In this document: piece after piece, positions 1 to 64,000 of the stretch | Layout: every line of letters begins with the position of its first letter | Position numbering within the stretch: position 1 is the first letter of the stretch | Source of the DNA: Virgibacillus sp. NKC19-16 | GTDB lineage: Bacteria > Bacillota > Bacilli > Bacillales > Amphibacillaceae | NCBI RefSeq assembly: GCF_021560035.1 | Contig: NZ_CP074373.1 | Coordinates: forward strand, 3,282,001 to 3,346,000 | Direction of reading: 5' to 3' | Length of the DNA stretch: 64,000 nt | The notes under the pieces: model-generated | Seen by the model: only the letters and a program-made list of their open reading frames with translations | What the model was told of the DNA's origin: nothing | The model's database searches: none | Program-made: the position numbers and the translations under genes

Positions 1-309
1 CCAATCACGCCAATATCCCCATTATTTTCCGTTTGGGCAGCTGTAAATCGACTGACCATGGAGGGTGACGTATTAGGAGAAGACCAGCGTATAAGCGCGG
101 AAGAAGCCTTACGAACAATGACGATTGATGGTGCTAAATTAAATTTTGATGAAGACAATCTTGGCATTATTGAAGTTGGAAAACTAGCAGACTTTGCAAT
201 TCTCGATGCCGATCCAACAACGATTCATCCGATGAAAATTAAAGATATTCAAGTTATGGCTACATTCGTAGACGGTGAGCTTGTGTATGAAAGCGAGACT
301 ACAAAATAA
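1..309 (+). CDS. Amidohydrolase, C-terminal part (gene enters from the left edge)
   Basis: The reading frame is open from base 1 and ends at a TAA at 307-309, so only about the last 102 codons are here. The visible part has the typical end of a metal-dependent amidohydrolase of the YtcJ/Amidohydro_3 type: a helix with SAEEALRTMTIDGA, then the segment GKLADFAILDADP, then a short closing beta strand (TFVDGELVYE). These belong to the small beta-sandwich that packs against the TIM barrel. The metal ligands and substrate pocket would lie upstream of the window, so the substrate cannot be named. ATG at 58 is an internal methionine, not the start. Confidence 0.85.
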   Translation, partial: PITPISPLFSVWAAVNRLTMEGDVLGEDQRISAEEALRTMTIDGAKLNFDEDNLGIIEVGKLADFAILDADPTTIHPMKIKDIQVMATFVDGELVYESETTK

Positions 310-435
310 CTTTGTAGCAGTTCTTTACGAAAGCTTGGTGCGGTTGGCAAATTAAAATTTGATTCCGCGATTAAGGGTGGCCGTTCCGCGGGCAGTGCGC
401 CACGTTCTGTGGTCGAAGCAGCTCAATATAATGCG

Positions 436-476
436 AAAAATCCGGGGAGTGCCTGTACTGGCACCCCCGGATTTTA
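436..476. terminator. Bidirectional intrinsic terminator
   Basis: Arms 440-453 and 460-472 pair with one bulged A, closing a 6-nt loop; an A-run lies on the left and a T-run on the right, so the hairpin can end transcription from both sides. Its right end overlaps the stop codon (474-476) of the minus-strand binding-protein gene. The stretch 310-435 before it holds no gene I can support. The left arm resembles the dispersed repeat described at 2198, 28284 and 31362 (see findings). Confidence 0.8.
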
Positions 477-2063
477 TTCCTCTATATAAACATCTTCCAG
501 CTGCAAAATTTGAGTCGGCAGCTGTGATAGCCCTTTTACCTTGTCACTAACTCCTAATAAATATTCTTCATGGTGGATGGGAACGATTGGAGCAACTTCT
601 ACAAGCAATTCCTGTGCTTGACTATATAGTTCCAGTCGTTCTTGTTCATCTCCGGTTTGACGTGCTGCATCTAGTAGTTCATCTAGTTCTTCGTTCTCTG
701 TAAAGGTCCGGTTACCGGCAGATCCGAGATTGTCAGAATGGAACAGTGGATAGAGTCCATTATCAGCATCTCCTGTCACGGTAGTCCATCCAAATACGAA
801 CATATCATGCTCCCCGTTGGCGGTTTGATCTAACATAGCACCCCATTCCAGTGTTTCTATGCTTGCCTCAATTCCGATCTCTGAAAGCTGTTCCTGTACA
901 TTTGTTGCGGTATCCATCCGTCCTCGCTCATCATTTGTCCAAATCGTTGTGGAAAAGCCATCTTCATAACCTGCTTCAGCCAGCAAACTCCGGGCTTCAT
1001 CAACGTCATAACCAAGACCAGAAACTTCCTCATCATAGCCAAATACATTCGGTGCCAAAGGTCCGGTAGCTGGTATCCCGACTCCATTATGTATGCCTTG
1101 TATAATTTGATCCTTGTCAATTGCCATCGATACAGCTTGCCGCAGTCGTTCATCATCGAATGGTTCTTTTTCCATATTAAATCCGATATAGGATAAAGCT
1201 GAGCTTTCCTGCCTTTGTACGGACATTCCTTCCCTTTCTTCTACCTGCTCCAGATCAGAAGGGCTAAGCGGATTTGCAATATGTGAATCCCCTGTTTCAA
1301 GCTCCGCGATACGTGTCAAATCTTCCGATACAACTTTAAAAGTAACGGAATCAAGTAGTGCGTTATCATCCCAGTAATCTTCGTTTTTTACTAGTTTCGT
1401 ATATTGGCCTGGTTCCCATTCCTCGAATGTAAATGGCCCCGTACCTTGAGGGTTTGCACTAATTACACTGCCAGGCTCTTCTCCCTCTTCCATTGCCGCA
1501 TAATCGGCTTCAATTTGCTCCATGGAAATCATGACACCTCCAGGGTGCGCAAGATGTGCTGGGAGTGGTGCAAACGGGTACGCCGTAATAAAACGAACGG
1601 TGTGCGTATCGACCACCTCAATATCTGTAATCATATTGTACATCATTGCGCGGGGTGAACCAATATCTGGATCCAGCGTCCGTTCCATATTTGCTTTCAC
1701 AACTTCCGCATTGAAATCTGAGCCATCATGAAAAGTTATCCCTTCACGAAGTTCAAATTCCCATGTCGTATCGTCCACCTGTTCCCAGCTTGTTGCAAGA
1801 CCAGGCTGGATTTCCATATTTTCATCCTGTGTTACAAGTGTTTCGAAAACATTTGCCTGCACATCACTGGACGGCGTATCATTGGAAGCAGCTGGGTCTA
1901 ATGACACAACATCTGACTGCGTTGCAATAACAAGATCCCCGCCTTTTTCCTGACTTTCCCCACCAGCAGAATCTTCATCTTCTCCTGGTTCACTTGCACA
2001 TGCTGCAAGTCCAATAGTAAGTAATAGTACAACGAACAGAAATAATTTTGGACTTATTCTCAT
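474..2063 (-). CDS. Oligopeptide/dipeptide ABC transporter substrate-binding lipoprotein
   Basis: This 529-residue protein belongs to the SBP_bac_5 (OppA/DppA) family of extracytoplasmic binding proteins. The N-terminus has a hydrophobic signal followed by a lipobox (LAAC, cysteine near residue 22), so the mature protein should be lipid-anchored on the outer face of the membrane. Family landmarks are visible: DLVIATQSDVVSLDP at the start of the mature domain, a WEFELREGITFHDG block and QAVSMAIDKDQI in the second lobe. An acidic linker (EPGEDEDSAGG) follows the lipid anchor. There are no permease or ATPase genes beside it, so it is an orphan component here. A 13-bp inverted repeat lies just upstream in its leader. 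The ligand is probably a peptide (family inference). Confidence 0.88.
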   Translation of the reverse strand: MRISPKLFLFVVLLLTIGLAACASEPGEDEDSAGGESQEKGGDLVIATQSDVVSLDPAASNDTPSSDVQANVFETLVTQDENMEIQPGLATSWEQVDDTTWEFELREGITFHDGSDFNAEVVKANMERTLDPDIGSPRAMMYNMITDIEVVDTHTVRFITAYPFAPLPAHLAHPGGVMISMEQIEADYAAMEEGEEPGSVISANPQGTGPFTFEEWEPGQYTKLVKNEDYWDDNALLDSVTFKVVSEDLTRIAELETGDSHIANPLSPSDLEQVEEREGMSVQRQESSALSYIGFNMEKEPFDDERLRQAVSMAIDKDQIIQGIHNGVGIPATGPLAPNVFGYDEEVSGLGYDVDEARSLLAEAGYEDGFSTTIWTNDERGRMDTATNVQEQLSEIGIEASIETLEWGAMLDQTANGEHDMFVFGWTTVTGDADNGLYPLFHSDNLGSAGNRTFTENEELDELLDAARQTGDEQERLELYSQAQELLVEVAPIVPIHHEEYLLGVSDKVKGLSQLPTQILQLEDVYIEE

Positions 2064-2091
2064 GATGTATATCCCCTATCTCTCTATTTTT

Positions 2092-2127
2092 TAATAGGTT
2101 AGTACGCTTTTACATACTAACCTATTA
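2092..2127. promoter_or_regulatory. 13-bp perfect inverted repeat in the leader of the binding-protein gene
   Basis: TAATAGGTTAGTA (2092-2104) is mirrored exactly by TACTAACCTATTA (2115-2127) around a 10-nt spacer. It lies 29-64 nt upstream of the binding-protein start codon. It is not followed by a T-run in the gene's direction, so an operator or an mRNA 5' hairpin is more likely than a terminator. The regulator is unknown. The rest of 2064-2441 holds one copy of the dispersed repeat and presumably divergent promoters, with no further gene. Confidence 0.5.
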
Positions 2128-2197
2128 AAGTAATGCTAACTATTATATCCCAATAAAGTATCTGAAATCAATGATTCCTTTAAAATCTATTGCAAAA

Positions 2198-2228
2198 TTC
2201 GATAAATTCCGGGGCGTGACAGGCACTT
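2198..2228 (+). repeat. Dispersed intergenic repeat, copy 1
   Basis: The unit begins TTCGATAAATTCC, continues GGGGC and ends with the 11-bp core GTGACAGGCAC. Related copies are at 25754, 28284, 31362 and 31933, all on the same strand and all between genes. Confidence 0.7.
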
Positions 2229-2441
2229 TTTCATTTTTCCAGTTGACAGTTTTTTCATCAATTGATAAGCTATTAAATGTTTAAAAATTATATTATTTGT
2301 AAATAAAGTCGTACATGAAAAGTTCTTATTTGATTCAAAAGGGATAACCCTTTCATCGTTGAAACCGGTTAAATTTGTAAACGAATAACAATCTTACCAA
2401 CTGAAAATCATCGTTAGAATTACAGAGAGGGAGCAGTAGAC

Positions 2442-3869
2442 ATGAAATTACGACAAAAAATCGGTCTCATACTAGGACCGCTTTTATTTTTAATCATTTA
2501 TTTTTTCCCTATGTTAACAGGCCTTGATGATTCACCACGGGCAGTTCTGGCAGTTACCGCTTGGGTAGCATCCTGGTGGGTAACAGAAGCAATCCCTATC
2601 CCTGCCACTTCGCTATTACCTATCTTTTTGCTGCCTATCACCGGCGGAGCGGAGGAGAGTACAGCTACAATGGCATATGGTGATCCAATTGTATTCATGT
2701 ATATGGGTGGTTTCACCATTGCGCTGGCGATTGAAAAGTGGGATCTTCATAAGCGTATTGCCATGACAATTATTTCCATGGTGGGTACAAGCAGTCAACA
2801 GATTATATTAGGCGTTATCATCGCCACAGCTTTATTATCGATGTGGATTTCCAACGCTGCTACAGCACTTATGATGCTTCCAATTGCTTTGGCTTTGATT
2901 ACGGAAGTGAAAAATAATAAATTTATGGATGAAGCGTCGCTGAACAATTTTGCTAAAGGACTTTTGCTAACGGTTGCATATTCAGCTTCCATTGGTGGGC
3001 TAGCAACATTGATTGGCTCTGTGCCGAATGCTGTATTTGCTGGGGTCGCCTCCAGTGTCCTTGATCAGACGGTTACCTTCACGGATTGGTTCCTATTTGG
3101 GTTTCCTATTACAATTCTCTTATTAGTAGTTTTGTATTTTTATATTACTAGAATTCAATTCAAGGTAACACAAAAAGGAAAAATCTCAGACGACTTTGCG
3201 CGCAACCAACTGAACAAACTTGGGGCAATGTCCTTTGAAGAAAAATCCGTACTGACTATATTTAGTATAACTGGAACACTATGGATATCTTCTGGATTTT
3301 TACCAGAGGGACTGCGGTTAAGTGATACTAGTATTTCTATTATCGGAGCCTCTGCTATGTTTTTGCTGCCAAGCCGACAACAAGAAGGCAATTTAATGCA
3401 ATGGAAAGATATGAAAGAACTCCCGTGGGGGTTACTGTTGCTTTTTGGCGGGGGCTTGTCACTTGCGGCCGCTTTTGAGGAATCTGGATTAACGGAATGG
3501 TTTGGGGAAATACTTGGTGCACTCGAAGCACTTCCATACGTACTGCTGTTAATTGTACTTGCAGCTATCGTTCTATTTATGACTGAGATCATGTCAAACA
3601 CGGCAGTCGCTAACATGTTGATCCCAATCAGTATCGGACTCGCACTCGGCATTGGTATAGAACCTTATAGCATTATGGCAGTTGTTGCACTTTCCGCTTC
3701 TTGTGCGTTCATGCTGCCAATTTCTACACCACCAAACGCCGCAGTTTTCAGTTCTGAGTATTTAACAATCGACGACATGGTCAAAGCTGGTTTTTGGATG
3801 AATGTGATAGCAATACTTGTCATTGTTGGATTTGTCTATTTCTGGCAACCGGTTGTACTTACTTCATAA
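2442..3869 (+). CDS. SLC13/DASS family anion (dicarboxylate) permease
   Basis: The protein has 475 residues, the usual size of sodium-coupled dicarboxylate/citrate carriers such as SdcS and CitT, with about 11-12 hydrophobic segments. The two hairpin-associated SNT-type motifs of the family can be seen: ISNAATALMMLPIA around residues 134-147 in the first half, and MSNTAVANMLIPI near residue 386 in the second half. The N-terminal TEAIPIPATSLLP segment is also typical. The start has a GAGAGGGAG ribosome site about 8-10 nt upstream. It is transcribed away from the binding-protein gene and followed by its own terminator, so it is probably monocistronic. The likely substrates are C4-dicarboxylates or related anions (family inference). 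Confidence 0.88.
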   Translation: MKLRQKIGLILGPLLFLIIYFFPMLTGLDDSPRAVLAVTAWVASWWVTEAIPIPATSLLPIFLLPITGGAEESTATMAYGDPIVFMYMGGFTIALAIEKWDLHKRIAMTIISMVGTSSQQIILGVIIATALLSMWISNAATALMMLPIALALITEVKNNKFMDEASLNNFAKGLLLTVAYSASIGGLATLIGSVPNAVFAGVASSVLDQTVTFTDWFLFGFPITILLLVVLYFYITRIQFKVTQKGKISDDFARNQLNKLGAMSFEEKSVLTIFSITGTLWISSGFLPEGLRLSDTSISIIGASAMFLLPSRQQEGNLMQWKDMKELPWGLLLLFGGGLSLAAAFEESGLTEWFGEILGALEALPYVLLLIVLAAIVLFMTEIMSNTAVANMLIPISIGLALGIGIEPYSIMAVVALSASCAFMLPISTPPNAAVFSSEYLTIDDMVKAGFWMNVIAILVIVGFVYFWQPVVLTS

Positions 3870-3888
3870 TAAGAGTATTGATGCATTG

Positions 3889-3940
3889 ATAAGGCAGGCA
3901 GGTTTATTTTTAAATAGACCTGCCTTATTATCTTTTCTCT
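3889..3940 (+). terminator. Intrinsic terminator of the SLC13 gene
   Basis: Stem arms 3889-3898 and 3919-3928 (ATAAGGCAGG / CCTGCCTTAT) are followed by a T-rich stretch. The remaining bases up to 4056 show no gene. Confidence 0.8.
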
Positions 3941-4055
3941 TTTATCCCCTATTCAAAGATCCACTCGTGTAAAAAGGAGTTGTCACTGAAAGGGTAAAAT
4001 TACACTACTATATTTCTGAGTAAAATGAATTTCATAAAATAATGACCAGAGATAG

Positions 4056-4093
4056 TAAAAAACCAAGCCCCCTATTATAAAATGGAGGGGGCT
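4056..4093 (-). terminator. Intrinsic terminator of the M14/FIMAH/LamG gene
   Basis: AGCCCCCT (4066-4073) pairs with AGGGGGCT (4086-4093); reading on the minus strand the hairpin is followed by TTTTTT. It lies 14 bp after the stop codon of the 4107-6800 gene. Confidence 0.85.
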
Positions 4094-4106
4094 AAAAGGA
4101 TCCACG

Positions 4107-6800
4107 TCATTGATCCAAATCACTAACTATTATCTCATCAAAGGTGAATACATTACTGCTGTCGTAATCAAAGTTGATAACACTCATTAGCGCTCTGCCT
4201 GTTTGATTTTCCAATTGTTCATCTGCGGAGAGTCTATGAACTATATCCCATGTTTTAGGTTCCTCCACATCATCTTTCCAAAGACGAACCATTAACTCAT
4301 TATCCTGTTTACGCAATCGTATCCAATGCCACTCATCGGTCATATTCGTATCAATTCGATTAAAGTTATTGGAACTGCTGTCATATCTACCTCTAAGAAT
4401 CAATTCATCCGTGTTGAGATTCAACTCAATACCAAAACCGTTGACAGGCATCGAACTGCCTGATGAGAAGGCATCAGACTGAAGCCATAGTCTCAACCTT
4501 TGATTATTGCCTGTCTCATTAGCTCGGAAACGAATCAGCAATTCACTATTTTCCGTCTCTTCCATATCTGGAGTGATACGCCCGTAAGCACTGCCATTAC
4601 CCTGTTGACGGTTATCCAGTTCAATTTGTCCGGCGTTGTCCTGTATCGTATATACTACACCATCAGGGTCCGTCGGCCAGGAATGAAGATTCACAAAATC
4701 AGATGAATCCCAGCTACTTCCGTCTTCACCAATGAATCCTTGATAAAAGGCATAATCTAGCTCTTTCATATAGCTGTCAGCTTGTGGTTCAATAAGGTTA
4801 TAGGCTTCCTCTGAGATCAGACCGCTTTCTGATTGATGGTGAAGCAAATCCAATAAACCATCCAGATGTTTGATAACCTTCTCTGTCTCGTCCTGTTCTT
4901 CAAATTGACTTATTGCAGTCAAGTGAAGTTTTACGGAACGAGCGGTTTCATCATTTGTAAATTCTCCTTCTTCCTCAAAACGATCAACGAGTATTTTCAA
5001 ATTAGCCAAACTTGGTGCTCCAAGTGGAGGTTCCACTTCACCTGAGTCTGTACAGTTATCCAGCGGCAGGCCGGCCAACTCGTTATATCTTGCCTGTTCA
5101 TCAAGCAGGAACGGGATCACCGTCATCATCGGCTGATTCATCGTAACAAATATGCCGTTCTCACTGACCTGTTCGGTTTGCAGTGAAAATAAATCAATAT
5201 GCCGGCTTATTCCTTCTGCTTGTGAAGTATTTATGAGATAGCCGCATGCAGCAGGGTCTAATACTGCCCATTCAGGCGGCTCACGGTTGTCTGCTCCATC
5301 GAGATAGAATGGCTCCTGATTTGCACCATCAGCTGCCCTGCGATCTGGAGCTTCAGTCACAGCCTGTACCACATCATCAAACCGTTCCCGATAAAACCGC
5401 ATTACTGATAATGCTGTTTCCATCTGCATCTCTACCCGGGCTTCCGGTTTTGCTCTGCCTGCCGATTCCGTAATCAAACCTATCCCGTGCCGTAAGCCGA
5501 GCATATTTGACAGCACGCGCTCGTTCCCATTTGTGCTTGAATTAGGGGAACCATATATACCCGTGGTAAAACCTGCTTCCTCAACATCCGGCATCAAATA
5601 ATCCTGTACCATTTCTTTACTTAATTCCCGTAATGGTTGGTCAATATTTAAGTTACGAGGCCATACCATCTCCATTTCCGGATTAGCTCCACTTGGACGT
5701 TCATGCGCATCAATTGTAATATCCGGTTGGAATTGGTTCATGACTTCTGCTACTACCTGTATTTCAGGTGTAGCCAGGTTGAGATGGTCACGATTGTTAT
5801 CGACGCCCCAGCCGTTTCCTCTTTGATTAGCTTCACGCCCATCCGGGTTTGGTGTAGGCATGAAAAGGATTGTTGTTTCACTCATCTGCTCCAACAATTC
5901 CGGATCATCAGTAAAGGCGAGGTCCCGCAGCATTTGCAATGCCATTTCTTGTCCAGCAGGCTCATTACCATGTGGTGTTCCTTGTATTAATATATTTCGC
6001 CCGCTTGCAATTTCTTCATCTGATGGGGGTTCCGGATAACCAACACGTACCAAATATATTGGCCGTCCCTCTACTGAAGTTCCCTCCTCAGTGTATGTGA
6101 CCCTATCTGATTCTGCCGCAACTGTTTCTAGGAAAGCCGCTTCTTCAGAAGGTACTGTCCACCCATTTCCGTTTCTCTGCTCAAAACCCGTCTCCCTTGA
6201 ATTCGGGTCAAACTCATTTTGAATAAATACCTTCTCACCGGTATCTCCCACTTCTGCTTGTGTCTGAGGTCCATCCGGACATGACACTGATTCTTCTCCA
6301 GCTTCACCCAGTAATTGTAATCCGGCTGTACGCGAAATGGCTAACATCGGGATTGAAGCAGATGTAGACATGGAAGACGGAAAAGCATCACAACCGTCGT
6401 TGTCCGTACGCTGATCGTTAAATATCAGTACCGCCGAGTAATTCTTGCCCTCTATATTGTCCATCTTCTCAACGAAAAGACAGTCACCACGTTCTACTAA
6501 AGCCACATTACCCTCATCCGTAGCTTCGGGTACTGGATCGCTGTTATTACAAGCTGCACCAACGTAAACAACCCGTCCATCAATAGGGCCGACTTCCTCA
6601 ATTCGCGGCGTATGCTCTGACCAGAAATAGTCAAAAGATGTACCAGCTAATGGACCGCTTGCAATTTCAGATACATATCCCTCTCTGTCACTATCACCTC
6701 CCTCCCCGGACACTGTCATTCCCGTTAAGGTCTCCATCATCACAAAAAGGAATAAAATCAACATCAAAGAAATGCTTTTTTTCCAATTGAGCTTTTGCAT
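4107..6800 (-). CDS. Secreted M14 metallocarboxypeptidase with PA, FIMAH and LamG-like modules
   Basis: This is an 897-residue exported protein with a signal peptide in the first 30 residues. Domains in order: a PA-type domain (about 72-178, with LVERGDCLF), an M14 zinc carboxypeptidase (about 205-480), a helical FIMAH module (about 598-681) and a jelly-roll, laminin-G-like domain (about 696-895). The M14 site looks complete: zinc ligands H277 and E280 in HGNE, H366 in DAHE, the substrate-binding N336-R337 pair and the catalytic glutamate E445 in LITESAG. FIMAH is internal here, whereas in most neighbours it ends the protein. The catalytic part is a close paralogue of the 23588-25162 product, which lacks both PA and LamG. 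The ribosome site is GGGAGGGG. It probably trims peptides outside the cell; the substrate is not established. Confidence 0.9.
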   Translation of the reverse strand: MQKLNWKKSISLMLILFLFVMMETLTGMTVSGEGGDSDREGYVSEIASGPLAGTSFDYFWSEHTPRIEEVGPIDGRVVYVGAACNNSDPVPEATDEGNVALVERGDCLFVEKMDNIEGKNYSAVLIFNDQRTDNDGCDAFPSSMSTSASIPMLAISRTAGLQLLGEAGEESVSCPDGPQTQAEVGDTGEKVFIQNEFDPNSRETGFEQRNGNGWTVPSEEAAFLETVAAESDRVTYTEEGTSVEGRPIYLVRVGYPEPPSDEEIASGRNILIQGTPHGNEPAGQEMALQMLRDLAFTDDPELLEQMSETTILFMPTPNPDGREANQRGNGWGVDNNRDHLNLATPEIQVVAEVMNQFQPDITIDAHERPSGANPEMEMVWPRNLNIDQPLRELSKEMVQDYLMPDVEEAGFTTGIYGSPNSSTNGNERVLSNMLGLRHGIGLITESAGRAKPEARVEMQMETALSVMRFYRERFDDVVQAVTEAPDRRAADGANQEPFYLDGADNREPPEWAVLDPAACGYLINTSQAEGISRHIDLFSLQTEQVSENGIFVTMNQPMMTVIPFLLDEQARYNELAGLPLDNCTDSGEVEPPLGAPSLANLKILVDRFEEEGEFTNDETARSVKLHLTAISQFEEQDETEKVIKHLDGLLDLLHHQSESGLISEEAYNLIEPQADSYMKELDYAFYQGFIGEDGSSWDSSDFVNLHSWPTDPDGVVYTIQDNAGQIELDNRQQGNGSAYGRITPDMEETENSELLIRFRANETGNNQRLRLWLQSDAFSSGSSMPVNGFGIELNLNTDELILRGRYDSSSNNFNRIDTNMTDEWHWIRLRKQDNELMVRLWKDDVEEPKTWDIVHRLSADEQLENQTGRALMSVINFDYDSSNVFTFDEIIVSDLDQ

Positions 6801-6891
6801 TACCGTTCCCCTCCCTTAAAATTTTTCTAATATCTATTGAAGATCAGCTCAGTGGTAATCTATTGATATAATCGTTATAAAATCTAATATT

Positions 6892-7072
6892 CTATCGCCA
6901 TTCCTCAAGCAAACGATCAGCATGCATGTTCAAATTGCTAGAAGCCTGTTCCGTAATTTGGGGTTTGTCTTGGATCTCCAGTATCCCCGGCAAAACCGGT
7001 TACGGGAACAGTTGTGATCAAAAGAATGATTAGAAATACAGAAGTTAACTGTCTCATCGATCTTTTTGGCAT
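6892..7072 (-). pseudogene. Relic of a FIMAH-family secreted protein (internal deletion)
   Basis: A good ribosome site (AAAGGAGA) precedes ATG at 7070-7072, which opens a signal peptide (MPKRSMRQLTS...VPVTGFAG) like those of the neighbours. The frame stops after about 44 codons. Directly after it, in another frame, come the last residues of a FIMAH domain (HADRLLEEWR) ending in a stop at 6892-6894. The simplest reading is that an almost complete deletion removed the enzyme body and joined the signal sequence to the domain tail. No catalytic domain is left. Confidence 0.72.
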
Positions 7073-7091
7073 AATGATTCTCCTTTACTTT

Positions 7092-7134
7092 AAAAAAATC
7101 CCCCTGTAACAAATCATTTTTATCTGTTACAGGG
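7092..7134 (-). terminator. Intrinsic terminator of the D-aminoacylase gene
   Basis: CCCTGTAACA (7102-7111) pairs with TGTTACAGGG (7125-7134) and, on the minus strand, is followed by a run of seven T. It separates the D-aminoacylase gene from the relic downstream. Confidence 0.88.
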
Positions 7135-7190
7135 AGTTACCCTTACATCAAAGTTGTTTTCTACTATTAATTTTAGGAAAGTATTGACAC

Positions 7191-10067
7191 TTACTCCCAG
7201 ATCTCAAGAAGTGCCTCAGCATGGTCCGTAAGCACAGTGGCCACTTCTTCAGAAATCTCTCCATTTGTCCCCAGGAAATCGAGTAATTGCTTAAAGCTAT
7301 TTAAGTGTCGAATAGCTTTATTCATGGAACCGGTAGATTCATAGTGACCAACAGAAGTTAAGTGCGTTTGCAAGTTTCTGACTGTTTCATCACTTTCTAT
7401 ATCGCCATCACTCCTGAATTCATCTACGAGCGTCTTCATGTCTTCAATACTTCTAGGCTCTGCTGACTCACCCAAAAATCCTCTTATTTCATCCTCCCCT
7501 TCGATTTGAATTGTGACGGTTGGACGCTGATCTGTTATCATCGTCTCATTTTCATCGATTATCACCATGAATGTCCGCTCTTCACTTTCATTTAGCAGGC
7601 CACGGCCGGTAAAGCTCGTCCAACCATCTGCAACTTGAATTTTTCCAAATCCGGTTGCAGCAAAATTTAAGTCTGAACTTTCATCTTGAACAGTGAATGA
7701 TCCATCAGCTTTTATATCCGCTTCATCCTGTTGAAGTGCAAATGCCATTTCCGCTTCTGCCAAAGAATCCGGTTCATCCATATCATAGAGTTCACCTTCT
7801 TCCTCTATGTCAACAGATTCCGTGGTCATAGGACGACTTGGCATGTTTGCAGCTCGCTTCAACGCCTTACCAGGATGCAAACCGGTTAATTCTCCATCTT
7901 CCAGGGCAAATTCGCCATTGACCAAAACATATTCGATTCCATCTGCATATTGTTTCGGTTCATCGAATGTTGCATTGTCAATGACGGTTTCCGGATCAAA
8001 AATCGTTATATCAGCTGCCATCCCTTCAGCAATAAATCCTCGATCCGTCATTCCAATAATGGTTGCCGGTAATCCGGTCATTTTTTGAACCATCGTTTCC
8101 CAATCTGTAAGTCCCTCTTCTCTTACATACTGACCAAGTGCTCGCGGCTGTGTTCCGTATCTTCTTGGATGGGTACTGTTTGATGTCGTAGCACCTCCAT
8201 CTGATGCAATTGCCGTCGTCGGGTTATCAAGAATCCGTTTAAAATCATCCTCGTGACCGAAATTATAAATGGATCTCAAACTTCCTTCTGTCTCTAAAAT
8301 CCTCATGGTTGTTTCACCTGGCGTCAATTCTTCTTCCTCTCCATCGTCTTGTGGCGCAGGTATTTCCTGTACCATGTCCCACTCCTCTGGTTCTTCGTTC
8401 TCATCATTCCATAGGCGTACCATCAGCTGATCATCTTCAACACGAATTCTCAATGATTGCCAATCGTTTGTCATATTGGCGTCCACACTGCCATAATTCG
8501 TTGAACTCCCATCCTCTCTTCCATATAAAACAAGATTGTCATTTCCAAGATGTAATTCAATACCATAACCATTTACAGGGAAAGAACTTCCTGAACTAAA
8601 ATCATCAGCTTGTAGCCAGAATCTGATTCGCTGGTTGTTTCCTGTTTCACTGACTTTAAAGCGCATGTACGCTTCACTATTGTTCTCCAATTCATCCATT
8701 ACAGGTGTGACTTTTCCATAAGCACTCGCGTTACCTTGCATTCTTTCATCGATTTCAATTTTTCCGACATCTTCTTCTACAAGATAGCTTACCGCATTGG
8801 ATGGATAGGAAAATAATTGTTCGAATGATTCGGATTCCCATTCCTCACTACTGGTAAAATCATAGTCAAACGCCGTATTTCCATCTAAATCCTGAATGTT
8901 TAATTCATCAATATCAAAAGTTATGTCACTGTCATAGTCAAAGTTGAGAAAACCTAACAGTGCTTGTCCATTTCTGTCATAATTGAAACCTTCTTCCATA
9001 TAATCAGCAAGTGTCATTTGCCTGGTAGGAAAATATACATCTTCCGGTCCTTCTACCCGGCTATGCATAATTTCCTCAATTTCCTCTGCAATTTGCGGAC
9101 GAAGCTCTGGATCAGCAAATCGTTCCAGCATCGCATCCCATCCTCCATCTTCTACCCATGGGGGAACAATTGCCGTTAGGCCTGTCTGACTGCGAAGGTA
9201 TGGGTAAACGTCAGCTGTAGCATAGGTTCCACGTGCATTTGCTTCTTCGATCAGCCCAACTGTTTCAGCGGATTTACCCCAGTTATCCGGCCCCATTACC
9301 TTCATATGTGTAATATGAGGAGCGAGCCCTGCTTCTTCTCCAATTTCAATTGTTTCAGCTGTTGCTTCTACAACTTCATTGTTTTCATTACGAATGTGAT
9401 GCGGGAAATTTGTGCGCCATTCGCTTGCAGCACTTACGACATCAATTACTTCCTCCGTTGTTGAATAATAAGCTGGTCTGTAGAATAGCCCGGCAGAAAC
9501 ACCATAAGCTCCATCTTCCATTGCCTCTGTAACTAACCCTTGCATTTCACTGATTTCTGCTTCCGTTGCCCGTCGATCCTCTTCACCAACTACTTCTTCC
9601 CAGACGGAATTAAATCCAATATAAGCCCCAATGTTTATTCCCAGGCCATCTTCTTCAAGCGCAAAACGCTCCTGAAGATCTGTAGGCCCTCCTCCATCAA
9701 CATTTAACAGCTCCGTCGTAACACCTTGCGTAAGGGAACTTTGCGCTTCTTGAAGAGCTGACGTTGATGCGTGACTGTGCAGATCAATAAATCCGGGTGC
9801 TACAAACAGCCCATTTGCATCCACTTCTTTTTCAGCAGCATAATTCTCCAAATTGCCGATACGAGCGATAATTCCATCTCGTATTCCGATGTCTGCATCA
9901 TATTTCGGGAGACCAGAACCATCAATGACCGTCCCATTTCTGATAATTTTGTCAAAACCCATATCACCCTGAGACTGCGCAGCATTTCCAACGGAAGCCT
10001 GTAAAAACGTACCTAATAGTAATACAACCATTACCGCCATTATCAACGTTTGACGTAGCCTAAACAT
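7191..10067 (-). CDS. Secreted N-acyl-D-amino-acid deacylase with inserted LamG-like module and C-terminal FIMAH
   Basis: An exported 958-residue amidohydrolase of the D-aminoacylase type. AGGAGG lies 1 nt from the first ATG (10073) but 7 nt from the ATG at 10067, so I chose the latter. After the signal peptide comes the barrel start with FIDLHSHAS (metal ligands H97, H99), ITHMK near 253, ASDGG near 622 and a beta-sandwich end (ADITIFDPE). About residues 367-576 interrupt the barrel with a LamG-like domain homologous to the C-terminal module of the 4107-6800 product, but with its last strands placed first (see findings). After the barrel come a beta-rich segment of unknown type (about 780-865) and FIMAH (874-958). 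Predicted action: release of D-amino acids from N-acyl derivatives outside the cell. Confidence 0.87.
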   Translation of the reverse strand: MFRLRQTLIMAVMVVLLLGTFLQASVGNAAQSQGDMGFDKIIRNGTVIDGSGLPKYDADIGIRDGIIARIGNLENYAAEKEVDANGLFVAPGFIDLHSHASTSALQEAQSSLTQGVTTELLNVDGGGPTDLQERFALEEDGLGINIGAYIGFNSVWEEVVGEEDRRATEAEISEMQGLVTEAMEDGAYGVSAGLFYRPAYYSTTEEVIDVVSAASEWRTNFPHHIRNENNEVVEATAETIEIGEEAGLAPHITHMKVMGPDNWGKSAETVGLIEEANARGTYATADVYPYLRSQTGLTAIVPPWVEDGGWDAMLERFADPELRPQIAEEIEEIMHSRVEGPEDVYFPTRQMTLADYMEEGFNYDRNGQALLGFLNFDYDSDITFDIDELNIQDLDGNTAFDYDFTSSEEWESESFEQLFSYPSNAVSYLVEEDVGKIEIDERMQGNASAYGKVTPVMDELENNSEAYMRFKVSETGNNQRIRFWLQADDFSSGSSFPVNGYGIELHLGNDNLVLYGREDGSSTNYGSVDANMTNDWQSLRIRVEDDQLMVRLWNDENEEPEEWDMVQEIPAPQDDGEEEELTPGETTMRILETEGSLRSIYNFGHEDDFKRILDNPTTAIASDGGATTSNSTHPRRYGTQPRALGQYVREEGLTDWETMVQKMTGLPATIIGMTDRGFIAEGMAADITIFDPETVIDNATFDEPKQYADGIEYVLVNGEFALEDGELTGLHPGKALKRAANMPSRPMTTESVDIEEEGELYDMDEPDSLAEAEMAFALQQDEADIKADGSFTVQDESSDLNFAATGFGKIQVADGWTSFTGRGLLNESEERTFMVIIDENETMITDQRPTVTIQIEGEDEIRGFLGESAEPRSIEDMKTLVDEFRSDGDIESDETVRNLQTHLTSVGHYESTGSMNKAIRHLNSFKQLLDFLGTNGEISEEVATVLTDHAEALLEIWE

Positions 10068-10202
10068 GATCATTCCTCCTTCTCATTATCAGGACTGATT
10101 CGTTGTCTGCTATATAGCAGAGCAGCCTTTCACCTGCCCTGCCCATTTATAGGTACCTTTCAATAGATTGCTTCTACTCACGCCCTATTCCTACAGTCCA
10201 TT

Positions 10203-12227
10203 CTACTCCCATTCCTCCAATAAAACATCAGCAGCCGCCATCAACTCCTCATAAGCATCATCCGAAATCAATCCATTATCGTTCTGATACTCAACCAGCA
10301 ACTTAAATCCATCCAGATGTTCTATTGCTTTATCCATGTTATCTGTATTTTCATAGTGTTCTAGCGCCGCTAAGTGAGTTTCCACATGACGGATGGCGCC
10401 TTCATCATTAAATTCGCCGTCATCTTTTAATTCATCCACTAGATATTGCAAATAGGCAACGGTTGACTCGTTCGGTGGCAAATCACCGGATGAAATACCT
10501 ATAGCTTTTCCTTCTCTACTCGAATCTGCGGCACCCATGTAATGCCCACTTTCAAGGTCGAGTAATAAACTGTTGACGTTTCCGATTTCACCTGGGTTTG
10601 ATTCCCATTCATGCCCCATTTGCTCGAGTTGCTCCCTAACATCTGTCGGTATGCCTGACTCCCAGCGGATACTCGGATATTCATTGCTATAGATTCTTGG
10701 TTCTTCAATGGCATCCTTAAGCTCCATATCATACCCAATCACATTGACAATCGTTTGCAAGACGGATGTGATAATGGTAGTTCCACCCGGTGAGCCAACT
10801 GTCATGAAAGGTTCACCATCTTCTAAAACAATCGTCGGTGTCATGCTGCTTAACGGACGCTTGTTTGGCTGAACTTCATTTGCCCCGCCTGGAACCGCGT
10901 CAAAATCCGTTAATTCATTATTCAGCATAATGCCGTAATCTGGTACCATTATCCCTGATCCGAATACTTGTTCAATCGTTGTTGTATAGGAAACAAGATT
11001 CCCTTCACTATCAGCAACAGTAAAATGTGTTGTTTCGCCATCTGTTTTGTCATTAACTTTTTCACTTACCTCAGATGGCTCTCCTTCCTGGTAATCCCAA
11101 GGGTTTCCTGGCTGAACATTATCATTTGCCTGATTTGGATCAATCAATTCAACCCTGCTATCAATATAATCAGGATGAAGCAGCCCTTCAGCTGGTACAT
11201 CGACAAATTCAGGATCGCCCATATAGGCACCTCTATCCGCATAGGCGAGGTGCATCACTTCGGCCATATGATGATATTTTTCAGCTGATTGAACGCCATA
11301 TTGTGTCAGGTCCATTTGTTCAAACATTTCCAGCATTTGCAGCAAGGTCAGACCGCCGGAACTTGGCGGGGCCATGGATGCGATATCATATCCCCTGTAA
11401 TCACCCCATACCGGAGCTTCATGGGTCACATCATAGTTGCTGAGATCATCCGCTGTCATACTGCCATCACGTTTTTCGACCTCTTCGGCAAGCGCTTCAC
11501 CAATTTCTCCATCGTAAAACGCATCGGTCCCCTGCTCGCTAATCAGCCTGAACGTATCAGCCAAATCCTCTTGAACAAGCAGTTCACCCTCTTCTAATGG
11601 GTCGCCATCAGGCAGGAAAACTTCACTTGCTGCCGTATTTGACAGTTTTTCCTCATTACTAGCAATGTCGTCAGCAAGCACCCAGTTCACTTCAACTCCT
11701 TCTTCCGCCATTTCAATGGAAGGTTCCAGTAGCTCGTCCATGGAACGTGTGCCCCATTGATCAAGAGCGGTTTCAAGGCCTTTTAGTGTTCCTGGTACAC
11801 CAACTGATTTACCACTGCGGACCCGTTCCTGAAAAGGAATCACATTACCGTCTTCATCAAGAAACATATCGGGCGTTGCGCCTGCTGGGGCCCGCTCCCT
11901 GCTGTTAATGGCCGACACTTCTTCCGTCTCGGCATCATAGTACATCAGAAAGCCACCACCGCCGATTCCAGACATCATTGGTTCATTAACATTTAAGGCA
12001 AATTGAATCGCAACAGCCGCATCAACGGCATTGCCGCCTTCCTTTAACACATCTGCTCCAACCTCAGAGGCTAATGGATGTGAGGTCACGACCATACCGT
12101 AGTCGCCCTCTGCCGTTTGTTCATCTTTTATGCCCTGTGCACTAGCAGTTAATCCTGCTGGTGTCAAAATATTGATGATTAGTAACAGTGACATAAAGAT
12201 TGATAATATTATAGATTTATTCTTCAC
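10203..12227 (-). CDS. ggt: Secreted gamma-glutamyltransferase with C-terminal FIMAH domain
   Basis: A 674-residue gamma-glutamyltranspeptidase, an N-terminal nucleophile hydrolase that cleaves or transfers gamma-glutamyl groups (glutathione, poly-gamma-glutamate, gamma-glutamyl peptides). A signal peptide occupies about residues 1-30. The autoprocessing/catalytic threonine is T399 in GETTHFTV, the glycine pair of the oxyanion region is in VGSPGG (478-482), and the MSGIGGGGF motif of the large subunit is at 85-93. The enzyme proper ends near residue 575; FIMAH fills about 590-674, so it is longer than ordinary Bacillus GGT. Start is GTG (12225-12227) with AAAGGGG upstream. It probably acts as a secreted or surface enzyme in gamma-glutamyl peptide use. 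Confidence 0.93.
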   Translation of the reverse strand: MKNKSIILSIFMSLLLIINILTPAGLTASAQGIKDEQTAEGDYGMVVTSHPLASEVGADVLKEGGNAVDAAVAIQFALNVNEPMMSGIGGGGFLMYYDAETEEVSAINSRERAPAGATPDMFLDEDGNVIPFQERVRSGKSVGVPGTLKGLETALDQWGTRSMDELLEPSIEMAEEGVEVNWVLADDIASNEEKLSNTAASEVFLPDGDPLEEGELLVQEDLADTFRLISEQGTDAFYDGEIGEALAEEVEKRDGSMTADDLSNYDVTHEAPVWGDYRGYDIASMAPPSSGGLTLLQMLEMFEQMDLTQYGVQSAEKYHHMAEVMHLAYADRGAYMGDPEFVDVPAEGLLHPDYIDSRVELIDPNQANDNVQPGNPWDYQEGEPSEVSEKVNDKTDGETTHFTVADSEGNLVSYTTTIEQVFGSGIMVPDYGIMLNNELTDFDAVPGGANEVQPNKRPLSSMTPTIVLEDGEPFMTVGSPGGTTIITSVLQTIVNVIGYDMELKDAIEEPRIYSNEYPSIRWESGIPTDVREQLEQMGHEWESNPGEIGNVNSLLLDLESGHYMGAADSSREGKAIGISSGDLPPNESTVAYLQYLVDELKDDGEFNDEGAIRHVETHLAALEHYENTDNMDKAIEHLDGFKLLVEYQNDNGLISDDAYEELMAAADVLLEEWE

Positions 12228-12276
12228 AATAAAACCCCTTTCTGTGTTTATAGGATTGAAATTTTTTAACCTATCA

Positions 12277-12381
12277 CTATTTCCTTATCAAATAATCTGC
12301 ATCTGTTATGAGTGTTTCATAGGCTTCTTCTGAATTAATGCTTTTTTCTGCTGAACATCCAGCACTTTTTTAAAGCTTGCT
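12277..12381 (-). pseudogene. Relic of a FIMAH domain with a frameshift
   Basis: On the minus strand the bases encode SFKKVLDVQQKKALI and then, after a one-base shift, SEEAYETLITDADYLIRK followed by a stop (12277-12279). Joined, this is the second half of a FIMAH domain; one T lost from an ATTT-type run explains the shift. No enzyme domain precedes it within 12382-12507, which has no other feature I recognise. Confidence 0.7.
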
Positions 12382-12507
12382 ATGTTTGGACGTCTTTTCC
12401 CCCTAAGTCTTGTCTTCTTAATGGCTTACTGCAGAGGGATATTTCCCCCTGGTAAAATATAGTTGCTCCCAGTGCGTTTCCATGATCAAATCTATTAGAC
12501 TAACACA

Positions 12508-14286
12508 CTACTGCCATTGCTCCAATAAATTATCAGATGCAGCCATTAATGCTTCGTGAGCCATCTCAGAAATCATGTCGTTATCCTTCTGATGTTCAAT
12601 CAGTGTCCTAAATCCGTTTAGATGTTTAATCGCTTTGTCCATGGTGTTTTCATATTGAACAAGTGCATTTAAATGCATTTCTGCCTGGCGTACTGCTCGC
12701 TCGTCGACGAATTCTTCCCCTTCAGCCAATTCACCAACAAGATTTTGCAAATCCGCAACTGTTGGCTCTTCTGGCTCCTCCGGCTGTGAATCTTCCTCTC
12801 CATGCTTTGCCAGTACTGTCGCAATCTCATCCTCAATACCCTTCACCGATGATGCCAGGTAATTATTAAACATAATTGAGAAGGTCAGCTTTTCTTCATC
12901 CGCTGTAGTGACATAGCCGGACAAAGCGGATACGCCGGTCAGCGAGCCTGTTTTCGCCAATACGTTATCTTTAGCAGGGGCTTCGGTCATCCGGTATCTT
13001 AGTGTACCGCCGACGAAACGTTCTGGATGGCCGGCGACTGGCAGGGATTCTTCAAATGCCGGGTACCAGCTCTCGTCTTGAATCCCGTACAGCATTTCGG
13101 TAAACTCGTTGGCCGGGATCATGTTTTTATGCGACATGCCAGAACCATCGCGGAGGAGCATCGTATCGGTGTTCATACCAAAGTCTGCCACCGTTTCCTC
13201 AAGCACGTCCAGCCCAGCATCCCAGCTTCCTTCCCCTTCCAGCACTTTGCCCATTTCTTTTACTAGCACTTCACCATGCCCGTTATTGCTCAGTTTCATA
13301 AACCGGGTGTAGATGTCCTCGATTGGCTGGGACTGTTTTTCTACTAACAGGTCTGCATCCTCCGGTGTCGGGCCAAATGTGACGGATGAATCACCAATCA
13401 TTTGGATACCCTGTTCCTCCAGGGATTTTTTAAACACATCCATCGCATACCCGGTTGGCTCCCATATGGATACCCATGATTTGGAGTTCGATCCATCAAC
13501 TGGCATCTCTCCTTCAATTACAATTTCGTTGTTTCCATGCTGCCGTTGGATGGAAATATCTTTATCCTCTGAGGATACCACCATTTCCGTGTTGTTTATG
13601 ATATTGACATAATCCGTCTCCGGTGTGACTTTCACCTCTGCTTGTCCGCCCGCTTCTTCTGATGCCATGACCTCTACTACGACAGTGCCGGCATCATAAT
13701 CGGTGTCTGGGGCAAGGGTGAGGGCGGAGATTTGTGCGCCAGTGTAGAACGGCTCATCCGACCAGTTGAGATCCTGCGAAAGACGGACATCGTCATACCA
13801 GGTGTCGTCTCCCACGAGATCCCCTCTAATCTGATCAATTCCCTGCTCCTTCAGATCTTGGGCAAACTGATCAAGGTCTTCTTTCATCAGCGTCGGGTCG
13901 CCTTTCCCTTTCAGATAAAGGTCGCCGTGTAGTGCCGATCCCTGCACATTGCCATCAGTCCATACCTCTGTGGAAAACCGATAATCCGGACCAAGGGTTT
14001 CCATTGCAGCCGCTCCACTCAACAGTTTCATATTGGAGGCCGGGTGCAGCCGAATGTCGCCATTTTCTTCATAAATCACCTCGCCCGTTTCCGCACTCCG
14101 CACACTGACACCAGTAACCGCACCGTCCAGCCGCGCGTCATCCAACACCTCATCAATCTTCTCCTCTAGATTGCCAGTTTCCTCCTGGGAGGCTTTTACC
14201 AACACGTTGTTTCCCTGCTGCATCAGTGGCAGGATCAAAAGCATCACAGCGATCAGCAGAAAGGGAATTAGTCGTTTTGCCCGCAT
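12508..14286 (-). CDS. dacB: D-alanyl-D-alanine carboxypeptidase/endopeptidase (S13, PBP4 type) with C-terminal FIMAH
   Basis: A 592-residue class C low-molecular-weight penicillin-binding protein. The three active-site motifs are complete: S84-x-x-K87 (ASNMK), S333-N-N335 (KLSNNGHG) and K445-T-G (AKTGSLTG). A hydrophobic N-terminal segment (about 6-24) serves as signal or anchor. The large insertion between the first two motifs is typical of PBP4/DacB. A Pro/Glu linker (about 500-508) leads to FIMAH (508-592). Such enzymes remove the terminal D-alanine from muropeptides and open cross-links. By eye its bases look more GC-rich than those of its neighbours, perhaps a sign of separate origin. 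The symbol is by family, not proven orthology with B. subtilis dacB. Confidence 0.9.
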   Translation of the reverse strand: MRAKRLIPFLLIAVMLLILPLMQQGNNVLVKASQEETGNLEEKIDEVLDDARLDGAVTGVSVRSAETGEVIYEENGDIRLHPASNMKLLSGAAAMETLGPDYRFSTEVWTDGNVQGSALHGDLYLKGKGDPTLMKEDLDQFAQDLKEQGIDQIRGDLVGDDTWYDDVRLSQDLNWSDEPFYTGAQISALTLAPDTDYDAGTVVVEVMASEEAGGQAEVKVTPETDYVNIINNTEMVVSSEDKDISIQRQHGNNEIVIEGEMPVDGSNSKSWVSIWEPTGYAMDVFKKSLEEQGIQMIGDSSVTFGPTPEDADLLVEKQSQPIEDIYTRFMKLSNNGHGEVLVKEMGKVLEGEGSWDAGLDVLEETVADFGMNTDTMLLRDGSGMSHKNMIPANEFTEMLYGIQDESWYPAFEESLPVAGHPERFVGGTLRYRMTEAPAKDNVLAKTGSLTGVSALSGYVTTADEEKLTFSIMFNNYLASSVKGIEDEIATVLAKHGEEDSQPEEPEEPTVADLQNLVGELAEGEEFVDERAVRQAEMHLNALVQYENTMDKAIKHLNGFRTLIEHQKDNDMISEMAHEALMAASDNLLEQWQ

Positions 14287-14331
14287 TTTACCGTCACTTC
14301 CTTCCTTTTTTTGAAAGCGTGTTTAAACCTA

Positions 14332-15813
14332 TTAACTATCCCATTTTCCGATCAAATAATCCGCATTTTTTTGGAGTGTTTCATAGGCCTCTTCAGAAAT
14401 GAATTCATTTTCCCGCTGATAATCCAGCAATCTTTGAAAGCCTTCCATATGTTTCACGATCTTTTCTGCAGAGCCCGTACCCTCATAATGACTGATAGCG
14501 GTTAGATGCACCTGCAATGTTCGGACATCTTCATCGCTTAAAAATTCGTCCTCGGCTGCAAAATCATCTACAAGTTCATTCATCGCATGAGCACTCCATG
14601 CGTTAATGGCATCAGCCGTCTTCTGGGCCACTGCCTGACGTAACGGATTGGTGGACGGTGCTTCCCTTGTAGGGTGGACTTTGTTTGTCAGTAAAATCGC
14701 TACTGCATCTTTGCTTGGACTAATTACGATCGATGTGCCAGTAAAACCGGTATGGCCTAGTGTTGATGGTTCAGATAAAGCCCCCATATACCAATCCTGG
14801 TTCAGTTCCCAAGCTAAACTATGCGCATTACCAGGAAAATCAGGCAGCTGATTCGTTTCCATTTTTTCCACGGTCTCCGTCTTCAAAATGCGTGTGCCAT
14901 CATATTGACCATCATTGAGAATCATTTGTACAAATACCGCTAAATCTTGGGCTGTTGAAAACAGACCGGCGTGACCAGCAATTCCGTCCATCGCCCAGGC
15001 GTTTTCATCATGCACCTCACCCCAAACAATCTCTCGCTCCGTCTGTGGCTGATACTCGGTTGCAGCAATACGGTTCTTTAATGATTCGGGCGGATTGAAC
15101 ATCGTATTGGCCATTCCAAGCGGTTCGGTAATATACGTTTGAATATATTGGTCAAGCCGTTTGCCGGAGATTTGCTCGATTAATGCCCCAATTGTGATCA
15201 TGTTCAAGTCGCTGTACCCGTAATGTGTGCCGGGCTCGTGCTCTAATGCAGTCGAGAATACTTCTGCATAAGCTTCCTCACGTGAATCCGTTGTTTGATA
15301 AAGCGGAATCCACGCCGGAAAGCCGGATGTGTGTGTCAGCAATTGTCTGATTGTGACATCAGATTTCCCATTTTGGGCAAATTCAGGAATGTATTCCGCT
15401 ACTGGATCATCTAGATTAAATGCACCCTGTTCGTATAAATGCATCGCAGCTGTTGCTGTAAACACTTTGGTAATAGAAGCTAAATCAAATATCGTATCGG
15501 TTTGCATTTCCACCGGGTTTTCCATTTCTGTAAAATCATCGTCCAAATAGCGCGCCGCATATCCGTAGGCATCTTCTTTAACAATTGTTCCGGAGCGGGC
15601 TACCAAAGTGACAGCCCCCGGCATGTATCTATCAGTGATCCCCTGCTCAATAACTCCATCGATTTCATCTAATGGCTGCTGCAACATTTGCACGCTGCTT
15701 GCCGGTCCGGGCTGTACTAAGGGCGTGGCAGCCCCAGCTTTTCCAGCGCCTGCCTGGAACAACGAAGCGAATAGTAGACAAGTCAACGTTACTGAAATGA
15801 GCCTGTATTTCAT
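14332..15813 (-). CDS. Secreted serine hydrolase of the beta-lactamase/AmiE (YbbE) fold with C-terminal FIMAH
   Basis: A 493-residue exported protein (signal peptide about 1-28). It has the class C beta-lactamase fold motifs: S113-I-T-K116, Y200-S-D (position of YxN) and H354-T-G in place of KTG. The catalytic part ends near 405 and FIMAH covers about 408-492. In B. subtilis a relative (AmiE/YbbE) sits next to NagZ (YbbD) and removes the stem peptide from MurNAc in muropeptide recovery. Here too the gene lies immediately downstream of a NagZ gene on the same strand, so a muropeptide amidase role is likely, but an esterase or D-peptidase is possible. A strong ribosome site (GAGAGGAG) precedes ATG. 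Confidence 0.87.
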   Translation of the reverse strand: MKYRLISVTLTCLLFASLFQAGAGKAGAATPLVQPGPASSVQMLQQPLDEIDGVIEQGITDRYMPGAVTLVARSGTIVKEDAYGYAARYLDDDFTEMENPVEMQTDTIFDLASITKVFTATAAMHLYEQGAFNLDDPVAEYIPEFAQNGKSDVTIRQLLTHTSGFPAWIPLYQTTDSREEAYAEVFSTALEHEPGTHYGYSDLNMITIGALIEQISGKRLDQYIQTYITEPLGMANTMFNPPESLKNRIAATEYQPQTEREIVWGEVHDENAWAMDGIAGHAGLFSTAQDLAVFVQMILNDGQYDGTRILKTETVEKMETNQLPDFPGNAHSLAWELNQDWYMGALSEPSTLGHTGFTGTSIVISPSKDAVAILLTNKVHPTREAPSTNPLRQAVAQKTADAINAWSAHAMNELVDDFAAEDEFLSDEDVRTLQVHLTAISHYEGTGSAEKIVKHMEGFQRLLDYQRENEFISEEAYETLQKNADYLIGKWDS

Positions 15814-16066
15814 CCTTGTTTCTCCTCTCTAAGGAATTCATTATCCCGCCGCAAAAAGCACTTTGGTTGTTCAATTGCAGAACTATGCCCACTGTTCAAT
15901 CATAAATTACACCCTAGACTTGAGTGTCTGACCTGCAATCCCTTCACTTCAAACGAACGGAAACGAAACAGAATCAGAATAGCTAATTGCCTCAAGATAG
16001 TCTTATAACCACGAAAACAATGAATCTATCAAATGAAGATACCTAACATCCATCGGTAGTTAAGAA

Positions 16067-16107
16067 GCAGCCGTTCTTACGGATTTTTATACGGAAAGAA
16101 CGGCTGC
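16067..16107 (-). terminator. Probable terminator of the NagZ-M28 gene
   Basis: Perfect 12-bp arms GCAGCCGTTCTT (16067-16078) and AAGAACGGCTGC (16096-16107) lie 11 bp after the stop codon. The following T-run is weak (TTCTTAAC). The remaining 15814-16066 shows no gene or relic. Confidence 0.7.
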
Positions 16108-16118
16108 CCATTGTGACA

Positions 16119-19019
16119 TTAACTGGCGGTAGCTTCTGTCTCCTGCTCTTGTTCAAAGGCAATGTCAGAGATGGCAGAATCTATCAAGTCACCAACCATT
16201 TGAACTTTTTCAGGACTTACCCGGTCAATGGTATCTTCGGGGGAGTGATACCAAGGTTCTATACCAGCTTGGCCCGGTTCTGTCCCTCGTTCCATCCAGA
16301 TGAAGAGTGCAGCATCGATTCCTGCGTTATGGAAGTGAACGTGATCAGATCTGCCTAATTGATGACGTGTCAATCTGTTGTCATCGAGTCCTAATCTTTC
16401 GGCGGCTAAATCGACGGACTCCCAAACTGTATTCGATTCCCCGTCAACCGTACTGACATGGAGCTGGGATGCCGGCTCCCAATCTGTTCCAACCATATCC
16501 AGATTAAAATTAGCAGCACTTCTATTAATCTCTTCATCTGATAATTGACTGACATAGTGCTCGGAACCTAAGAGACCTGCCTCTTCCGCACCAAAGGCCA
16601 CAAAACGGATCTCTTTGTTCGCCGGCTCGTCCCGCGTTACCTTGGCCAGTTCCAGAAGAGCGGCGGTTCCCGATCCATTGTCATTTGCTCCCGGTGATCC
16701 CGGCACACTATCATAGTGGGCAGTGACATACACAATTTCAGGGTCCTCAATGCCCTCAGCTTCTTTGACTGCTATCACGTTTTGCGATTGAGCACCATTA
16801 GGAATATCAAATGTTTGTGTAGACGCGTTGTACCCAAGCTTTTCAAATTCAGCTTTTATATACTCGGAAGCTTCCTCTTCTCCCTCACTTCCGGGAGCAC
16901 GTGGTCCGATGTCTTCACTCAAATGCCGAATATGGGCCATTGCCCTGTCTGAATCAAAAGCAAATGCTTCCCATTTCTCAATTAACATATCAGCTTGGGA
17001 TTGCAGCAGATTATAAGCTTCAACTGAGATCAGCTCATTATTTTGCTGATGATCTAATAAATCATTAAATCCTTGCATATGCTTGATGACTTTTTCCACT
17101 GCTTCTTGTACTTCATAATGGTTTACAGCGGTCAAATGACGATTCAGCGCACGTGGAGCAGTATCACTTTCGAACTCTCCTTCGTCCTTAAGCTGATCGA
17201 CAAGTGTTTTAATGTCTTCTGCATTTTCAGGTATTTCAGCTTCATAATTTTCCCCATGGCCAAATTCATAATGGCCTTCAATGGTTACCGGTAGTTTGCC
17301 ACCCGGGTTTGCTCCATAAATGACATCGACAGCAGCTTCCCATGAAACCGGTACTGCCGATCCCCATCTTTCTATCGCATATGTTGCGATGTGTGCATCC
17401 ACATCCGGGTATTCCTTGATGTCATATGGAAGGCCTAAAGATATCGATACCACCGGTTTCTCTGTTTCCTCAAGTGCGTTTACTAATTGACTTTGCCCTT
17501 GATCGAGTTCATCGGCCGAGAAAGTTGAAACAATGACGCGATCTGCCTGTTCAGCTTGCTGGACAACTTCATTAATTTCTTCAGCAGAAGGATTTTCAGA
17601 TGTTACATCGTAATCCACGTTCCCGTTTGTTTTCCTTTGAACATCCTCAGCTATATCTTCAATATAATAACTTTGGTTGTATATCTCCGGACCAACGACA
17701 AAAGTAGATTCATTGGATTCTGGATCAAAAGGCAATACATCATCATTTTTCACCAGTGTCATCGAGTCCTGTGCCATATTTTTAGCCAATTCTTTATGGG
17801 ATTCCGTATTCACAACGTCTGTAGCTTCTTCCGGATCAACATAACGATTATCAAAAAGTCCATACATGACTTTTTTGGCTAAAATCCGCTCAAGAGATTC
17901 GTCAACGCGTTCTTGCGTGAGTTCACCAGACTCATAGGCTGATAGAAGCGCTTCAAATGATTCTTTCTGTTCATCAAGTGAGCCGGTAGCCATGACAATA
18001 TCGGCACCAGCCTGAATGGTCATCACGGCTGCTTCCCCTGCTCCCCAATTATCTTTTATCGCTTGCATCGACATGGCGTCTGTTACAATAAGTCCGTTAA
18101 AACCCATCTCTTCACGAAGCAGTCCAGTTAAAACGTCTTCTGACAATGTTGCTGGAAGTTCCGGATCAATAGCTTCAATGATGACATGAGACGTCATAAT
18201 CGAGTCGGCTCCAGCATCGATGGCAGCTTGAAACGGTGGAAGATGAACCTCTTCCAATGTCTCTCGGTCATAACCGACAGAAGGGAGATCGTAGTGTGAA
18301 TCGTCACTCGTATCACCATGCCCCGGAAAATGTTTTGGTGTCGATAATACGCCATTTTCTTGATACCCTTCTACTTGTGCAACCGTCATGTCTGAGACAA
18401 GCTCTGTATCTTCGCCAAATGATCGTACACCGATCACCGGGTTATTCGGGTTGGTGTTCACATCAGCAAGGGGGGAATAATTCCAGTTAAAACCTGTTGC
18501 TTTCATTTCCCTTGCAGTGACACTTGCCATATCCTCTGCTGCCTCTAAGTCTCTCGTCGCAGCGATTCCCATCTGACGAGGAAATGCAGTTGCATCGGTC
18601 ACATGCTGGTTGACACCATATTCAAGGTCAGCCGTTGAAAATAATGGAATACCCATATTTGTTTCGGCTGCCCATTCCTGAAGTTGATTATTGTATGCGG
18701 CTGTCGTGCTAGCATCGCGATTTCCGTAAATAATGACCGATCCGGCTTTGTATTCTTGAATAAGTTCTTTGGTGTCTTCATTTGGCATGTTTTGTTCGTT
18801 ATCATGGGTGGATGGCATCACGAGCTGCCCAATTTTTTCTTCCGTGTCCATTTGTGTGATCATTTGCTGGATCATCTCTTGATTCGCGTTATTCTCCCGC
18901 TCTTCATCTGGTTTCATGTTTTGCCCGGCAAATGCTGATGGTGTAAGAGCTGTAATTGGCGTTGTAAGGAGAAGAACGAACACGAACATGTAACTTAGTA
19001 GCTGAACCCGTTTCTTCAT
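16119..19019 (-). CDS. Secreted fusion: GH3 beta-N-acetylglucosaminidase (NagZ) - FIMAH - M28 aminopeptidase
   Basis: A 966-residue exported protein with two complete enzymes. Residues about 45-590 are a NagZ-type GH3 with the C-terminal sandwich domain: KHFPGHGDT at 229-237, the acid/base Asp-His pair in DDSH (D240, H242) and the nucleophile D314 in VTDAMSM. Residues about 600-683 are FIMAH. Residues about 690-955 are an M28 zinc aminopeptidase with ligands H768, D780, E813, D841 and H925 and base E812. NagZ removes GlcNAc from muropeptides; M28 enzymes cut N-terminal residues. FIMAH sits exactly at the joint, as if the M28 part had been added after an originally C-terminal FIMAH. The hydrolase at 14332-15813 follows on the same strand, with a hairpin between. 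Confidence 0.92.
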   Translation of the reverse strand: MKKRVQLLSYMFVFVLLLTTPITALTPSAFAGQNMKPDEERENNANQEMIQQMITQMDTEEKIGQLVMPSTHDNEQNMPNEDTKELIQEYKAGSVIIYGNRDASTTAAYNNQLQEWAAETNMGIPLFSTADLEYGVNQHVTDATAFPRQMGIAATRDLEAAEDMASVTAREMKATGFNWNYSPLADVNTNPNNPVIGVRSFGEDTELVSDMTVAQVEGYQENGVLSTPKHFPGHGDTSDDSHYDLPSVGYDRETLEEVHLPPFQAAIDAGADSIMTSHVIIEAIDPELPATLSEDVLTGLLREEMGFNGLIVTDAMSMQAIKDNWGAGEAAVMTIQAGADIVMATGSLDEQKESFEALLSAYESGELTQERVDESLERILAKKVMYGLFDNRYVDPEEATDVVNTESHKELAKNMAQDSMTLVKNDDVLPFDPESNESTFVVGPEIYNQSYYIEDIAEDVQRKTNGNVDYDVTSENPSAEEINEVVQQAEQADRVIVSTFSADELDQGQSQLVNALEETEKPVVSISLGLPYDIKEYPDVDAHIATYAIERWGSAVPVSWEAAVDVIYGANPGGKLPVTIEGHYEFGHGENYEAEIPENAEDIKTLVDQLKDEGEFESDTAPRALNRHLTAVNHYEVQEAVEKVIKHMQGFNDLLDHQQNNELISVEAYNLLQSQADMLIEKWEAFAFDSDRAMAHIRHLSEDIGPRAPGSEGEEEASEYIKAEFEKLGYNASTQTFDIPNGAQSQNVIAVKEAEGIEDPEIVYVTAHYDSVPGSPGANDNGSGTAALLELAKVTRDEPANKEIRFVAFGAEEAGLLGSEHYVSQLSDEEINRSAANFNLDMVGTDWEPASQLHVSTVDGESNTVWESVDLAAERLGLDDNRLTRHQLGRSDHVHFHNAGIDAALFIWMERGTEPGQAGIEPWYHSPEDTIDRVSPEKVQMVGDLIDSAISDIAFEQEQETEATAS

Positions 19020-19061
19020 TTCAAACCTCTCCCCTCGTTATGAATTTTTAGAGAAACAAAG

Positions 19062-19102
19062 AGCTGCCCATAACTGACTTTCATCATTGATGGCACAGCT
19101 CT
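19062..19102 (-). terminator. Terminator after the first TasA-like gene
   Basis: GAGCTG-CC pairs with GG-CAGCTC (small CA bulge) across a loop of about 20 nt; on the minus strand TTTGTTTC follows. It lies 17 bp after the stop codon at 19119. Confidence 0.65.
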
Positions 19103-19118
19103 CCTAGATTAAAATTTA

Positions 19119-19706
19119 TTATTCTTCATCATCAGTAACTTGTTGTGCAGTAAATGTCCATTCCAGATTTAAAGAATCTCCCTGGAATTCATTCTGATCT
19201 TCTCCGTTATCAACGAAGGTAAATTCGACAACAAGGTCATCGCTGGTACCGGCTTCAAGTCCATCTTCACCAAGCGTAGGAATAAATACTTCTTCATTAA
19301 CAGCTTCAGGTGACATGTCTCTCAGATCAGCCAATGTTGTTTCGTAAATTACTTCATTCAGCTGATCCGCATTGTATAAAAACTCTACTTGAATATGGTT
19401 TCCGAAATCATCCACATTGTCACTTTCTGCATCCGTTACGGAATAATCCGTTTCCAGGAGAACCTTGTTCATATCCACGGTACCGTTATTTTGCAGTTCA
19501 AAATCGCGAGTCATGGAATCACCGGGTTGAATGTTTTCAACATTAATCACCTCCGTCGGTTCAACACCTAAATCAAGCGTTCCAGCCGCAAACGTGTTGT
19601 TCGTTGTCTCACTATCACTGAAATATGCAAATGTTCCTCCACCTATTAACGTTAGACCAAGTGCAGCCGTCATAACGCCCATGCCTAATTGCTTTTTAAT
19701 ACCCAT
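19119..19706 (-). CDS. TasA/CalY-family secreted fibre-type protein, copy 1
   Basis: A 195-residue protein with the SipW-type N-terminus of the TasA/camelysin (peptidase M73) family: a short charged start, a hydrophobic run, then GGGTFAYFSDSETTNNTFAAG, where the signal peptidase normally cuts. The rest is one beta-rich TasA domain (VENIQPGDSMTRDFELQNNGTVD). In Bacillus such proteins form surface fibres that hold biofilms together; CalY is also a surface metalloprotease in B. cereus. No sipW or tapA is in the window. From codon about 14 to three codons before the stop it is almost base-for-base identical to 22921-23508, while signal start and flanks differ. It is embedded among FIMAH enzymes. 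Confidence 0.9.
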   Translation of the reverse strand: MGIKKQLGMGVMTAALGLTLIGGGTFAYFSDSETTNNTFAAGTLDLGVEPTEVINVENIQPGDSMTRDFELQNNGTVDMNKVLLETDYSVTDAESDNVDDFGNHIQVEFLYNADQLNEVIYETTLADLRDMSPEAVNEEVFIPTLGEDGLEAGTSDDLVVEFTFVDNGEDQNEFQGDSLNLEWTFTAQQVTDDEE

Positions 19707-19815
19707 ATAAATTCCCCCTCATCATAGATTAATAGATTCTCGGTATTCTCCGAGTCAGATAGGACAAGTGACTTCTTGATCCATCTATTCGATCTCCCCA
19801 ATTTATAGGTGGCCT

Positions 19816-21219
19816 TTACTGCCACCTTCCAATTAAATAATCAGCGTCATCCGTTAGCCTGTCATACGCCTTTTCCGAAATTAATTCTTCATTTTCCTGG
19901 TGATCAAGTAAAGACTTAAAGCTCCTAATATGTTTAACTACTTTGTCAGCTTTTTCATTTTCTGCGTAATGGCTTATTGCGGCTAAATGTACCTTTAAGG
20001 AACGAACGGCATCCTCAGTTTCGAACTCTCCTTCTTTGAAGAAACGATCAATGAGTGTTTCCGTATCAGATAGATTTGAAGTCCAATACTTAGGCAGGTT
20101 CAAGAAATCATCACCGTTAAGGTCATCAATCGAGTTATCCGCCATACGGGTGACAATACCCCATAACCCGTTCTCCACGCGATCTATCAATTGCTGATCA
20201 TATCCATATTCAGGTTGTTGTCCAGGCATTTCAAAAAGAACCGTTGCGGTTCCATTGAGAGCAAATGAAGACCTAGCCTGACCAGGCAAATCGCGCTCCT
20301 CTGGGTGTAAATAACGAGCCACACCGGTCTCCTCACTGTCTGAAAATTCCTTTACACCAAGGGCAGCAGCCAACGAGTAGCGTTTGGATTTGTCTTGATC
20401 CAATTTTGGCCAATCATCGTATTTGGAGCTATCATCTGGTCCCAGTGGGGGATAGTCTATTGCAATTGTGACATCCTCACCAGTTTCATTGAGCTCAGGA
20501 GTTCCCATGTGATGAAGGTCGACAAAAGCTTCCACTTCCCCGAACTCATCCTTCAAATCCAGATAAAGATCTCTAAGGATTTGGGATTCATTTGTTAGAA
20601 AAAAACCAGGGTCAGCACCCGTACCAGGTAAATCCTCCAGCACAGGTTCGTAGTTCAAATCCGGGTTAAAATCCCGGTTGATGTCAAAACCGCCGTTCCT
20701 TTCACTATAGTACCAGGCGGGATCAGCACCTTCGAGTTGTGGGTAAGTCGCTATGACATCATCCCAAGAGAAAATGTTTTGCCGTTGAGTTATCTCGGCA
20801 CCATCAACATTAAGCCGAGGAATAGCAACTATTGTAACCCCATCACGAACTGCTTGGGCAAAGGAGCTATCGCTAGTTCCAAGAGTCTCGAACATTTGCA
20901 TAAGTGCTTCAGGGCCACTCTTCTCATTACCGTGTATATTAGAGTTGATCAGCAACACTTGGTCGCCCGTCCCCACACGAGCAGTGTAGATTTCACGTCC
21001 TTCGCGTGAATGACCGATAACCTCGACTTCAACCTTTCCGGCACTGGCCTCCTCAATTTCATTCAGTTTTTGGCCTAGTTCCTCATAGGTCATAAAATGG
21101 TCATCCGAGCTTTTCTTATTATCTCCGTCTTGACTTGCTAAACCAGTAAGTGGGTTTATAGTCAGTGCCAATAATAAGATCGCAAAGGGCAGAATTTTTC
21201 TCCAAATATTATCTTTCAT
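19816..21219 (-). CDS. Secreted M14 zinc carboxypeptidase with C-terminal FIMAH (A)
   Basis: A 467-residue exported enzyme. The upstream GTG at 21228 overlaps the ribosome site; ATG at 21219 has AGAGGT 7 nt away, so I start there. The M14 site is complete: HGNE (H96, E99), N181-R182 in FDINRDF, H236 or H237 in VDLHHMG and catalytic E330 in LFEMPG. FIMAH covers about 385-467 and ends in GRWQ. It differs clearly from the M14 enzymes at 4107 and 23588 and has no PA or LamG module. It probably trims peptides or wall-stem peptides outside the cell; specificity is unknown. The terminal half of FIMAH matches that of its neighbours closely. Confidence 0.9.
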   Translation of the reverse strand: MKDNIWRKILPFAILLLALTINPLTGLASQDGDNKKSSDDHFMTYEELGQKLNEIEEASAGKVEVEVIGHSREGREIYTARVGTGDQVLLINSNIHGNEKSGPEALMQMFETLGTSDSSFAQAVRDGVTIVAIPRLNVDGAEITQRQNIFSWDDVIATYPQLEGADPAWYYSERNGGFDINRDFNPDLNYEPVLEDLPGTGADPGFFLTNESQILRDLYLDLKDEFGEVEAFVDLHHMGTPELNETGEDVTIAIDYPPLGPDDSSKYDDWPKLDQDKSKRYSLAAALGVKEFSDSEETGVARYLHPEERDLPGQARSSFALNGTATVLFEMPGQQPEYGYDQQLIDRVENGLWGIVTRMADNSIDDLNGDDFLNLPKYWTSNLSDTETLIDRFFKEGEFETEDAVRSLKVHLAAISHYAENEKADKVVKHIRSFKSLLDHQENEELISEKAYDRLTDDADYLIGRWQ

Positions 21220-21263
21220 GATATTCACCTCTCAATGGATTCTAGTACATCAAGGTTATGAAA

Positions 21264-22637
21264 CTATTGCCACCTTTCAACCAAATAATCAGCATATGCG
21301 TTAAGGGTTTGGTACGGCTCATCAGCTATCAGCTCATTTTCATTCTGATAGTCCAGTAATGGTATAAAGCTGTTCATATGTTTAGCAGCCTTTTCCATTA
21401 ATCCATTTTCCTCGAAGTGACTTACAGCAGTTGAATGTACACCCAAGTCCTGAGCGGCATTATTGTCTACTTTTCCCTCATCCTCATAAAAATTGACAAG
21501 CCCATTGATATCTTCTGCAGATGTTTCAAATAGTACTGCTGGCTGCTCGGGAATTGAGATTGTGCCATCATAATCTGTGCTATAACCTGTTAGCGGGGGA
21601 CTTGGTATTTCATCCCAGCGATCAGGATCAATGTTGTACATTTCTTCTGAAGCAAGCCCCGACAAAAAGGCATGAGTAGCAATGACATTCTGCTGAATCA
21701 AAGGTTCCCGCTCACCATTCAAAAATTCACCCGAGGTTTCCAAGAAAGCAGCAGGATTGCTATGCCCCTCAGGATTAATACCTTGATAATTTAGCCCAAG
21801 CATCATACCAGACATTACCGCGCCTCGGTAATCAACTTCATGCGTATCATTTGGACCCACTCTATACTGGTTAACTGTAAATTGGTGATAGGGGTCTACA
21901 GCATCGTATACATTAACCATCGCTTGGCGGCCCAGATCTGCGTACTCCCCTCCTTCAATATCGGAAAGGGTAGGGCCCTCTGGTGCTAACGTGATACCAA
22001 GTGACATCGTTACGGGAATATCTGTATCATAAAACTCTTTATCCCCTTGATGGTGGATATCAAGTGCAAAATCAGGCTTAAGTTCAGCCCAAAATGTGTA
22101 ATAACCAAGTGTCTCAATTGCTTCAAAATTACCTTCAACCCAGTCTCTGTTTAAATCGACAGACTCCCCGGGCTCCCCTGTTTCCGGGTCAATGATTCTC
22201 GTTCCTCTTTCATACCTTTCAGCGCCATCCGGATTATACATTGGAATAAAATATATTGTTAACTCTTCCATCATCTCTTTATAAGAGTTGTCTTTTTCCT
22301 CTATTAAATTTTCGATAATGCGCAACGTTGCATTCGTTCCATAAGGCTCATCACCATGAATACGTCCTTGAACCCAGATCTTCTTGTCACCGTTGCCTAT
22401 CTTTGCAACATAAAGATCGCGCCCTGCCTCACTTCTTCCTTCTTCAATACCGATCTCTCTTAGTGTAAATACATCAAGCTTACCGTCACCTTGTTCTTCC
22501 AGGTTCTCAAGTGTACCAATCATTTCATCATACCCAATGACATCTGAAGTGTCAGTGGGTGCCGCGTTGACCATCCCAGCAAAGGAAAAAGCAAAAAAGA
22601 TCGATGCTGCAAGTAAGAATAGTCGTTTTTTTAACAT
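21264..22637 (-). CDS. Secreted M14 zinc carboxypeptidase with C-terminal FIMAH (B)
   Basis: A 457-residue exported enzyme (signal peptide ends near AAPTD, residue 26). M14 landmarks: HGDE (H94, E97), N163-R164 in DLNRDW, H195/H196 in LDIHHQG, and E300 in FLETSG as probable catalytic glutamate. FIMAH fills about 376-457. It lies 44 bp upstream of the 21219 start on the same strand, so the two M14 genes may be one transcript. A signal but no lipobox or sortase motif is present, so attachment to the surface, if any, would have to come from FIMAH or other contacts. Substrate is unknown. Confidence 0.9.
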   Translation of the reverse strand: MLKKRLFLLAASIFFAFSFAGMVNAAPTDTSDVIGYDEMIGTLENLEEQGDGKLDVFTLREIGIEEGRSEAGRDLYVAKIGNGDKKIWVQGRIHGDEPYGTNATLRIIENLIEEKDNSYKEMMEELTIYFIPMYNPDGAERYERGTRIIDPETGEPGESVDLNRDWVEGNFEAIETLGYYTFWAELKPDFALDIHHQGDKEFYDTDIPVTMSLGITLAPEGPTLSDIEGGEYADLGRQAMVNVYDAVDPYHQFTVNQYRVGPNDTHEVDYRGAVMSGMMLGLNYQGINPEGHSNPAAFLETSGEFLNGEREPLIQQNVIATHAFLSGLASEEMYNIDPDRWDEIPSPPLTGYSTDYDGTISIPEQPAVLFETSAEDINGLVNFYEDEGKVDNNAAQDLGVHSTAVSHFEENGLMEKAAKHMNSFIPLLDYQNENELIADEPYQTLNAYADYLVERWQ

Positions 22638-22786
22638 TTTTCCACTCCTTTGGAATTACCTACTTATGATTAATAAGGGTTACTTTTATGCATCTCGTTT
22701 CGTTGTTATTCTGACCAAAGCTTAACGCTCGTTTTACCTTTGCGTTATTCTTTATCATCTGAATGACATAAGTCTTATTGCCATTG

Positions 22787-22817
22787 CCCCATGGCAGTCA
22801 TTATACTGCCACAGGGG
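22787..22817. other. Strong hairpin between TasA copy 2 and M14 (B)
   Basis: TGGCAGT (22792-22798) and ACTGCCA (22805-22811) are flanked by CCCC and GGGG, extending the stem with small bulges. No T-run follows on either strand, so it may be an RNA-stabilising or processing hairpin rather than a terminator. The rest of 22638-22920 holds nothing I can name. Confidence 0.4.
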
Positions 22818-22920
22818 GTGCACATTGCTTATAAACTCATGAGATCAGAAAAAGAGAATATCCCACGTTGAAGTTGCAACACTTCTATCAATCTCTCAAT
22901 CTTTCTTCTAGGTCACTCCT

Positions 22921-23508
22921 TTAGCTTTCATCATCAGTAACTTGTTGTGCAGTAAATGTCCATTCCAGATTTAAAGAATCTCCCTGGAATTCATTCTGAT
23001 CTTCTCCGTTATCAACGAAGGTAAATTCGACAACAAGGTCATCGCTGGTACCGGCTTCAAGTCCATCTTCACCAAGCGTAGGAATAAATACTTCTTCATT
23101 AACAGCTTCAGGTGACATGTCTCTCAGATCAGCCAATGTTGTTTCGTAAATTACTTCATTCAGCTGATCCGCATTGTATAAAAACTCTACTTGAATATGG
23201 TTTCCGAAATCATCCACATTGTCACTTTCTGCATCCGTTACGGAATAATCCGTTTCCAGGAGAACCTTGTTCATATCCACGGTACCGTTATTTTGCAGTT
23301 CAAAATCGCGAGTCATGGAATCACCGGGTTGAATGTTTTCAACATTAATCACCTCCGTCGGTTCAACACCTAAATCAAGCGTTCCAGCCGCAAACGTGTT
23401 GTTCGTTGTCTCACTATCGCTGAAATATGCAAACGTTCCTCCACCTATTAACGTTAGACCAAGTGCAGCCGAGGCAATCCCCATACCTACTTGTTTTTTT
23501 AAACCCAT
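22921..23508 (-). CDS. TasA/CalY-family secreted fibre-type protein, copy 2
   Basis: A 195-residue paralogue of the 19119-19706 product. The proteins differ only in a few signal-peptide residues (GLKKQVGMGIAS here against GIKKQLGMGVMT) and in the last residue. At the DNA level I find only two differences over about 540 bp, both near the signal-peptide end, while the first 14 codons and the flanking DNA are unlike. That pattern points to recent gene conversion. SipW-type signal and TasA beta domain are as in copy 1. Its ribosome site is GAGGAGG. It lies between FIMAH enzymes. Confidence 0.9.
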   Translation of the reverse strand: MGLKKQVGMGIASAALGLTLIGGGTFAYFSDSETTNNTFAAGTLDLGVEPTEVINVENIQPGDSMTRDFELQNNGTVDMNKVLLETDYSVTDAESDNVDDFGNHIQVEFLYNADQLNEVIYETTLADLRDMSPEAVNEEVFIPTLGEDGLEAGTSDDLVVEFTFVDNGEDQNEFQGDSLNLEWTFTAQQVTDDES

Positions 23509-23587
23509 TTAAATTCCTCCTCATTTTTTATCTGAATAACTGTTTCATGAATGAAAAATCCTATTTAAATGTCTAATCTCCACGTAA

Positions 23588-25162
23588 TTAGCTAGCATCA
23601 TCCATCACCCTGCTAGAATCTAAGCCAACCTCCCACTTATCAAGCAAATAATCAGCATAGGTGCCAAGATCTTCATAGGCCTTTTCAGAAATTACGTCAT
23701 TATCTTTCTGATGGTCGAGCAATGTGTTAAAACTATTCATGTGTTTTAAAACTTTCTCGCTTTCTTCCTGCTTTTCGAAACGATCTACTGCAGTCAAATG
23801 CATTTTCAAGGCACGAGCATCACTAGCATCTGAGAATGCTTCCTCGTCTTCAAAATGCTCAACCAATGATTTCATATTCGTTGCAGTTCCCACATCCGTA
23901 CTATCATATAAAGCTAAACCTTCAACCTCATTGTAGGTAGCGCGCTCGTCAAGCAAAAATGGCAAGACCGTCATCATCGGTTGGCTCATCGAAGCAAATA
24001 CACCATTACCATCTACCTCTTCGGTTTGCAGTGAGAATAAAGCCATATGTTGGCTCATTTCCTCAGCCTGTGTTTCGCTAAGCAAATATCCACTCGGTTT
24101 CTTTTCCAGTACTGTCGTCGGGTCCCAATTATCTGCCCCGTCTAAATAGAACGGCTGGGATTGATCTGCTCCCGCCTCTGCTTGACGCTCCGGTGCACCG
24201 GTCATGACTGCTGTGACGTCTTCAAATCGATCACGGTAAAATGTTAGCACCGATTCGACAGCGCGTTTTTGAGCTTCAACCCGGTATGTTGGCTCTTGCT
24301 CGCCAGCAGTTTCGGTTAGTACGCCCATACCATTGCGTAATCCCAGCATGTTACGCATAATACGTTCGTCACCACCACCTGCTCCACCTGGGGATCCATA
24401 CAATCCTGTGGAAAAGCCAGCATCCTCTACAGCTGGAAACAAGTAATCCTCAACCATCTCTTGATTTAATGCCTGCAGTTCATCATCTACATTAAGGTTA
24501 CGTGGCCAGAGCAATTCTATATCCGGATTTCCAGTAGCGCGAGGGCGCTCATGCCCATCCACCGTAATATCAGGATTGAACTGATCCAGGACTTCTGCTA
24601 TCGTCTGCACCTCAAGCGTACTCAAACTTAGATGCTGGCGATTAATATCTATCCCTGCCGCATTACTGCGTGTATTTGCTTCCCTGCCATCTGGGTTCGC
24701 TGTCGGAATGAACAGTATCGTCGCATCACTAAGTTGTTCTAAAACTTGCGGATCATCCGTAAACGCAAGATCCCTCAATAACTGCAAGGCCATCTCCCTT
24801 GGTGCGTTTTCATTACCATGCTGTGTTCCAATGACTAGCATATTCCGTCCCTCGGCAATGTCCTCATCGGAAGGGGGTTCCGGAAAACCCACGCGCACCA
24901 AGTGCAGTGGCCTACCTTCTTCCGTCGTACCAACTTGTGAATAAGTAACCCGATCCGACGACTCCGATACCTCTTCTAAGAATTCCAATTCCTCTTCATG
25001 GGTTGTCCACCCATCTCCCTCACGCTCCTCAAATCCCGTTGTCGGCGGTTGTGAAGCGCTATCATTTTGCTGAGTCGCTAGCCCTGTCATTGGAACCATG
25101 GTCATAAACAACACTAAAATAAGGACTTGAGATAAAATTCTTGGCCAACTTTTTCTTTTCAT
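23588..25162 (-). CDS. Secreted M14 metallocarboxypeptidase with FIMAH near the C-terminus
   Basis: A 524-residue exported enzyme, first of the minus-strand cluster. Active-site residues: HGNE (H115, E118), N174-R175 in IDINRQ, H204 in DGHE and E284 in LTETAG. FIMAH covers about 428-511, followed by a short tail (EVGLDSS...). It is the closest relative of the 4107-6800 product: long blocks such as FYLDGADN, PFLLDE and RDLAFTDDP are shared, but this copy lacks the PA and LamG modules. The ribosome site is AAGGAGG. The long AT-rich region upstream could hold the promoter for this end of the cluster. Confidence 0.9.
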   Translation of the reverse strand: MKRKSWPRILSQVLILVLFMTMVPMTGLATQQNDSASQPPTTGFEEREGDGWTTHEEELEFLEEVSESSDRVTYSQVGTTEEGRPLHLVRVGFPEPPSDEDIAEGRNMLVIGTQHGNENAPREMALQLLRDLAFTDDPQVLEQLSDATILFIPTANPDGREANTRSNAAGIDINRQHLSLSTLEVQTIAEVLDQFNPDITVDGHERPRATGNPDIELLWPRNLNVDDELQALNQEMVEDYLFPAVEDAGFSTGLYGSPGGAGGGDERIMRNMLGLRNGMGVLTETAGEQEPTYRVEAQKRAVESVLTFYRDRFEDVTAVMTGAPERQAEAGADQSQPFYLDGADNWDPTTVLEKKPSGYLLSETQAEEMSQHMALFSLQTEEVDGNGVFASMSQPMMTVLPFLLDERATYNEVEGLALYDSTDVGTATNMKSLVEHFEDEEAFSDASDARALKMHLTAVDRFEKQEESEKVLKHMNSFNTLLDHQKDNDVISEKAYEDLGTYADYLLDKWEVGLDSSRVMDDAS

Positions 25163-25873
25163 AATATCCTCCTTAAAATTTAGATGGTTTACGAAATCGA
25201 TTTAACTTTGATGAATCTAGTGAAATACGCAGTAAAATTTGAGCAGAAATCGTTTCACCTCCTATTAAGATTTTTGGCAGCTAGATTCACTAATTTGTGT
25301 GAAATCCAGTGGTCAGTTGCCGTATTTCTTCGTTGTAAATATAAGTATAATAGATTTTTTAGTAGAAAGATATAATATTTTGAAAATTGATGAAATAGTA
25401 ATGCATTTTCCTCATTTATTACATAGGTTAAAGTCCTTGTTTTTAAATAGACCCTTTTTAAAGCTTGGTTAAATAGAATTTCTGTCATCTTACTTTATTT
25501 CCAACGATACATTACTAGTTATATAGACCTACCAACAAAATCAATATTACAAAATAACTTTCTGATTATTGGAAAATAGTGTCTAATTTCCTCGTTTTCA
25601 CCCTTCATATATAGATAATAAACCTCAATTTTAACGAAAATTGTAATACTCCCATGAAAAATGACCTATTTTTTGAAATAAAGACATTTATTTGTAAAAA
25701 ACATAGACAAGCATCCCAGTCGTATAATTTTGATGTATAGTAACCCAAATCCATTCGACATATTTCGGGGCGTGACAGGCACTTGTCGAACTCGCAATTG
25801 ATCCTTTTCACTTCTTTTTTTACCCTGAATATGATTCAATAAAGTGAAATTGACACTTTTAGGAGGCTAATCA
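25163..25873. other. 711-bp AT-rich intergenic region
   Basis: No protein gene is supported here; the small open frames have no ribosome sites and no recognisable residues. It lies between divergent genes and so should hold both promoters. A separated 8-bp inverted repeat (GAATCTAG about 25211, CTAGATTC about 25280) and copy 2 of the dispersed repeat (25754-25790) are the only structure I see. Confidence 0.5.
25754..25790 (+). repeat. Dispersed intergenic repeat, copy 2, with terminal inverted repeats
   Basis: TTCGACA at the left and TGTCGAA at the right are perfect 7-bp inverted ends; between them lie ATTTCGGGGC and the core GTGACAGGCAC. This is the only copy in the window with both ends intact. 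Confidence 0.7.
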
Positions 25874-26899
25874 GTGGTCATGGAAAAATTTAAGCAATTA
25901 ATAAATGAAATCCACGATGAATCTATTACGATTGATGCGCATTTTGACCTTCTTTTTGATGTGGCGGCACAGCGTGAATTAGGGCGGAAGCGGGTGATTG
26001 AGTCAGATCATCTCCCCTTTTTCCATAAAGGGGGCTGGAATATTATTGTGTCTTCCATTTACCTAGGTGATGGTGATTTGCCGGAAATGGCGCTTCGTAA
26101 GGCATTGAACCAAGTAAGCTGTCTGTATACGGAGATCGAGGAGTCTCCGGATAAGATAATGCTTTGCAAAAACATCCAGGATATCATGCAGGCGAAAGAC
26201 AGCGGAAAAGTGGGGATTATGCTCTCCTTTGAAGGCGTTGAACCCCTGGGGACAGATATAACACTTTTACGTGTGTTTTATGAACTTGGAGTCCGGATGA
26301 TCGGGCTTACATGGAGCAGAAGAAATGCTGCCGGTGATGGATGTGCATTTGACTTCGCTGAGCACCAAATGACTGGCGGTTTGTCCGATTTTGGACTTGC
26401 TGTGATTGAGGAAGCAGAAAAATTAGGCATGATAATGGATGTCACACACATTAATGATCAGGGATTTTCAGATATTATCAGGGATTCACATCAACCAGTA
26501 ATCGCTTCTCATTCTAATACGCGGGTGATCGCCAACACGCCAAGGAACTTAACAGATGAACAGCTACGAGAAATTGCGACCTCAGGCGGGGTTGCCGGAA
26601 TTAATGCAGTTAGCAAAATTGCATCCAAGCCACCCAAAGATGCCACGATCGAAACTTTGGTGGATCATATCGAACATATGGTTTCTATTGTTGGCATCGA
26701 TCATATTGGGATTGGCCTGGATTTATGTGACATGCTAAATAAATATGTAAAAAATCGCACCGCATTTGATGTTGTCCGCAATCACGGAGCGCTTGAGGAT
26801 TTAACAGAGTCACTGCTGGAGCGCGGTTTTGAAAAGGATGATATTTTGAAAATTTATGGTGAGAATATGCTGCGGGTTTATCGGGAGGTACTCTCGTAA
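25874..26899 (+). CDS. Membrane dipeptidase (M19, renal dipeptidase family)
   Basis: A 341-residue zinc dipeptidase of the amidohydrolase superfamily. The start is GTG, with AGGAGG exactly 7 nt upstream; the ATG two codons later is less well spaced. Landmarks: H23 and D25 in DAHFD (first metal site), LSFEGVEPLG (bridging glutamate), MDVTHIND and ASHSNTR (histidines of the second site), and DHIGIGLD near the end. No signal peptide is present, so it is probably cytoplasmic in spite of the family name. M19 enzymes cleave dipeptides, often with a D-residue at the C-terminal side, which fits a neighbourhood full of D-amino-acid and wall-peptide hydrolases. Confidence 0.9.
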   Translation: MVMEKFKQLINEIHDESITIDAHFDLLFDVAAQRELGRKRVIESDHLPFFHKGGWNIIVSSIYLGDGDLPEMALRKALNQVSCLYTEIEESPDKIMLCKNIQDIMQAKDSGKVGIMLSFEGVEPLGTDITLLRVFYELGVRMIGLTWSRRNAAGDGCAFDFAEHQMTGGLSDFGLAVIEEAEKLGMIMDVTHINDQGFSDIIRDSHQPVIASHSNTRVIANTPRNLTDEQLREIATSGGVAGINAVSKIASKPPKDATIETLVDHIEHMVSIVGIDHIGIGLDLCDMLNKYVKNRTAFDVVRNHGALEDLTESLLERGFEKDDILKIYGENMLRVYREVLS

Positions 26900-26911
26900 G
26901 TTAGTTTAATC

Positions 26912-26938
26912 GGGCGGGAGCGGGGACCCGCCCTTTTT
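26912..26938 (+). terminator. Intrinsic terminator of the dipeptidase gene
   Basis: GGGCGGG pairs with CCCGCCC (26927-26933) and is followed by TTTTT. Confidence 0.92.
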
Positions 26939-27073
26939 CTGCCATATGAATGGCTATGGAGGGTACTTTCACAAAGAATGCTTATAAGAGACAACATAGA
27001 AAGAGAATTTAGCATCACGTGAAAACTTCAGTTTAGCATAACCTAAACTCATAACAATATTCCCATCCCAAAC

Positions 27074-27108
27074 CAAAAAAAGGATCCCCTACCTAAGCAG
27101 AGAATCCT
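27074..27108 (-). terminator. Intrinsic terminator of tagO
   Basis: A 9-bp stem with two G-U pairs (27081-27089 with 27100-27108) is followed on the minus strand by seven T. Its start overlaps the last base of the stop codon. Confidence 0.75.
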
Positions 27109-28184
27109 CATCTATTCCTCTCCATTTTTCTAAGTAATCTTCTTAGCCTGTCCACAACAGGTCGCCTTCCTCCCATGACGACTCCTGACAATTCTGCAAA
27201 AATATGTAGGAGCGCGAGTACAAAAAACGTGACAATAAATGCCGTTGAGATGGATGCAAAAGAAAACAGGATGGCCAGTGCACCGAATAAGGCACTGAAC
27301 GCGTACATAATCATGACTGTTTTCCGGTGACTGTATCCTCCGGCAATCAGCTGATAATGGAGATGCTTGTTATCCGGCATCATGATGTTTTCCTTATTGT
27401 AGGCTCTTCGGACAATGGCTAACAATGTATCAAATATCGGCACCGCTAACACCACAACAGGGATGATGAAACCGAATAACGCGATATTTTTAAACAACCC
27501 GAGCATGGAAACTACTGCGATCATGTAGCCGAGAAAATTGGAACCTGTATCACCCATATATATTTTTGCAGGATAAAAATTGTGATACAGAAATCCGAGA
27601 TTGGCACCGATCAATACAATACATAAATATGCGACGATGATTTGCACGTCAATTAGTGCCATGATGAATATACTTGTCAGGGCAATTGTCGCCACCCCTG
27701 TAGCAAGGCCATCCAGCCCATCGATTAGATTGATCGCGTTGGTGATGCCAACAACCCAGAGCACTGTGATAAACACACTGAAAAAGCCAAGATCTACCAT
27801 GCCGATGATTGGCAGGGTTACGCGTTCAATGATAAGTCCCGACGAAATAAGAAATGACGCTGCAATAAGTTGTCCCGTAAGCTTGATAACAGGTCTGATG
27901 CTGAAGCGGTCATCGAGTGCACCAGTTAGGACGATGACAATCGCTCCAAGTAAAATTTCCGGCAGGTGCTCGTGAGTCGGCTGCAGGTAAAGCGCACCAA
28001 AAAAAGCACCAATAAAGATGGCTATTCCACCAAGTCTCGGTGTTATTTGCGTATGTATTTTCCTTCTATTTGGCAGATCAACCGTCCCTATCTTAATCGC
28101 CAATTTTTTCACGGGATAGGTTACTAAAAAAGTCGCAACAAGTGCAATCATAAATGCGATAAATAAATCGACATAATTATACAT
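27108..28184 (-). CDS. tagO: Undecaprenyl-phosphate N-acetylglucosaminyl 1-phosphate transferase (TagO/WecA type)
   Basis: A 358-residue polytopic membrane enzyme of the MraY/WecA family, the same length I recall for B. subtilis TagO. It moves GlcNAc-1-phosphate from UDP-GlcNAc to undecaprenyl phosphate, the first step of wall teichoic acid and related polymers. Motifs: DLPNRRKIH in the first cytoplasmic loop, GALDDRFSI (aspartate pair), NAINLIDGLDGLA, MGDTGSNFLG and the loop-5 histidine motif HLHYQL. There are about ten hydrophobic segments. AGGAGA precedes the ATG. It stands alone, with a terminator behind it. Confidence 0.9.
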   Translation of the reverse strand: MYNYVDLFIAFMIALVATFLVTYPVKKLAIKIGTVDLPNRRKIHTQITPRLGGIAIFIGAFFGALYLQPTHEHLPEILLGAIVIVLTGALDDRFSIRPVIKLTGQLIAASFLISSGLIIERVTLPIIGMVDLGFFSVFITVLWVVGITNAINLIDGLDGLATGVATIALTSIFIMALIDVQIIVAYLCIVLIGANLGFLYHNFYPAKIYMGDTGSNFLGYMIAVVSMLGLFKNIALFGFIIPVVVLAVPIFDTLLAIVRRAYNKENIMMPDNKHLHYQLIAGGYSHRKTVMIMYAFSALFGALAILFSFASISTAFIVTFFVLALLHIFAELSGVVMGGRRPVVDRLRRLLRKMERNR

Positions 28185-28283
28185 AGGAATCTCCTAAAAT
28201 TCATGATTTCTATTCATCTGAGGTAGCGTATCGTCTGCCTTTGATTATATCGAATACATTACTACATATGCAAACGTAACATG

Positions 28284-28314
28284 ATTCGACAAATTTCGGG
28301 GCGTGCCTGTCACT
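28284..28314 (+). repeat. Dispersed intergenic repeat, copy 3 (core inverted)
   Basis: The left part TTCGACAAATTTCGGGGC is the same as in copies 1 and 2, but the core reads GTGCCTGTCAC, the exact reverse complement of GTGACAGGCAC. Confidence 0.7.
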
Positions 28315-28322
28315 GTTCGGGC

Positions 28323-28352
28323 TTTACATCTTGGGTTATTCTGTGGCATACT
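28323..28352 (+). promoter_or_regulatory. Possible promoter of the thiamine transporter operon
   Basis: TTTACA (28323-28328) and CATACT (28347-28352) are spaced by 18 nt. Transcription would begin near 28359, about 30 nt before the riboswitch. Confidence 0.35.
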
Positions 28353-28388
28353 GTTTTTGTATTCGATTCCTGAAAATTTTATATTTTA

Positions 28389-28480
28389 ATGTGGGGGGGC
28401 TGGTTTAAGCTGGCTGAGATTGTATCCGTATGATACTGACCCTTGGAACCTGATCTGGTTGGTACCAGCGGAGGGAACAT
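28389..28480 (+). ncRNA. TPP riboswitch (THI element)
   Basis: The conserved thiamine-pyrophosphate aptamer is clear: GGCTGAGA at 28412-28419, ACCC at 28439-28442, AACCTGATCTGG at 28447-28458 and ACCAGCG/AGGGAA at the end, closed by ATGT/ACAT. A terminator hairpin follows at 28516-28553. TPP binding would favour termination and shut off the transporter genes downstream. Confidence 0.95.
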
Positions 28481-28515
28481 AGTCATATTTTAAAACATGA
28501 TGAATGTTTATCCTA

Positions 28516-28553
28516 TGCGCTAAAGGGCTAACCTTTAGCGCATTTTTTATTTT
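28516..28553 (+). terminator. Riboswitch expression-platform terminator
   Basis: TGCGCTAAAGG (28516-28526) pairs with CCTTTAGCGCA (28532-28542), followed by TTTTTTATTTT. It lies between the TPP aptamer and the first ribosome site (AAAGGAGG), the usual arrangement for transcription attenuation. Confidence 0.92.
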
Positions 28554-28567
28554 AAAGGAGGAGAAAA

Positions 28568-29569
28568 ATGAGTAGAACATACTTTTTGTTATTTTTATCT
28601 ATCGTTCTATTTTTTACAGTAGGGTGTGGGCAGGATGAAGCAGCTACAGAAGGGGGTGAAAATGACCTAACACCGGTTTCCTTTGTCCTGGACTGGACGC
28701 CGAATACAAATCATACCGGAATATATGTCGCAAAGGAAAATGGTTATTTTGAAGAGGAAGGGCTTGATGTCGAAATTATGTTACCAGGGGAAGCTGGCGC
28801 AAATCAATTACTCGCTTCAGGACAGGCAGATTTTGGTGTTAGTTATCAGGAAGGACTAACGCAGGCTCGCGTGGAGGGGCTTCCGCTCGTTTCGATTGCA
28901 GCGGTCCTGCAGCATAATACGGCTGGCTATGCGTCACCTGTAGACAAAAACATTACAGAACCAACGGATTTTGAAGGAAAAATATATGGTGGAACCGGCA
29001 GCACGCTGGAACAAGCTATGATGCAAACCATCATGGAAGAAAATAATGCGAATATTGATGAGGTCGAATTCCTGCCTATTGGTGACGCCGACTTTTTCAC
29101 AGCGGTTGAGCGTGATGTCGACTTCTCGCTTGTTTATTACGGCTGGACAGGTGTTGAAGCCGAATTAAGAGACGAACCATTAAATATGGTATATCTTACT
29201 GATTTTTCCGAGGAGCTCGATTACTATACGCCGATTCTAGCAACAAGTGAAGAAATGATTGAAACCGATTCAGAAACAGTTGAAGCATTTGTACATGCAG
29301 CAGCAAAAGGCTATGAATTTGCAATCGAAAACCCGGAAGACGCCGCTTCTATTTTAATAGATAGTGAGCAGGAGCTGGATCCGGATTTGGTGAGGGCAAG
29401 TCAGGAGTGGATATCACCAAGATACCAGGATGATGCAAAGCGTTGGGGTATTCAAGAACATGAAAGATGGGAGAGTTTTACTAATTGGATGTTCGAAAAT
29501 GGAATAATTGAGAACGAACTTGAGGTGGACCAAGCATTTACAAATGAATTTTTACCAAGTGAGGAGTGA
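28568..29569 (+). CDS. thiY: Thiamine-precursor ABC transporter substrate-binding lipoprotein (ThiY/NMT1 family)
   Basis: A 333-residue binding protein with a lipoprotein signal (FTVGCGQD). The mature part starts with VSFVLDWTPNTNHTGIYVA, the hallmark of NMT1/ThiY proteins that bind the HMP pyrimidine or its formylamino precursors. It is the first gene of a four-gene operon behind a TPP riboswitch, which makes thiamine-precursor uptake very likely. It is followed by a MTH1187-type protein, a permease and an ATPase with short gaps or overlaps. Confidence 0.92.
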   Translation: MSRTYFLLFLSIVLFFTVGCGQDEAATEGGENDLTPVSFVLDWTPNTNHTGIYVAKENGYFEEEGLDVEIMLPGEAGANQLLASGQADFGVSYQEGLTQARVEGLPLVSIAAVLQHNTAGYASPVDKNITEPTDFEGKIYGGTGSTLEQAMMQTIMEENNANIDEVEFLPIGDADFFTAVERDVDFSLVYYGWTGVEAELRDEPLNMVYLTDFSEELDYYTPILATSEEMIETDSETVEAFVHAAAKGYEFAIENPEDAASILIDSEQELDPDLVRASQEWISPRYQDDAKRWGIQEHERWESFTNWMFENGIIENELEVDQAFTNEFLPSEE

Positions 29570-29576
29570 TTTTCAG

Positions 29577-29867
29577 GTGGCGAATTCAATCATAAGTATT
29601 CAAATTATCCCGAAAGTAGAGGCGGGTGAAAACGCCTATTCTTATGTAGACGCGGCAATTGCTGTGATCGATGATGCAAATGTAACGTATCACGTTCATC
29701 CGCTTGAAACAACGATGGAAGGTGAACTATCCGAATTGCTGCAAGTGATTAAGAAAATGAATGACAAAATGATTGCAATGGGGGCGGGCAATGTCATCTC
29801 ACAGGTGAAGATACTCCATCAGCCGGCAGGGATTGCTATGGATGCGTTAACGGAGAAATACCAATGA
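29577..29867 (+). CDS. MTH1187/YkoF-type thiamine-binding protein
   Basis: A 96-residue protein of the MTH1187 family (DUF77; ferredoxin-like fold), which in Bacillaceae thiamine operons is taken to bind thiamine or HMP. The frame is open further upstream, but ATG at 29508 lies inside thiY with no ribosome site; GTG at 29577 has GAGGAG about 10 nt ahead and gives the usual N-terminus (SIISIQIIPK). Its stop overlaps the permease start (ATGA), indicating translational coupling. Confidence 0.83.
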   Translation: MANSIISIQIIPKVEAGENAYSYVDAAIAVIDDANVTYHVHPLETTMEGELSELLQVIKKMNDKMIAMGAGNVISQVKILHQPAGIAMDALTEKYQ

Positions 29868-30607
29868 AAAAATTATTGCAGATAGGATGGCGGCCGGTTG
29901 CTGCCATCTTTATCCTGATTGGTTTATGGCAGCTGGCAACACAGGTTTTTTCGATTGAAACATGGTTACTCCCTGCCCCAACAGATATTGTTCGTGAAGG
30001 GATAGATGTGTTTCCTGGCTTCCTGACACATCTTCTGGCAACAACACAGTTATCCATTACAGGATTTATCATCGGGACGTCGGTCGGCTTGTTGAGTGCC
30101 ACGCTCTTGCATCTGTCGCCACGCATGCGGGAGACATTTTATCCGTTTTTAATTCTCTCGCAAAACCTGCCCGTTATTGTACTTGCACCATTGCTTGTCA
30201 TTTGGTTTGGATTTGGTTCCTTGCCAAAATTGATTGTCATTACAATCGGATGTTTTTTCCCGATTGCAGTATCTGCCTTAGGTGGATTTCAGCAAACCAA
30301 CCGGGAGTTGACCTACTACATGAAAATGATGGGTGCCAGCAAATTACAATTGTTTTGGAAACTGGAGTTGCCTCATGCGTTGCCTGCGATTTTTTCCGGT
30401 TTGAAAATAGCGGGAACTTACAGCGTGATGGCTGCAGTTATCGCTGAATGGCTGGGAGCTCAAGAAGGAATTGGTGTGTTTATGACACTCGCTTCTTCAT
30501 CTTATCAGACACCACGTGTATTCGTTGCAATTATTGTTGTTATGCTGCTTAGCCTAACAGTTATTGGTCTGATTACCTTGCTGGAGCGAAGATTGATACG
30601 GTGGTAA
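29864..30607 (+). CDS. thiX: Thiamine-precursor ABC transporter permease (ThiX)
   Basis: A 247-residue inner-membrane protein of the BPD_transp_1 family with about six hydrophobic segments. The EAA loop that contacts the ATPase is seen in TYYMKMMGASKLQLFWKLELP. It overlaps the preceding gene by 4 bp and lies directly before the ATPase gene, all under the TPP riboswitch. It forms the channel for the substrate delivered by the ThiY-like lipoprotein. Confidence 0.9.
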   Translation: MKKLLQIGWRPVAAIFILIGLWQLATQVFSIETWLLPAPTDIVREGIDVFPGFLTHLLATTQLSITGFIIGTSVGLLSATLLHLSPRMRETFYPFLILSQNLPVIVLAPLLVIWFGFGSLPKLIVITIGCFFPIAVSALGGFQQTNRELTYYMKMMGASKLQLFWKLELPHALPAIFSGLKIAGTYSVMAAVIAEWLGAQEGIGVFMTLASSSYQTPRVFVAIIVVMLLSLTVIGLITLLERRLIRW

Positions 30608-30624
30608 AAGAAAGGAGAACAATG

Positions 30625-31353
30625 ATGAAGCTCGCATTACGGAATATCAGCAAATCCTTTGGAGATAAACAAATACTGGATAGCATTTCATTCGATGTTC
30701 AAGATGGTGAATTCGTCTCATTGATTGGGCCTTCCGGGAGTGGCAAAAGTACATTATTCAACTTAATTGGTGGGTTATTTGCACCTGACAGTGGTGAAAT
30801 ATTTATGAATGAAAAAGAGATTACAAGGAGGAGCGGCCATATTGGCTATATGCCACAGCAAGCCTCCCTCTTCCCATGGCGCTCGGTCATGCAAAACGTA
30901 TTGCTTGGCCAGGAGCTGCAGGGCATAAAAGAAAAAGACCGCGCAATGAAGATGCTAGAAAAAGCAGGACTTGGCGACGTTGCTCTTGCCTACCCACACG
31001 AACTATCCGGTGGCATGAAGCAGCGCGTCGCCTTTATTCGGGCTCTCTTAAGTCCACAATCTTTCATGTGCTTGGATGAGCCTTTCTCTGCGCTGGACGA
31101 GTTTACACGTCTGGATATGCAAAAATGGCTGCTCTATATTTGGGAGGAAGACCAGCAATCTGTTCTATTTGTGACACATAACATTGAAGAAGCATTGTTT
31201 TTGTCAGATAAAATCATTATCCTTTCTACTAATCCGGCGCATGTAAAAAAAGAGATCATCATCCCCTTTTCCAGACCGAGAAATGAAGACATTTTACTCA
31301 CCTCCGAATTTCTAGAATGGAAAAAATACGTAATGGAGACAGTACAAGCTTGA
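30625..31353 (+). CDS. thiZ: Thiamine-precursor ABC transporter ATPase (ThiZ)
   Basis: A 242-residue nucleotide-binding protein. AAAGGAG at 30611-30617 gives proper spacing to the ATG at 30625, whereas the longer frame from GTG at 30601 overlaps the permease end and has no ribosome site. Motifs: Walker A GPSGSGKST, Q-loop MPQQASLFPW, signature LSGGMKQR, Walker B CLDEPFSALD, and the switch histidine in VTHN. It resembles the nitrate/taurine/HMP class (SsuB/ThiZ). The dispersed repeat copy 4 begins 8 bp after its stop, and I see no clear terminator. Confidence 0.9.
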   Translation: MKLALRNISKSFGDKQILDSISFDVQDGEFVSLIGPSGSGKSTLFNLIGGLFAPDSGEIFMNEKEITRRSGHIGYMPQQASLFPWRSVMQNVLLGQELQGIKEKDRAMKMLEKAGLGDVALAYPHELSGGMKQRVAFIRALLSPQSFMCLDEPFSALDEFTRLDMQKWLLYIWEEDQQSVLFVTHNIEEALFLSDKIIILSTNPAHVKKEIIIPFSRPRNEDILLTSEFLEWKKYVMETVQA

Positions 31354-31361
31354 TGACATGA

Positions 31362-31391
31362 TTCGACAAAATCCGGGGCGTGCCTGTCACT
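31362..31391 (+). repeat. Dispersed intergenic repeat, copy 4 (core inverted)
   Basis: TTCGACAAAATCCGGGGC followed by GTGCCTGTCAC. It shares ACATGA on its left side and TGTT on its right side with copy 3, so these two copies are closest relatives. Confidence 0.7.
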
Positions 31392-31457
31392 GTTACATGT
31401 GGTAAAATGATTATGGTTTTTTAATAATAATCAGATAAGACCTGAGGAGGTGTGATG

Positions 31458-31859
31458 ATGGCGTATATTTTTGTTGCTGCGGCGGTGTTGGCTGTTATTC
31501 CGATCTTAGTTCTTTTTAAAGTGAATATGGAAAAGTTGAAGGAAGATCCTGGACAGCGAAATAAGGTTCAAAGTCATTTTATGATCGGGGTCGCTGTGAG
31601 TGAGGTCATTCCGCTTATACTGCTGGTTTTTGGATTTATGGGGACGAATCAAGTAGATAGCATGAGCGAATTATACATACCTGGATTAATTATACTTTTA
31701 TTGATGGGATTTGCAGCTTTCTTTATTTTTCTGCAGAGGAAAGTGGATGTAAATCCGGAAACAAAGGATACGATAAACTCCTTTGCCGCAATTAGCGCCG
31801 CGCTTGTCAATGCTATACCGATCGTAGCGCTAGTTGCTCTGTTTATGATGGCGCCTTAA
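31458..31859 (+). CDS. Small four-helix membrane protein resembling a duplicated ATP synthase c subunit
   Basis: A 133-residue protein with four hydrophobic helices. GAGGAGG ends 7 nt before the ATG at 31458, so that start is preferred to the GTG/ATG codons just before it. Helices 2 and 4 read IGVAVSEVIPLILLVFGF and SAALVNAIPIVALVALFM; both recall the outer helix of F-type c subunits (GVALVEALPI type). E49 in helix 2 would be the ion-binding carboxylate; the second repeat has N118 at that place. It lies far from the atp operon, alone, with its own terminator. The similarity is by eye; function is unknown. Confidence 0.7.
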   Translation: MAYIFVAAAVLAVIPILVLFKVNMEKLKEDPGQRNKVQSHFMIGVAVSEVIPLILLVFGFMGTNQVDSMSELYIPGLIILLLMGFAAFFIFLQRKVDVNPETKDTINSFAAISAALVNAIPIVALVALFMMAP

Positions 31860-31884
31860 TTATTATTTTATTTGACTGATCAAG

Positions 31885-31920
31885 CAGTCCTCGATCGACT
31901 CATTGAGGGCTGTTTTCATC
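31885..31920 (+). terminator. Intrinsic terminator of the c-subunit-like gene
   Basis: CAGTCCTC (31885-31892) pairs with GAGGGCTG (31905-31912; one G-U) and TTTT follows. Confidence 0.75.
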
Positions 31921-31932
31921 TATATTATTGAA

Positions 31933-31972
31933 TTCGACAATAATCAACAAAAACCGGGTGGTGACAGGCACT
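31933..31972 (+). repeat. Dispersed intergenic repeat, copy 5 (longer variant)
   Basis: TTCGACA on the left and GGTGACAGGCACT on the right as in copies 1 and 2, but with a longer A-rich middle and CCGGGTG in place of CGGGGC. Confidence 0.6.
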
Positions 31973-31996
31973 GAAATCCCCTCCAACCTGCTTTAG

Positions 31997-32025
31997 TTGA
32001 TTTAAAACTTTTTCCCCTTTAAAAT
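31997..32025 (+). promoter_or_regulatory. Probable sigma-A promoter of zwf
   Basis: TTGATT (31997-32002) and TAAAAT (32020-32025) are spaced by 17 nt. Transcription would start near 32032, about 33 nt before the TTG start codon. Confidence 0.55.
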
Positions 32026-32064
32026 GAATAATTATGGACTCACGTAGAAATGAGGGAATTTCTA

Positions 32065-33555
32065 TTGAATAATCAACAAAACCCAAAGGCAATTATTGTT
32101 ATTTTTGGGGCAACAGGCGATTTAGCGAAACGAAAATTATTTCCATCTATTTATAGGCTTTATCAAAATGGGAAAATTGATGATGACTTTGCAGTGATTG
32201 GTCTTGCACGGAGGCCGTGGACCAATGAAATATTGCGTGACAATGTAGAACAATCGATTAAGGAAACAAATGCTTCCAAATCGGATGTAGATAAATTTAC
32301 ATCACATTTTTATTACCAGTCCTTTGATGTTACGGAAGCCTCTTCTTATCAGGGGTTAAATGATTTAATGCAGGAACTGGAAGGGATGTATAATACAAAT
32401 GGCAACCGAATATTCTACTTGGCGATGGCACCGGAATTTTTCGGAACAATTGCAGTTAACTTGAAGGATTACTGCTTAGAGATGAGCTCCGGCTGGTCAC
32501 GCCTTGTAATCGAGAAGCCATTTGGCCATGACCTGCCATCTGCGAGAGCGTTGAACAGCCAAATTCGTGAGGCGTTTGATGAGGATCAGATTTATCGAAT
32601 TGACCATTATTTAGGCAAGGAAATGGTTCAAAACATTGAAGTGATCCGTTTTGCCAATGGAATATTCGAGCATCTATGGAACAATCGGTTCATTTCAAAC
32701 ATTCAAATCACCTCCAGTGAATCACTGGGTGTCGAGGAACGCGCACGTTATTATGATCATTCCGGAGCTACCCGGGACATGGTTCAAAATCATATGTTAC
32801 AGATGGTGGCATTACTCGCTATGGAGCCGCCCATTAAACTAACAACCGATGAAATTCGTTCGGAAAAAATCAAGGTACTAAGGGCACTCCGCCCCATTGA
32901 CGATAGTGAAGTGGATGAGAATTTCGTCCGCGGACAGTATGGCAGTGGTCATTTGCATGGAAAGGATGTGCAGAGTTATCGCGGGGAAACGGATGAATTA
33001 AAAGATTCGCATACGGAAACATATGTGGCAGGTAAAGTTATGATTGATAATTATCGCTGGGCCGGGGTCCCTTTTTATATTCGGACAGGCAAGCGTATGG
33101 CCGAAAAATCAACCAATATCGTTGTTGAATTTAAGGACATTCCGATGAATCTGTATTCGGAGGATGACGGGAACAAAAACCCGAATTTACTTGTCATTAA
33201 TATCCAGCCAAATGAGGGGATTACGCTGTTTTTAAATGCGAAGAAAGCAGGCCACGGCTCTGCCGCACAGCCTATTCAGCTTTCCTATAATAATAATGGT
33301 GTGCATGGGATCAATACACCCGAAGCGTACGAAAAACTGCTCTATGACTGTATGCTTGGGGATGCAACAAACTTTACACATTGGGATGAGGTAGCATTCT
33401 CTTGGGCGTACATTGACGCTATTTTAAATGCATGGTCCAGACGAACGCCTGACTTTCCAAATTACACTTCAGGATCCATGGGGCCAAAAGAAGCGGATGA
33501 TCTGCTTGCCAAAGATGGCTTTCATTGGTGGCCGATAAGAGATGTAGTACAATAA
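32065..33555 (+). CDS. zwf: Glucose-6-phosphate 1-dehydrogenase
   Basis: A 496-residue cytoplasmic enzyme that oxidises glucose-6-phosphate to 6-phosphogluconolactone with NADP, entry to the oxidative pentose phosphate pathway. I start at TTG 32065, which has GAGGG 8 nt ahead; ATG at 32050 has no ribosome site. Motifs: the dinucleotide fingerprint FGATGDLAKRK, the active-site RIDHYLGKE, and VIEKPFG. Length is normal for the family. It is flanked by a promoter and a strong terminator and so stands alone. Confidence 0.96.
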   Translation: MNNQQNPKAIIVIFGATGDLAKRKLFPSIYRLYQNGKIDDDFAVIGLARRPWTNEILRDNVEQSIKETNASKSDVDKFTSHFYYQSFDVTEASSYQGLNDLMQELEGMYNTNGNRIFYLAMAPEFFGTIAVNLKDYCLEMSSGWSRLVIEKPFGHDLPSARALNSQIREAFDEDQIYRIDHYLGKEMVQNIEVIRFANGIFEHLWNNRFISNIQITSSESLGVEERARYYDHSGATRDMVQNHMLQMVALLAMEPPIKLTTDEIRSEKIKVLRALRPIDDSEVDENFVRGQYGSGHLHGKDVQSYRGETDELKDSHTETYVAGKVMIDNYRWAGVPFYIRTGKRMAEKSTNIVVEFKDIPMNLYSEDDGNKNPNLLVINIQPNEGITLFLNAKKAGHGSAAQPIQLSYNNNGVHGINTPEAYEKLLYDCMLGDATNFTHWDEVAFSWAYIDAILNAWSRRTPDFPNYTSGSMGPKEADDLLAKDGFHWWPIRDVVQ

Positions 33556-33591
33556 GAGGATCTTTTTGAAGGAATGCCTGTTTATAAAAAT

Positions 33592-33635
33592 AAAGAAGGG
33601 TGCCGCTGGATTGCGGCGCCCTTCTTTATTTTTAT
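33592..33635 (+). terminator. Intrinsic terminator of zwf
   Basis: A 15-bp stem with one G-U (33592-33606 with 33613-33627) and a 6-nt loop, followed by ATTTTTATT. Confidence 0.93.
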
Positions 33636-33665
33636 TGGGAGGTGGATTCGCGAGTGGGGCGGGTC

Positions 33666-33812
33666 TATCCTGATTCGAAGGGTCTGTCTCCCGTTTTGAA
33701 GCAGTGCTCTCCCGATTTGGATACGCTCTCTCCCGTTTTAGATGTTTTCTCTCCCGATTCAAAGCGCCACCCTCCCGTTTAGGTGGCCTTCTCTCCCGTT
33801 CCACCTCGCCTC
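33666..33812. repeat. Tandem array, 7 units of exactly 21 bp
   Basis: Units start at 33666 (degenerate), 33687, 33708, 33729, 33750, 33771 and 33792. Each begins TCTCCCG followed by TTTTGA/ATTTGG-like bases; the last 8-9 bases vary. On the minus strand this yields a seven-residue periodic open frame (xxxRExx), but there is no ribosome site or known protein. The IS256-family element lies immediately after the last unit, and TCTCCCCGTTCAGG beyond the element looks like a further unit. Confidence 0.8.
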
Positions 33813-33884
33813 CAGTCAAGTACATTTTATTGTGTAAAATCCTATTTACAAGTTTATAGCCACTTTATAGTATTTAGTTGAATC

Positions 33885-33922
33885 TGTTTTGGAAAGGAGG
33901 GGTACCACTCCTTTCCAAAACA
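33885..33922 (-). terminator. Long hairpin inside the IS, after the transposase gene
   Basis: Perfect 15-bp arms TGTTTTGGAAAGGAG (33885-33899) and CTCCTTTCCAAAACA (33908-33922) around an 8-nt loop. No strong T-run follows. It may stop transcription between element and flank. Confidence 0.6.
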
Positions 33923-33947
33923 AATTTTCGCGCGCGATCAGGCCATG

Positions 33948-35120
33948 CTAGTCCCTTTTGAATATGGGTCTTTTCTTTTGCTCTTCTTCCTCATAATCCA
34001 TTAATACAGCTCCAATCAGGCGGAATGCTGATTGCGTATTAGGAAAGATACGTATCACTCTTTCCCTGCGTCTTACCTCTTGATTAAGGCGTTCGAGGGA
34101 ATTTGTACTACGAATAAACTTTTGATATTCTTCTGGTTCATTTAGATACTGAATGGCATCATCAAACCCATTCTCCAGGTTATCAATAACTTTATTCAGC
34201 TTAGAATTATCTTGATAACGACTTACGAATTCATCTTTTCGTTTTCTTGCCATCTCAGGTGTAGATACATCAAAAATTTGTTTTAATTCTTCCTTTACAT
34301 CATTCATGCTTTTCTTTGGTAGCTCATCAATCAGATTCTTCTTAAAATGAACGGTACAACGCTGCCATGAAGTTCCGATAAACACCTTTGGAATAGCTTT
34401 TTTTAGTCCGGAATGAGCATCTGAAATAACCAGTTTTGGTGATTGTAAACCACGTGCGATGAGTTCCCTTAAAAATTCATTCCAGGCTTCGTAGCTTTCT
34501 TCATGACTTACTTTTAAGCCTAGTACTTCTCTTTTATTTCCCTCGTTAAGTCCAGTGGCAATATAAACTGCTTTAGATACCACTTTATGATGCTCACGAA
34601 CTTTGATATACATAGCGTCTACGTATATATACCGATAATATTCGGTGCCTAAAGAACGATTTGCCCATTCATTCACAATTGGGTCCAGTTTCTCAGTGAG
34701 TGAGGATACAAAGGACTTAGAGACATATTCACCACACAATTGTTCTACAACATTTTTTACCTTTCGAGTGGACACACCGTTGACGACCATTTCAAGCATA
34801 GATAAAGCAAATGCCTGATCACAACGTCTATATTTTTCAAATGCAGTGGTTGAAAATTCCCCACTGCGAGTACGAGGCACACATAACTTAACCTTTCCAA
34901 TACTCAACATATAATCTCGATCATAGTAGCCATTTCGATAATCTTGACGTTCATCTGAACGTTCATAAGCACCGGCTTTTAAATACGCATCACGTTCTTT
35001 TTCCATGTACTCGTTCAAAACTAGAACAATAGTTGATTTAACAACGTTATCAATGTTCGAATTCATTAATGACTCTTTTAAAAAGTCCATATCTAGGTTA
35101 AACTGTATCTGGGTCATCAT
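33948..35120 (-). CDS. IS256-family transposase
   Basis: A 390-residue DDE transposase (the canonical IS256 length as I remember it). ATG at 35120 has GGAGG 5 nt ahead; the longer frame upstream has no ribosome site. The catalytic residues can be placed in YIYVDAMY (first Asp), LVISDAHSGL (second Asp) and STNSLERLNQE (Glu). The WQRCTVHFKKN block before the glutamate is typical of the family. The frame is uninterrupted. Confidence 0.95.
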   Translation of the reverse strand: MMTQIQFNLDMDFLKESLMNSNIDNVVKSTIVLVLNEYMEKERDAYLKAGAYERSDERQDYRNGYYDRDYMLSIGKVKLCVPRTRSGEFSTTAFEKYRRCDQAFALSMLEMVVNGVSTRKVKNVVEQLCGEYVSKSFVSSLTEKLDPIVNEWANRSLGTEYYRYIYVDAMYIKVREHHKVVSKAVYIATGLNEGNKREVLGLKVSHEESYEAWNEFLRELIARGLQSPKLVISDAHSGLKKAIPKVFIGTSWQRCTVHFKKNLIDELPKKSMNDVKEELKQIFDVSTPEMARKRKDEFVSRYQDNSKLNKVIDNLENGFDDAIQYLNEPEEYQKFIRSTNSLERLNQEVRRRERVIRIFPNTQSAFRLIGAVLMDYEEEEQKKRPIFKRD

Positions 35121-35238
35121 TAATTCCTCCTTGTTTTTCGTGGTTGTTAAACATTGTATCATAGGAATTAATGTGACCCTTTTTTATTTTCTTTTTACAC
35201 AATTATATGGACTTAATCTCGCCTCCCCCAATTCAACA

Positions 35239-35541
35239 TCAATCTCCCCGTTCAGGATCAGGTCGTGCGGCGGTAAACATCAAGACGATGGCAGTTATAA
35301 TATGCATTATCATACCAACAAATGGAATCCAAGCTATAAGTGATGTTATGACACCTAATATACTACCAGCGGTCATTCCTCTATCTCTATGGGTTAGCAC
35401 CCATGTAATTATATGCAGGAATAGCATGACAATAAGCGGCGTCCAGGCCTGGCTAAGTATATAAATGCCACCTAAAATCGGTATCCCTAGCAGAGCCTCC
35501 AATATTCCAGTTATCCATCGCATAATTCGTGATAAAGACAT
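35239..35541 (-). CDS. Small hypothetical membrane protein
   Basis: A 100-residue protein with three hydrophobic segments (about 10-30, 33-50, 57-90) and a charged tail (RPDPERGD). GGAGG stands at a good distance before the ATG. I do not recognise the family. Its last codons lie 13 bp beyond the right target duplication of the IS element, so the insertion occurred just behind this gene. Confidence 0.65.
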   Translation of the reverse strand: MSLSRIMRWITGILEALLGIPILGGIYILSQAWTPLIVMLFLHIITWVLTHRDRGMTAGSILGVITSLIAWIPFVGMIMHIITAIVLMFTAARPDPERGD

Positions 35542-35745
35542 CGTTTTTCCTCCAATGAAAAAAGTTATATATTAATGTTCCCAATTAAACTAGAAATCAC
35601 ACATCATTATTCCCTGTTTGTATAAAGGAAAATGTTGAAATAGGGCACTCAATATGTATGCTGATTTTCTGGAGATACTTTTGGACCTTCTACCAATTCA
35701 AAGCCGCCTCCGAACATCCACAACAAACACACACCCGATTCCACA

Positions 35746-35780
35746 CAAAAAGCCCCCCGGCCGGCTACGCGAGGAGCTTT
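35746..35780 (-). terminator. Intrinsic terminator of the RND efflux operon
   Basis: A 10-bp stem with two G-U pairs (35750-35759 with 35770-35779) is followed by TTTTT on the minus strand. The rest of 35542-35745 shows no feature. Confidence 0.75.
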
Positions 35781-35789
35781 CTCATTAAC

Positions 35790-38700
35790 TTATACTTCCT
35801 TTTTCTTCTTCCGTTCTGTAATTTTCTTGGTTAAATCATCGAACATAGAATAAACCACTGGTACAAGCAGCAATGTGAACATACTCGAGACGCTGAGTCC
35901 GAATATAATGGTTACGGCTAATGGCTGCTGTAATTCTGCACCTTCGCCTATTGCCAGTGCAATTGGCACCATGGCTAACACAGTTGTTAATGTTGTCATC
36001 AGGATCGGGCGCAATCTGCTGCGACCCGCTTCAATAATGGCTTCATGTTTTTCCATGCCTTTTCGCCTTAGTATATTCATGTAATCGACAAGTACGATCG
36101 AATTATTGACAACGATACCGGCAAGCATGATGAGCCCAATGAATGCGACAGTGCTCAGTGGCAGCCCCGTTACAAGGAATCCGAGCATTACGCCGACTAC
36201 GGTTGTTGGCAGTGCGAACATAATAATTAACGGATACAGGAAATTCTCAAATTGGATTGCCATGACGGCATATACCAGGAATATCGAGAAAACGAGCGCT
36301 AAGGCCAGTTGTGAAAATGCATCCGCCATATCCTCGGCCTGGCCACCCATATTATAGCTATACCCTTCAGGCAAGTTCATGTCTTCAAGTGCTGATTCTA
36401 TATCTCCAACAACACTTCCCAGATCACGACCGCTAATAGCGCTTGTTACGTTCATTTGCGGCTGTTGGTTCTCCCGTAGTAATGCTACAGGTCCTTGTAT
36501 TTGCTCAAACGAAGCAACTTCCTGGAGTGGGACCTGAGATCCGGTTTGGGACTGAATTTTCATATCCTCTAAATCATTAATTGTACTGCGCGTGTCTTCC
36601 GGATAGATCATGGAAACATCCATCTCTTCCCCGGCTTCACTGTACCTAGTGACAACCTGACCATTAAACTGCATTTGAACTTGGCCTAGGATTTGTTCTT
36701 GGTTTAACCCATACATCGCTGCTTGATCATCATTAATGTCGATGTTCATCTGGGGGACGGCCTCATCTGCAGCGGATGAGGGATTAAAGACACCATCGAT
36801 GGATGAAATAGTATTCACAACATCATCCGATAATTCACGCAGGACTTCATGTTCCGGACCATTTAACTGGATCTGAATCGGGTCTCCTGTACTCATGTCA
36901 CTAATTGAACTAACAGTGATTTCTGCTCCAGTGACCGATTGCAGTTCTCCGTCGAGTTCCTGGACTAAGGAATCTGTAGACGTCTCTCTCTCTCCAGCTG
37001 GTATTAACTGCACGGTATAGGTGGCTGTATTTGCACTTGCCCCCATCATGCCGCCCCCACCAACAGAAACATAACTAGAGTCAATGAGATCCTGGTGATT
37101 TGCTAATTCCTCATTTACTTGAATAACTTTTTCCTCGGTATAATCCGCTGAACTTCCGGTTTCTGTTTCCACCTGGATTTGCATTTGACCCTGATCGGAT
37201 GCCGGGATAAACGCTGCACCAACAAATGGTATTAATGCAAGGCTGGCTACAATTGCAATAAGCGTCCCTGCAATCGTTGTTTTACGGTGGTGGAGCACCC
37301 ATTCCAGTGCACTGCGATACTTGCCCCCAAGCCAATGTAGAAAACGGTCAAACCAATAACGGCGGCCACTTTCTGCCATTGCTTTGGATAACATTTTCGA
37401 TGAAAGCATCGGTACGAGCGTGATGGCTACGATAAGGGATGTGACTAACGCAAATGCTACGGCTAACCCGAGTGGTGTAAACAGATCGGCTGCAATACCT
37501 TCCACAAAGATCATTGGCAAAAAGACGACCAATGTTGTAGTGGTGGATGCAATCACTGCCGGCGCAAGCTCTGATGCTCCTTTCGTTGCAGATTCAACTA
37601 AACTGTAACCTCTCTGCCTGTAGGAGTAGATATGTTCTAAAATAACAATCGAACTATCGACCATCATCCCTATTCCTAATGCTAATCCACCTAGCGTTAA
37701 TACATTAAGTGTTTGACCCGTGAAATATAATAGAGCAAATGTCGAGATAAGCGCAATCGGAATCGAAAAACCAATTACAAGCGTTGCGCGTACACTTTTT
37801 AAAAATAGGAGTAAAATAAAAACGGCTATAGCCCCAGCGATTAAGATATTTTGTACAACAGAATCAATGGACATCTGCGTAAATTCGGATGTATCAATGA
37901 TTGTCTCCATATTTACATCCTCAGGCAGGTCCCCACTTAATTCATCCATTCTCTCCTGAATGGTTGTTGCAACATCAACTGTGTTGGCGTCCGTTTTCTT
38001 CATCATGTTTAGGACAATGGAAGGCTCTCCATTTACAAGTGTTGTTGAAGATTCCTTCGTCGTATCATTTACTTCAGCAATGTCTTCTACGTGAACAGTG
38101 GCCCCGGACTCGGATTGAACAATCGTTTGTTCAATATCCTCTAATGACTCAAATTCACCGGTTACACGCAGCTGAAGATCTTTATTCCCTTGTTCAACAT
38201 TGCCGACAGATGCTGATTGATTCGAGCTGTTCAGCGCAGTAGCAATAGTTTGCGGGCTCATACCATATTGCTGCAATTTCTCCTGATCAAGCACTAGTTG
38301 AATTTCGCGCTCCTCGCCACCTTCCACCGTTACAGAAGCAACCCCCTCCTGACGTTCAAAGAATGGCACGATATCATTATTGGCAATCTGTGTTAATTCT
38401 TCCGGATCCCCACCGGTTAACCCCATGGTTACAATTGGCATTTGATCCGGACTAAAGCGCATGATATTTGGTTCTCCTGCTCCCTCCGGAAGGGAACCAC
38501 TAACTTGGTCAACACTTTCACGTACATCGAGTAAGGCCTGATCCAAGTCTGTTCCACTGGTGAACATCATCATAACGAGGGATGAACCGGATTGAGATTG
38601 GGATTGTACGGTATCAATCCCTTCAACGGAACTAACAGCAGCTTCGAGTGGCTGACTAATGACATTTTCTACATCCTGTGGTGCCGCATCTTCATAAGTT

Positions 38701-38846
38701 GTTGCTACAACTGCTACCGGCAATTCAATATCCGGAAAAAGATCTACCGACAAATTACGTACACTTACAATGCCGAGCGCAATGATTGCAAGTACAATCA
38801 TTATGACGCCAACAGGACGTTTAACGGATGTATTTACTAGCTTCAA
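35790..38846 (-). CDS. RND-family multidrug/lipid efflux transporter (AcrB/SwrC type)
   Basis: A 1018-residue proton-driven pump with the standard twofold plan: transmembrane helix 1, a large extracytoplasmic loop (about 35-330), helices 2-6, another helix with loop (about 530-830), and helices 8-12. Typical motifs: VKRPVGVIMIVLAI at the start, GLALGIGMMVDSSIVILE in helix 4 with the proton-relay aspartate, and GIVVNNSIVLVDYMN in the second half. It begins 3 bp after the stop of the membrane fusion protein gene, forming a tetR-MFP-RND operon. In B. subtilis SwrC (YerP) of this type exports surfactin-like lipopeptides; the substrate here is not known. Confidence 0.93.
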   Translation of the reverse strand: MKLVNTSVKRPVGVIMIVLAIIALGIVSVRNLSVDLFPDIELPVAVVATTYEDAAPQDVENVISQPLEAAVSSVEGIDTVQSQSQSGSSLVMMMFTSGTDLDQALLDVRESVDQVSGSLPEGAGEPNIMRFSPDQMPIVTMGLTGGDPEELTQIANNDIVPFFERQEGVASVTVEGGEEREIQLVLDQEKLQQYGMSPQTIATALNSSNQSASVGNVEQGNKDLQLRVTGEFESLEDIEQTIVQSESGATVHVEDIAEVNDTTKESSTTLVNGEPSIVLNMMKKTDANTVDVATTIQERMDELSGDLPEDVNMETIIDTSEFTQMSIDSVVQNILIAGAIAVFILLLFLKSVRATLVIGFSIPIALISTFALLYFTGQTLNVLTLGGLALGIGMMVDSSIVILEHIYSYRQRGYSLVESATKGASELAPAVIASTTTTLVVFLPMIFVEGIAADLFTPLGLAVAFALVTSLIVAITLVPMLSSKMLSKAMAESGRRYWFDRFLHWLGGKYRSALEWVLHHRKTTIAGTLIAIVASLALIPFVGAAFIPASDQGQMQIQVETETGSSADYTEEKVIQVNEELANHQDLIDSSYVSVGGGGMMGASANTATYTVQLIPAGERETSTDSLVQELDGELQSVTGAEITVSSISDMSTGDPIQIQLNGPEHEVLRELSDDVVNTISSIDGVFNPSSAADEAVPQMNIDINDDQAAMYGLNQEQILGQVQMQFNGQVVTRYSEAGEEMDVSMIYPEDTRSTINDLEDMKIQSQTGSQVPLQEVASFEQIQGPVALLRENQQPQMNVTSAISGRDLGSVVGDIESALEDMNLPEGYSYNMGGQAEDMADAFSQLALALVFSIFLVYAVMAIQFENFLYPLIIMFALPTTVVGVMLGFLVTGLPLSTVAFIGLIMLAGIVVNNSIVLVDYMNILRRKGMEKHEAIIEAGRSRLRPILMTTLTTVLAMVPIALAIGEGAELQQPLAVTIIFGLSVSSMFTLLLVPVVYSMFDDLTKKITERKKKKEV

Positions 38847-38849
38847 AGT

Positions 38850-39722
38850 TTATTCCCCTTCCACAACGTTTACTGCGCTGCCATCATTTAGAGTCAATTG
38901 CCCATCGACAACGATCTCATCTCCTGCTTGAACTTCGCCTTCGATGGCCGTTTCATCGGATTGTGTTTCCTGAACGGTTACAGCTATTTGGTTTGCAATC
39001 TGATCACCATCGATAACATAGACAAAAGCCTCATCATCAACACGAGTAATCGCCTCTGTCGGAACGATAATGGATTCTTCTACCCTGTTCTCAGGAACGC
39101 TCATCTCTCCAATCATTCCAGGCAGGATATCTCCATCTTCATTCTCAACTGTTGCTTCTACCGGATATAACCCTGTATCGTCAGGCATCTTACCAATTTC
39201 AGTAATTTCTGCTTCATATTCATTATCATCAATCACAACATCCAATGTATCTTCCGTTGAAAAAAGCTTTTGAACATCGGCTGTTACGCTAAATGTCAAA
39301 ATCATGCTATCCAGATCAGCAACAACGGCTAATGGCTCTTCTGTGCTTACCCTGTCCCCTTCTGAGGCTTCTAAATTTGTGATTTCCCCTGCAGCTGATG
39401 CTGTTATATCCTGATTTCCAGCAGGCGTAGCTATGGTCGCAATCAGATCATCTTCTTCTACCTGATCACCATTTTCCACCTCTAATGTATCAACTTCACC
39501 TGGGTTTTGAAGCCCAACTGGTGCTGTGCTTGATGGGGACGTGCGTCCATACACCAATCTGTCAATAACTAAATCACCTTCTGTCGCCTCAACCGTTTCC
39601 ACCTGTGTTGGAATCTCTTCCTCTTCTTCTTCATTTTCATTTGTATCATCTTCTTCGGTACATGCGGCTAACAGCATAATGAGTACAATTGCAATCATGC
39701 CAAAAAGTATTCGCTTCATCAT
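38850..39722 (-). CDS. RND efflux membrane fusion (HlyD/AcrA-type) lipoprotein
   Basis: A 290-residue lipoprotein (LLAACTEE lipobox) with an acidic linker rich in Glu and Asn. The biotinyl-lipoyl-like hairpin is visible: VDTLEVENGDQVEEDDLIATI and, further on, ITNLEASEGDRVSTEEPLAVV, flanking only a very short helical section, as usual in Gram-positive MFPs. A beta-barrel and a membrane-proximal domain follow (ILPGMIGEMSVPENRVEE; ITRVDDEAFVYVIDGD). It is the middle gene of the operon. Confidence 0.9.
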   Translation of the reverse strand: MMKRILFGMIAIVLIMLLAACTEEDDTNENEEEEEEIPTQVETVEATEGDLVIDRLVYGRTSPSSTAPVGLQNPGEVDTLEVENGDQVEEDDLIATIATPAGNQDITASAAGEITNLEASEGDRVSTEEPLAVVADLDSMILTFSVTADVQKLFSTEDTLDVVIDDNEYEAEITEIGKMPDDTGLYPVEATVENEDGDILPGMIGEMSVPENRVEESIIVPTEAITRVDDEAFVYVIDGDQIANQIAVTVQETQSDETAIEGEVQAGDEIVVDGQLTLNDGSAVNVVEGE

Positions 39723-39744
39723 TCGTTCTCCTCACCTTAATAAT

Positions 39745-40623
39745 TTAATGTAAAAGCTCCACCTGCAGAACGCTAGCCAGTTGTTCGCATTCATCCTGCA
39801 TCTCTTTGAACCCCCTGAAATGTGCGAGCAACCCTTGTATCACTACAGGACGCGTTTTATTTTTATCTGCTTCTTTTTCAATCGCGTCAACCACTTCCTG
39901 GAGCTGTTTGATTTTTGCCGGATTTTCGTCCAATTTCTTGATTTTCTCACTTAATTTTATCAAACTATTCGAGATCATCTGTTCCGATGTTTTATTTTCT
40001 GTGAGATATTCACGCGGAATACGACCAATGGTGGTCAGCGCTTCTTCCTTCGCGGTGAGCATGCCGTGGACAATATCATCCAGCCTGCGAATAAGGAACG
40101 CGCTCAATTTATCGCGTTCGATATGTATATTATCAATGACAATCCATTTAAAATAACCATTTATTAACCCTTCAAACTGAATAACTGCATCAACGATTAA
40201 TTCCTCAACTTTATCAGCATAGATGTTTTGTATCGACTCGCTTAACCAATGGAAATTTTCCATTTTCATCTGTCTCATCAGTTTATCCGTATGCTGCCCA
40301 ACGGAGATATTTTCACGCAGGTGCATAATAATAAATTCTTTATAATGATAGATATAGTCGATTAGGATGGTGAGCTGTTTCTCCAGAATTTCCCGGGGAG
40401 AATGGTTCTCCTGCTTTACTCGATTGAACCTCTGGGTAATTTCTGTATGGAAAAAACGGTAAGCTGTTTCGATAAATTCCTCTTTCGATTGAAAATATAA
40501 ATAAAATGCGCCCTTCGATACCCCAGCTTCACTAGCAATTTCCTGGATAGATGTATTGTGGTAGCCTTGCGTGGCAACTAACCTTACGCCAGCCTCAATT
40601 AACTTCATTTTCTTTTCATTCAT
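39745..40623 (-). CDS. TetR/AcrR-family transcriptional regulator of the efflux operon
   Basis: A 292-residue regulator, longer than the usual 190-210. Residues about 8-60 form the TetR helix-turn-helix (TSIQEIASEAGVSKGAFYLYF), followed by a ligand-binding helical domain and an extra C-terminal helical stretch rich in Lys/Glu. ATG at 40623 has GGGTG upstream; a GTG four codons earlier is the alternative. It is the first gene of the operon, and a near-perfect palindrome sits in its leader, so autorepression released by an efflux substrate is likely. Confidence 0.9.
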   Translation of the reverse strand: MNEKKMKLIEAGVRLVATQGYHNTSIQEIASEAGVSKGAFYLYFQSKEEFIETAYRFFHTEITQRFNRVKQENHSPREILEKQLTILIDYIYHYKEFIIMHLRENISVGQHTDKLMRQMKMENFHWLSESIQNIYADKVEELIVDAVIQFEGLINGYFKWIVIDNIHIERDKLSAFLIRRLDDIVHGMLTAKEEALTTIGRIPREYLTENKTSEQMISNSLIKLSEKIKKLDENPAKIKQLQEVVDAIEKEADKNKTRPVVIQGLLAHFRGFKEMQDECEQLASVLQVELLH

Positions 40624-40678
40624 AGTTCTGTACACCCAATTTCGTTATCCGAATTTCTGTAAAAAATAGTATGACATG

Positions 40679-40702
40679 AAATGACTTACCGGTCAGTCAT
40701 TT
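40679..40702. promoter_or_regulatory. TetR-type operator
   Basis: AAATGACT - TACCGGTC - AGTCATTT is a 24-bp palindrome with one mismatched pair, of the TGAC-nACCGGTn-GTCA type bound by many TetR regulators. It lies about 56 bp before the tetR start and downstream of the predicted -10 box. Confidence 0.8.
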
Positions 40703-40725
40703 TTTTGTAAATTAACTACCTTTCC

Positions 40726-40754
40726 ATTATACATAGCTGATTAACTACAAGCAA
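40726..40754 (-). promoter_or_regulatory. Promoter of the tetR-MFP-RND operon
   Basis: On the minus strand TTGCTT (40749-40754) and a consensus TATAAT (40726-40731) are spaced by 17 nt. Transcription should begin near 40719, so the operator would cover about +17 to +40 and act as a roadblock. Confidence 0.65.
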
Positions 40755-40778
40755 CTAATTGTTTGTGTATTTGGATAA

Positions 40779-41264
40779 TCATGTCCAAATACCTTCTCCA
40801 AAGATGTTGCTACGGTTGAAATATAAAATAAGTTGGCTTGCCCGCTTATGTTGCATATCAACGGTATTGTATGAAGCATTTACATAAATTCCTGAACCAT
40901 CATGAAAACCGATAAATGTTTTGTCATCACGTTCCACATAGAATTTGATCTGATGAAATGCCAAAAATACACAGTCCTTATTTTTAAGCGAAGTTGTTGG
41001 CATCATATATATGTTGCTATCCGTATCAATAGGAATTGGTAACTTACTTGCAGAATTCAAGATCTCCTTTACAGCATCCTTTCTTCCTTTTAGACTTGAA
41101 GCAAACGCTTTACAGCTCTGATCAAGGATGTATTCCAGTGTATAGCTGGAATGCCTCTTTCTACCTTCTTCTAAAATTTGTGTACGATAATAGGTTGCGT
41201 CCTTTCTCATAATCGCTTTTGTCTGTTTCCCAATGATGTATACCGGTGCTCCTCCCTTTCCCAT
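40779..41264 (-). CDS. comK: Competence transcription factor ComK family protein
   Basis: A 161-residue protein of the ComK family, the activator of DNA-uptake genes. The family core is clear: DQSCKAFASSLKGRKDAVKEI and, about 15 residues later, PIPIDTDSNIYMMPTTS followed by CVFLAFHQIKFY. Compared with B. subtilis ComK (192 residues) it is about 30 residues shorter, mainly at the C-terminal end, as I recall for other non-Bacillus ComK proteins. The frame is intact, without phage insertion. The ribosome site is an AGGGGGAAAAGGG stretch. Its target genes are not in the window. Confidence 0.85.
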   Translation of the reverse strand: MGKGGAPVYIIGKQTKAIMRKDATYYRTQILEEGRKRHSSYTLEYILDQSCKAFASSLKGRKDAVKEILNSASKLPIPIDTDSNIYMMPTTSLKNKDCVFLAFHQIKFYVERDDKTFIGFHDGSGIYVNASYNTVDMQHKRASQLILYFNRSNIFGEGIWT

Positions 41265-41395
41265 CCCTTTTCCCCCTGCCGTTTTAAGCTTATTTTATCC
41301 TGTGTAACGAATAATTCCAAATATTAACTGTCGAATTAGGAGGTTTTTTAACGATTAGTTCATCATATTGTAAAAAACATCGAAAATTTAACATA

Positions 41396-41436
41396 ACAAA
41401 AAAGAACGGCTCACTAACTATATTAGAAGCCGTTCT
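41396..41436 (-). terminator. Intrinsic terminator of the small lipoprotein gene
   Basis: AGAACGGCT (41403-41411) pairs with AGCCGTTCT (41428-41436), and TTTTTT follows on the minus strand. Confidence 0.9.
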
Positions 41437-41457
41437 GCTTTATGTTCAATTATACCC

Positions 41458-41796
41458 TTATTGATCACCTTGTCCGCCTTGGTTATCTTCATCGTCTTCA
41501 AGGTTATCATTTGGTTCTTCTTGCTGCATGTTATCTTCTTCGCCTGTGTCGTTAACACCTGTGCCATTACCATTGTTGTCATTGCCATTATTTGTTCCAT
41601 TGTTGCCATTATCATTACCATTCATCCCGCCGTTTTCTTCCTCAGTAGGATTCTGGTTACCGTTATCATCTTCTTGGTTTAATGGAGCCTCTTCCTCATT
41701 CTCTGCAGGATCCTGCCCATCATTTGTTCCACATGCAGCTAGTAATGATATAGCTAAAATCGGTGCACCAAATTTCATTAATATCTTTTTTTCCAT
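41458..41796 (-). CDS. Low-complexity acidic lipoprotein
   Basis: A 112-residue protein with a clear lipoprotein signal (SLLAACGTN, cysteine near residue 22). The mature part has almost no hydrophobic residues and is made of Asn, Asp, Glu, Gly and Gln, with a run of NGNDNGNNG-type repeats. It should be lipid-anchored and disordered at the cell surface. I do not recognise a family. It has its own terminator. Confidence 0.75.
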   Translation of the reverse strand: MEKKILMKFGAPILAISLLAACGTNDGQDPAENEEEAPLNQEDDNGNQNPTEEENGGMNGNDNGNNGTNNGNDNNGNGTGVNDTGEEDNMQQEEPNDNLEDDEDNQGGQGDQ

Positions 41797-41900
41797 AACA
41801 AGTTTCCTCCTTTGTTAGTTGCTATCGCCATTAGCTTAACCATATTCAAAGAAGTAATACTTATTTTTTCTACTTTTTGAGAGTGTTTACAAAATCATTG

Positions 41901-42323
41901 TTATTTTATCGCAAAGGTTATTTCTGCCTCACAGGCTAATTCCCCGTCTACTGTAGCAACGCCTTTTCCTTTGCCAATCGGTCCTTTTAGACGCGTGATT
42001 TCAACTTCCAATTTAAGCTGATCACCTGGTTTTACTTGGCGTTTGAAACGACATTTATCCACACCTGCCAGAAAGCCCAGCTTACCTTTGTTCTCTTCGA
42101 TGCCAAGTACGGCAATTGCTCCAACTTGAGCCATTGCCTCAACAATTAATACACCTGGCATCACCGCATACTTTGGAAAATGCCCTTGAAAAAATGGCTC
42201 ATTAACCGTGACATTTTTAATCCCGGTAACGCGTTTACCTTCTTCCATCTCCGTTACTTTATCAACCAGTAAAAAAGGGTAACGATGTGGAATAATTTCT
42301 TTGATTTGTTCACTATCCAACAT
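41901..42323 (-). CDS. fabZ: 3-hydroxyacyl-[acyl-carrier-protein] dehydratase FabZ
   Basis: A 140-residue hot-dog-fold enzyme of fatty-acid elongation that removes water from 3-hydroxyacyl-ACP. The catalytic pair is H48 in [12 protein letters not shown] and E62 in [19 protein letters not shown] near the start is also typical. It follows the flagellar and mbl genes, the order I know from B. subtilis (ywpB). Confidence 0.96.
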
Positions 42324-42457
42324 ATAATCTCTCCCATGCTTGTCTTTATTTCATTATAGCAAAATATTTCTTCATGAAAAGGTAAAGCTGGGCATACGTA
42401 TATATAATAATATGATTTTCTCTGATAAAGGAGAATTGCTCAGGGAGGAGGGAAACG

Positions 42458-42604
42458 ATGCTTTTAACCGTTTTAATTGTGATCGTACTCTTATGGGCAC
42501 TTGGCATTAATTTTGAAATTGGTGGCGATTTCATACACCTCTTAATTGTAATTGCGTTAGTTCTTTTAATATATCGTTTGGTAACTGGAAGAAGAATACC
42601 CTAG
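42458..42604 (+). CDS. Small membrane protein of the lmo0937 type
   Basis: A 48-codon gene with a strong ribosome site (GGGAGGAGGG) 5-6 nt before ATG. The product has two hydrophobic helices separated by INFEIGGDFIH and ends in TGRRIP. This matches the plan of the tiny lmo0937-family membrane proteins of Firmicutes (hydrophobic - GG..IHLLLVIA - short basic tail). It runs against its neighbours and is closed by its own terminator, which supports a real gene. Function is unknown. Confidence 0.75.
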   Translation: MLLTVLIVIVLLWALGINFEIGGDFIHLLIVIALVLLIYRLVTGRRIP

Positions 42605-42642
42605 ACATCACATTTCAAACCTCTGATATAAAATAACCACAA

Positions 42643-42680
42643 AGGACACACCAACATCGTTATAGTGTGTCCTTTAGTTT
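42643..42680 (+). terminator. Intrinsic terminator of the small membrane protein gene
   Basis: AGGACACAC (42643-42651) pairs with GTGTGTCCT (42665-42673), then TTAGTTT. Confidence 0.75.
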
Positions 42681-42734
42681 GTCCTATTCAACTGAGCACA
42701 CCGAACTTCCGCTTCCGTCTTTCAATAGGAATAA

Positions 42735-42765
42735 CAAAAAAGCGCCTCTTTTGAAAGGAAACGCT
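42735..42765 (-). terminator. Probable terminator of the EpuA-like gene
   Basis: AGCG/CGCT ends extended by G-U pairs (42741-42765) and followed by TTTTTT on the minus strand, 14 bp after the stop. Confidence 0.6.
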
Positions 42766-42778
42766 CCCCATTTTATAT

Positions 42779-43117
42779 TTACTCTTGCATCACAATATCA
42801 ATAATATGCTGCCATGTTTCTATTCGTAATGCGTCCATGGGATTGCCATCACCAAGTAAACCATAACCAATCATGAGTCCAGCCATTAGTGCAGCTGCAG
42901 CAAGAAGAATTATAACAATGAGACGAAGCCAAATTGGAAATACACGACGTCTCGGCTTTATTTGTTTCTTTTTTTCAGCCTTTTGATGCTGCTTATGTTG
43001 TTTTCGTGTATGCTTTTCTGATGTTGTTTTTTCTGTTTCGGCAGGCTGCTGTTTTTTTCTTTTTTTAGCTTGTTTAAAAGCTTTTCTTGACTGTTCTTCC
43101 GATTGGTTAGTAGGCAT
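42779..43117 (-). CDS. DNA-directed RNA polymerase subunit beta-like membrane protein (EpuA family)
   Basis: A 112-residue protein: a very basic, Lys/Gln-rich cytoplasmic part (about 1-65), one membrane helix (about 70-92), and a short outer tail with GDGNPMDAL and WQHIIDIV. These tail motifs mark the EpuA-like family that databases name RNA polymerase subunit beta; it is not rpoB. ATG at 43117 has AAGGAG upstream; the longer frame begins at a TTG without a site. It follows flhP on the same strand. Confidence 0.85.
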   Translation of the reverse strand: MPTNQSEEQSRKAFKQAKKRKKQQPAETEKTTSEKHTRKQHKQHQKAEKKKQIKPRRRVFPIWLRLIVIILLAAAALMAGLMIGYGLLGDGNPMDALRIETWQHIIDIVMQE

Positions 43118-43203
43118 GTCTCGCTTCTCCTTATTCCCTGGCAATATACATGAAGCTCATTTCTAATCCTAAGCCCAATTTTACCACAGAGCATTCCGGT
43201 GAT

Positions 43204-44034
43204 CTACCTTAGCTGGTTAATTAAACCCATCATCTGATCGCCCGTTGAAATCGTTTGTGCATTAAGTTGGTACGCGCGTTGGGCTGTAATCAAGTCTGTC
43301 ATTTGCTTGGAAATATCCACATTCGAATTCTCCAGTACACCGCTTCTCATAAGGTCTGTATTTGGTACTACGTCTTGAATGATTTCTTCTGGATTAAATC
43401 CAAGTTCCGCTACATCCGGCATCCGGAGCGCATTTTCCCCTGAGACCTCAAGCAAGCGCGGGCGCATCATTTCAACCACGGCTAGTTCACCGGCAATTTC
43501 CGTTTGGGCACCAAGGCTAACAGCAATTTGTCCATTCGGCTGAACCTCAATCGAATCAAAGCCTTCCGCAATCACAATCGGCCCATTCTGCCCCATCACA
43601 GGATTTCCATCGCCTGTTGTCAGCATCACATCTTGATTATCATTTACAGGGCTTAAGTAAAAGGTCCCGTCCCGTGTATAGCGCGTTTCCTCGATATCAT
43701 TTTCTGTCACTTGTATTTGGAAAAAATGATTATCCGCAAGTAAAGCCATGTCCAATGCGCGATCTGTTTCCTTGATAGAGCCTGGTGTTAAATCAATGTT
43801 TGTTGAACCAAGCATAGCTCCCGATCCAACCCGTATCCCGTCTGGGGTCAGGCGGCCTTGCATATTGGCAGGATCAGTCATATTATTAACGTTTTGAATT
43901 AACAGTGAGGAAAATTCAGCTTGACGACCTTTATATCCGGTTGTTTGGCTATTTGCCATATTATTTCCAATTAAATCCATCTTGTTTTGCAGTTGATTCA
44001 TGGTTACCGCCGCTTGTATCATTGGCGTTGACAT
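43204..44034 (-). CDS. flhP: Flagellar hook-basal body (rod) protein FlhP
   Basis: A 276-residue protein of the FlgF/FlgG family. The N-terminal rod motif (LQNKMDLIGNNMANSQTTGYK) and C-terminal motif (NSNVDISKQMTDLITAQRAYQLNAQTI, here given in parts) are both intact, and they form the coiled-coil of the rod or hook. It lies 10 bp after flhO, making a two-gene unit downstream of mbl as in B. subtilis. Confidence 0.93.
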   Translation of the reverse strand: MSTPMIQAAVTMNQLQNKMDLIGNNMANSQTTGYKGRQAEFSSLLIQNVNNMTDPANMQGRLTPDGIRVGSGAMLGSTNIDLTPGSIKETDRALDMALLADNHFFQIQVTENDIEETRYTRDGTFYLSPVNDNQDVMLTTGDGNPVMGQNGPIVIAEGFDSIEVQPNGQIAVSLGAQTEIAGELAVVEMMRPRLLEVSGENALRMPDVAELGFNPEEIIQDVVPNTDLMRSGVLENSNVDISKQMTDLITAQRAYQLNAQTISTGDQMMGLINQLR

Positions 44035-44044
44035 AAAAGCCCTC

Positions 44045-44851
44045 CTAACCTAATCGGCCGATTTCGCTAACTGCTTTTCCCATACTTTCATCATATGCGC
44101 GAAGTACTTTTTGATTCGTTTCAAACTTGCGTACGGATTCCATCATTTGTGTCATCGATTGTAAGGAATCAACATTGGATGCCTCAAGCGAACCTTGCTC
44201 GACCGTGAAAGTAACGTCCGCTGGCACGGCACCAGCTTCTCCAGCAAATAGTCCATTTCCTTCTTTTGTTAATTCATTCGCGTTTTCTGTATATGTAATC
44301 CCTAGTGGAATGTCTACCCCTTCAGCTTGAAGGAGATCTCCATCTTCCGTAACGGTAAATTCCATTCCATCTGTTTGGATAGGATCCCCGGACGCATCCA
44401 GCACATAATAACCCTGATTCGTGACTAGAAACCCTTCTCCATCAACGGTGAAATTTCCGTTTCTTGTTAGTCTTGCTTCTCCGTCCTCATTTTGCACTGT
44501 AAAAAATAAATTACCTGTATCATTTGGCAGATTCCCATTTACAATTGCCAAATCTGTGGTTATACCCGTCTCCCGAATGTCACCCTGCTCATGATTTGGG
44601 ATAGTTTCCTGTACATATACACCCGTATTCAGTGAGCCCACCGGCTGTTGCACAGTTCTATTTAGCCCGTGTGTTGTAGGAATATTTTCAGATCCTATTT
44701 GTTGCAACAACATTTCAGGGAATGCGCGTAAAGCAGTTTGATCCGCTTTATATCCCGGCGTATTCACATTGGCAATATTATTTGAAAAAGCCTCCTGCTG
44801 CCGCTGCTGTGAAATCATTCCACTAGCAGCCGTATAAAAACCTCTTAACAT
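44045..44851 (-). CDS. flhO: Flagellar hook-basal body (rod) protein FlhO
   Basis: A 268-residue paralogue of FlhP. The start MLRGFYTAASGMISQQ and FSNNIANVNTPGYK, and the end MMESVRKFETNQKVLRAYDE, are the conserved helices of distal-rod proteins. The middle beta-domain has LTRNGNFTVDGEGFLVT. Order mbl-flhO-flhP is the same as in B. subtilis. Confidence 0.93.
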   Translation of the reverse strand: MLRGFYTAASGMISQQRQQEAFSNNIANVNTPGYKADQTALRAFPEMLLQQIGSENIPTTHGLNRTVQQPVGSLNTGVYVQETIPNHEQGDIRETGITTDLAIVNGNLPNDTGNLFFTVQNEDGEARLTRNGNFTVDGEGFLVTNQGYYVLDASGDPIQTDGMEFTVTEDGDLLQAEGVDIPLGITYTENANELTKEGNGLFAGEAGAVPADVTFTVEQGSLEASNVDSLQSMTQMMESVRKFETNQKVLRAYDESMGKAVSEIGRLG

Positions 44852-44872
44852 GATTTTTCACCTCTCACAAGG

Positions 44873-45874
44873 TTAAATGATCTTTTTACTTTCAATTTTA
44901 TCAATATTTTCAAGCATCATTCCTGTTCCTTTAGCAACACAGTTCATCGGTTCTTCAGACGTAAATACAGGGACTTTCAATTCCTCTGCCAGTAACTGGT
45001 CAATACCGTGAATTAAAGCTCCGCCACCTGTCAGGATAACGCCCCGATCAATAATATCTGCAGATAATTCCGGCGGCGTACGTTCCAGCACGGTTTTTGC
45101 AGCTTGAATAATTAAGGTCGCTGACTCCTGTAAGGCTTCCCCTATTTCATCGGAATAAACCGTAATCGTACGTGGAAGTCCGTTCACCATATCACGCCCG
45201 CGGATTTCCATTTCTTCCTTCCGTGAATCTTTAAAAACGGTAGCTACATTTACCTTAATTTGCTCAGCAGTACGCTCACCAATAAGCAGTTTGTAATTTT
45301 TCTTGATATAGTTAAGGATTTCCACATCAAATTTATCCCCGGCCATTTTAATAGACTCTGATGTGACAATATCGCCCATGGAAAGGACCGCTACATCTGT
45401 TGTACCCCCGCCGATATCGATGACCATATTCCCGCTTGGCTGGAAAATTTCCATCCCGGCACCAATCGCCGCTACTTTCGGCTCTTCTTCCAGGTAGACT
45501 TTTTTACCACCGGATTTTTCCGCGGCCTCCTTAATCGCTTTCTGCTCTACCTTCGTCACATTCGTTGGACAGCAAATAAGCATTCTCGGTTTGGAGAGAA
45601 AACCACGAACATTGATTTTATTTATAAAATGTCTTAACATCGCTTCTGTTACATCAAAATCAGCAATTACTCCATCCTTCAATGGTCGAATCGCTTCAAT
45701 ATTTCCCGGTGTTCGACCAACCATTCGATGTGCAGATTCACCAACTTCAAGCACTTTACCTGTTGTGCGATCCATTGCCACAACAGATGGTTCATTTAAA
45801 ACTATTCCTTTACCTTTTACATGAATTAAAACATTAGCAGTTCCAAGGTCGATTCCAATATCCCTAGAAAACAT
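44873..45874 (-). CDS. mbl: Rod-shape actin homologue Mbl
   Basis: A 333-residue MreB-type actin. GGAGG precedes the ATG at 45874 by about 8 nt; the longer frame has no ribosome site. Nucleotide-binding motifs: DIGIDLGTANVLI (phosphate 1), VIDIGGGTTDVAVLS (phosphate 2) and ILTGGGALIHGID (adenosine). The gene lies directly behind spoIIID, which identifies it as mbl rather than mreB. It guides cell-wall synthesis along the cylinder. Confidence 0.95.
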   Translation of the reverse strand: MFSRDIGIDLGTANVLIHVKGKGIVLNEPSVVAMDRTTGKVLEVGESAHRMVGRTPGNIEAIRPLKDGVIADFDVTEAMLRHFINKINVRGFLSKPRMLICCPTNVTKVEQKAIKEAAEKSGGKKVYLEEEPKVAAIGAGMEIFQPSGNMVIDIGGGTTDVAVLSMGDIVTSESIKMAGDKFDVEILNYIKKNYKLLIGERTAEQIKVNVATVFKDSRKEEMEIRGRDMVNGLPRTITVYSDEIGEALQESATLIIQAAKTVLERTPPELSADIIDRGVILTGGGALIHGIDQLLAEELKVPVFTSEEPMNCVAKGTGMMLENIDKIESKKII

Positions 45875-46209
45875 GAATCTGATCCTCCTAGCGTAAATAT
45901 GTAGCTGGCATATGTTAAACGAGAACACAATGCTACTAATATAATATTTTACCACAAAATTCAACAATTAACTGCATATTTCGCAAAAAAATTTGGTATC
46001 GGGGTCTGTCCCCCGCTACGCTAAAGTGATAAAGGGAGGAAGGGTAGACTGCCGTGCGAGTTGGGTGATATGAGCGCATTCAAGTAATAACACTTATTAT
46101 TTGCTAGTACTATTGTATAAAAATTATTATATTTTTTCGGGTACATTCGACATATTTGCGGCCATGCTCTATGAAACATCTCCTTCCGAGCACGCCTCAG
46201 AATCCAAAC

Positions 46210-46240
46210 CAAAAACGCAGCATCCTCCAATCCGCTGCGT
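46210..46240 (-). terminator. Intrinsic terminator of spoIIID
   Basis: ACGCAGC (46215-46221) pairs with GCTGCGT (46234-46240), with TTTTT behind it on the minus strand. Thus mbl should have its own promoter in 45875-46209; that stretch also has a GGGG-TCTGT-CCCC hairpin (about 46001-46013) and a degenerate start of the dispersed repeat (46145), but no gene. Confidence 0.8.
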
Positions 46241-46351
46241 TTTGGCCTTACTTTGCTATGTGCTACTGTAGTTCCAAAAGATCTCCAGATACCACCCCCC
46301 TATAGCGTAGCTCGCTTACCAATATCGCGGCATTCCCTAAAGGAGTAAATT

Positions 46352-46633
46352 TCACCCCACCGGTTTTGCTTCCTCCTCACTTTTCGGATGCAAGCTATAT
46401 TTCTTTCTTGTGGCTTCTCCTCCGCGGAGATGACGGATTGATTTGTGATGTTCGAGAATTTCTTTTACCTGATTTGCCAGCTCAGCATTTATTTCTGGTA
46501 AGCGTTCTGTCAAATCTTTGTGGACTGTGCTCTTGGAAACACCAAATTCTTTTGCTATCATTCGGACAGTTTTTCGTTCTTCAACGACGTATTTTCCTAT
46601 CCTGATAGTTCTTTCTTTGATGTAATCATGCAC
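46352..46633 (-). CDS. spoIIID: Sporulation transcription factor SpoIIID
   Basis: A 93-residue DNA-binding protein acting in the mother cell after sigma-E. The helix-turn-helix is TVRMIAKEFGVSKSTVHKDL (residues about 22-41), and the basic tail (RHLRGGEATRKKYS) is the second DNA contact. Length and sequence fit the highly conserved family. Confidence 0.96.
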   Translation of the reverse strand: MHDYIKERTIRIGKYVVEERKTVRMIAKEFGVSKSTVHKDLTERLPEINAELANQVKEILEHHKSIRHLRGGEATRKKYSLHPKSEEEAKPVG

Positions 46634-47051
46634 ACCATTCGCCTCCCTAAGTTGAATATTTCCGAGGTGTGGTTTGAGACAAGGTGTTAATTTTGTTGTG
46701 GCTGATTTTTCCTGTAATAGCTCTGCTGCGCGATGATGTCGGATATGTATTTTTTCAAATAGGTTTAATTAAGGCTGTTCAAATGATCCTTAAAATTTTT
46801 TGAACATACCTTCTATGATAATCTACCTATATTCCAAAGTTAACGGAAAGTTCTGTAATTTATATGTAAACGTTCCATGTGAGGGGGTCATTTGGCGTAT
46901 ATTTTGAAAAGCCACACAAGCTCTCACCTCAGACATTTCTGATTGCTTGGTTTGTAATATTTTATTAATGAAGTGGGAGGTTTATGATTAAAATTGGATC
47001 TTTAGAAAATGTGGACAGGAAGTATTTTTAAATTTAGCTGTAAAACTCGGG
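46634..47051. other. Non-coding stretch upstream of spoIIID
   Basis: About 420 bp without a supported gene; it should contain the spoIIID promoter. A 13-codon frame at about 46984 with a GGGAGG site on the plus strand is too short to call. Confidence 0.4.
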
Positions 47052-47079
47052 TGGAACGGGGATATAGTCACCCGTTCCA
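47052..47079 (-). terminator. Hairpin after the peptide gene, probable terminator
   Basis: TGGAACGGG (47052-47060) pairs with CCCGTTCCA (47071-47079); on the minus strand CCCGAGTTTTAC follows. An alternative CGGGTG/CACCCG pairing overlaps it. Confidence 0.5.
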
Positions 47080-47151
47080 TCTAAAAAAGGTTCAGCTTTT
47101 CCAAATAAAGCATGATTCGAAAGCGAAACGACAAACGAACTTACATTGATA

Positions 47152-47268
47152 TTAATCGATATCCCCTAGATTCGGATCACTATACGCTATCTGATCCCCT
47201 AGCTCCGGACTTACGAGAAAAAGGATGGCTGTAATTGCTACCACAAGAATTACTTTCCATTTTTTCAT
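47152..47268 (-). CDS. Small exported peptide, candidate signal of the AimR-like receptor
   Basis: A 38-codon gene with a near-perfect ribosome site (AAGGAGGTG) 5 nt before ATG, starting 52 bp after the receptor's stop on the same strand. The product has a basic start (MKKWK), a hydrophobic core (VILVVAITAILFLV) and a polar tail SPELGDQIAYSDPNLGDID. This is the plan of Phr/AimP pre-peptides, which are exported, cut, and re-imported as 5-10-residue signals, usually from the C-terminal end. The tail lacks the RGA ending common in known arbitrium peptides, so the mature form cannot be named. Confidence 0.7.
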   Translation of the reverse strand: MKKWKVILVVAITAILFLVSPELGDQIAYSDPNLGDID

Positions 47269-47320
47269 TCTTACACCTCCTTATCTTTTGAGTTCGATAT
47301 GTATGAACAAGGCGCATGAT

Positions 47321-48334
47321 TCACACATTCATGTGCATGAGCGCTCTAAGTGGTAATCTGCAGAAAAAGAAGTCGCTCCTTTTTTCAATGAAGTAATTGT
47401 AGGACTGGAGTAACATCTTTTTGTCTTGCTTCGCTTTACCCATATAATAAAGTTTAAATGCACTGTCCGTTGGCAGTTCATTAAGAATCCTGATCGCTTT
47501 AGCATAATTTCCTTTTGCAATTTCAATATGTGCTTGTTCACTCTTATCATCTGTTTTTATATTATCCACTTTTTTAAAATGTGCAGACAAAAAGGGAATA
47601 TTTTGGTGTTCGATGACACGAATTTGATTTGTTAGATGATGTTTCTTAGCTAGTTTCAAAGCTTCTGTCAAATGATGCATTCCTTGAAAATACGTATCAA
47701 ACGTGTAGGATAATCCTAATTTTATGTGTACATCTATTTTTGCCAGATCATTCGATGTTTGATTTAGTATGCGATAGGCATACTTTCTTGCCATAATTAA
47801 TTCATTTCGCAATAGATAATAGGTCAAAAAGATTTGATAAAGTCTAATGGTAAAAAAAGATATCATCATCCTATCTTCTATTTTCTGAAATAAATACTGA
47901 TAGTTTTCAAGGAAATTTCCTATTTTACTATATTGATTCATGCTGTAGTAAGCCGTGACTTTAACAAATTCAAGCAAACAATTTAGCTCAGGTTCACCTG
48001 TTTTCATGTTTTCTGCTTTTATTACTATTTCGCTTGGGTGACACCGGTTAAGTTTTCGGTCGATCGTTAATTGATAAACTTGTGCCCACTCTCTGTTAGA
48101 GCTATTTTCGGATTCCCGATTCTTTTGGATTAATAGCTCCAAGTCCTCATAGAATCCATTCACATACAAAAATTCCATGCCTTTTTTTCTGATATTATCT
48201 GAAGATGTGTTCATAAGGAATTTCCGTGTTAATTGCAATGCGGCTTTTGCGTCATAATCTTGTGCGAATGATTCCATAACCTCTTTCAAAGAGGGTTCGT
48301 GCTCATTTAATGTGATGATAGAAGAGTTAAACAT
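47321..48334 (-). CDS. AimR/Rap-like (RRNPP) tetratricopeptide peptide receptor
   Basis: A 337-residue helical-repeat protein. Its final part (LYYMGKAKQDKKMLLQSYNYF and RLPLRALMHM) closely recalls the C-terminal end of phage arbitrium receptor AimR. Aligned from memory, the sequence begins where the AimR N-terminal helix-turn-helix would already have ended, so it seems to be the TPR part only. ATG at 48334 lies 13 nt after GGAGG, a long spacing; the extra codons of the longer frame (to 48409) do not look like a DNA-binding domain. A small exported-peptide gene follows. No phage genes surround it; it lies between spoIIID and spoIIQ. Rap-like protein-protein action is one possibility. Confidence 0.75.
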   Translation of the reverse strand: MFNSSIITLNEHEPSLKEVMESFAQDYDAKAALQLTRKFLMNTSSDNIRKKGMEFLYVNGFYEDLELLIQKNRESENSSNREWAQVYQLTIDRKLNRCHPSEIVIKAENMKTGEPELNCLLEFVKVTAYYSMNQYSKIGNFLENYQYLFQKIEDRMMISFFTIRLYQIFLTYYLLRNELIMARKYAYRILNQTSNDLAKIDVHIKLGLSYTFDTYFQGMHHLTEALKLAKKHHLTNQIRVIEHQNIPFLSAHFKKVDNIKTDDKSEQAHIEIAKGNYAKAIRILNELPTDSAFKLYYMGKAKQDKKMLLQSYNYFIEKRSDFFFCRLPLRALMHMNV

Positions 48335-48492
48335 ATATTGGCTGAGGCCTCCTTTCGGTAAAATATATATGGCGATTTCCACATTGATTTTTTCATCATA
48401 TTTCAACAATTACCCTTATTCTAACATATTTTCTGTGGTTAAAAAGGACTATTTTTTCGACAAATTTCGTATGAAGTTTTAGGATTACACAT

Positions 48493-48529
48493 AAAAATAC
48501 CTCCAGCTTAAATTGCTGGAGGTATTTTT
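48493..48529 (-). terminator. Intrinsic terminator of spoIIQ
   Basis: Perfect 15-bp arms AAAAATACCTCCAGC (48493-48507) and GCTGGAGGTATTTTT (48515-48529) directly behind the stop codon. The symmetrical A/T ends could stop traffic from both strands. Confidence 0.92.
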
Positions 48530-49441
48530 TTATGCATCATCTGAGTCTTCTGAATCGGTTGTATCATCATTCGACTCTTCATCTTCTGCACCTGAATCTT
48601 CTTCTGGTGCGTCTGTTTCTGTATCTTCACCAGTTTCTTCTTCTTCTTCTGCTGGTGCATCAGCGTCTTCTTCCGTGCCACTTGGCTCTTCCGCGTCTTC
48701 CGCAGTTTCCTCGCTTGCTTCGGATTCTTCCGCTTCTTCTGTAACACTATCTAAACTAGCTACAGATTGGTTGAAAAAGGATTCCGGATTGACTTCATTG
48801 CCATCTTTTCTAAGTTCAAAGTGGACATGAGTTCCATTATCTTTTCCAAATATATTACTCCCTGCTGTGCCTATCGGATCGCCTTGTTCTACATCGGTAT
48901 CAGCTGACACACTGACCTCATCCAAGCTTGCATAATAGGTTGTTACGTTATCACCATGTTCCATAACGACAACATTCCCAAGGAGCGGATCTTCTTTTAC
49001 CTCTGTAACGGTCCCGGTTAATGATGCTACGACATCGAACGTCTCGTCACTAGCGGATGCAATATCAATACCAGTACTTTGGTAATAGCGGTTGTTATAA
49101 AGAACCAAGCCATTCTCCTGATCCTCTTGTTCTGCGTTGTAATCATAAAATTTAGTTACGATTTCTGCTTGATCTTGATCCACTACCGGCATTTGGATAA
49201 CTTCTTGCTGGTCCAAAACTGTCTCGGCGTCCTCATCATTCTGAGTTGGGATATACTCGTCACTTTCCTGTTCTTCCTGCTCATCTGCAACATCCGGAAC
49301 TTGGTTATCCACATTTTGATACCACACCACAACCGATAAAAGGAGGGCAGCAACAGTCAAATAAACTGCTGGAAAAAACCATTTCTTCCGGAAAATACGG
49401 CTCCACTTATTTTTTGAAGCACCGTTGTTTTCTTCTTTCAT
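48530..49441 (-). CDS. spoIIQ: Stage II sporulation protein Q (LytM/M23 family)
   Basis: A 303-residue forespore membrane protein: short cytoplasmic part, one membrane helix (about 24-42), then an M23/LytM domain (about 105-225). SpoIIQ joins SpoIIIAH across the intermembrane space to form the engulfment channel. The position of the first metal histidine is serine (STGIDIAS), so the domain is probably not catalytic, as in B. subtilis; HVHFELRKDG is intact. After the domain comes a tail of about 75 residues made almost only of Glu, Asp, Ser, Thr and Ala, which I do not know from B. subtilis SpoIIQ. Confidence 0.93.
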   Translation of the reverse strand: MKEENNGASKNKWSRIFRKKWFFPAVYLTVAALLLSVVVWYQNVDNQVPDVADEQEEQESDEYIPTQNDEDAETVLDQQEVIQMPVVDQDQAEIVTKFYDYNAEQEDQENGLVLYNNRYYQSTGIDIASASDETFDVVASLTGTVTEVKEDPLLGNVVVMEHGDNVTTYYASLDEVSVSADTDVEQGDPIGTAGSNIFGKDNGTHVHFELRKDGNEVNPESFFNQSVASLDSVTEEAEESEASEETAEDAEEPSGTEEDADAPAEEEEETGEDTETDAPEEDSGAEDEESNDDTTDSEDSDDA

Positions 49442-49688
49442 AAGAACATCACCTCAACAACCATTCTGATCAGAAAAAAGAAAATATATACATAGCAAGA
49501 AAAAAATTTCCCGATTTTATGGATTTTTTGAAAAAAGTGGGGGAGAGTAAGAGGTTATGGATATGTAAGGAGTGCTTTTTCTAAGCTTCTAGAGCCTAGG
49601 AGCGCTGTTGATTACCGGGTGAGCTGTTTTTTCAAGTTTTCGGGCCCCATGGAGATGCACAAGCTCCTACGAGTTCATCACACACATC

Positions 49689-49719
49689 AAAAAACCCTCG
49701 CTATCTTGCCACGAGGGTT
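49689..49719 (-). terminator. Intrinsic terminator overlapping the end of spoIID
   Basis: CGAGGGTT (49712-49719) and AACCCTCG (49693-49700) pair and the stop codon 49701-49703 is in the loop; TTTTTT follows on the minus strand. The region 49442-49688 shows nothing further. Confidence 0.85.
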
Positions 49720-50906
49720 GGTGCTGTATCGTTGACGGTGCTGATCTCCACATCTTGATAATAATGCTTTACAATGTCCTGGTAGGTTTCTCCTTCCTTA
49801 GCCATCCCGTTTGCGCCATATTGGCTCATTCCGATGCCATGGCCGAAGCCTTTCGTTGTGAAAATAAAATGGTCATTTTTTTGCTCGATGGTGAAATCAC
49901 TTGACTGTAACTCAAATTGTTCTCGTATTTCCCTACCAGAGAATGTGCTTCCGGCAATTGCTAATTCATTCACACGCTGACTTTCGGTTCGTGTTACTTC
50001 TATAGGAACAGTATCTGCCCCGTTCAGACTAACTTCCAGCGTATCTTCTACCTCGCTCATTGAAAATACTTCCTGATGCAGATATTCCGGCGAGTTTTCA
50101 TCCCATGGGCTTTCAACACTTCGTAGGTAAGGAAGCTCATTGTCCCAGTAATCTTCCGAGTTTTCGGTATACCCATTACTTGTTGAAAAATATGCTGGCG
50201 TGATCGGCGCGTCCTCATAGGTTAGAATTTCCCCTTCTGTCGCAGCCACTGCCTTATTTATTTTATCCATTTTCCAATCGTAATCACTGCCTAGATCCCT
50301 TCTCAACTCATGTTCACTTTTATAAACCTGATGTGCCGTCGTATCTGTTACATCAAAATTATTTTCGCTTCCATCCTGAAAAAGTATATGGTTCACGATA
50401 TAGGTTCTAGCTGCCAGCGCCTGTGCTTTTAACGCCTCCACTTCAAATTCTCCAGGCATCTCGGAAGCTACCACGCGTGACACATATTCTTCCAGTGGTA
50501 CATCTTCTATGCTGTCCGATGTATCCCGCATCACTTCTACTGAAAATGGCGAGGCAGCAAACACCGTTTCTGCTTCCTGTTCCGGCATTTCTTCTTCGAC
50601 ATTGGACTCCTCCGCAGCTTGATTATCTCCTCCAAATGGAATCACAATCATTGTTGGTATTACTAAAATAATAGTGATTAAACACGATAGTACAACAAAA
50701 GTAGGAAGCTTCCACGTTGCAGATGGCTTATTCAAGTACTTCGGTTTCTTCGATTTCAAGGATGCGAGATTTTTTATTTTACTCTTCTGCAGCCCTGAGT
50801 TTTTTGATTGTTGCTGCTGCTTTAGTTTCATTCGTTTGGAAAGTGATGACTTCTTCTTTTTCCACGCTTTAGGAACCGATTTAGTTGCGTATTTACGATT
50901 ATTCAT
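49701..50906 (-). CDS. spoIID: Stage II sporulation protein D (lytic transglycosylase)
   Basis: A 401-residue membrane-anchored peptidoglycan hydrolase needed for engulfment. The start is the ATG at 50906 with AAAGGGGG upstream; frames further upstream have no site. A long basic, Lys/Gln-rich cytoplasmic part (about 60 residues) precedes the membrane helix, followed by the SpoIID domain: EEYVSRVVASEMPGEFEVEALKAQ holds the probable catalytic glutamate, and FGHGIGMSQYGA is the C-terminal signature. The basic part is longer than I recall for B. subtilis. Confidence 0.93.
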   Translation of the reverse strand: MNNRKYATKSVPKAWKKKKSSLSKRMKLKQQQQSKNSGLQKSKIKNLASLKSKKPKYLNKPSATWKLPTFVVLSCLITIILVIPTMIVIPFGGDNQAAEESNVEEEMPEQEAETVFAASPFSVEVMRDTSDSIEDVPLEEYVSRVVASEMPGEFEVEALKAQALAARTYIVNHILFQDGSENNFDVTDTTAHQVYKSEHELRRDLGSDYDWKMDKINKAVAATEGEILTYEDAPITPAYFSTSNGYTENSEDYWDNELPYLRSVESPWDENSPEYLHQEVFSMSEVEDTLEVSLNGADTVPIEVTRTESQRVNELAIAGSTFSGREIREQFELQSSDFTIEQKNDHFIFTTKGFGHGIGMSQYGANGMAKEGETYQDIVKHYYQDVEISTVNDTAPTLVAR

Positions 50907-51059
50907 GGCTTCCCCCTTTACAATTCGTGATTGTTTACCTAGCTTCCCTACTATTAAACGTATACAAAAATCGAAAACAATAGAACAAATAATTTCGGAA
51001 AGGATCTTTTCTATTTTTTGTATCATAAGCAACCAATTTTTTAGAGAACAGTCTTCTAA

Positions 51060-51091
51060 AAAATATGCAGTTGCTATCGATTAGCAACTGC
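51060..51091 (-). terminator. Intrinsic terminator of the dpp-ykf operon
   Basis: GCAGTTGCTA (51067-51076) and TAGCAACTGC (51082-51091) around a 5-nt loop; ATATTTTTTAG follows on the minus strand. Confidence 0.88.
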
Positions 51092-51103
51092 ATAGGCGCT
51101 TCA

Positions 51104-52099
51104 TTATCTGTGTAAGCCTTCTTTATTTTCTAATGTACTATCATACAAATGACAAGCAACGTAATGATCCTGTTCCACTTCCTGCCATACAGGGGTTTTC
51201 ACCGAACAAACCTCCATGGCCACTGGGCAACGCGTCCGGAACACACAGCCACTCGGCGGGTTAACCGGGCTTGGGAGCTCTCCTTCCAGTATGATCCGCT
51301 CCCGCTTATCTTCAACGTCGGGATCAGGAATGGGGATTGCAGATAGCAGGGCTTTTGTATATGGATGTAGTGGATTTTCATAGAGGCGGTCACTGCCCGC
51401 AAGTTCAACCATATTCCCTAAATACATCACCCCAATACGATCAGAGATTTGCCGCACCATGGATAGGTCATGGGCAATGAATAAAAAGGTTAATTCTTTT
51501 TCCATTTGCAACTCTTTTAGCAGATTTACAACTTGGGCTTGAACCGATACATCCAGTGCAGAGATAGGTTCATCAGCAATGATAAAGTCAGGATTCAATG
51601 CCAATGCCCTAGCGATACCAATTCGCTGGCGCTGGCCACCACTGAACTCATGGGGATAACGATTCACATGATCGCGACTTAGACCAACCTCTTCCAGTAG
51701 CTGAAAAATGCGGTCATGCAGCTCTTTTTTCGTTTTGTAGATATTATGCACTTCCATCGGCTCTGCGATAACTTCCTTTACCGTCGACCGTGGGTTCAAG
51801 GATGCGTATGGATCCTGAAAAATCATTTGCATGTTACGGTAGAATATAAATTTTTCCTTGTCATCGAATTCATGGACATTTCCCCCGTCATAGAAAACAT
51901 CCCCATCTGTTTTTTCATAAAGCCCCATAATTGTCCTTCCGATTGTTGATTTCCCGCAACCGGATTCACCAACAAGCCCAAATGTCTCGCCCCTAAAAAC
52001 GTGAAATGTCACATCATTTACAGCTTGCAATTCTTTCCCTCTTCCCATGTGAAAGTACTTTTTCAAATTGCTTACTTGTAAAATTTTCTCATCTAACAT
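51104..52099 (-). CDS. ykfD: Peptide ABC transporter ATPase (YkfD/DppF/OppF type)
   Basis: A 331-residue ATPase, last gene of the operon. Walker A GESGCGKST, Q-loop MIFQDPYASLNPR, signature SGGQRQRIGIARAL, Walker B IIADEPISALD and switch AHDLSM are present. The C-terminal oligopeptide-transporter domain has the cysteine-rich CVFRTRCPVAMEVC, a metal-cluster motif of the Opp/Dpp class. Start and upstream stop overlap (TAATG). It should pair with the DppD-type ATPase to power DppBC. Confidence 0.92.
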   Translation of the reverse strand: MLDEKILQVSNLKKYFHMGRGKELQAVNDVTFHVFRGETFGLVGESGCGKSTIGRTIMGLYEKTDGDVFYDGGNVHEFDDKEKFIFYRNMQMIFQDPYASLNPRSTVKEVIAEPMEVHNIYKTKKELHDRIFQLLEEVGLSRDHVNRYPHEFSGGQRQRIGIARALALNPDFIIADEPISALDVSVQAQVVNLLKELQMEKELTFLFIAHDLSMVRQISDRIGVMYLGNMVELAGSDRLYENPLHPYTKALLSAIPIPDPDVEDKRERIILEGELPSPVNPPSGCVFRTRCPVAMEVCSVKTPVWQEVEQDHYVACHLYDSTLENKEGLHR

Positions 52100-53049
52100 T
52101 ATTTCCCCTCCCCGTTATTCCAGTATCGTCTGGCCACGCACAACTCTTTCTCGTATATCGTTCCTTCCAGTGTCACAATTTCAACCCCTTTTCCTGTCTG
52201 CGGAGCGTGAACCATTTTCCCATCACCATAATAAATCCCCACATGGTGAAGCTTGCCCTTTCCTTCTTCATAGGCGAAAAAAATTAAATCTCCCGGTAAA
52301 AGTTCATCAAAGGCTATTTTCTCCCCTCCTACTGCCTGATCACTGGCATCACGCGCTATCTGGTAGCCGTTTGCTTTATGCGCCGTGTATGCTAAACCCG
52401 AACAATCATAGCCAAAGGCACTCATACCACCCCAGAAATAAGAAAGATGTACAAACTGCTCACCAGCTCGGACGATGTCCTGCCCACTTCCCAGCTCAAT
52501 GCCTCGTTCTCCGGGGAAAATATGTACCGCTTTTTTTGGTAAATAACCCTTTCCGTGTGGGGTCTTTACTTCTACATAGTGGTGGATAGATTCAACTGGA
52601 AGCATGGTCATATAGCTAAGTTTCATTTTATGTTCACTTATATTATTTTCCAAAACTGCTTTATCACGTGTAATGACTGCAAATTGTTTACTTATCCACT
52701 CTGTTTTGTTTACTTGTTTTAGCTGTTCGAGTGGTATCCAGCCAGGATAGCCGCGCTTATCCTTTTTCGAGGGTTGGGAAGGAATGACAACATGTGCAAA
52801 AGTTTGTTGTTTTTCTGTAACAAGTACTGGCTCTCCATATAAGACCTGCGATTGGATCAGATTCTCATCGCAAAGGGCAAGGCTTTCTTCATGGGTTAAA
52901 TCATGGATCCATTGGTCGATATCCGCCTGCGTGCTCACTCCAGGTTCGTCAACTTCCCTCGGTGACTCCGGAGATGTCCATACAGTTGCGACTGGAACAG
53001 AGATCACCCACATACTTCCAGGAAATTGATCAAACGTTTGTTTAGTCAT
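52099..53049 (-). CDS. ykfC: Gamma-D-glutamyl-L-diamino-acid endopeptidase, NlpC/P60 (YkfC type)
   Basis: A 316-residue cytoplasmic cysteine peptidase without signal peptide. The first two thirds are SH3b-type beta domains; the NlpC/P60 domain starts near residue 195, with the nucleophile in GYDCSGLAY and histidine in LHHVGIYYG. In B. subtilis YkfC cuts murein tri- and tetrapeptides between D-Glu and the diamino acid. ATG at 53049 has AAAGGGG upstream; ten further codons in the longer frame have no site. Confidence 0.9.
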   Translation of the reverse strand: MTKQTFDQFPGSMWVISVPVATVWTSPESPREVDEPGVSTQADIDQWIHDLTHEESLALCDENLIQSQVLYGEPVLVTEKQQTFAHVVIPSQPSKKDKRGYPGWIPLEQLKQVNKTEWISKQFAVITRDKAVLENNISEHKMKLSYMTMLPVESIHHYVEVKTPHGKGYLPKKAVHIFPGERGIELGSGQDIVRAGEQFVHLSYFWGGMSAFGYDCSGLAYTAHKANGYQIARDASDQAVGGEKIAFDELLPGDLIFFAYEEGKGKLHHVGIYYGDGKMVHAPQTGKGVEIVTLEGTIYEKELCVARRYWNNGEGK

Positions 53050-53082
53050 TTTGGTAGCCCCTTTCTGTTCTATACCCAATTG

Positions 53083-54000
53083 CTAATCAACACCGGGTTC
53101 TATCATTAATGTTTTATCAGCAGTCGTTAATGTTGCTCTGGCGCCTAACGGAACGGCAAAATGCGGGAAACAATGACCGATTTTAAATCCGCTCATGACC
53201 GGGATCTCCAATGGACAAAAATAATCCCTAAACACTTGCTCAAGCGTAAGTGATTCCTCTAACGTGGCTTGAGCTTCGGCAAAATCACCAATGACAATAC
53301 CAGCAGCGTCCGATAGTTTTCCTGCACGTCTCAATTGATTCAGCATCCCGTCAACACGATACGGCTCCTCCCCGATATCCTCAAGCATTAGGATTTTCCC
53401 CTTTGTCTCAATCGCGTTTGGTGTTCCAATAGAACTGACGAGTAATGATAGATTTCCACCGACCAGTTCCCCCTCAGCCCTACCGCCAACAAGTACTTGT
53501 AAAGAAGAGATTTTTTCTGAATAAATGAGTCTCGTCGGTTCAAAAAGCTGTTTAAACATCACAGCAGAAAGCGCGTCAAAATCCTCCTTGGCAATATCAG
53601 AAGCAAGCATCGGACCATGGAAGGTTACAAGTCCGCATTTTTGCCGAATGGCTGTATGTAGATACGTGATATCACTATAACCCCAGATGATTTTCGGATT
53701 ATTTTCGAGTAACGCATAATCAAGGTCAGCCGCGATCCGAGCTGTACCATAACCACCACGGGCAAAAATAATTGCTTTAACGAGTGTGTCTGCAATCATC
53801 TCATGCATATCTTCAAGCCGCTCCTCGTCTGTGCCGGCTAAATAGCCATGGACTTTATCGATATGCTTGCCCAACTTCACATGTAAACCCATTCTTTCAA
53901 AAAAAGGAATTGCTTGTTTTAATTTTTCCAGATTGGGTGGACCGGCTGGTGCTATAACACCGATCGTATCCCCCAGGTGTAATCTAGCTGGGCGTATCAT
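53083..54000 (-). CDS. ykfA: L,D-carboxypeptidase (S66, LdcA/YkfA type)
   Basis: A 305-residue serine peptidase that removes the terminal D-alanine from murein tetrapeptides in the cytoplasm. The nucleophile lies in WGYSDITYLH, the first conserved block is ARGGYGTARI, glutamate in LMLEDIGEEPYRVD and histidine in IGHCFPHFAVPLG. ATG at 54000 with GAAGGAGG is chosen over the upstream frame. It follows dppE and precedes ykfC; the epimerase gene ykfB that stands between them in B. subtilis is missing. Confidence 0.92.
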   Translation of the reverse strand: MIRPARLHLGDTIGVIAPAGPPNLEKLKQAIPFFERMGLHVKLGKHIDKVHGYLAGTDEERLEDMHEMIADTLVKAIIFARGGYGTARIAADLDYALLENNPKIIWGYSDITYLHTAIRQKCGLVTFHGPMLASDIAKEDFDALSAVMFKQLFEPTRLIYSEKISSLQVLVGGRAEGELVGGNLSLLVSSIGTPNAIETKGKILMLEDIGEEPYRVDGMLNQLRRAGKLSDAAGIVIGDFAEAQATLEESLTLEQVFRDYFCPLEIPVMSGFKIGHCFPHFAVPLGARATLTTADKTLMIEPGVD

Positions 54001-54092
54001 TTGTCGTCCTCCTTCTAAGTTGTGTGGACTTATGAATCTATGTAAAAAGAACCGGCCCACATACACCATGTAATGGGCCGATCCATTAAAAG

Positions 54093-55763
54093 CTATTCTT
54101 TCTCCGCATATTTTAGATCAAAATAGCCTACGGGGTGGCGCACGATACCTGATACACCGTCTGCTTCAATAAACACTTGATTATAATAGCGAAGTGGAAG
54201 TATCGGCATCTCCTCGGCTAATATCTGCTCTGCGTTATACATATGCTCCCAACGAAGTTCTTCATCTTCTTCAGATTTTGCATCGGCGATTAATTGGTCA
54301 TACTCTTCATTTGACCAGCCGGTACGGTTCATCGATGAATCTGTGATAAAGCTTTCCAGGAAGTTTACCGGATCACCATAGTCAAACAGGAATGAACTGC
54401 GTGAAAATTGATGCTCTAAATTTTGCTGATCTTCCAAGAATACATTCCATTCTGTATTTTCCAATGTAACATCAATACCTAAATTCTCACTGAGCATACT
54501 TTGCATTGTTTCAGCAATCGATTTATTAAGATCTGCTGTGTTATAGGACAATGTTACCGGCGGAAGCTCATCATAACCTTCTTCCTCCATACCTTCTTCA
54601 AGAAGCTGCACGGCCTCTTCCGGATCAAATGTGACAAGATCCCCATTCATATCACGGAAATCCTCTCCTGAAGGGTTGGTGAATCCTGGAGAAACAAAGC
54701 CATAGGCAGGTTCCACTTCATTTTTCACCACAAAATCTGTAATCTCCTGGCGATCTACTGCTAATGCAAATGCTTGTCGGATTTTCTGATTCTGGAAAGG
54801 CTCTTCTTCTACGTTAAAACGAAAGAATTCCAATCCCCCCATTTCATCGATAGCTACATTATCACCGTCAATTAATTCATCTGACATCTCAGCAGGGATT
54901 TCTGCAACATCAAGACCGCCGGTTTCGAACATTTGGTATTGTGTATTTTGATCATTAACCATGGCCCAATGAACCTTGTCTAGACTAACGGTATCCACGT
55001 CCCAATACTCCTCATTTTTAGCGAAAATCATTTCACTATCATGCTCCCAGGACTCGAGCATAAAAGGACCATTGGAAACAAAGGATTCTGCTTCCGCATG
55101 CCAATCCGGATTTTCCTCTGCTACCTCCTGGTTAATCGGAAAGAACGCAGGATTTGTTACAACATGCAGGAAGAAACCAGTTGGATCCTCCAATTCAACC
55201 TCAAACGTTTTCTCGTCAACAGCTGTTACACCAACATCCTCCACCGATCCCTCTCCACTATTAAATGCTTCGCCGCCTTTTACGAAATAGGCCAGGAATG
55301 CTGCTGGAGAACCAGTTTCTGGATCGAGTAGCTGTTGCCATGCAAAGACAAAATCTTCCGCAGTGACAGGGTCACCATTTGACCAGTTTGCATCTTCCCG
55401 CAGATGAAAGGTGTAGACTGTTCCATCATCAGAGACGTCCCAATCTTCTGCCATTGCTGGTTCCGGCGTGCTATCCTCACCTAAACGGGTCAGCCCTTCC
55501 ATTAGGTTGTTTAATGGTTTCCAGGAATTCTCGTCAAATCCAATAGACGGATTAAACGATGTCGGCTCCTCCCAGTTGTTAAGGCGGAGCACATTTTCCC
55601 CTTCCCCTTCTTCCGCTTCTTCATCTGTATCTGAGGTACCATCTTCTGTTTCTTCTGTATCACTTTCCTCTTCCGGGTCTTCCCCTGCACTTTCATTGGC
55701 GGTACATGCCGCTAGAACAATCACCGTCAACAAAGCTAGTAAAAGCAACAGAAACTTCTTCAT
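54093..55763 (-). CDS. dppE: Peptide ABC transporter substrate-binding lipoprotein (DppE/MppA type)
   Basis: A 556-residue SBP_bac_5 lipoprotein (VLAACTANE lipobox), with an acidic linker of about 45 residues rich in Glu/Asp. ATG at 55763 has AAAGGGGG upstream; the longer frame is not supported. Landmarks: VLRLNNWEEPTSFNPSIG, FHLREDANWSNGDPVTAEDF and FALAVDRQEI. It gives specificity to DppBCD(F) and, by operon context with ykfA and ykfC, is likely to bind murein peptides. Confidence 0.9.
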   Translation of the reverse strand: MKKFLLLLLALLTVIVLAACTANESAGEDPEEESDTEETEDGTSDTDEEAEEGEGENVLRLNNWEEPTSFNPSIGFDENSWKPLNNLMEGLTRLGEDSTPEPAMAEDWDVSDDGTVYTFHLREDANWSNGDPVTAEDFVFAWQQLLDPETGSPAAFLAYFVKGGEAFNSGEGSVEDVGVTAVDEKTFEVELEDPTGFFLHVVTNPAFFPINQEVAEENPDWHAEAESFVSNGPFMLESWEHDSEMIFAKNEEYWDVDTVSLDKVHWAMVNDQNTQYQMFETGGLDVAEIPAEMSDELIDGDNVAIDEMGGLEFFRFNVEEEPFQNQKIRQAFALAVDRQEITDFVVKNEVEPAYGFVSPGFTNPSGEDFRDMNGDLVTFDPEEAVQLLEEGMEEEGYDELPPVTLSYNTADLNKSIAETMQSMLSENLGIDVTLENTEWNVFLEDQQNLEHQFSRSSFLFDYGDPVNFLESFITDSSMNRTGWSNEEYDQLIADAKSEEDEELRWEHMYNAEQILAEEMPILPLRYYNQVFIEADGVSGIVRHPVGYFDLKYAEKE

Positions 55764-55854
55764 CCATTTTCCCCCTTTGATTAAGTTTGTACTTTCAATT
55801 TGAAAGTATATGAGAAACATAGACTTTTCGCTTCACACCTGCGAAATGCCCAGT

Positions 55855-56859
55855 TTATCTAACAGTTGTTGCTGCTAAAAGTTGTTTAGCCCGCTTATCC
55901 TGCAGCCAGCAATCCACGTTATGTGTATCACTCAAATGCGTATTTTCAGGATAAACATTTGCGCACACCTTCATCGCAAATGGACATCTAGCTGTAAATG
56001 GGCACCCCCTAGGAGGGGCAAATAAATCTGGTGGCGTTCCTTCAATCGGCGTTAATTTTTCCCCCTTCACATCAAGTCTTGGTACTGAATTCAATAACCC
56101 TTGCGTATAAGGGTGCTCAGATTCATAAAAAATTTCACGTTTTGTTCCTTCCTCGATGATTTTTCCAGCGTACATAACGGCAATTCGATCAGCAATTTTA
56201 GCTACAACGCCTAAATCATGTGTAATAAGAATGATAGATACACCTGTAGCCGCTTGAATCTTTTCAAAAAGTTCCAGTATTTGCGCTTGAATCGTTACAT
56301 CAAGGGCTGTTGTCGGTTCATCAGCAATCAAAAGTTCCGGCTCACAGATTAAGGCTATGGCAATGACCACACGCTGACGCATTCCTCCACTGAATTGATG
56401 CGGATAATGCTTCAAGCGCTCTTTTGGATTCGGTATACCAACAAGCTCCAGAATCTCAATCGCCCGTTGCTTCGCGCCACTTGCAGAAATAGCTTGATGT
56501 TGTCTCAGACCTTCCATGAGCTGGGTACCTATTGTCAGGGTCGGATTCAATGCTGTCATCGGATCCTGAAAAATCATCGAAATGTCCACACCACGAATAG
56601 AGCGCATCTCTTTTTCAGTGTTTGTTGTTACATCTTTTCCATGAAACAAAATAGTTCCATTTGAAATTTTGCCCGGTGGCTCAGGGATCAGGCGCATAAT
56701 CGCATTAGCTGTAACGCTTTTCCCACAGCCGGACTCGCCGACAATGGCGAGCGTCTCCCCTTTGTTTAAATGAAAGTTGACGCCTCGTACTGCTTTTACA
56801 GTTCCTCCATATGTCGTAAACGTGACGTGAAGATCATTTACTTCGAGAATTTTTTCCAT
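55855..56859 (-). CDS. dppD: Peptide ABC transporter ATPase DppD
   Basis: A 334-residue ATPase of the Opp/Dpp class: Walker A GESGCGKSV, MIFQDPMTALNP, signature FSGGMRQRVVIAIAL, Walker B LIADEPTTALD, switch THDLGV, and a C-terminal cysteine motif GCPFTARCPFAMKVC. It starts 8 bp after the dppC stop. It works with the YkfD-type ATPase downstream. Confidence 0.93.
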   Translation of the reverse strand: MEKILEVNDLHVTFTTYGGTVKAVRGVNFHLNKGETLAIVGESGCGKSVTANAIMRLIPEPPGKISNGTILFHGKDVTTNTEKEMRSIRGVDISMIFQDPMTALNPTLTIGTQLMEGLRQHQAISASGAKQRAIEILELVGIPNPKERLKHYPHQFSGGMRQRVVIAIALICEPELLIADEPTTALDVTIQAQILELFEKIQAATGVSIILITHDLGVVAKIADRIAVMYAGKIIEEGTKREIFYESEHPYTQGLLNSVPRLDVKGEKLTPIEGTPPDLFAPPRGCPFTARCPFAMKVCANVYPENTHLSDTHNVDCWLQDKRAKQLLAATTVR

Positions 56860-56867
56860 GGTGTCAC

Positions 56868-57824
56868 CTACTTCCTTAATTTAGGATCAAGGGCATCTTG
56901 AAGACCGTCACCCAGTACATTAAACGCAAACATGGTAAAAGAAATAAAAAATGCCGGAAAGAATAATGTCCACCAATTTCCAGATAGGATTGCTCCTAGT
57001 GAATCATTTGCCATGACACCCCAACTGGCGTGTGGTGATTGTATTCCAAGTCCCAAAAAACTTAAGAACGCTTCAGCAAAAATTGCAGTAGGCACCGTTA
57101 GTGTCATTTGTACAATAATTGGGCCCATTGTATTGGGCAGTAAATTTTTCCGGATAATCCGTGGTGTTTTCGTGCCAAATGATTTGGAAGCGAGGACAAA
57201 TTCATAGTTTTTAATCTGCAGTACCTGTCCCCGCACAATTCGTGCCATACCTACCCAACCTGTTACGGTTAGCGCAATAATGATCGTAGTTAAACTCGGG
57301 CCCAGAACGACTAATAGTAAGATGACAACCAATAAATATGGCAGACCATATAAAATTTCAATAATACGCATCATGATACCGTCTGTACGACCGCCTTTAT
57401 AACCGGCAATCCCCCCATAGATAATCCCGATGGTGACATCAATCAAGGCTGCCATGAAACCTACAAATAAGGATATACGTGCACCAAACCAGGTCCTTGT
57501 AAATACATCACGCCCTGCGTTATCTGTACCAAACCAATGCTCAGCAGATGGTGGCTGATACTGGTTGGGCAAATCCTGCTCATTCACTTGATGTGGTGAC
57601 AACACAGGTCCAAAAATAGCCATGAATATTAGCAAAACAAGAAACACTAATCCAGCCATTGCCAATTTATTTTTCACAAGCCGCTTCCATGCATCCTCCC
57701 AATAGGATAATGAAGGCCTGGAAACCGACTCAGAGGCTCGCTTTTCTTTTTCCTTCCACGTGAACCAATCATCTGGGACTTCGGTCGGAGAATGGGTTGC
57801 ATCACGTTCATGTGTTGATTTCAT
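56868..57824 (-). CDS. dppC: Peptide ABC transporter permease DppC
   Basis: A 318-residue membrane protein with an extended hydrophilic N-terminus (about 50 residues), six hydrophobic segments, and the EAA-type loop near KSFGTKTPRIIRKNLLPN. The DppC/OppC N-terminal domain (WKRLVKNKLAMAGLVFL) is clear. It starts directly after dppB (1-bp gap). Confidence 0.93.
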   Translation of the reverse strand: MKSTHERDATHSPTEVPDDWFTWKEKEKRASESVSRPSLSYWEDAWKRLVKNKLAMAGLVFLVLLIFMAIFGPVLSPHQVNEQDLPNQYQPPSAEHWFGTDNAGRDVFTRTWFGARISLFVGFMAALIDVTIGIIYGGIAGYKGGRTDGIMMRIIEILYGLPYLLVVILLLVVLGPSLTTIIIALTVTGWVGMARIVRGQVLQIKNYEFVLASKSFGTKTPRIIRKNLLPNTMGPIIVQMTLTVPTAIFAEAFLSFLGLGIQSPHASWGVMANDSLGAILSGNWWTLFFPAFFISFTMFAFNVLGDGLQDALDPKLRK

Positions 57825-57825
57825 C

Positions 57826-58758
57826 CTATTCTCCTCCCTTTTTATTCATTTTTATGCGGGGATCGAGAATCCCATATGCCAGATCTACCAAGAACAGTGT
57901 GATAATCAGGAATGCACTATAAAATACAGTCGTCCCCATGATTACCGGAAAATCCCGTTGGTTGATACTTTCCACAAAGTATTTTCCCATCCCCGGAATA
58001 GCGAATATCTCTTCAATAACAAACGTTCCTGTTAAAATACCTGCAAGTAGCGTACCCATAATGGTAACCACAGGCATCAAGGCGTTTCGGAGTGCATGCT
58101 TGATGACAATTTTCCATGGGGAAAGCCCTTTGGCCCGAGCCATCTTTATGTAATCCTGTGTTAAAACCTCCAGCATGGTTGATCTCGTAAGCCTTGCTAT
58201 GATCGCCATTGGACTTGTAGCAAGCGCAATAATCGGCAAGATCATATGAGCGGGACTTGACCATGTTGCCGGCGGAAGAATTTCCAAATTAACGGCCAAT
58301 TGCTGAATCAGTAATGTTGCTAACACAAAGTTTGGAATGGATATCCCTAACACGGCAAAGCTCATAGCTAAATAATCGACAAATCCATTGTGCCTGAGTG
58401 CAGCAATGATTCCTAAAATAATCCCAGAAATGACTGCCACCCCAATGGTAAGAACGCCTAATTCAAAGGAAATAGGAAACCCACGTTCCAATAAATCATT
58501 CACCGACTGATTCGGCTGCTTAATCGACGGCCCGAAATCAAAGGTTACAATGGATTTTATATAAAGCAAATACTGCACATGATATGGCTCATCAAGGTTA
58601 TAATGTGCCTCTAAGTTAGCCTGCACCGTTTCATTCGTTGCTCGTTCACTATTAAAAGGTGAACCCGGAATTGTCACCATCAGGACAAAGGTTAATGTTA
58701 CAATGATCCATAATGTCACAATCATAATCAGCAATCTTTTTAAAATATAGCGCAGCAT
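57826..58758 (-). CDS. dppB: Peptide ABC transporter permease DppB
   Basis: A 310-residue permease with six hydrophobic segments, the DppB start MLRYILKRLLIMIVTL, and an EAA loop (ARAKGLSPWKIVIKHALRNALMP). It is the first of four tightly spaced transporter genes. In B. subtilis it follows dppA directly; here a 440-bp repeat element lies between. Confidence 0.93.
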   Translation of the reverse strand: MLRYILKRLLIMIVTLWIIVTLTFVLMVTIPGSPFNSERATNETVQANLEAHYNLDEPYHVQYLLYIKSIVTFDFGPSIKQPNQSVNDLLERGFPISFELGVLTIGVAVISGIILGIIAALRHNGFVDYLAMSFAVLGISIPNFVLATLLIQQLAVNLEILPPATWSSPAHMILPIIALATSPMAIIARLTRSTMLEVLTQDYIKMARAKGLSPWKIVIKHALRNALMPVVTIMGTLLAGILTGTFVIEEIFAIPGMGKYFVESINQRDFPVIMGTTVFYSAFLIITLFLVDLAYGILDPRIKMNKKGGE

Positions 58759-58797
58759 GATTTCCCACCCCCGTTAAAGCATTATATGTTTTCTATG

Positions 58798-59240
58798 GCT
58801 GTTTTCGCGAGTATTGTTGCTCTTGACACAAAAGATATAAAATACGACGTAACTTGAAGGATGGTGAATCCCTCCGCTACGGAAATACATTCCGCTTAGT
58901 GTTCCGGTTACTACCGCTAAATTGTATTAGTAATCAATGTCTAGACATCGAACCATCTCACTAGTTCGGGTGAGCGAAGGGCAGTGACTCCTGCGGGAAA
59001 AGCACGTGTCTGAAGACCCCGCAGGATTATTCTAAGGAAGGCCGACTAAAACCGTCCTTTGCGGACAACGTCGGCATACCCCTTGCCGAGGCAAGGAGGC
59101 TGAAGCCGTGCCCTAAGGATGCGCATTCGCCCTTCGCTGACCCGAACGGCGATTATAGCAAACAGCACTTACGTCGCGTTTTATATCAACTGCGAAGATT
59201 TAAAAGCAGCAATACTTGCGATAATAGCTTTTTCTATAGA
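58798..59240. repeat. MITE-like element with nested inverted repeats between dppA and dppB
   Basis: Imperfect outer arms of about 55-60 bp (58798-58853 and 59167-59228, sharing pieces such as GATATAAAA and CGACGTAA) enclose a GC-rich core. The core (58965-59146, 182 bp) has its own 18-bp ends, TTCGGGTGAGCGAAGGGC and its near-perfect reverse complement. It contains blocks such as GACTCCTGCGGG and GAGGCTGAAGCCGTGCCC that I recall from a widespread Bacillaceae intergenic repeat. There is no open frame with a ribosome site. Confidence 0.75.
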
Positions 59241-59276
59241 TGATTTTGAAAAATGCTATAGTAGACGCATAATTCC

Positions 59277-60107
59277 TTAATTCGTTGAAAATGTTGTATT
59301 CATCGCAAGCTCTGTCATGACTAACATGGCTTGATATGCTTCCAGGATGTCTTTTGCCTGATATGTAACCATCGTTGTACCAGGTACTATCTCTGTATTT
59401 GGCATTAGATTGGCCCATTCCGCCTGCCCGTAATTATTAAATTCGATCTTTAATGTCGGATTTTCAGGTGGTTTGAGTGGCTGGATTTCATCACGATTCT
59501 CCAATGCTTGTGCAACTTTTTCCGTTAAAAGCACGCCAGCCTTTTTCGGTGTTAAACTTTTAACCGCAGACCTTGAAATCGCCTCTTTTACGGCTACTGT
59601 GGTTACATTCGGGATGAGCTTTTCTGCTTCTTTAGCGGCTTGGTCGTCACCCGCAACGAGCAAAATCGGTACACCAAAATGTCCGGCAACATATGCATTA
59701 AAGCCCATTTCACCAATCGGTTTATCATCGATGTAAAAATTCCGAACCGCATGAATCATCGCATGTGACATGACACCAAATTCCCCCGCACGCGCATGAT
59801 AACCTACAAACATTGCTGCGTCACAAGTCTCGTCAATTCCCTGCATCATTGATAGCGGTTTCACATTTCCTGTTATTAATTCCGCTTCCGGATGCAGCTC
59901 ATCTATTAAAATATTATTCATTTTCGAATGGCTGTCATTGATTAAAATAGATTCACAGCCAAATTTAAATGCTGCGTCAACCACGTAATTCGTTTCCGTT
60001 GTCATGATTTTACGTCCTTGTTCATAATTATGTTCACCAGCAATAACATATGTATAATCCGGCAATCCCGTAATCCCTTCCATGTCGACAGAAACATATA
60101 ATTTCAT
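59277..60107 (-). CDS. dppA: D-aminopeptidase DppA (M55)
   Basis: A 276-residue zinc D-aminopeptidase that splits D-Ala-D-Ala and similar peptides; the B. subtilis enzyme is a decamer. Starting at ATG 60107 (AGGAAG upstream) all residues fall on the B. subtilis numbers as I know them: D8, E10, H60, H104, H115 and E133. This fixes both family and start; the GTG three codons earlier is less likely. It is the first gene of the dpp-ykf operon. Confidence 0.95.
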   Translation of the reverse strand: MKLYVSVDMEGITGLPDYTYVIAGEHNYEQGRKIMTTETNYVVDAAFKFGCESILINDSHSKMNNILIDELHPEAELITGNVKPLSMMQGIDETCDAAMFVGYHARAGEFGVMSHAMIHAVRNFYIDDKPIGEMGFNAYVAGHFGVPILLVAGDDQAAKEAEKLIPNVTTVAVKEAISRSAVKSLTPKKAGVLLTEKVAQALENRDEIQPLKPPENPTLKIEFNNYGQAEWANLMPNTEIVPGTTMVTYQAKDILEAYQAMLVMTELAMNTTFSTN

Positions 60108-60140
60108 GATGCACACTTCCTTTAATTTGTAAGTGTTAGT

Positions 60141-60155
60141 AATTTTGTTTTAATT
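60141..60155. promoter_or_regulatory. Possible CodY box upstream of dppA
   Basis: On the minus strand AATTAAAACAAAATT matches the CodY consensus AATTTTCWGAAAATT at 11 of 15 positions, about 35 bp before the start codon. The B. subtilis dpp operon is a classic CodY target, which makes the match interesting though weak. Confidence 0.3.
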
Positions 60156-60172
60156 CTAACATATATTATTTA

Positions 60173-60209
60173 AAATAAAAAGACAATTTTTAATGTGAAT
60201 TAATTGTCT
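60173..60209 (-). terminator. Second hairpin with T-run downstream of murA
   Basis: AGACAATT (60181-60188) and AATTGTCT (60202-60209), followed by TTTTTATTT on the minus strand. It lies ahead of dppA and may insulate the operon from murA or act as an attenuator. Confidence 0.55.
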
Positions 60210-60331
60210 TGTAATCTTGTTGTGGATTTAGACGATGGTCTTCGGGGATTCGGGGTGGCATTGTCGGGAATACAAATGATGTCCCAGTCGATTAGTCGAT
60301 GCTTCAGCACCCTCCAAGTTGACCTCGCCCA

Positions 60332-60373
60332 AACAAAAAACAGATGGGCTCCATTGATGAGCACCATCTGTTT
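60332..60373 (-). terminator. Intrinsic terminator of murA
   Basis: AAACAGATGG (60338-60347) pairs with CCATCTGTTT (60364-60373); TTTTTTG follows on the minus strand. The bases 60210-60331 show no gene. Confidence 0.88.
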
Positions 60374-60396
60374 TCGATCATACCTATTAATAATTA

Positions 60397-61725
60397 TTAC
60401 GATAACTTAGCTACAAATTCGGGTGGCTTTTCTTCGACTTGTACAAATGGGTTAACAACATCGCCATTTTCATCAACGCGTTCGATATCTGCACCTAATG
60501 AAGCTAATTTTCCTGCTAAATCAACATAGCCACGGTCAAGATGTTTGAGTTCTGTAACACGTGTATAACCTTCTGCACTCAAACCAGCTAAAATCAGGGC
60601 TGCCGCTGCTCGAAGGTCGGTTGCTGCTACTTCAGCTCCTTGTAATTCACTTGGCCCTTCAACGATGACACTGCGTCCTTCGATTTTCATTTTCGCGTTC
60701 ATTCGGCGGAACTCTTCGACATGCATAAAACGGTTTTCAAAAACAGTTTCTGTAATGACACTAGTACCCTCTGCATTTAACATTAATGACATCATTTGTG
60801 ATTGCATATCGGTAGGAAAACCTGGATGCGGGAGTGTTTTAACATCCGTCGCCTTCAGTTCTTTCGGCCCGATGACACGAATCCCCTCTCCCTCTTCGGT
60901 AATCGTCACATTCATTTCCTCAAGCTTGGAGATTACAGAGCGTAAATGTTCGCTTTCCACATTTTCGATTAATACATTTCCACCCGTAATTGCTGCCGCC
61001 ACCATAAAGGTTCCAGCCTCAACACGGTCGGGAATAATTGGATGTTCTGTACCGCTCAGTTCCTCCACACCTTCAATGCGAATTGTTTCTGTACCGGCAC
61101 CTACGATCTTCGCACCCATTTTATTCAAAAAGTTTGCCAAGTCAACAATCTCAGGTTCCTTTGCAACATTTTCGATGGTCGTTGTACCTTCTGCTAAAGA
61201 TGCTGCCATCATAATATTTTCCGTTGCGCCGACACTAGGCATATCTAAATAAATTTTCGCACCCTTAAGACGTCCATCTACATTGGCTTCTACAAAACCA
61301 TTGCCAACATGGACGTGGGCACCCATTGCTTCAAATCCTTTCAGATGCAAATCAATTGGTCTTGATCCGATTGCACATCCGCCCGGCATTGCAACTTTCG
61401 CATGACCATAGCGCGCCAGTAATGGTCCTAATACTAACACGGAAGCACGCATTTTACGGACGTATTCAACAGGAGCTTCTGTTTTAATTTTTTTAGAAGC
61501 GTCAATAACGACTTCATTATTTTCGAAATGTACATCAGCATTCATATTTCGCAAAACTTCATTGATTGTATATACATCTGCCAGGACAGGAACATCTGTG
61601 ATTACACTTTTTCCTTCACTTGCCATAAGGCTTGCTGCAATGACAGGGAGTACTGCATTCTTCGCGCCCTCCACTTTTACGGTACCATTCAGCTGCTGTC
61701 CACCTCTTACGATGATTTTTTCCAT
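60397..61725 (-). CDS. murA: UDP-N-acetylglucosamine 1-carboxyvinyltransferase MurA
   Basis: A 442-residue cytoplasmic enzyme for the first committed step of peptidoglycan synthesis (enolpyruvyl transfer from PEP to UDP-GlcNAc). ATG at 61725 has GGAGGAG 9 nt ahead; the longer frame has no site. Catalytic residues: K22-N23 in GAKNA and C117 in PGGCAIGS, the fosfomycin target. The tail ([11 protein letters not shown]...) is slightly longer than usual. Its place before ywmB/atpC marks it as murAA. Confidence 0.95.
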
Positions 61726-61759
61726 ATCATAATTCTCCTCCAGATACAATTTCACTATA

Positions 61760-62473
61760 TTAATATTCATTTATTAGGATAGGTGTTCCTATCGTGTATG
61801 TAGGATCTCCATTTCCACTTTCTTCTGCAGCTATTTGCACGTTCATAGGTATATCCCCTATAGTTATTTTTTGTTCCCATAGTGGTGTATACCCGTAAAT
61901 AATTTTTTCATGCCTCGATTTTTCGACCGTGTCGAATTGTGTCTCCATATGTTGAAGTTTAAGGCGATCCATTAATTCATTTAAAAAAACCTCATTATTC
62001 ATTATATCACCATTGTCTGTTGTCAGACAAGCAAATACTTCTACAAACTTTGTGAAATATTCCGCACGTATTGTATCTAGTATGGATTGGTAATTTTCTT
62101 CAATAGAAGTATTCCAATGGGTACCTTTAATTACTGCAATTAACTCTGCATCATGTGTCCCGTTCTTAGGAAGTATACCATTATAGATTACGGAAATAGA
62201 GCTGGATTCATGAACGTGCTCAAAAGAATATTGTATACTGTTTTCATCCTCATTGACAGTGACCAAATGCCTATTTTTCAATTCTATTATTCTATCCTGG
62301 AAGTCATTTTTATCCATTTTTTCTTTTAATATAACTTCCCAATCACCGATGCTTCCATAACTATCGGTAACAACTGAAGCCAATTCCATCATCTCATCAT
62401 TCTGCATATGACCTGCCGTTGCTTCAGATGTGATAAATAAAAATAATAAACTTATAAATACCAGTTTCCTCAT
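61760..62473 (-). CDS. ywmB: YwmB family exported protein
   Basis: A 237-residue protein with a signal peptide (about 1-20) and a TATA-box-binding-like fold as databases describe the YwmB family. Visible features: [17 protein letters not shown] and the second-half strands [14 protein letters not shown]. It lies between ywzB and murA, exactly as in B. subtilis. Function is unknown. Confidence 0.85.
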
Positions 62474-62571
62474 GAAAAAATCCCCCTCATATTACTATAG
62501 ATACCTATAGTATGAGCAGGGATCGCATTAAATAAACTTCTCAAATTGTGACAAATTACTAGATTGCCAGT

Positions 62572-62802
62572 TTAGAAGAGATATAATAAGTCTCTGGACC
62601 ATTGCAAGACCTCAAGAAAAAATCTGCTGACACCAGAACCGATGACAATCGTAATAAAAAGCAATAAAATTCTTGCCTCTGTTACACGACTTTTTCGTAT
62701 AAGCGGGTCAAAATTTATTGCTACTACCAACCGCCAAGTGATAGAAATAAAAATAATATGTGAGATTATACTAATAACTGCTAATTGTCCTATATCAAAC
62801 AT
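62572..62802 (-). CDS. ywzB: YwzB family (DUF1146) small membrane protein
   Basis: A 76-residue protein with two membrane helices (about 5-28 and 46-66). ATG at 62802 has AGGTGG 5 nt ahead. The tail VSRFFLEVLQWSRDL and the position between atpC and ywmB identify the DUF1146 family. Function is unknown. Confidence 0.87.
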   Translation of the reverse strand: MFDIGQLAVISIISHIIFISITWRLVVAINFDPLIRKSRVTEARILLLFITIVIGSGVSRFFLEVLQWSRDLLYLF

Positions 62803-62937
62803 GGGAACCACCTAACTTTTTAATACTACTAGTTACTTTGCCATTTGCGCATGAAAATGTCAACGGATTGCAGCCTGAACTAAAAATTCGACTAAGCGCC
62901 TTTCATTTCCCGGGAAATATCGACAAGATTATTACAT

Positions 62938-62969
62938 AAAAAGTCTCTCGCAACCTTAGTCACGAGAGA
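62938..62969 (-). terminator. Intrinsic terminator of the atp operon
   Basis: TCTCTCG (62944-62950) pairs with CGAGAGA (62963-62969); TTTTT follows on the minus strand. Confidence 0.88.
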
Positions 62970-62981
62970 TATTTTTGTTTT

Positions 62982-63437
<456 letters not shown>

Positions 63438-63481
63438 TCACTACCTGCAACTTTAGCGAATATTGCTTCTACCACCCGTTA

Positions 63482-64000
<519 letters not shown>

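Follow-up and report, generated by a model that had tools for sequence, protein, structure and literature searches.

Genes for secreted enzymes carrying the FIMAH domain (PF22888) are genetically linked with genes for TasA-like fibre proteins, and this linkage involves a dedicated TasA clade (clade A) and a dedicated FIMAH subtype (type I). From sequence comparison, we propose that type I FIMAH may act as a docking tag retaining exoenzymes on a dedicated TasA fibre, a reading to which we assign a probability of about 0.55. The data suggest that many salt-loving relatives of Bacillus, in which dozens of unrelated enzymes bear this tag, may hang digestive enzymes on their biofilm fibres.

Organization of the FIMAH gene cluster

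The window, meaning the whole 64,000-nucleotide stretch of DNA analysed, contains at 4107-25162 the following genes:

4107..6800, minus strand: PA domain, M14 carboxypeptidase, FIMAH (residues 599-677) and LamG-like module (residues ~690-897) (Pfam)
7191..10073, minus strand: D-aminoacylase-like amidohydrolase with a LamG-like module in the catalytic domain (residues ~410-605) and FIMAH (residues 876-957)
10203..12227, minus strand: gamma-glutamyltranspeptidase (GGT) with C-terminal FIMAH (Pfam)
12508..14286, minus strand: S13 D-Ala-D-Ala carboxypeptidase with C-terminal FIMAH (Pfam)
14332..15813, minus strand: beta-lactamase-fold (PBP4B/AmiE-like) enzyme with C-terminal FIMAH (Pfam)
16119..19019, minus strand: GH3 (NagZ-like), FIMAH (residues 601-681) and M28 aminopeptidase (Pfam)
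19119..19706, minus strand: TasA/CalY-like fibre protein, clade A, with SipW-type signal peptide
19816..21228, minus strand: M14 carboxypeptidase with C-terminal FIMAH (Pfam)
21264..22637, minus strand: M14 carboxypeptidase with C-terminal FIMAH (Pfam)
22921..23508, minus strand: second TasA/CalY-like protein (genome profile search)
23588..25162, minus strand: M14 carboxypeptidase with near-C-terminal FIMAH (residues 428-507) (Pfam)

A preliminary description of this DNA had reported nine intact FIMAH-bearing secreted enzymes of at least six unrelated folds, and the open reading frames and Pfam confirmed nine enzymes of six folds. All nine reading frames are intact and on the minus strand, and the gaps between cluster genes, including the two TasA genes, measure 35-390 bp. 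Each of the nine enzymes contains one FIMAH domain, matched over the full length of the profile at 51.7-85.5 bits (PF22888 cut-off, 24.8). According to Pfam, the catalytic parts comprise M14 (four copies), the D-aminoacylase-like amidohydrolase, GGT, S13, the beta-lactamase fold and GH3 plus M28. FIMAH is internal in two proteins (4107-6800 and 16119-19019), and the LamG-like module, which has no family name, is the same in the 4107-6800 product and in the D-aminoacylase. The genome has 20 FIMAH genes at six sites, and with nine of them located here the clustering in the window goes beyond chance. The genes of the window earlier read as a dpp-ykf murein importer were reassigned to an ABC importer for oligopeptides of the Opp type; its sequence does not specify a substrate.

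TasA/CalY-like proteins of the window

Both fibre proteins recognized earlier among the enzymes matched PF12389, with 298 bits for 19119-19706 (Pfam) and 297-298 bits for 22921-23508 (genome search) against a cut-off of 22.5. A SipW-type signal peptide (TIGR04088) was detected in each, at 45.9 and 48.6 bits (cut-off 19). Neither reached the cut-off of the TasA equivalog NF046066 (450 bits); they scored 105.6 and 106.2 bits, over the N-terminal part only, and are thus described as TasA/CalY-like rather than as TasA orthologues. Their genes share 97.3% DNA identity, all differences falling in the initial 90 nt or the final codon, a pattern resembling gene conversion. A reading of PF12389 as a camelysin/M73 protease was also considered; the best structural match is a TasA fibre (PDB 8aur). 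The window proteins resemble 8aur in sequence and fold and, by this similarity, may polymerize through an N-terminal donor strand.

No tapA or sipW gene was found in the window cluster, so the proposed fibre would need both to be encoded elsewhere in the genome, a point that weighs against the docking reading. A tapA-sipW-tasA operon is present in the same genome at 882 kb, with a FIMAH subtilase as its first gene.

Co-occurrence and linkage of FIMAH and TasA genes

The expected co-occurrence of FIMAH clusters with TasA-like genes was decisively observed in family genomes, complete genomes and GTDB loci. Among 159 family genomes, the co-occurrence counts were 68/18/17/56 (Fisher p=1.7e-12, without phylogenetic correction), and TasA was present in all 34 genomes with five or more FIMAH. 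Of the 52 TasA genes in 14 complete genomes, 24 have a FIMAH neighbour at no more than 5 kb, compared with a mean of 1.3 and a maximum of 10 in 2000 rotations under a null that preserves FIMAH clustering, and every FIMAH-TasA pair within this distance shares its strand (47/47). Because the FIMAH alignment was too diverse for scanning the collection, clade A TasA was used as the query of the GTDB scan, which gave a cleaner test; 67 of the 75 loci chosen by TasA similarity alone contained FIMAH genes. As a control, 4 of 75 subtilase genes were located within 5 kb of TasA, and all four carry FIMAH.

The operon order FIMAH-tapA-sipW-tasA-FIMAH(n) is frequent in Virgibacillus, Oceanobacillus, Lentibacillus, Cytobacillus, Neobacillus and others. 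A FIMAH gene ends at most 400 bp upstream of a TasA gene in 50 cases, and eight natural in-frame FIMAH-stop-TasA read-throughs were found. Operon linkage by itself is also compatible with co-regulation.

The TasA proteins linked to FIMAH form essentially one clade, containing 31 linked and 1 unlinked members, with 1 linked member outside (p=4e-13). This clade A is a paralogue clade apart from the canonical TasA copies, which stand beside it in genomes.

FIMAH fold and subtypes

The FIMAH fold corresponds to the outward-facing four-helix bundle (FHB) of NnGH92 (PDB 7nsn; profile E=3e-6; 1.9 A over 88 columns), and both belong to the same domain family. The domain is found at the very C-terminus in 100 of 110 proteins, and no LPxTG motif was present among the 110 examined. 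Type I was defined here by a higher score with an HMM of TasA-cluster domains than with an HMM of TasA-less domains, and typing covered samples of Bacillales FIMAH. Its signature consists of H, A, E, K, H and L, corresponding to H436, A439, E444, K451, H455 and L462 in the reference protein 14332-15813. The window domains are type I and helped to define it, the other sets being independent. In contrast, the NnGH92 bundle resembles type II when aligned against the two signatures.

In the GTDB loci, all 190 FIMAH domains near FIMAH-linked TasA genes belong to type I; in genomes lacking clade A TasA, most domains are type II. A prediction made in advance for further genomes gave the expected subtype in 46 of 46 domains, with 27/27 being type II where clade A TasA was not found nearby and 19/19 type I beside TasA. 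The exceptions, which speak against the docking reading, are five isolated type-I-like domains from genomes that lack PF12389 (G045, G059, G064, G091, G107). Net charge was rejected as a subtype marker; type I averaged -9 in the first set, but for G317 and G507 the values are close to 0 to -4. The residue signature is what tells the types apart.

FIMAH is already annotated as a domain, and the authors of the sole structural study found to contain it could assign the bundle no function (PMC10167667). In the open-access literature searched, we found no paper using FIMAH as a domain name and no link between TasA operons and tagged enzymes. With one subtype tied to one TasA lineage across Bacillaceae, FIMAH function becomes directly testable.

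Docking model and alternative explanations

In the proposed mechanism, unrelated exoenzymes would leave the cell by means of ordinary signal peptides, and each would bear a single FIMAH four-helix bundle, in most cases at its C-terminus. The clade A TasA paralogue, as we infer from its sequence, would be exported and processed by SipW and would then polymerize into a fibre, probably by TapA-started donor-strand exchange as in Bacillus subtilis. We further infer physical docking and its purpose: type I FIMAH would tether the enzymes to clade A fibres, or to something present only with them, and the resulting mixed array, bound to cell or matrix, would keep enzymes and products close to the producer. 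The window array would trim peptides and sugars through its carboxypeptidases, D-aminoacylase, GGT, DD-peptidase, PBP4B/AmiE-like and NagZ-like/M28 enzymes. The docking tag of the preliminary description is partly supported: the co-occurrence stands, but AlphaFold2 models of two natural FIMAH-TasA read-throughs, each run as a single chain and judged by pTM, folded both parts well without placing them confidently relative to each other (pTM 0.51 and 0.57).

The lack of confident docking in these models also fits a shared regulon. In this somewhat unlikely explanation, cells in the matrix/biofilm state produce TasA along with the FIMAH exoenzymes, hence their common operons, and the ligand of FIMAH would be an exopolysaccharide or wall polymer instead of the fibre. 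The B. subtilis tapA-sipW-tasA genes indeed form one SinR-controlled matrix operon (PMC9674648). Type II FIMAH exists without TasA, as do the five type-I-like exceptions, and removal of the type II bundle from NnGH92 halved binding to yeast walls (PMC10167667), indicating that the fold can serve elsewhere. However, a shared regulon by itself leaves unexplained why one TasA clade pairs with one FIMAH subtype while canonical TasA and type II FIMAH stay unpaired, and why untagged subtilases are absent beside TasA.

A FIMAH partner other than TasA itself, namely TapA or a further minor component of the fibre, is improbable. TapA nucleates the fibre (PMC9674648), and in many operons a tapA-like gene sits immediately between tasA and the FIMAH genes, but the window and nine loci (L027, L041, L042, L046, L048, L049, L057, L060 and L064) have FIMAH-tasA with no tapA within the stretch, and the TapA-like proteins, whose tails are acidic and of low complexity, are weak matches to TIGR04087. 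Still less probable is a function in folding, stability or secretion alone, with no fibre role. NnGH92 without its type II bundle melts at 53 instead of 60 C and retains ~80% activity (PMC10167667), but the same bundle on many unrelated folds, in two subtypes sorted by TasA context, would not be expected of a general folding aid. Mere hitch-hiking in secreted-protein gene islands, conceivable for two multi-copy, clustered families, is very improbable given the rotation null (1.3 versus 24 observed), the shared strand of all 47 pairs, the clade- and subtype-specific match and the lack of untagged subtilases near TasA.

Comparison with known systems

The present loci resemble the B. subtilis tapA-sipW-tasA operon in their SipW-type signal peptides, PF12389 fibre subunit, gene order (in many loci) and 8aur match (PMC9674648). 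They differ from it by adding several tagged exoenzymes and by a TasA from a separate paralogue clade; a search of the B. subtilis control genome detected no FIMAH. In B. cereus, TasA and CalY co-assemble into fibres with the help of CapP, according to the abstract of PMC13082335, and these PF12389-type heterofilaments of several paralogues offer a second parallel. Unlike here, tagged enzymes are not mentioned in that abstract; here, TasA-like copies reach 11 per genome and follow the number of FIMAH.

If docking is real, the system would share with the cellulosome (cohesin-dockerin) the use of one small tag common to many unrelated enzymes, although its proposed scaffold is a self-assembling fibre rather than a multi-cohesin protein. 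Dockerin, cohesin and scaffoldin gave no Pfam match among the window proteins, which do not represent a cellulosome proper. At slightly less than even odds, we envisage a widespread, unnamed Gram-positive exoenzyme system, in which dockerin-like type I FIMAH would bind a specific site on the dedicated TasA paralogue, the donor-strand fibre would form an open-ended scaffold displaying dozens of different hydrolases on the cell surface or within the matrix, and murein scavengers would be one standard cargo set. TasA-type fibres would then be natural enzyme scaffolds and more than glue, a cellulosome counterpart polymerizing through donor-strand exchange. Docking would also provide a tag that could be used as it stands to display enzymes on living materials, and a possible reason for the many TasA paralogues in these relatives.

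Enzyme cargo

FIMAH cargo spans 54 Pfam families with many unrelated folds. Besides the window enzymes, tagged proteins include subtilases, GH2, GH20, GH84, GH101, PL8, phosphatases, GDPD, nuclease/phosphatases, a sugar dehydrogenase and others. After this survey, a murein-dismantling machine was rejected as the sole purpose; the idea was too narrow, since murein scavengers are a recurring cargo set but not the only one. B. subtilis has a murein-scavenging set of NagZ, AmiE and NamZ, which are not known to be tagged or linked to fibres. The part of the murein proposal that holds is the recurrence of NagZ-like GH3, PBP4B/AmiE-like, NamZ, S13 and GGT enzymes as FIMAH cargo inside tapA-sipW-tasA operons. 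In locus L102, counterparts of the B. subtilis set, namely NagZ-like GH3, PBP4B/AmiE-like and NamZ FIMAH proteins, share one operon with tapA-sipW-tasA.

FIMAH enzymes and TasA-like proteins in the genome

The Virgibacillus genome, a single contig of 3.83 Mb in which the window spans 3282001-3346000, contains 20 FIMAH genes spread over six places. It also has 11 TasA-like genes, and FIMAH genes adjoin five of these. The relevant loci are listed below, the first by window position and the others by genome position.

4107-25162, minus strand: FIMAH/TasA cluster, nine FIMAH enzymes and two PF12389 (TasA-like) proteins
592, 884, 3054, 3301 and 3305 kb: TasA-like genes touching FIMAH genes
882 kb: gene order FIMAH subtilase, tapA-like, sipW, tasA
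591 kb: gene order FIMAH GH3, tapA-like, tasA, FIMAH GH2

Genes in the window cluster are separated by gaps of 35-390 bp. According to Pfam, four of the enzymes belong to M14 and the others to amidohydrolase, GGT, S13, beta-lactamase fold and GH3+M28; every enzyme has a single FIMAH domain scoring above the cut-off. The nine FIMAH hydrolases and two TasA-like proteins of the preliminary description are confirmed. At 882 kb, the FIMAH subtilase gene, as called, overlaps the tapA-like ORF.

The two TasA-like genes in the cluster (19119-19706 and 22921-23508) share approximately 490 bp without any difference. Their 16 differences are all confined to the initial 90 nt or the final codon, as would be expected had the mature part recently undergone gene conversion. 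Elsewhere in the genome, two FIMAH genes appear broken, one by a frameshift within FIMAH (L023:3093-4103) and one by a split N-terminus (L019:4647-7426).

Co-occurrence and linkage of FIMAH and TasA

Among 159 genomes of the family, 68 encoded both FIMAH and TasA, 18 FIMAH alone, 17 TasA alone and 56 neither (Fisher p=1.7e-12, a statistic that ignores shared ancestry). TasA was present in all 34 genomes with at least five FIMAH genes, and its copy number climbed with that of FIMAH. Across 14 complete or near-complete genomes from six genera, 24 of the 52 TasA genes were located less than 5 kb from a FIMAH gene, compared with a mean of 1.3 and a maximum of 10 in 2000 rotations of the FIMAH positions, which preserve their clustering. 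The co-occurrence proposed earlier for checking was thus borne out, with kinship between genomes addressed solely through this null and the tree-label counts described below. FIMAH-TasA pairs within 5 kb were always on the same strand (47/47). In the same 14 genomes, 4 of 75 subtilase genes were found less than 5 kb from TasA (positions compared by hand), and all four bear FIMAH.

When GTDB was scanned using clade A TasA, the FIMAH-linked paralogue group, 75 loci were obtained, some from species also in the first genome set. The genera included Lentibacillus, Virgibacillus, Oceanobacillus, Ornithinibacillus, Cytobacillus, Heyndrickxia, Siminovitchia, Lederbergia, Neobacillus, Gracilibacillus, Natribacillus and Geomicrobium, among others. 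At least one FIMAH gene was present within ~8 kb in 67 of the loci, and frequently several flanked tapA-sipW-tasA on both sides. Over all loci examined, 50 TasA genes were preceded by a FIMAH gene whose end lay no more than 400 bp away.

Matching TasA and FIMAH lineages

FIMAH-linked TasA is a dedicated lineage. When 55 TasA proteins were placed in a tree, one group (99/98) comprised 31 linked proteins and one unlinked, while 1 linked and 22 unlinked proteins fell outside (p=4e-13); apart from that single linked protein, the canonical copies outside the group have no FIMAH neighbours. The linkage label changed 3 times, versus 17.9 when shuffled. The pattern persisted in a quick tree of 141 proteins, which grouped 108 linked with 5 unlinked copies (SH-aLRT 88).

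The FIMAH domains divide correspondingly. A quick tree, built on few columns, placed domains from TasA clusters and from TasA-less genomes on opposite sides with one change (SH-aLRT 85), and two HMMs, trained on loci picked by context, separated them cleanly into types I and II, respectively. All 190 near-TasA domains in the GTDB loci scored as type I, with a margin of at least 43 bits. Type II had been predicted beforehand for the FIMAH-rich, TasA-less genomes G469, G342 and G528 and for G034 and G488, where clade A TasA is not known (judged in G488 by distance from FIMAH, not by tree); type I was predicted for the TasA-adjacent FIMAH of genomes G486, G317 and G507. The predictions held for 27 of 27 type II domains and for 19 of 19 type I domains; two of the type I domains were fragments, and one of the type II domains was a remote FIMAH from G151, which has both types. 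The exceptions are five type-I-like domains, each occurring singly in a genome that lacks TasA and excluded from the type II HMM owing to this look; they group with the TasA-less side of the domain tree and so appear intermediate.

Numbered on the 14332-15813 protein, the type I signature consists of H436 (93% in type I, 0% in type II), A439 (72%, 0%), E444 (88%, 0%), K451 (99%, 9%), H455 (98%, 26%) and L462 (94%, 0%), with Q at position 439 in 23/23 type II domains. The predicted helices place these residues on helices 2 and 3, where they are candidate members of the contact face.

Many type II FIMAH enzymes, some clustered on their own, were observed in L170 and L179 (genomes G469 and G488) and L180-L186 (G034), outside the TasA-linked set. 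Type II may therefore have a common partner other than that of type I.

Structural models and possible mechanism

In the AlphaFold models, FIMAH folds with confidence into a four-helix bundle, whereas TasA forms a beta-sandwich. By Foldseek, the modelled chain matched the TasA fibre 8aur and the C-terminal bundle of the mannosidase NnGH92 (7nsn; 1.9 A over 88 columns), which the FIMAH sequence profile also retrieved (E=3e-6) and which appears type II-like by sequence. Its authors could assign no function to this bundle; its deletion lowered Tm by 7 C, retained ~80% of activity and halved wall binding (PMC10167667). Paired models used loci with the FIMAH stop and TasA start in frame, stops being read as residues. 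Two such models had good domains but a pTM of only 0.51 and 0.57, and so no supported interface, in a docking test weakened by the linker, the signal peptide and the absent fibre neighbours.

SipW processing and donor-strand TasA fibres are established (PMC9674648), and the modules, operons and matched FIMAH and TasA lineages are direct observations. We infer that type I FIMAH would keep enzymes on or near the TasA fibre. The main rival is that the enzymes and TasA are merely co-regulated, with FIMAH binding a different ligand. Because FIMAH subtype and TasA paralogue match, a specific FIMAH-TasA contact is favoured over co-regulation.

Cargo of the FIMAH tag

In 103 TasA-near FIMAH proteins, the first 430 residues matched 54 Pfam families, among them beta-lactamase fold, GH3, M14, NamZ, S15, nuclease/phosphatase, GH20, GGT, M6, alkaline phosphatase, S8, M28, PL8, GH84 and S13. 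Alongside this range, an operon of NagZ-like GH3, tapA, sipW, tasA, PBP4B/AmiE-like, NamZ and exo/endo-phosphatase recurs, as in Virgibacillus salexigens (L102); the AmiE-like label is drawn from gene order and family membership, and among NCBIfam models PBP4B matches best, under its cut-off. Murein scavenging is therefore a genuine theme of the cargo and not the sole one; the murein-dismantling machine suggested earlier is too narrow a reading. In the same genome as the window, a MurNAc-salvage-like locus (L020, 2590-2602 kb) encodes FIMAH NamZ and FIMAH GH3 (Pfam), with two neighbours that, on visual inspection of their sequences, resemble MurQ and another NamZ.

The window's GH3-M28 fusion is not the only protein in which an internal FIMAH precedes an M28 or M28-like part. 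In L150:8788-10917 and L143:11109-13259, a long M28-like stretch follows FIMAH and TasA lies directly downstream, in frame; L139 has an M14-FIMAH-M28 arrangement.

Additional features of the window

4107-4730, minus strand: LamG/jelly-roll-like module, C-terminal in an M14 enzyme
Residues ~366-605 of 7191-10073: LamG/jelly-roll-like module, inserted into the D-aminoacylase catalytic domain
47321-48409, minus strand: AimR-family pheromone receptor (NF038310 184 bits, cut-off 70; Pfam AimR 262 bits)

The extra module (~190-200 aa) has no Pfam match, and LamG/jelly-roll is a guess at its fold. Further insertions occur in GGT and other proteins; all copies in the loci examined lie within FIMAH proteins, and the module is present in 6 of 61 relatives. 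The AimR-family gene has spoIIQ, spoIID and opp genes nearby.
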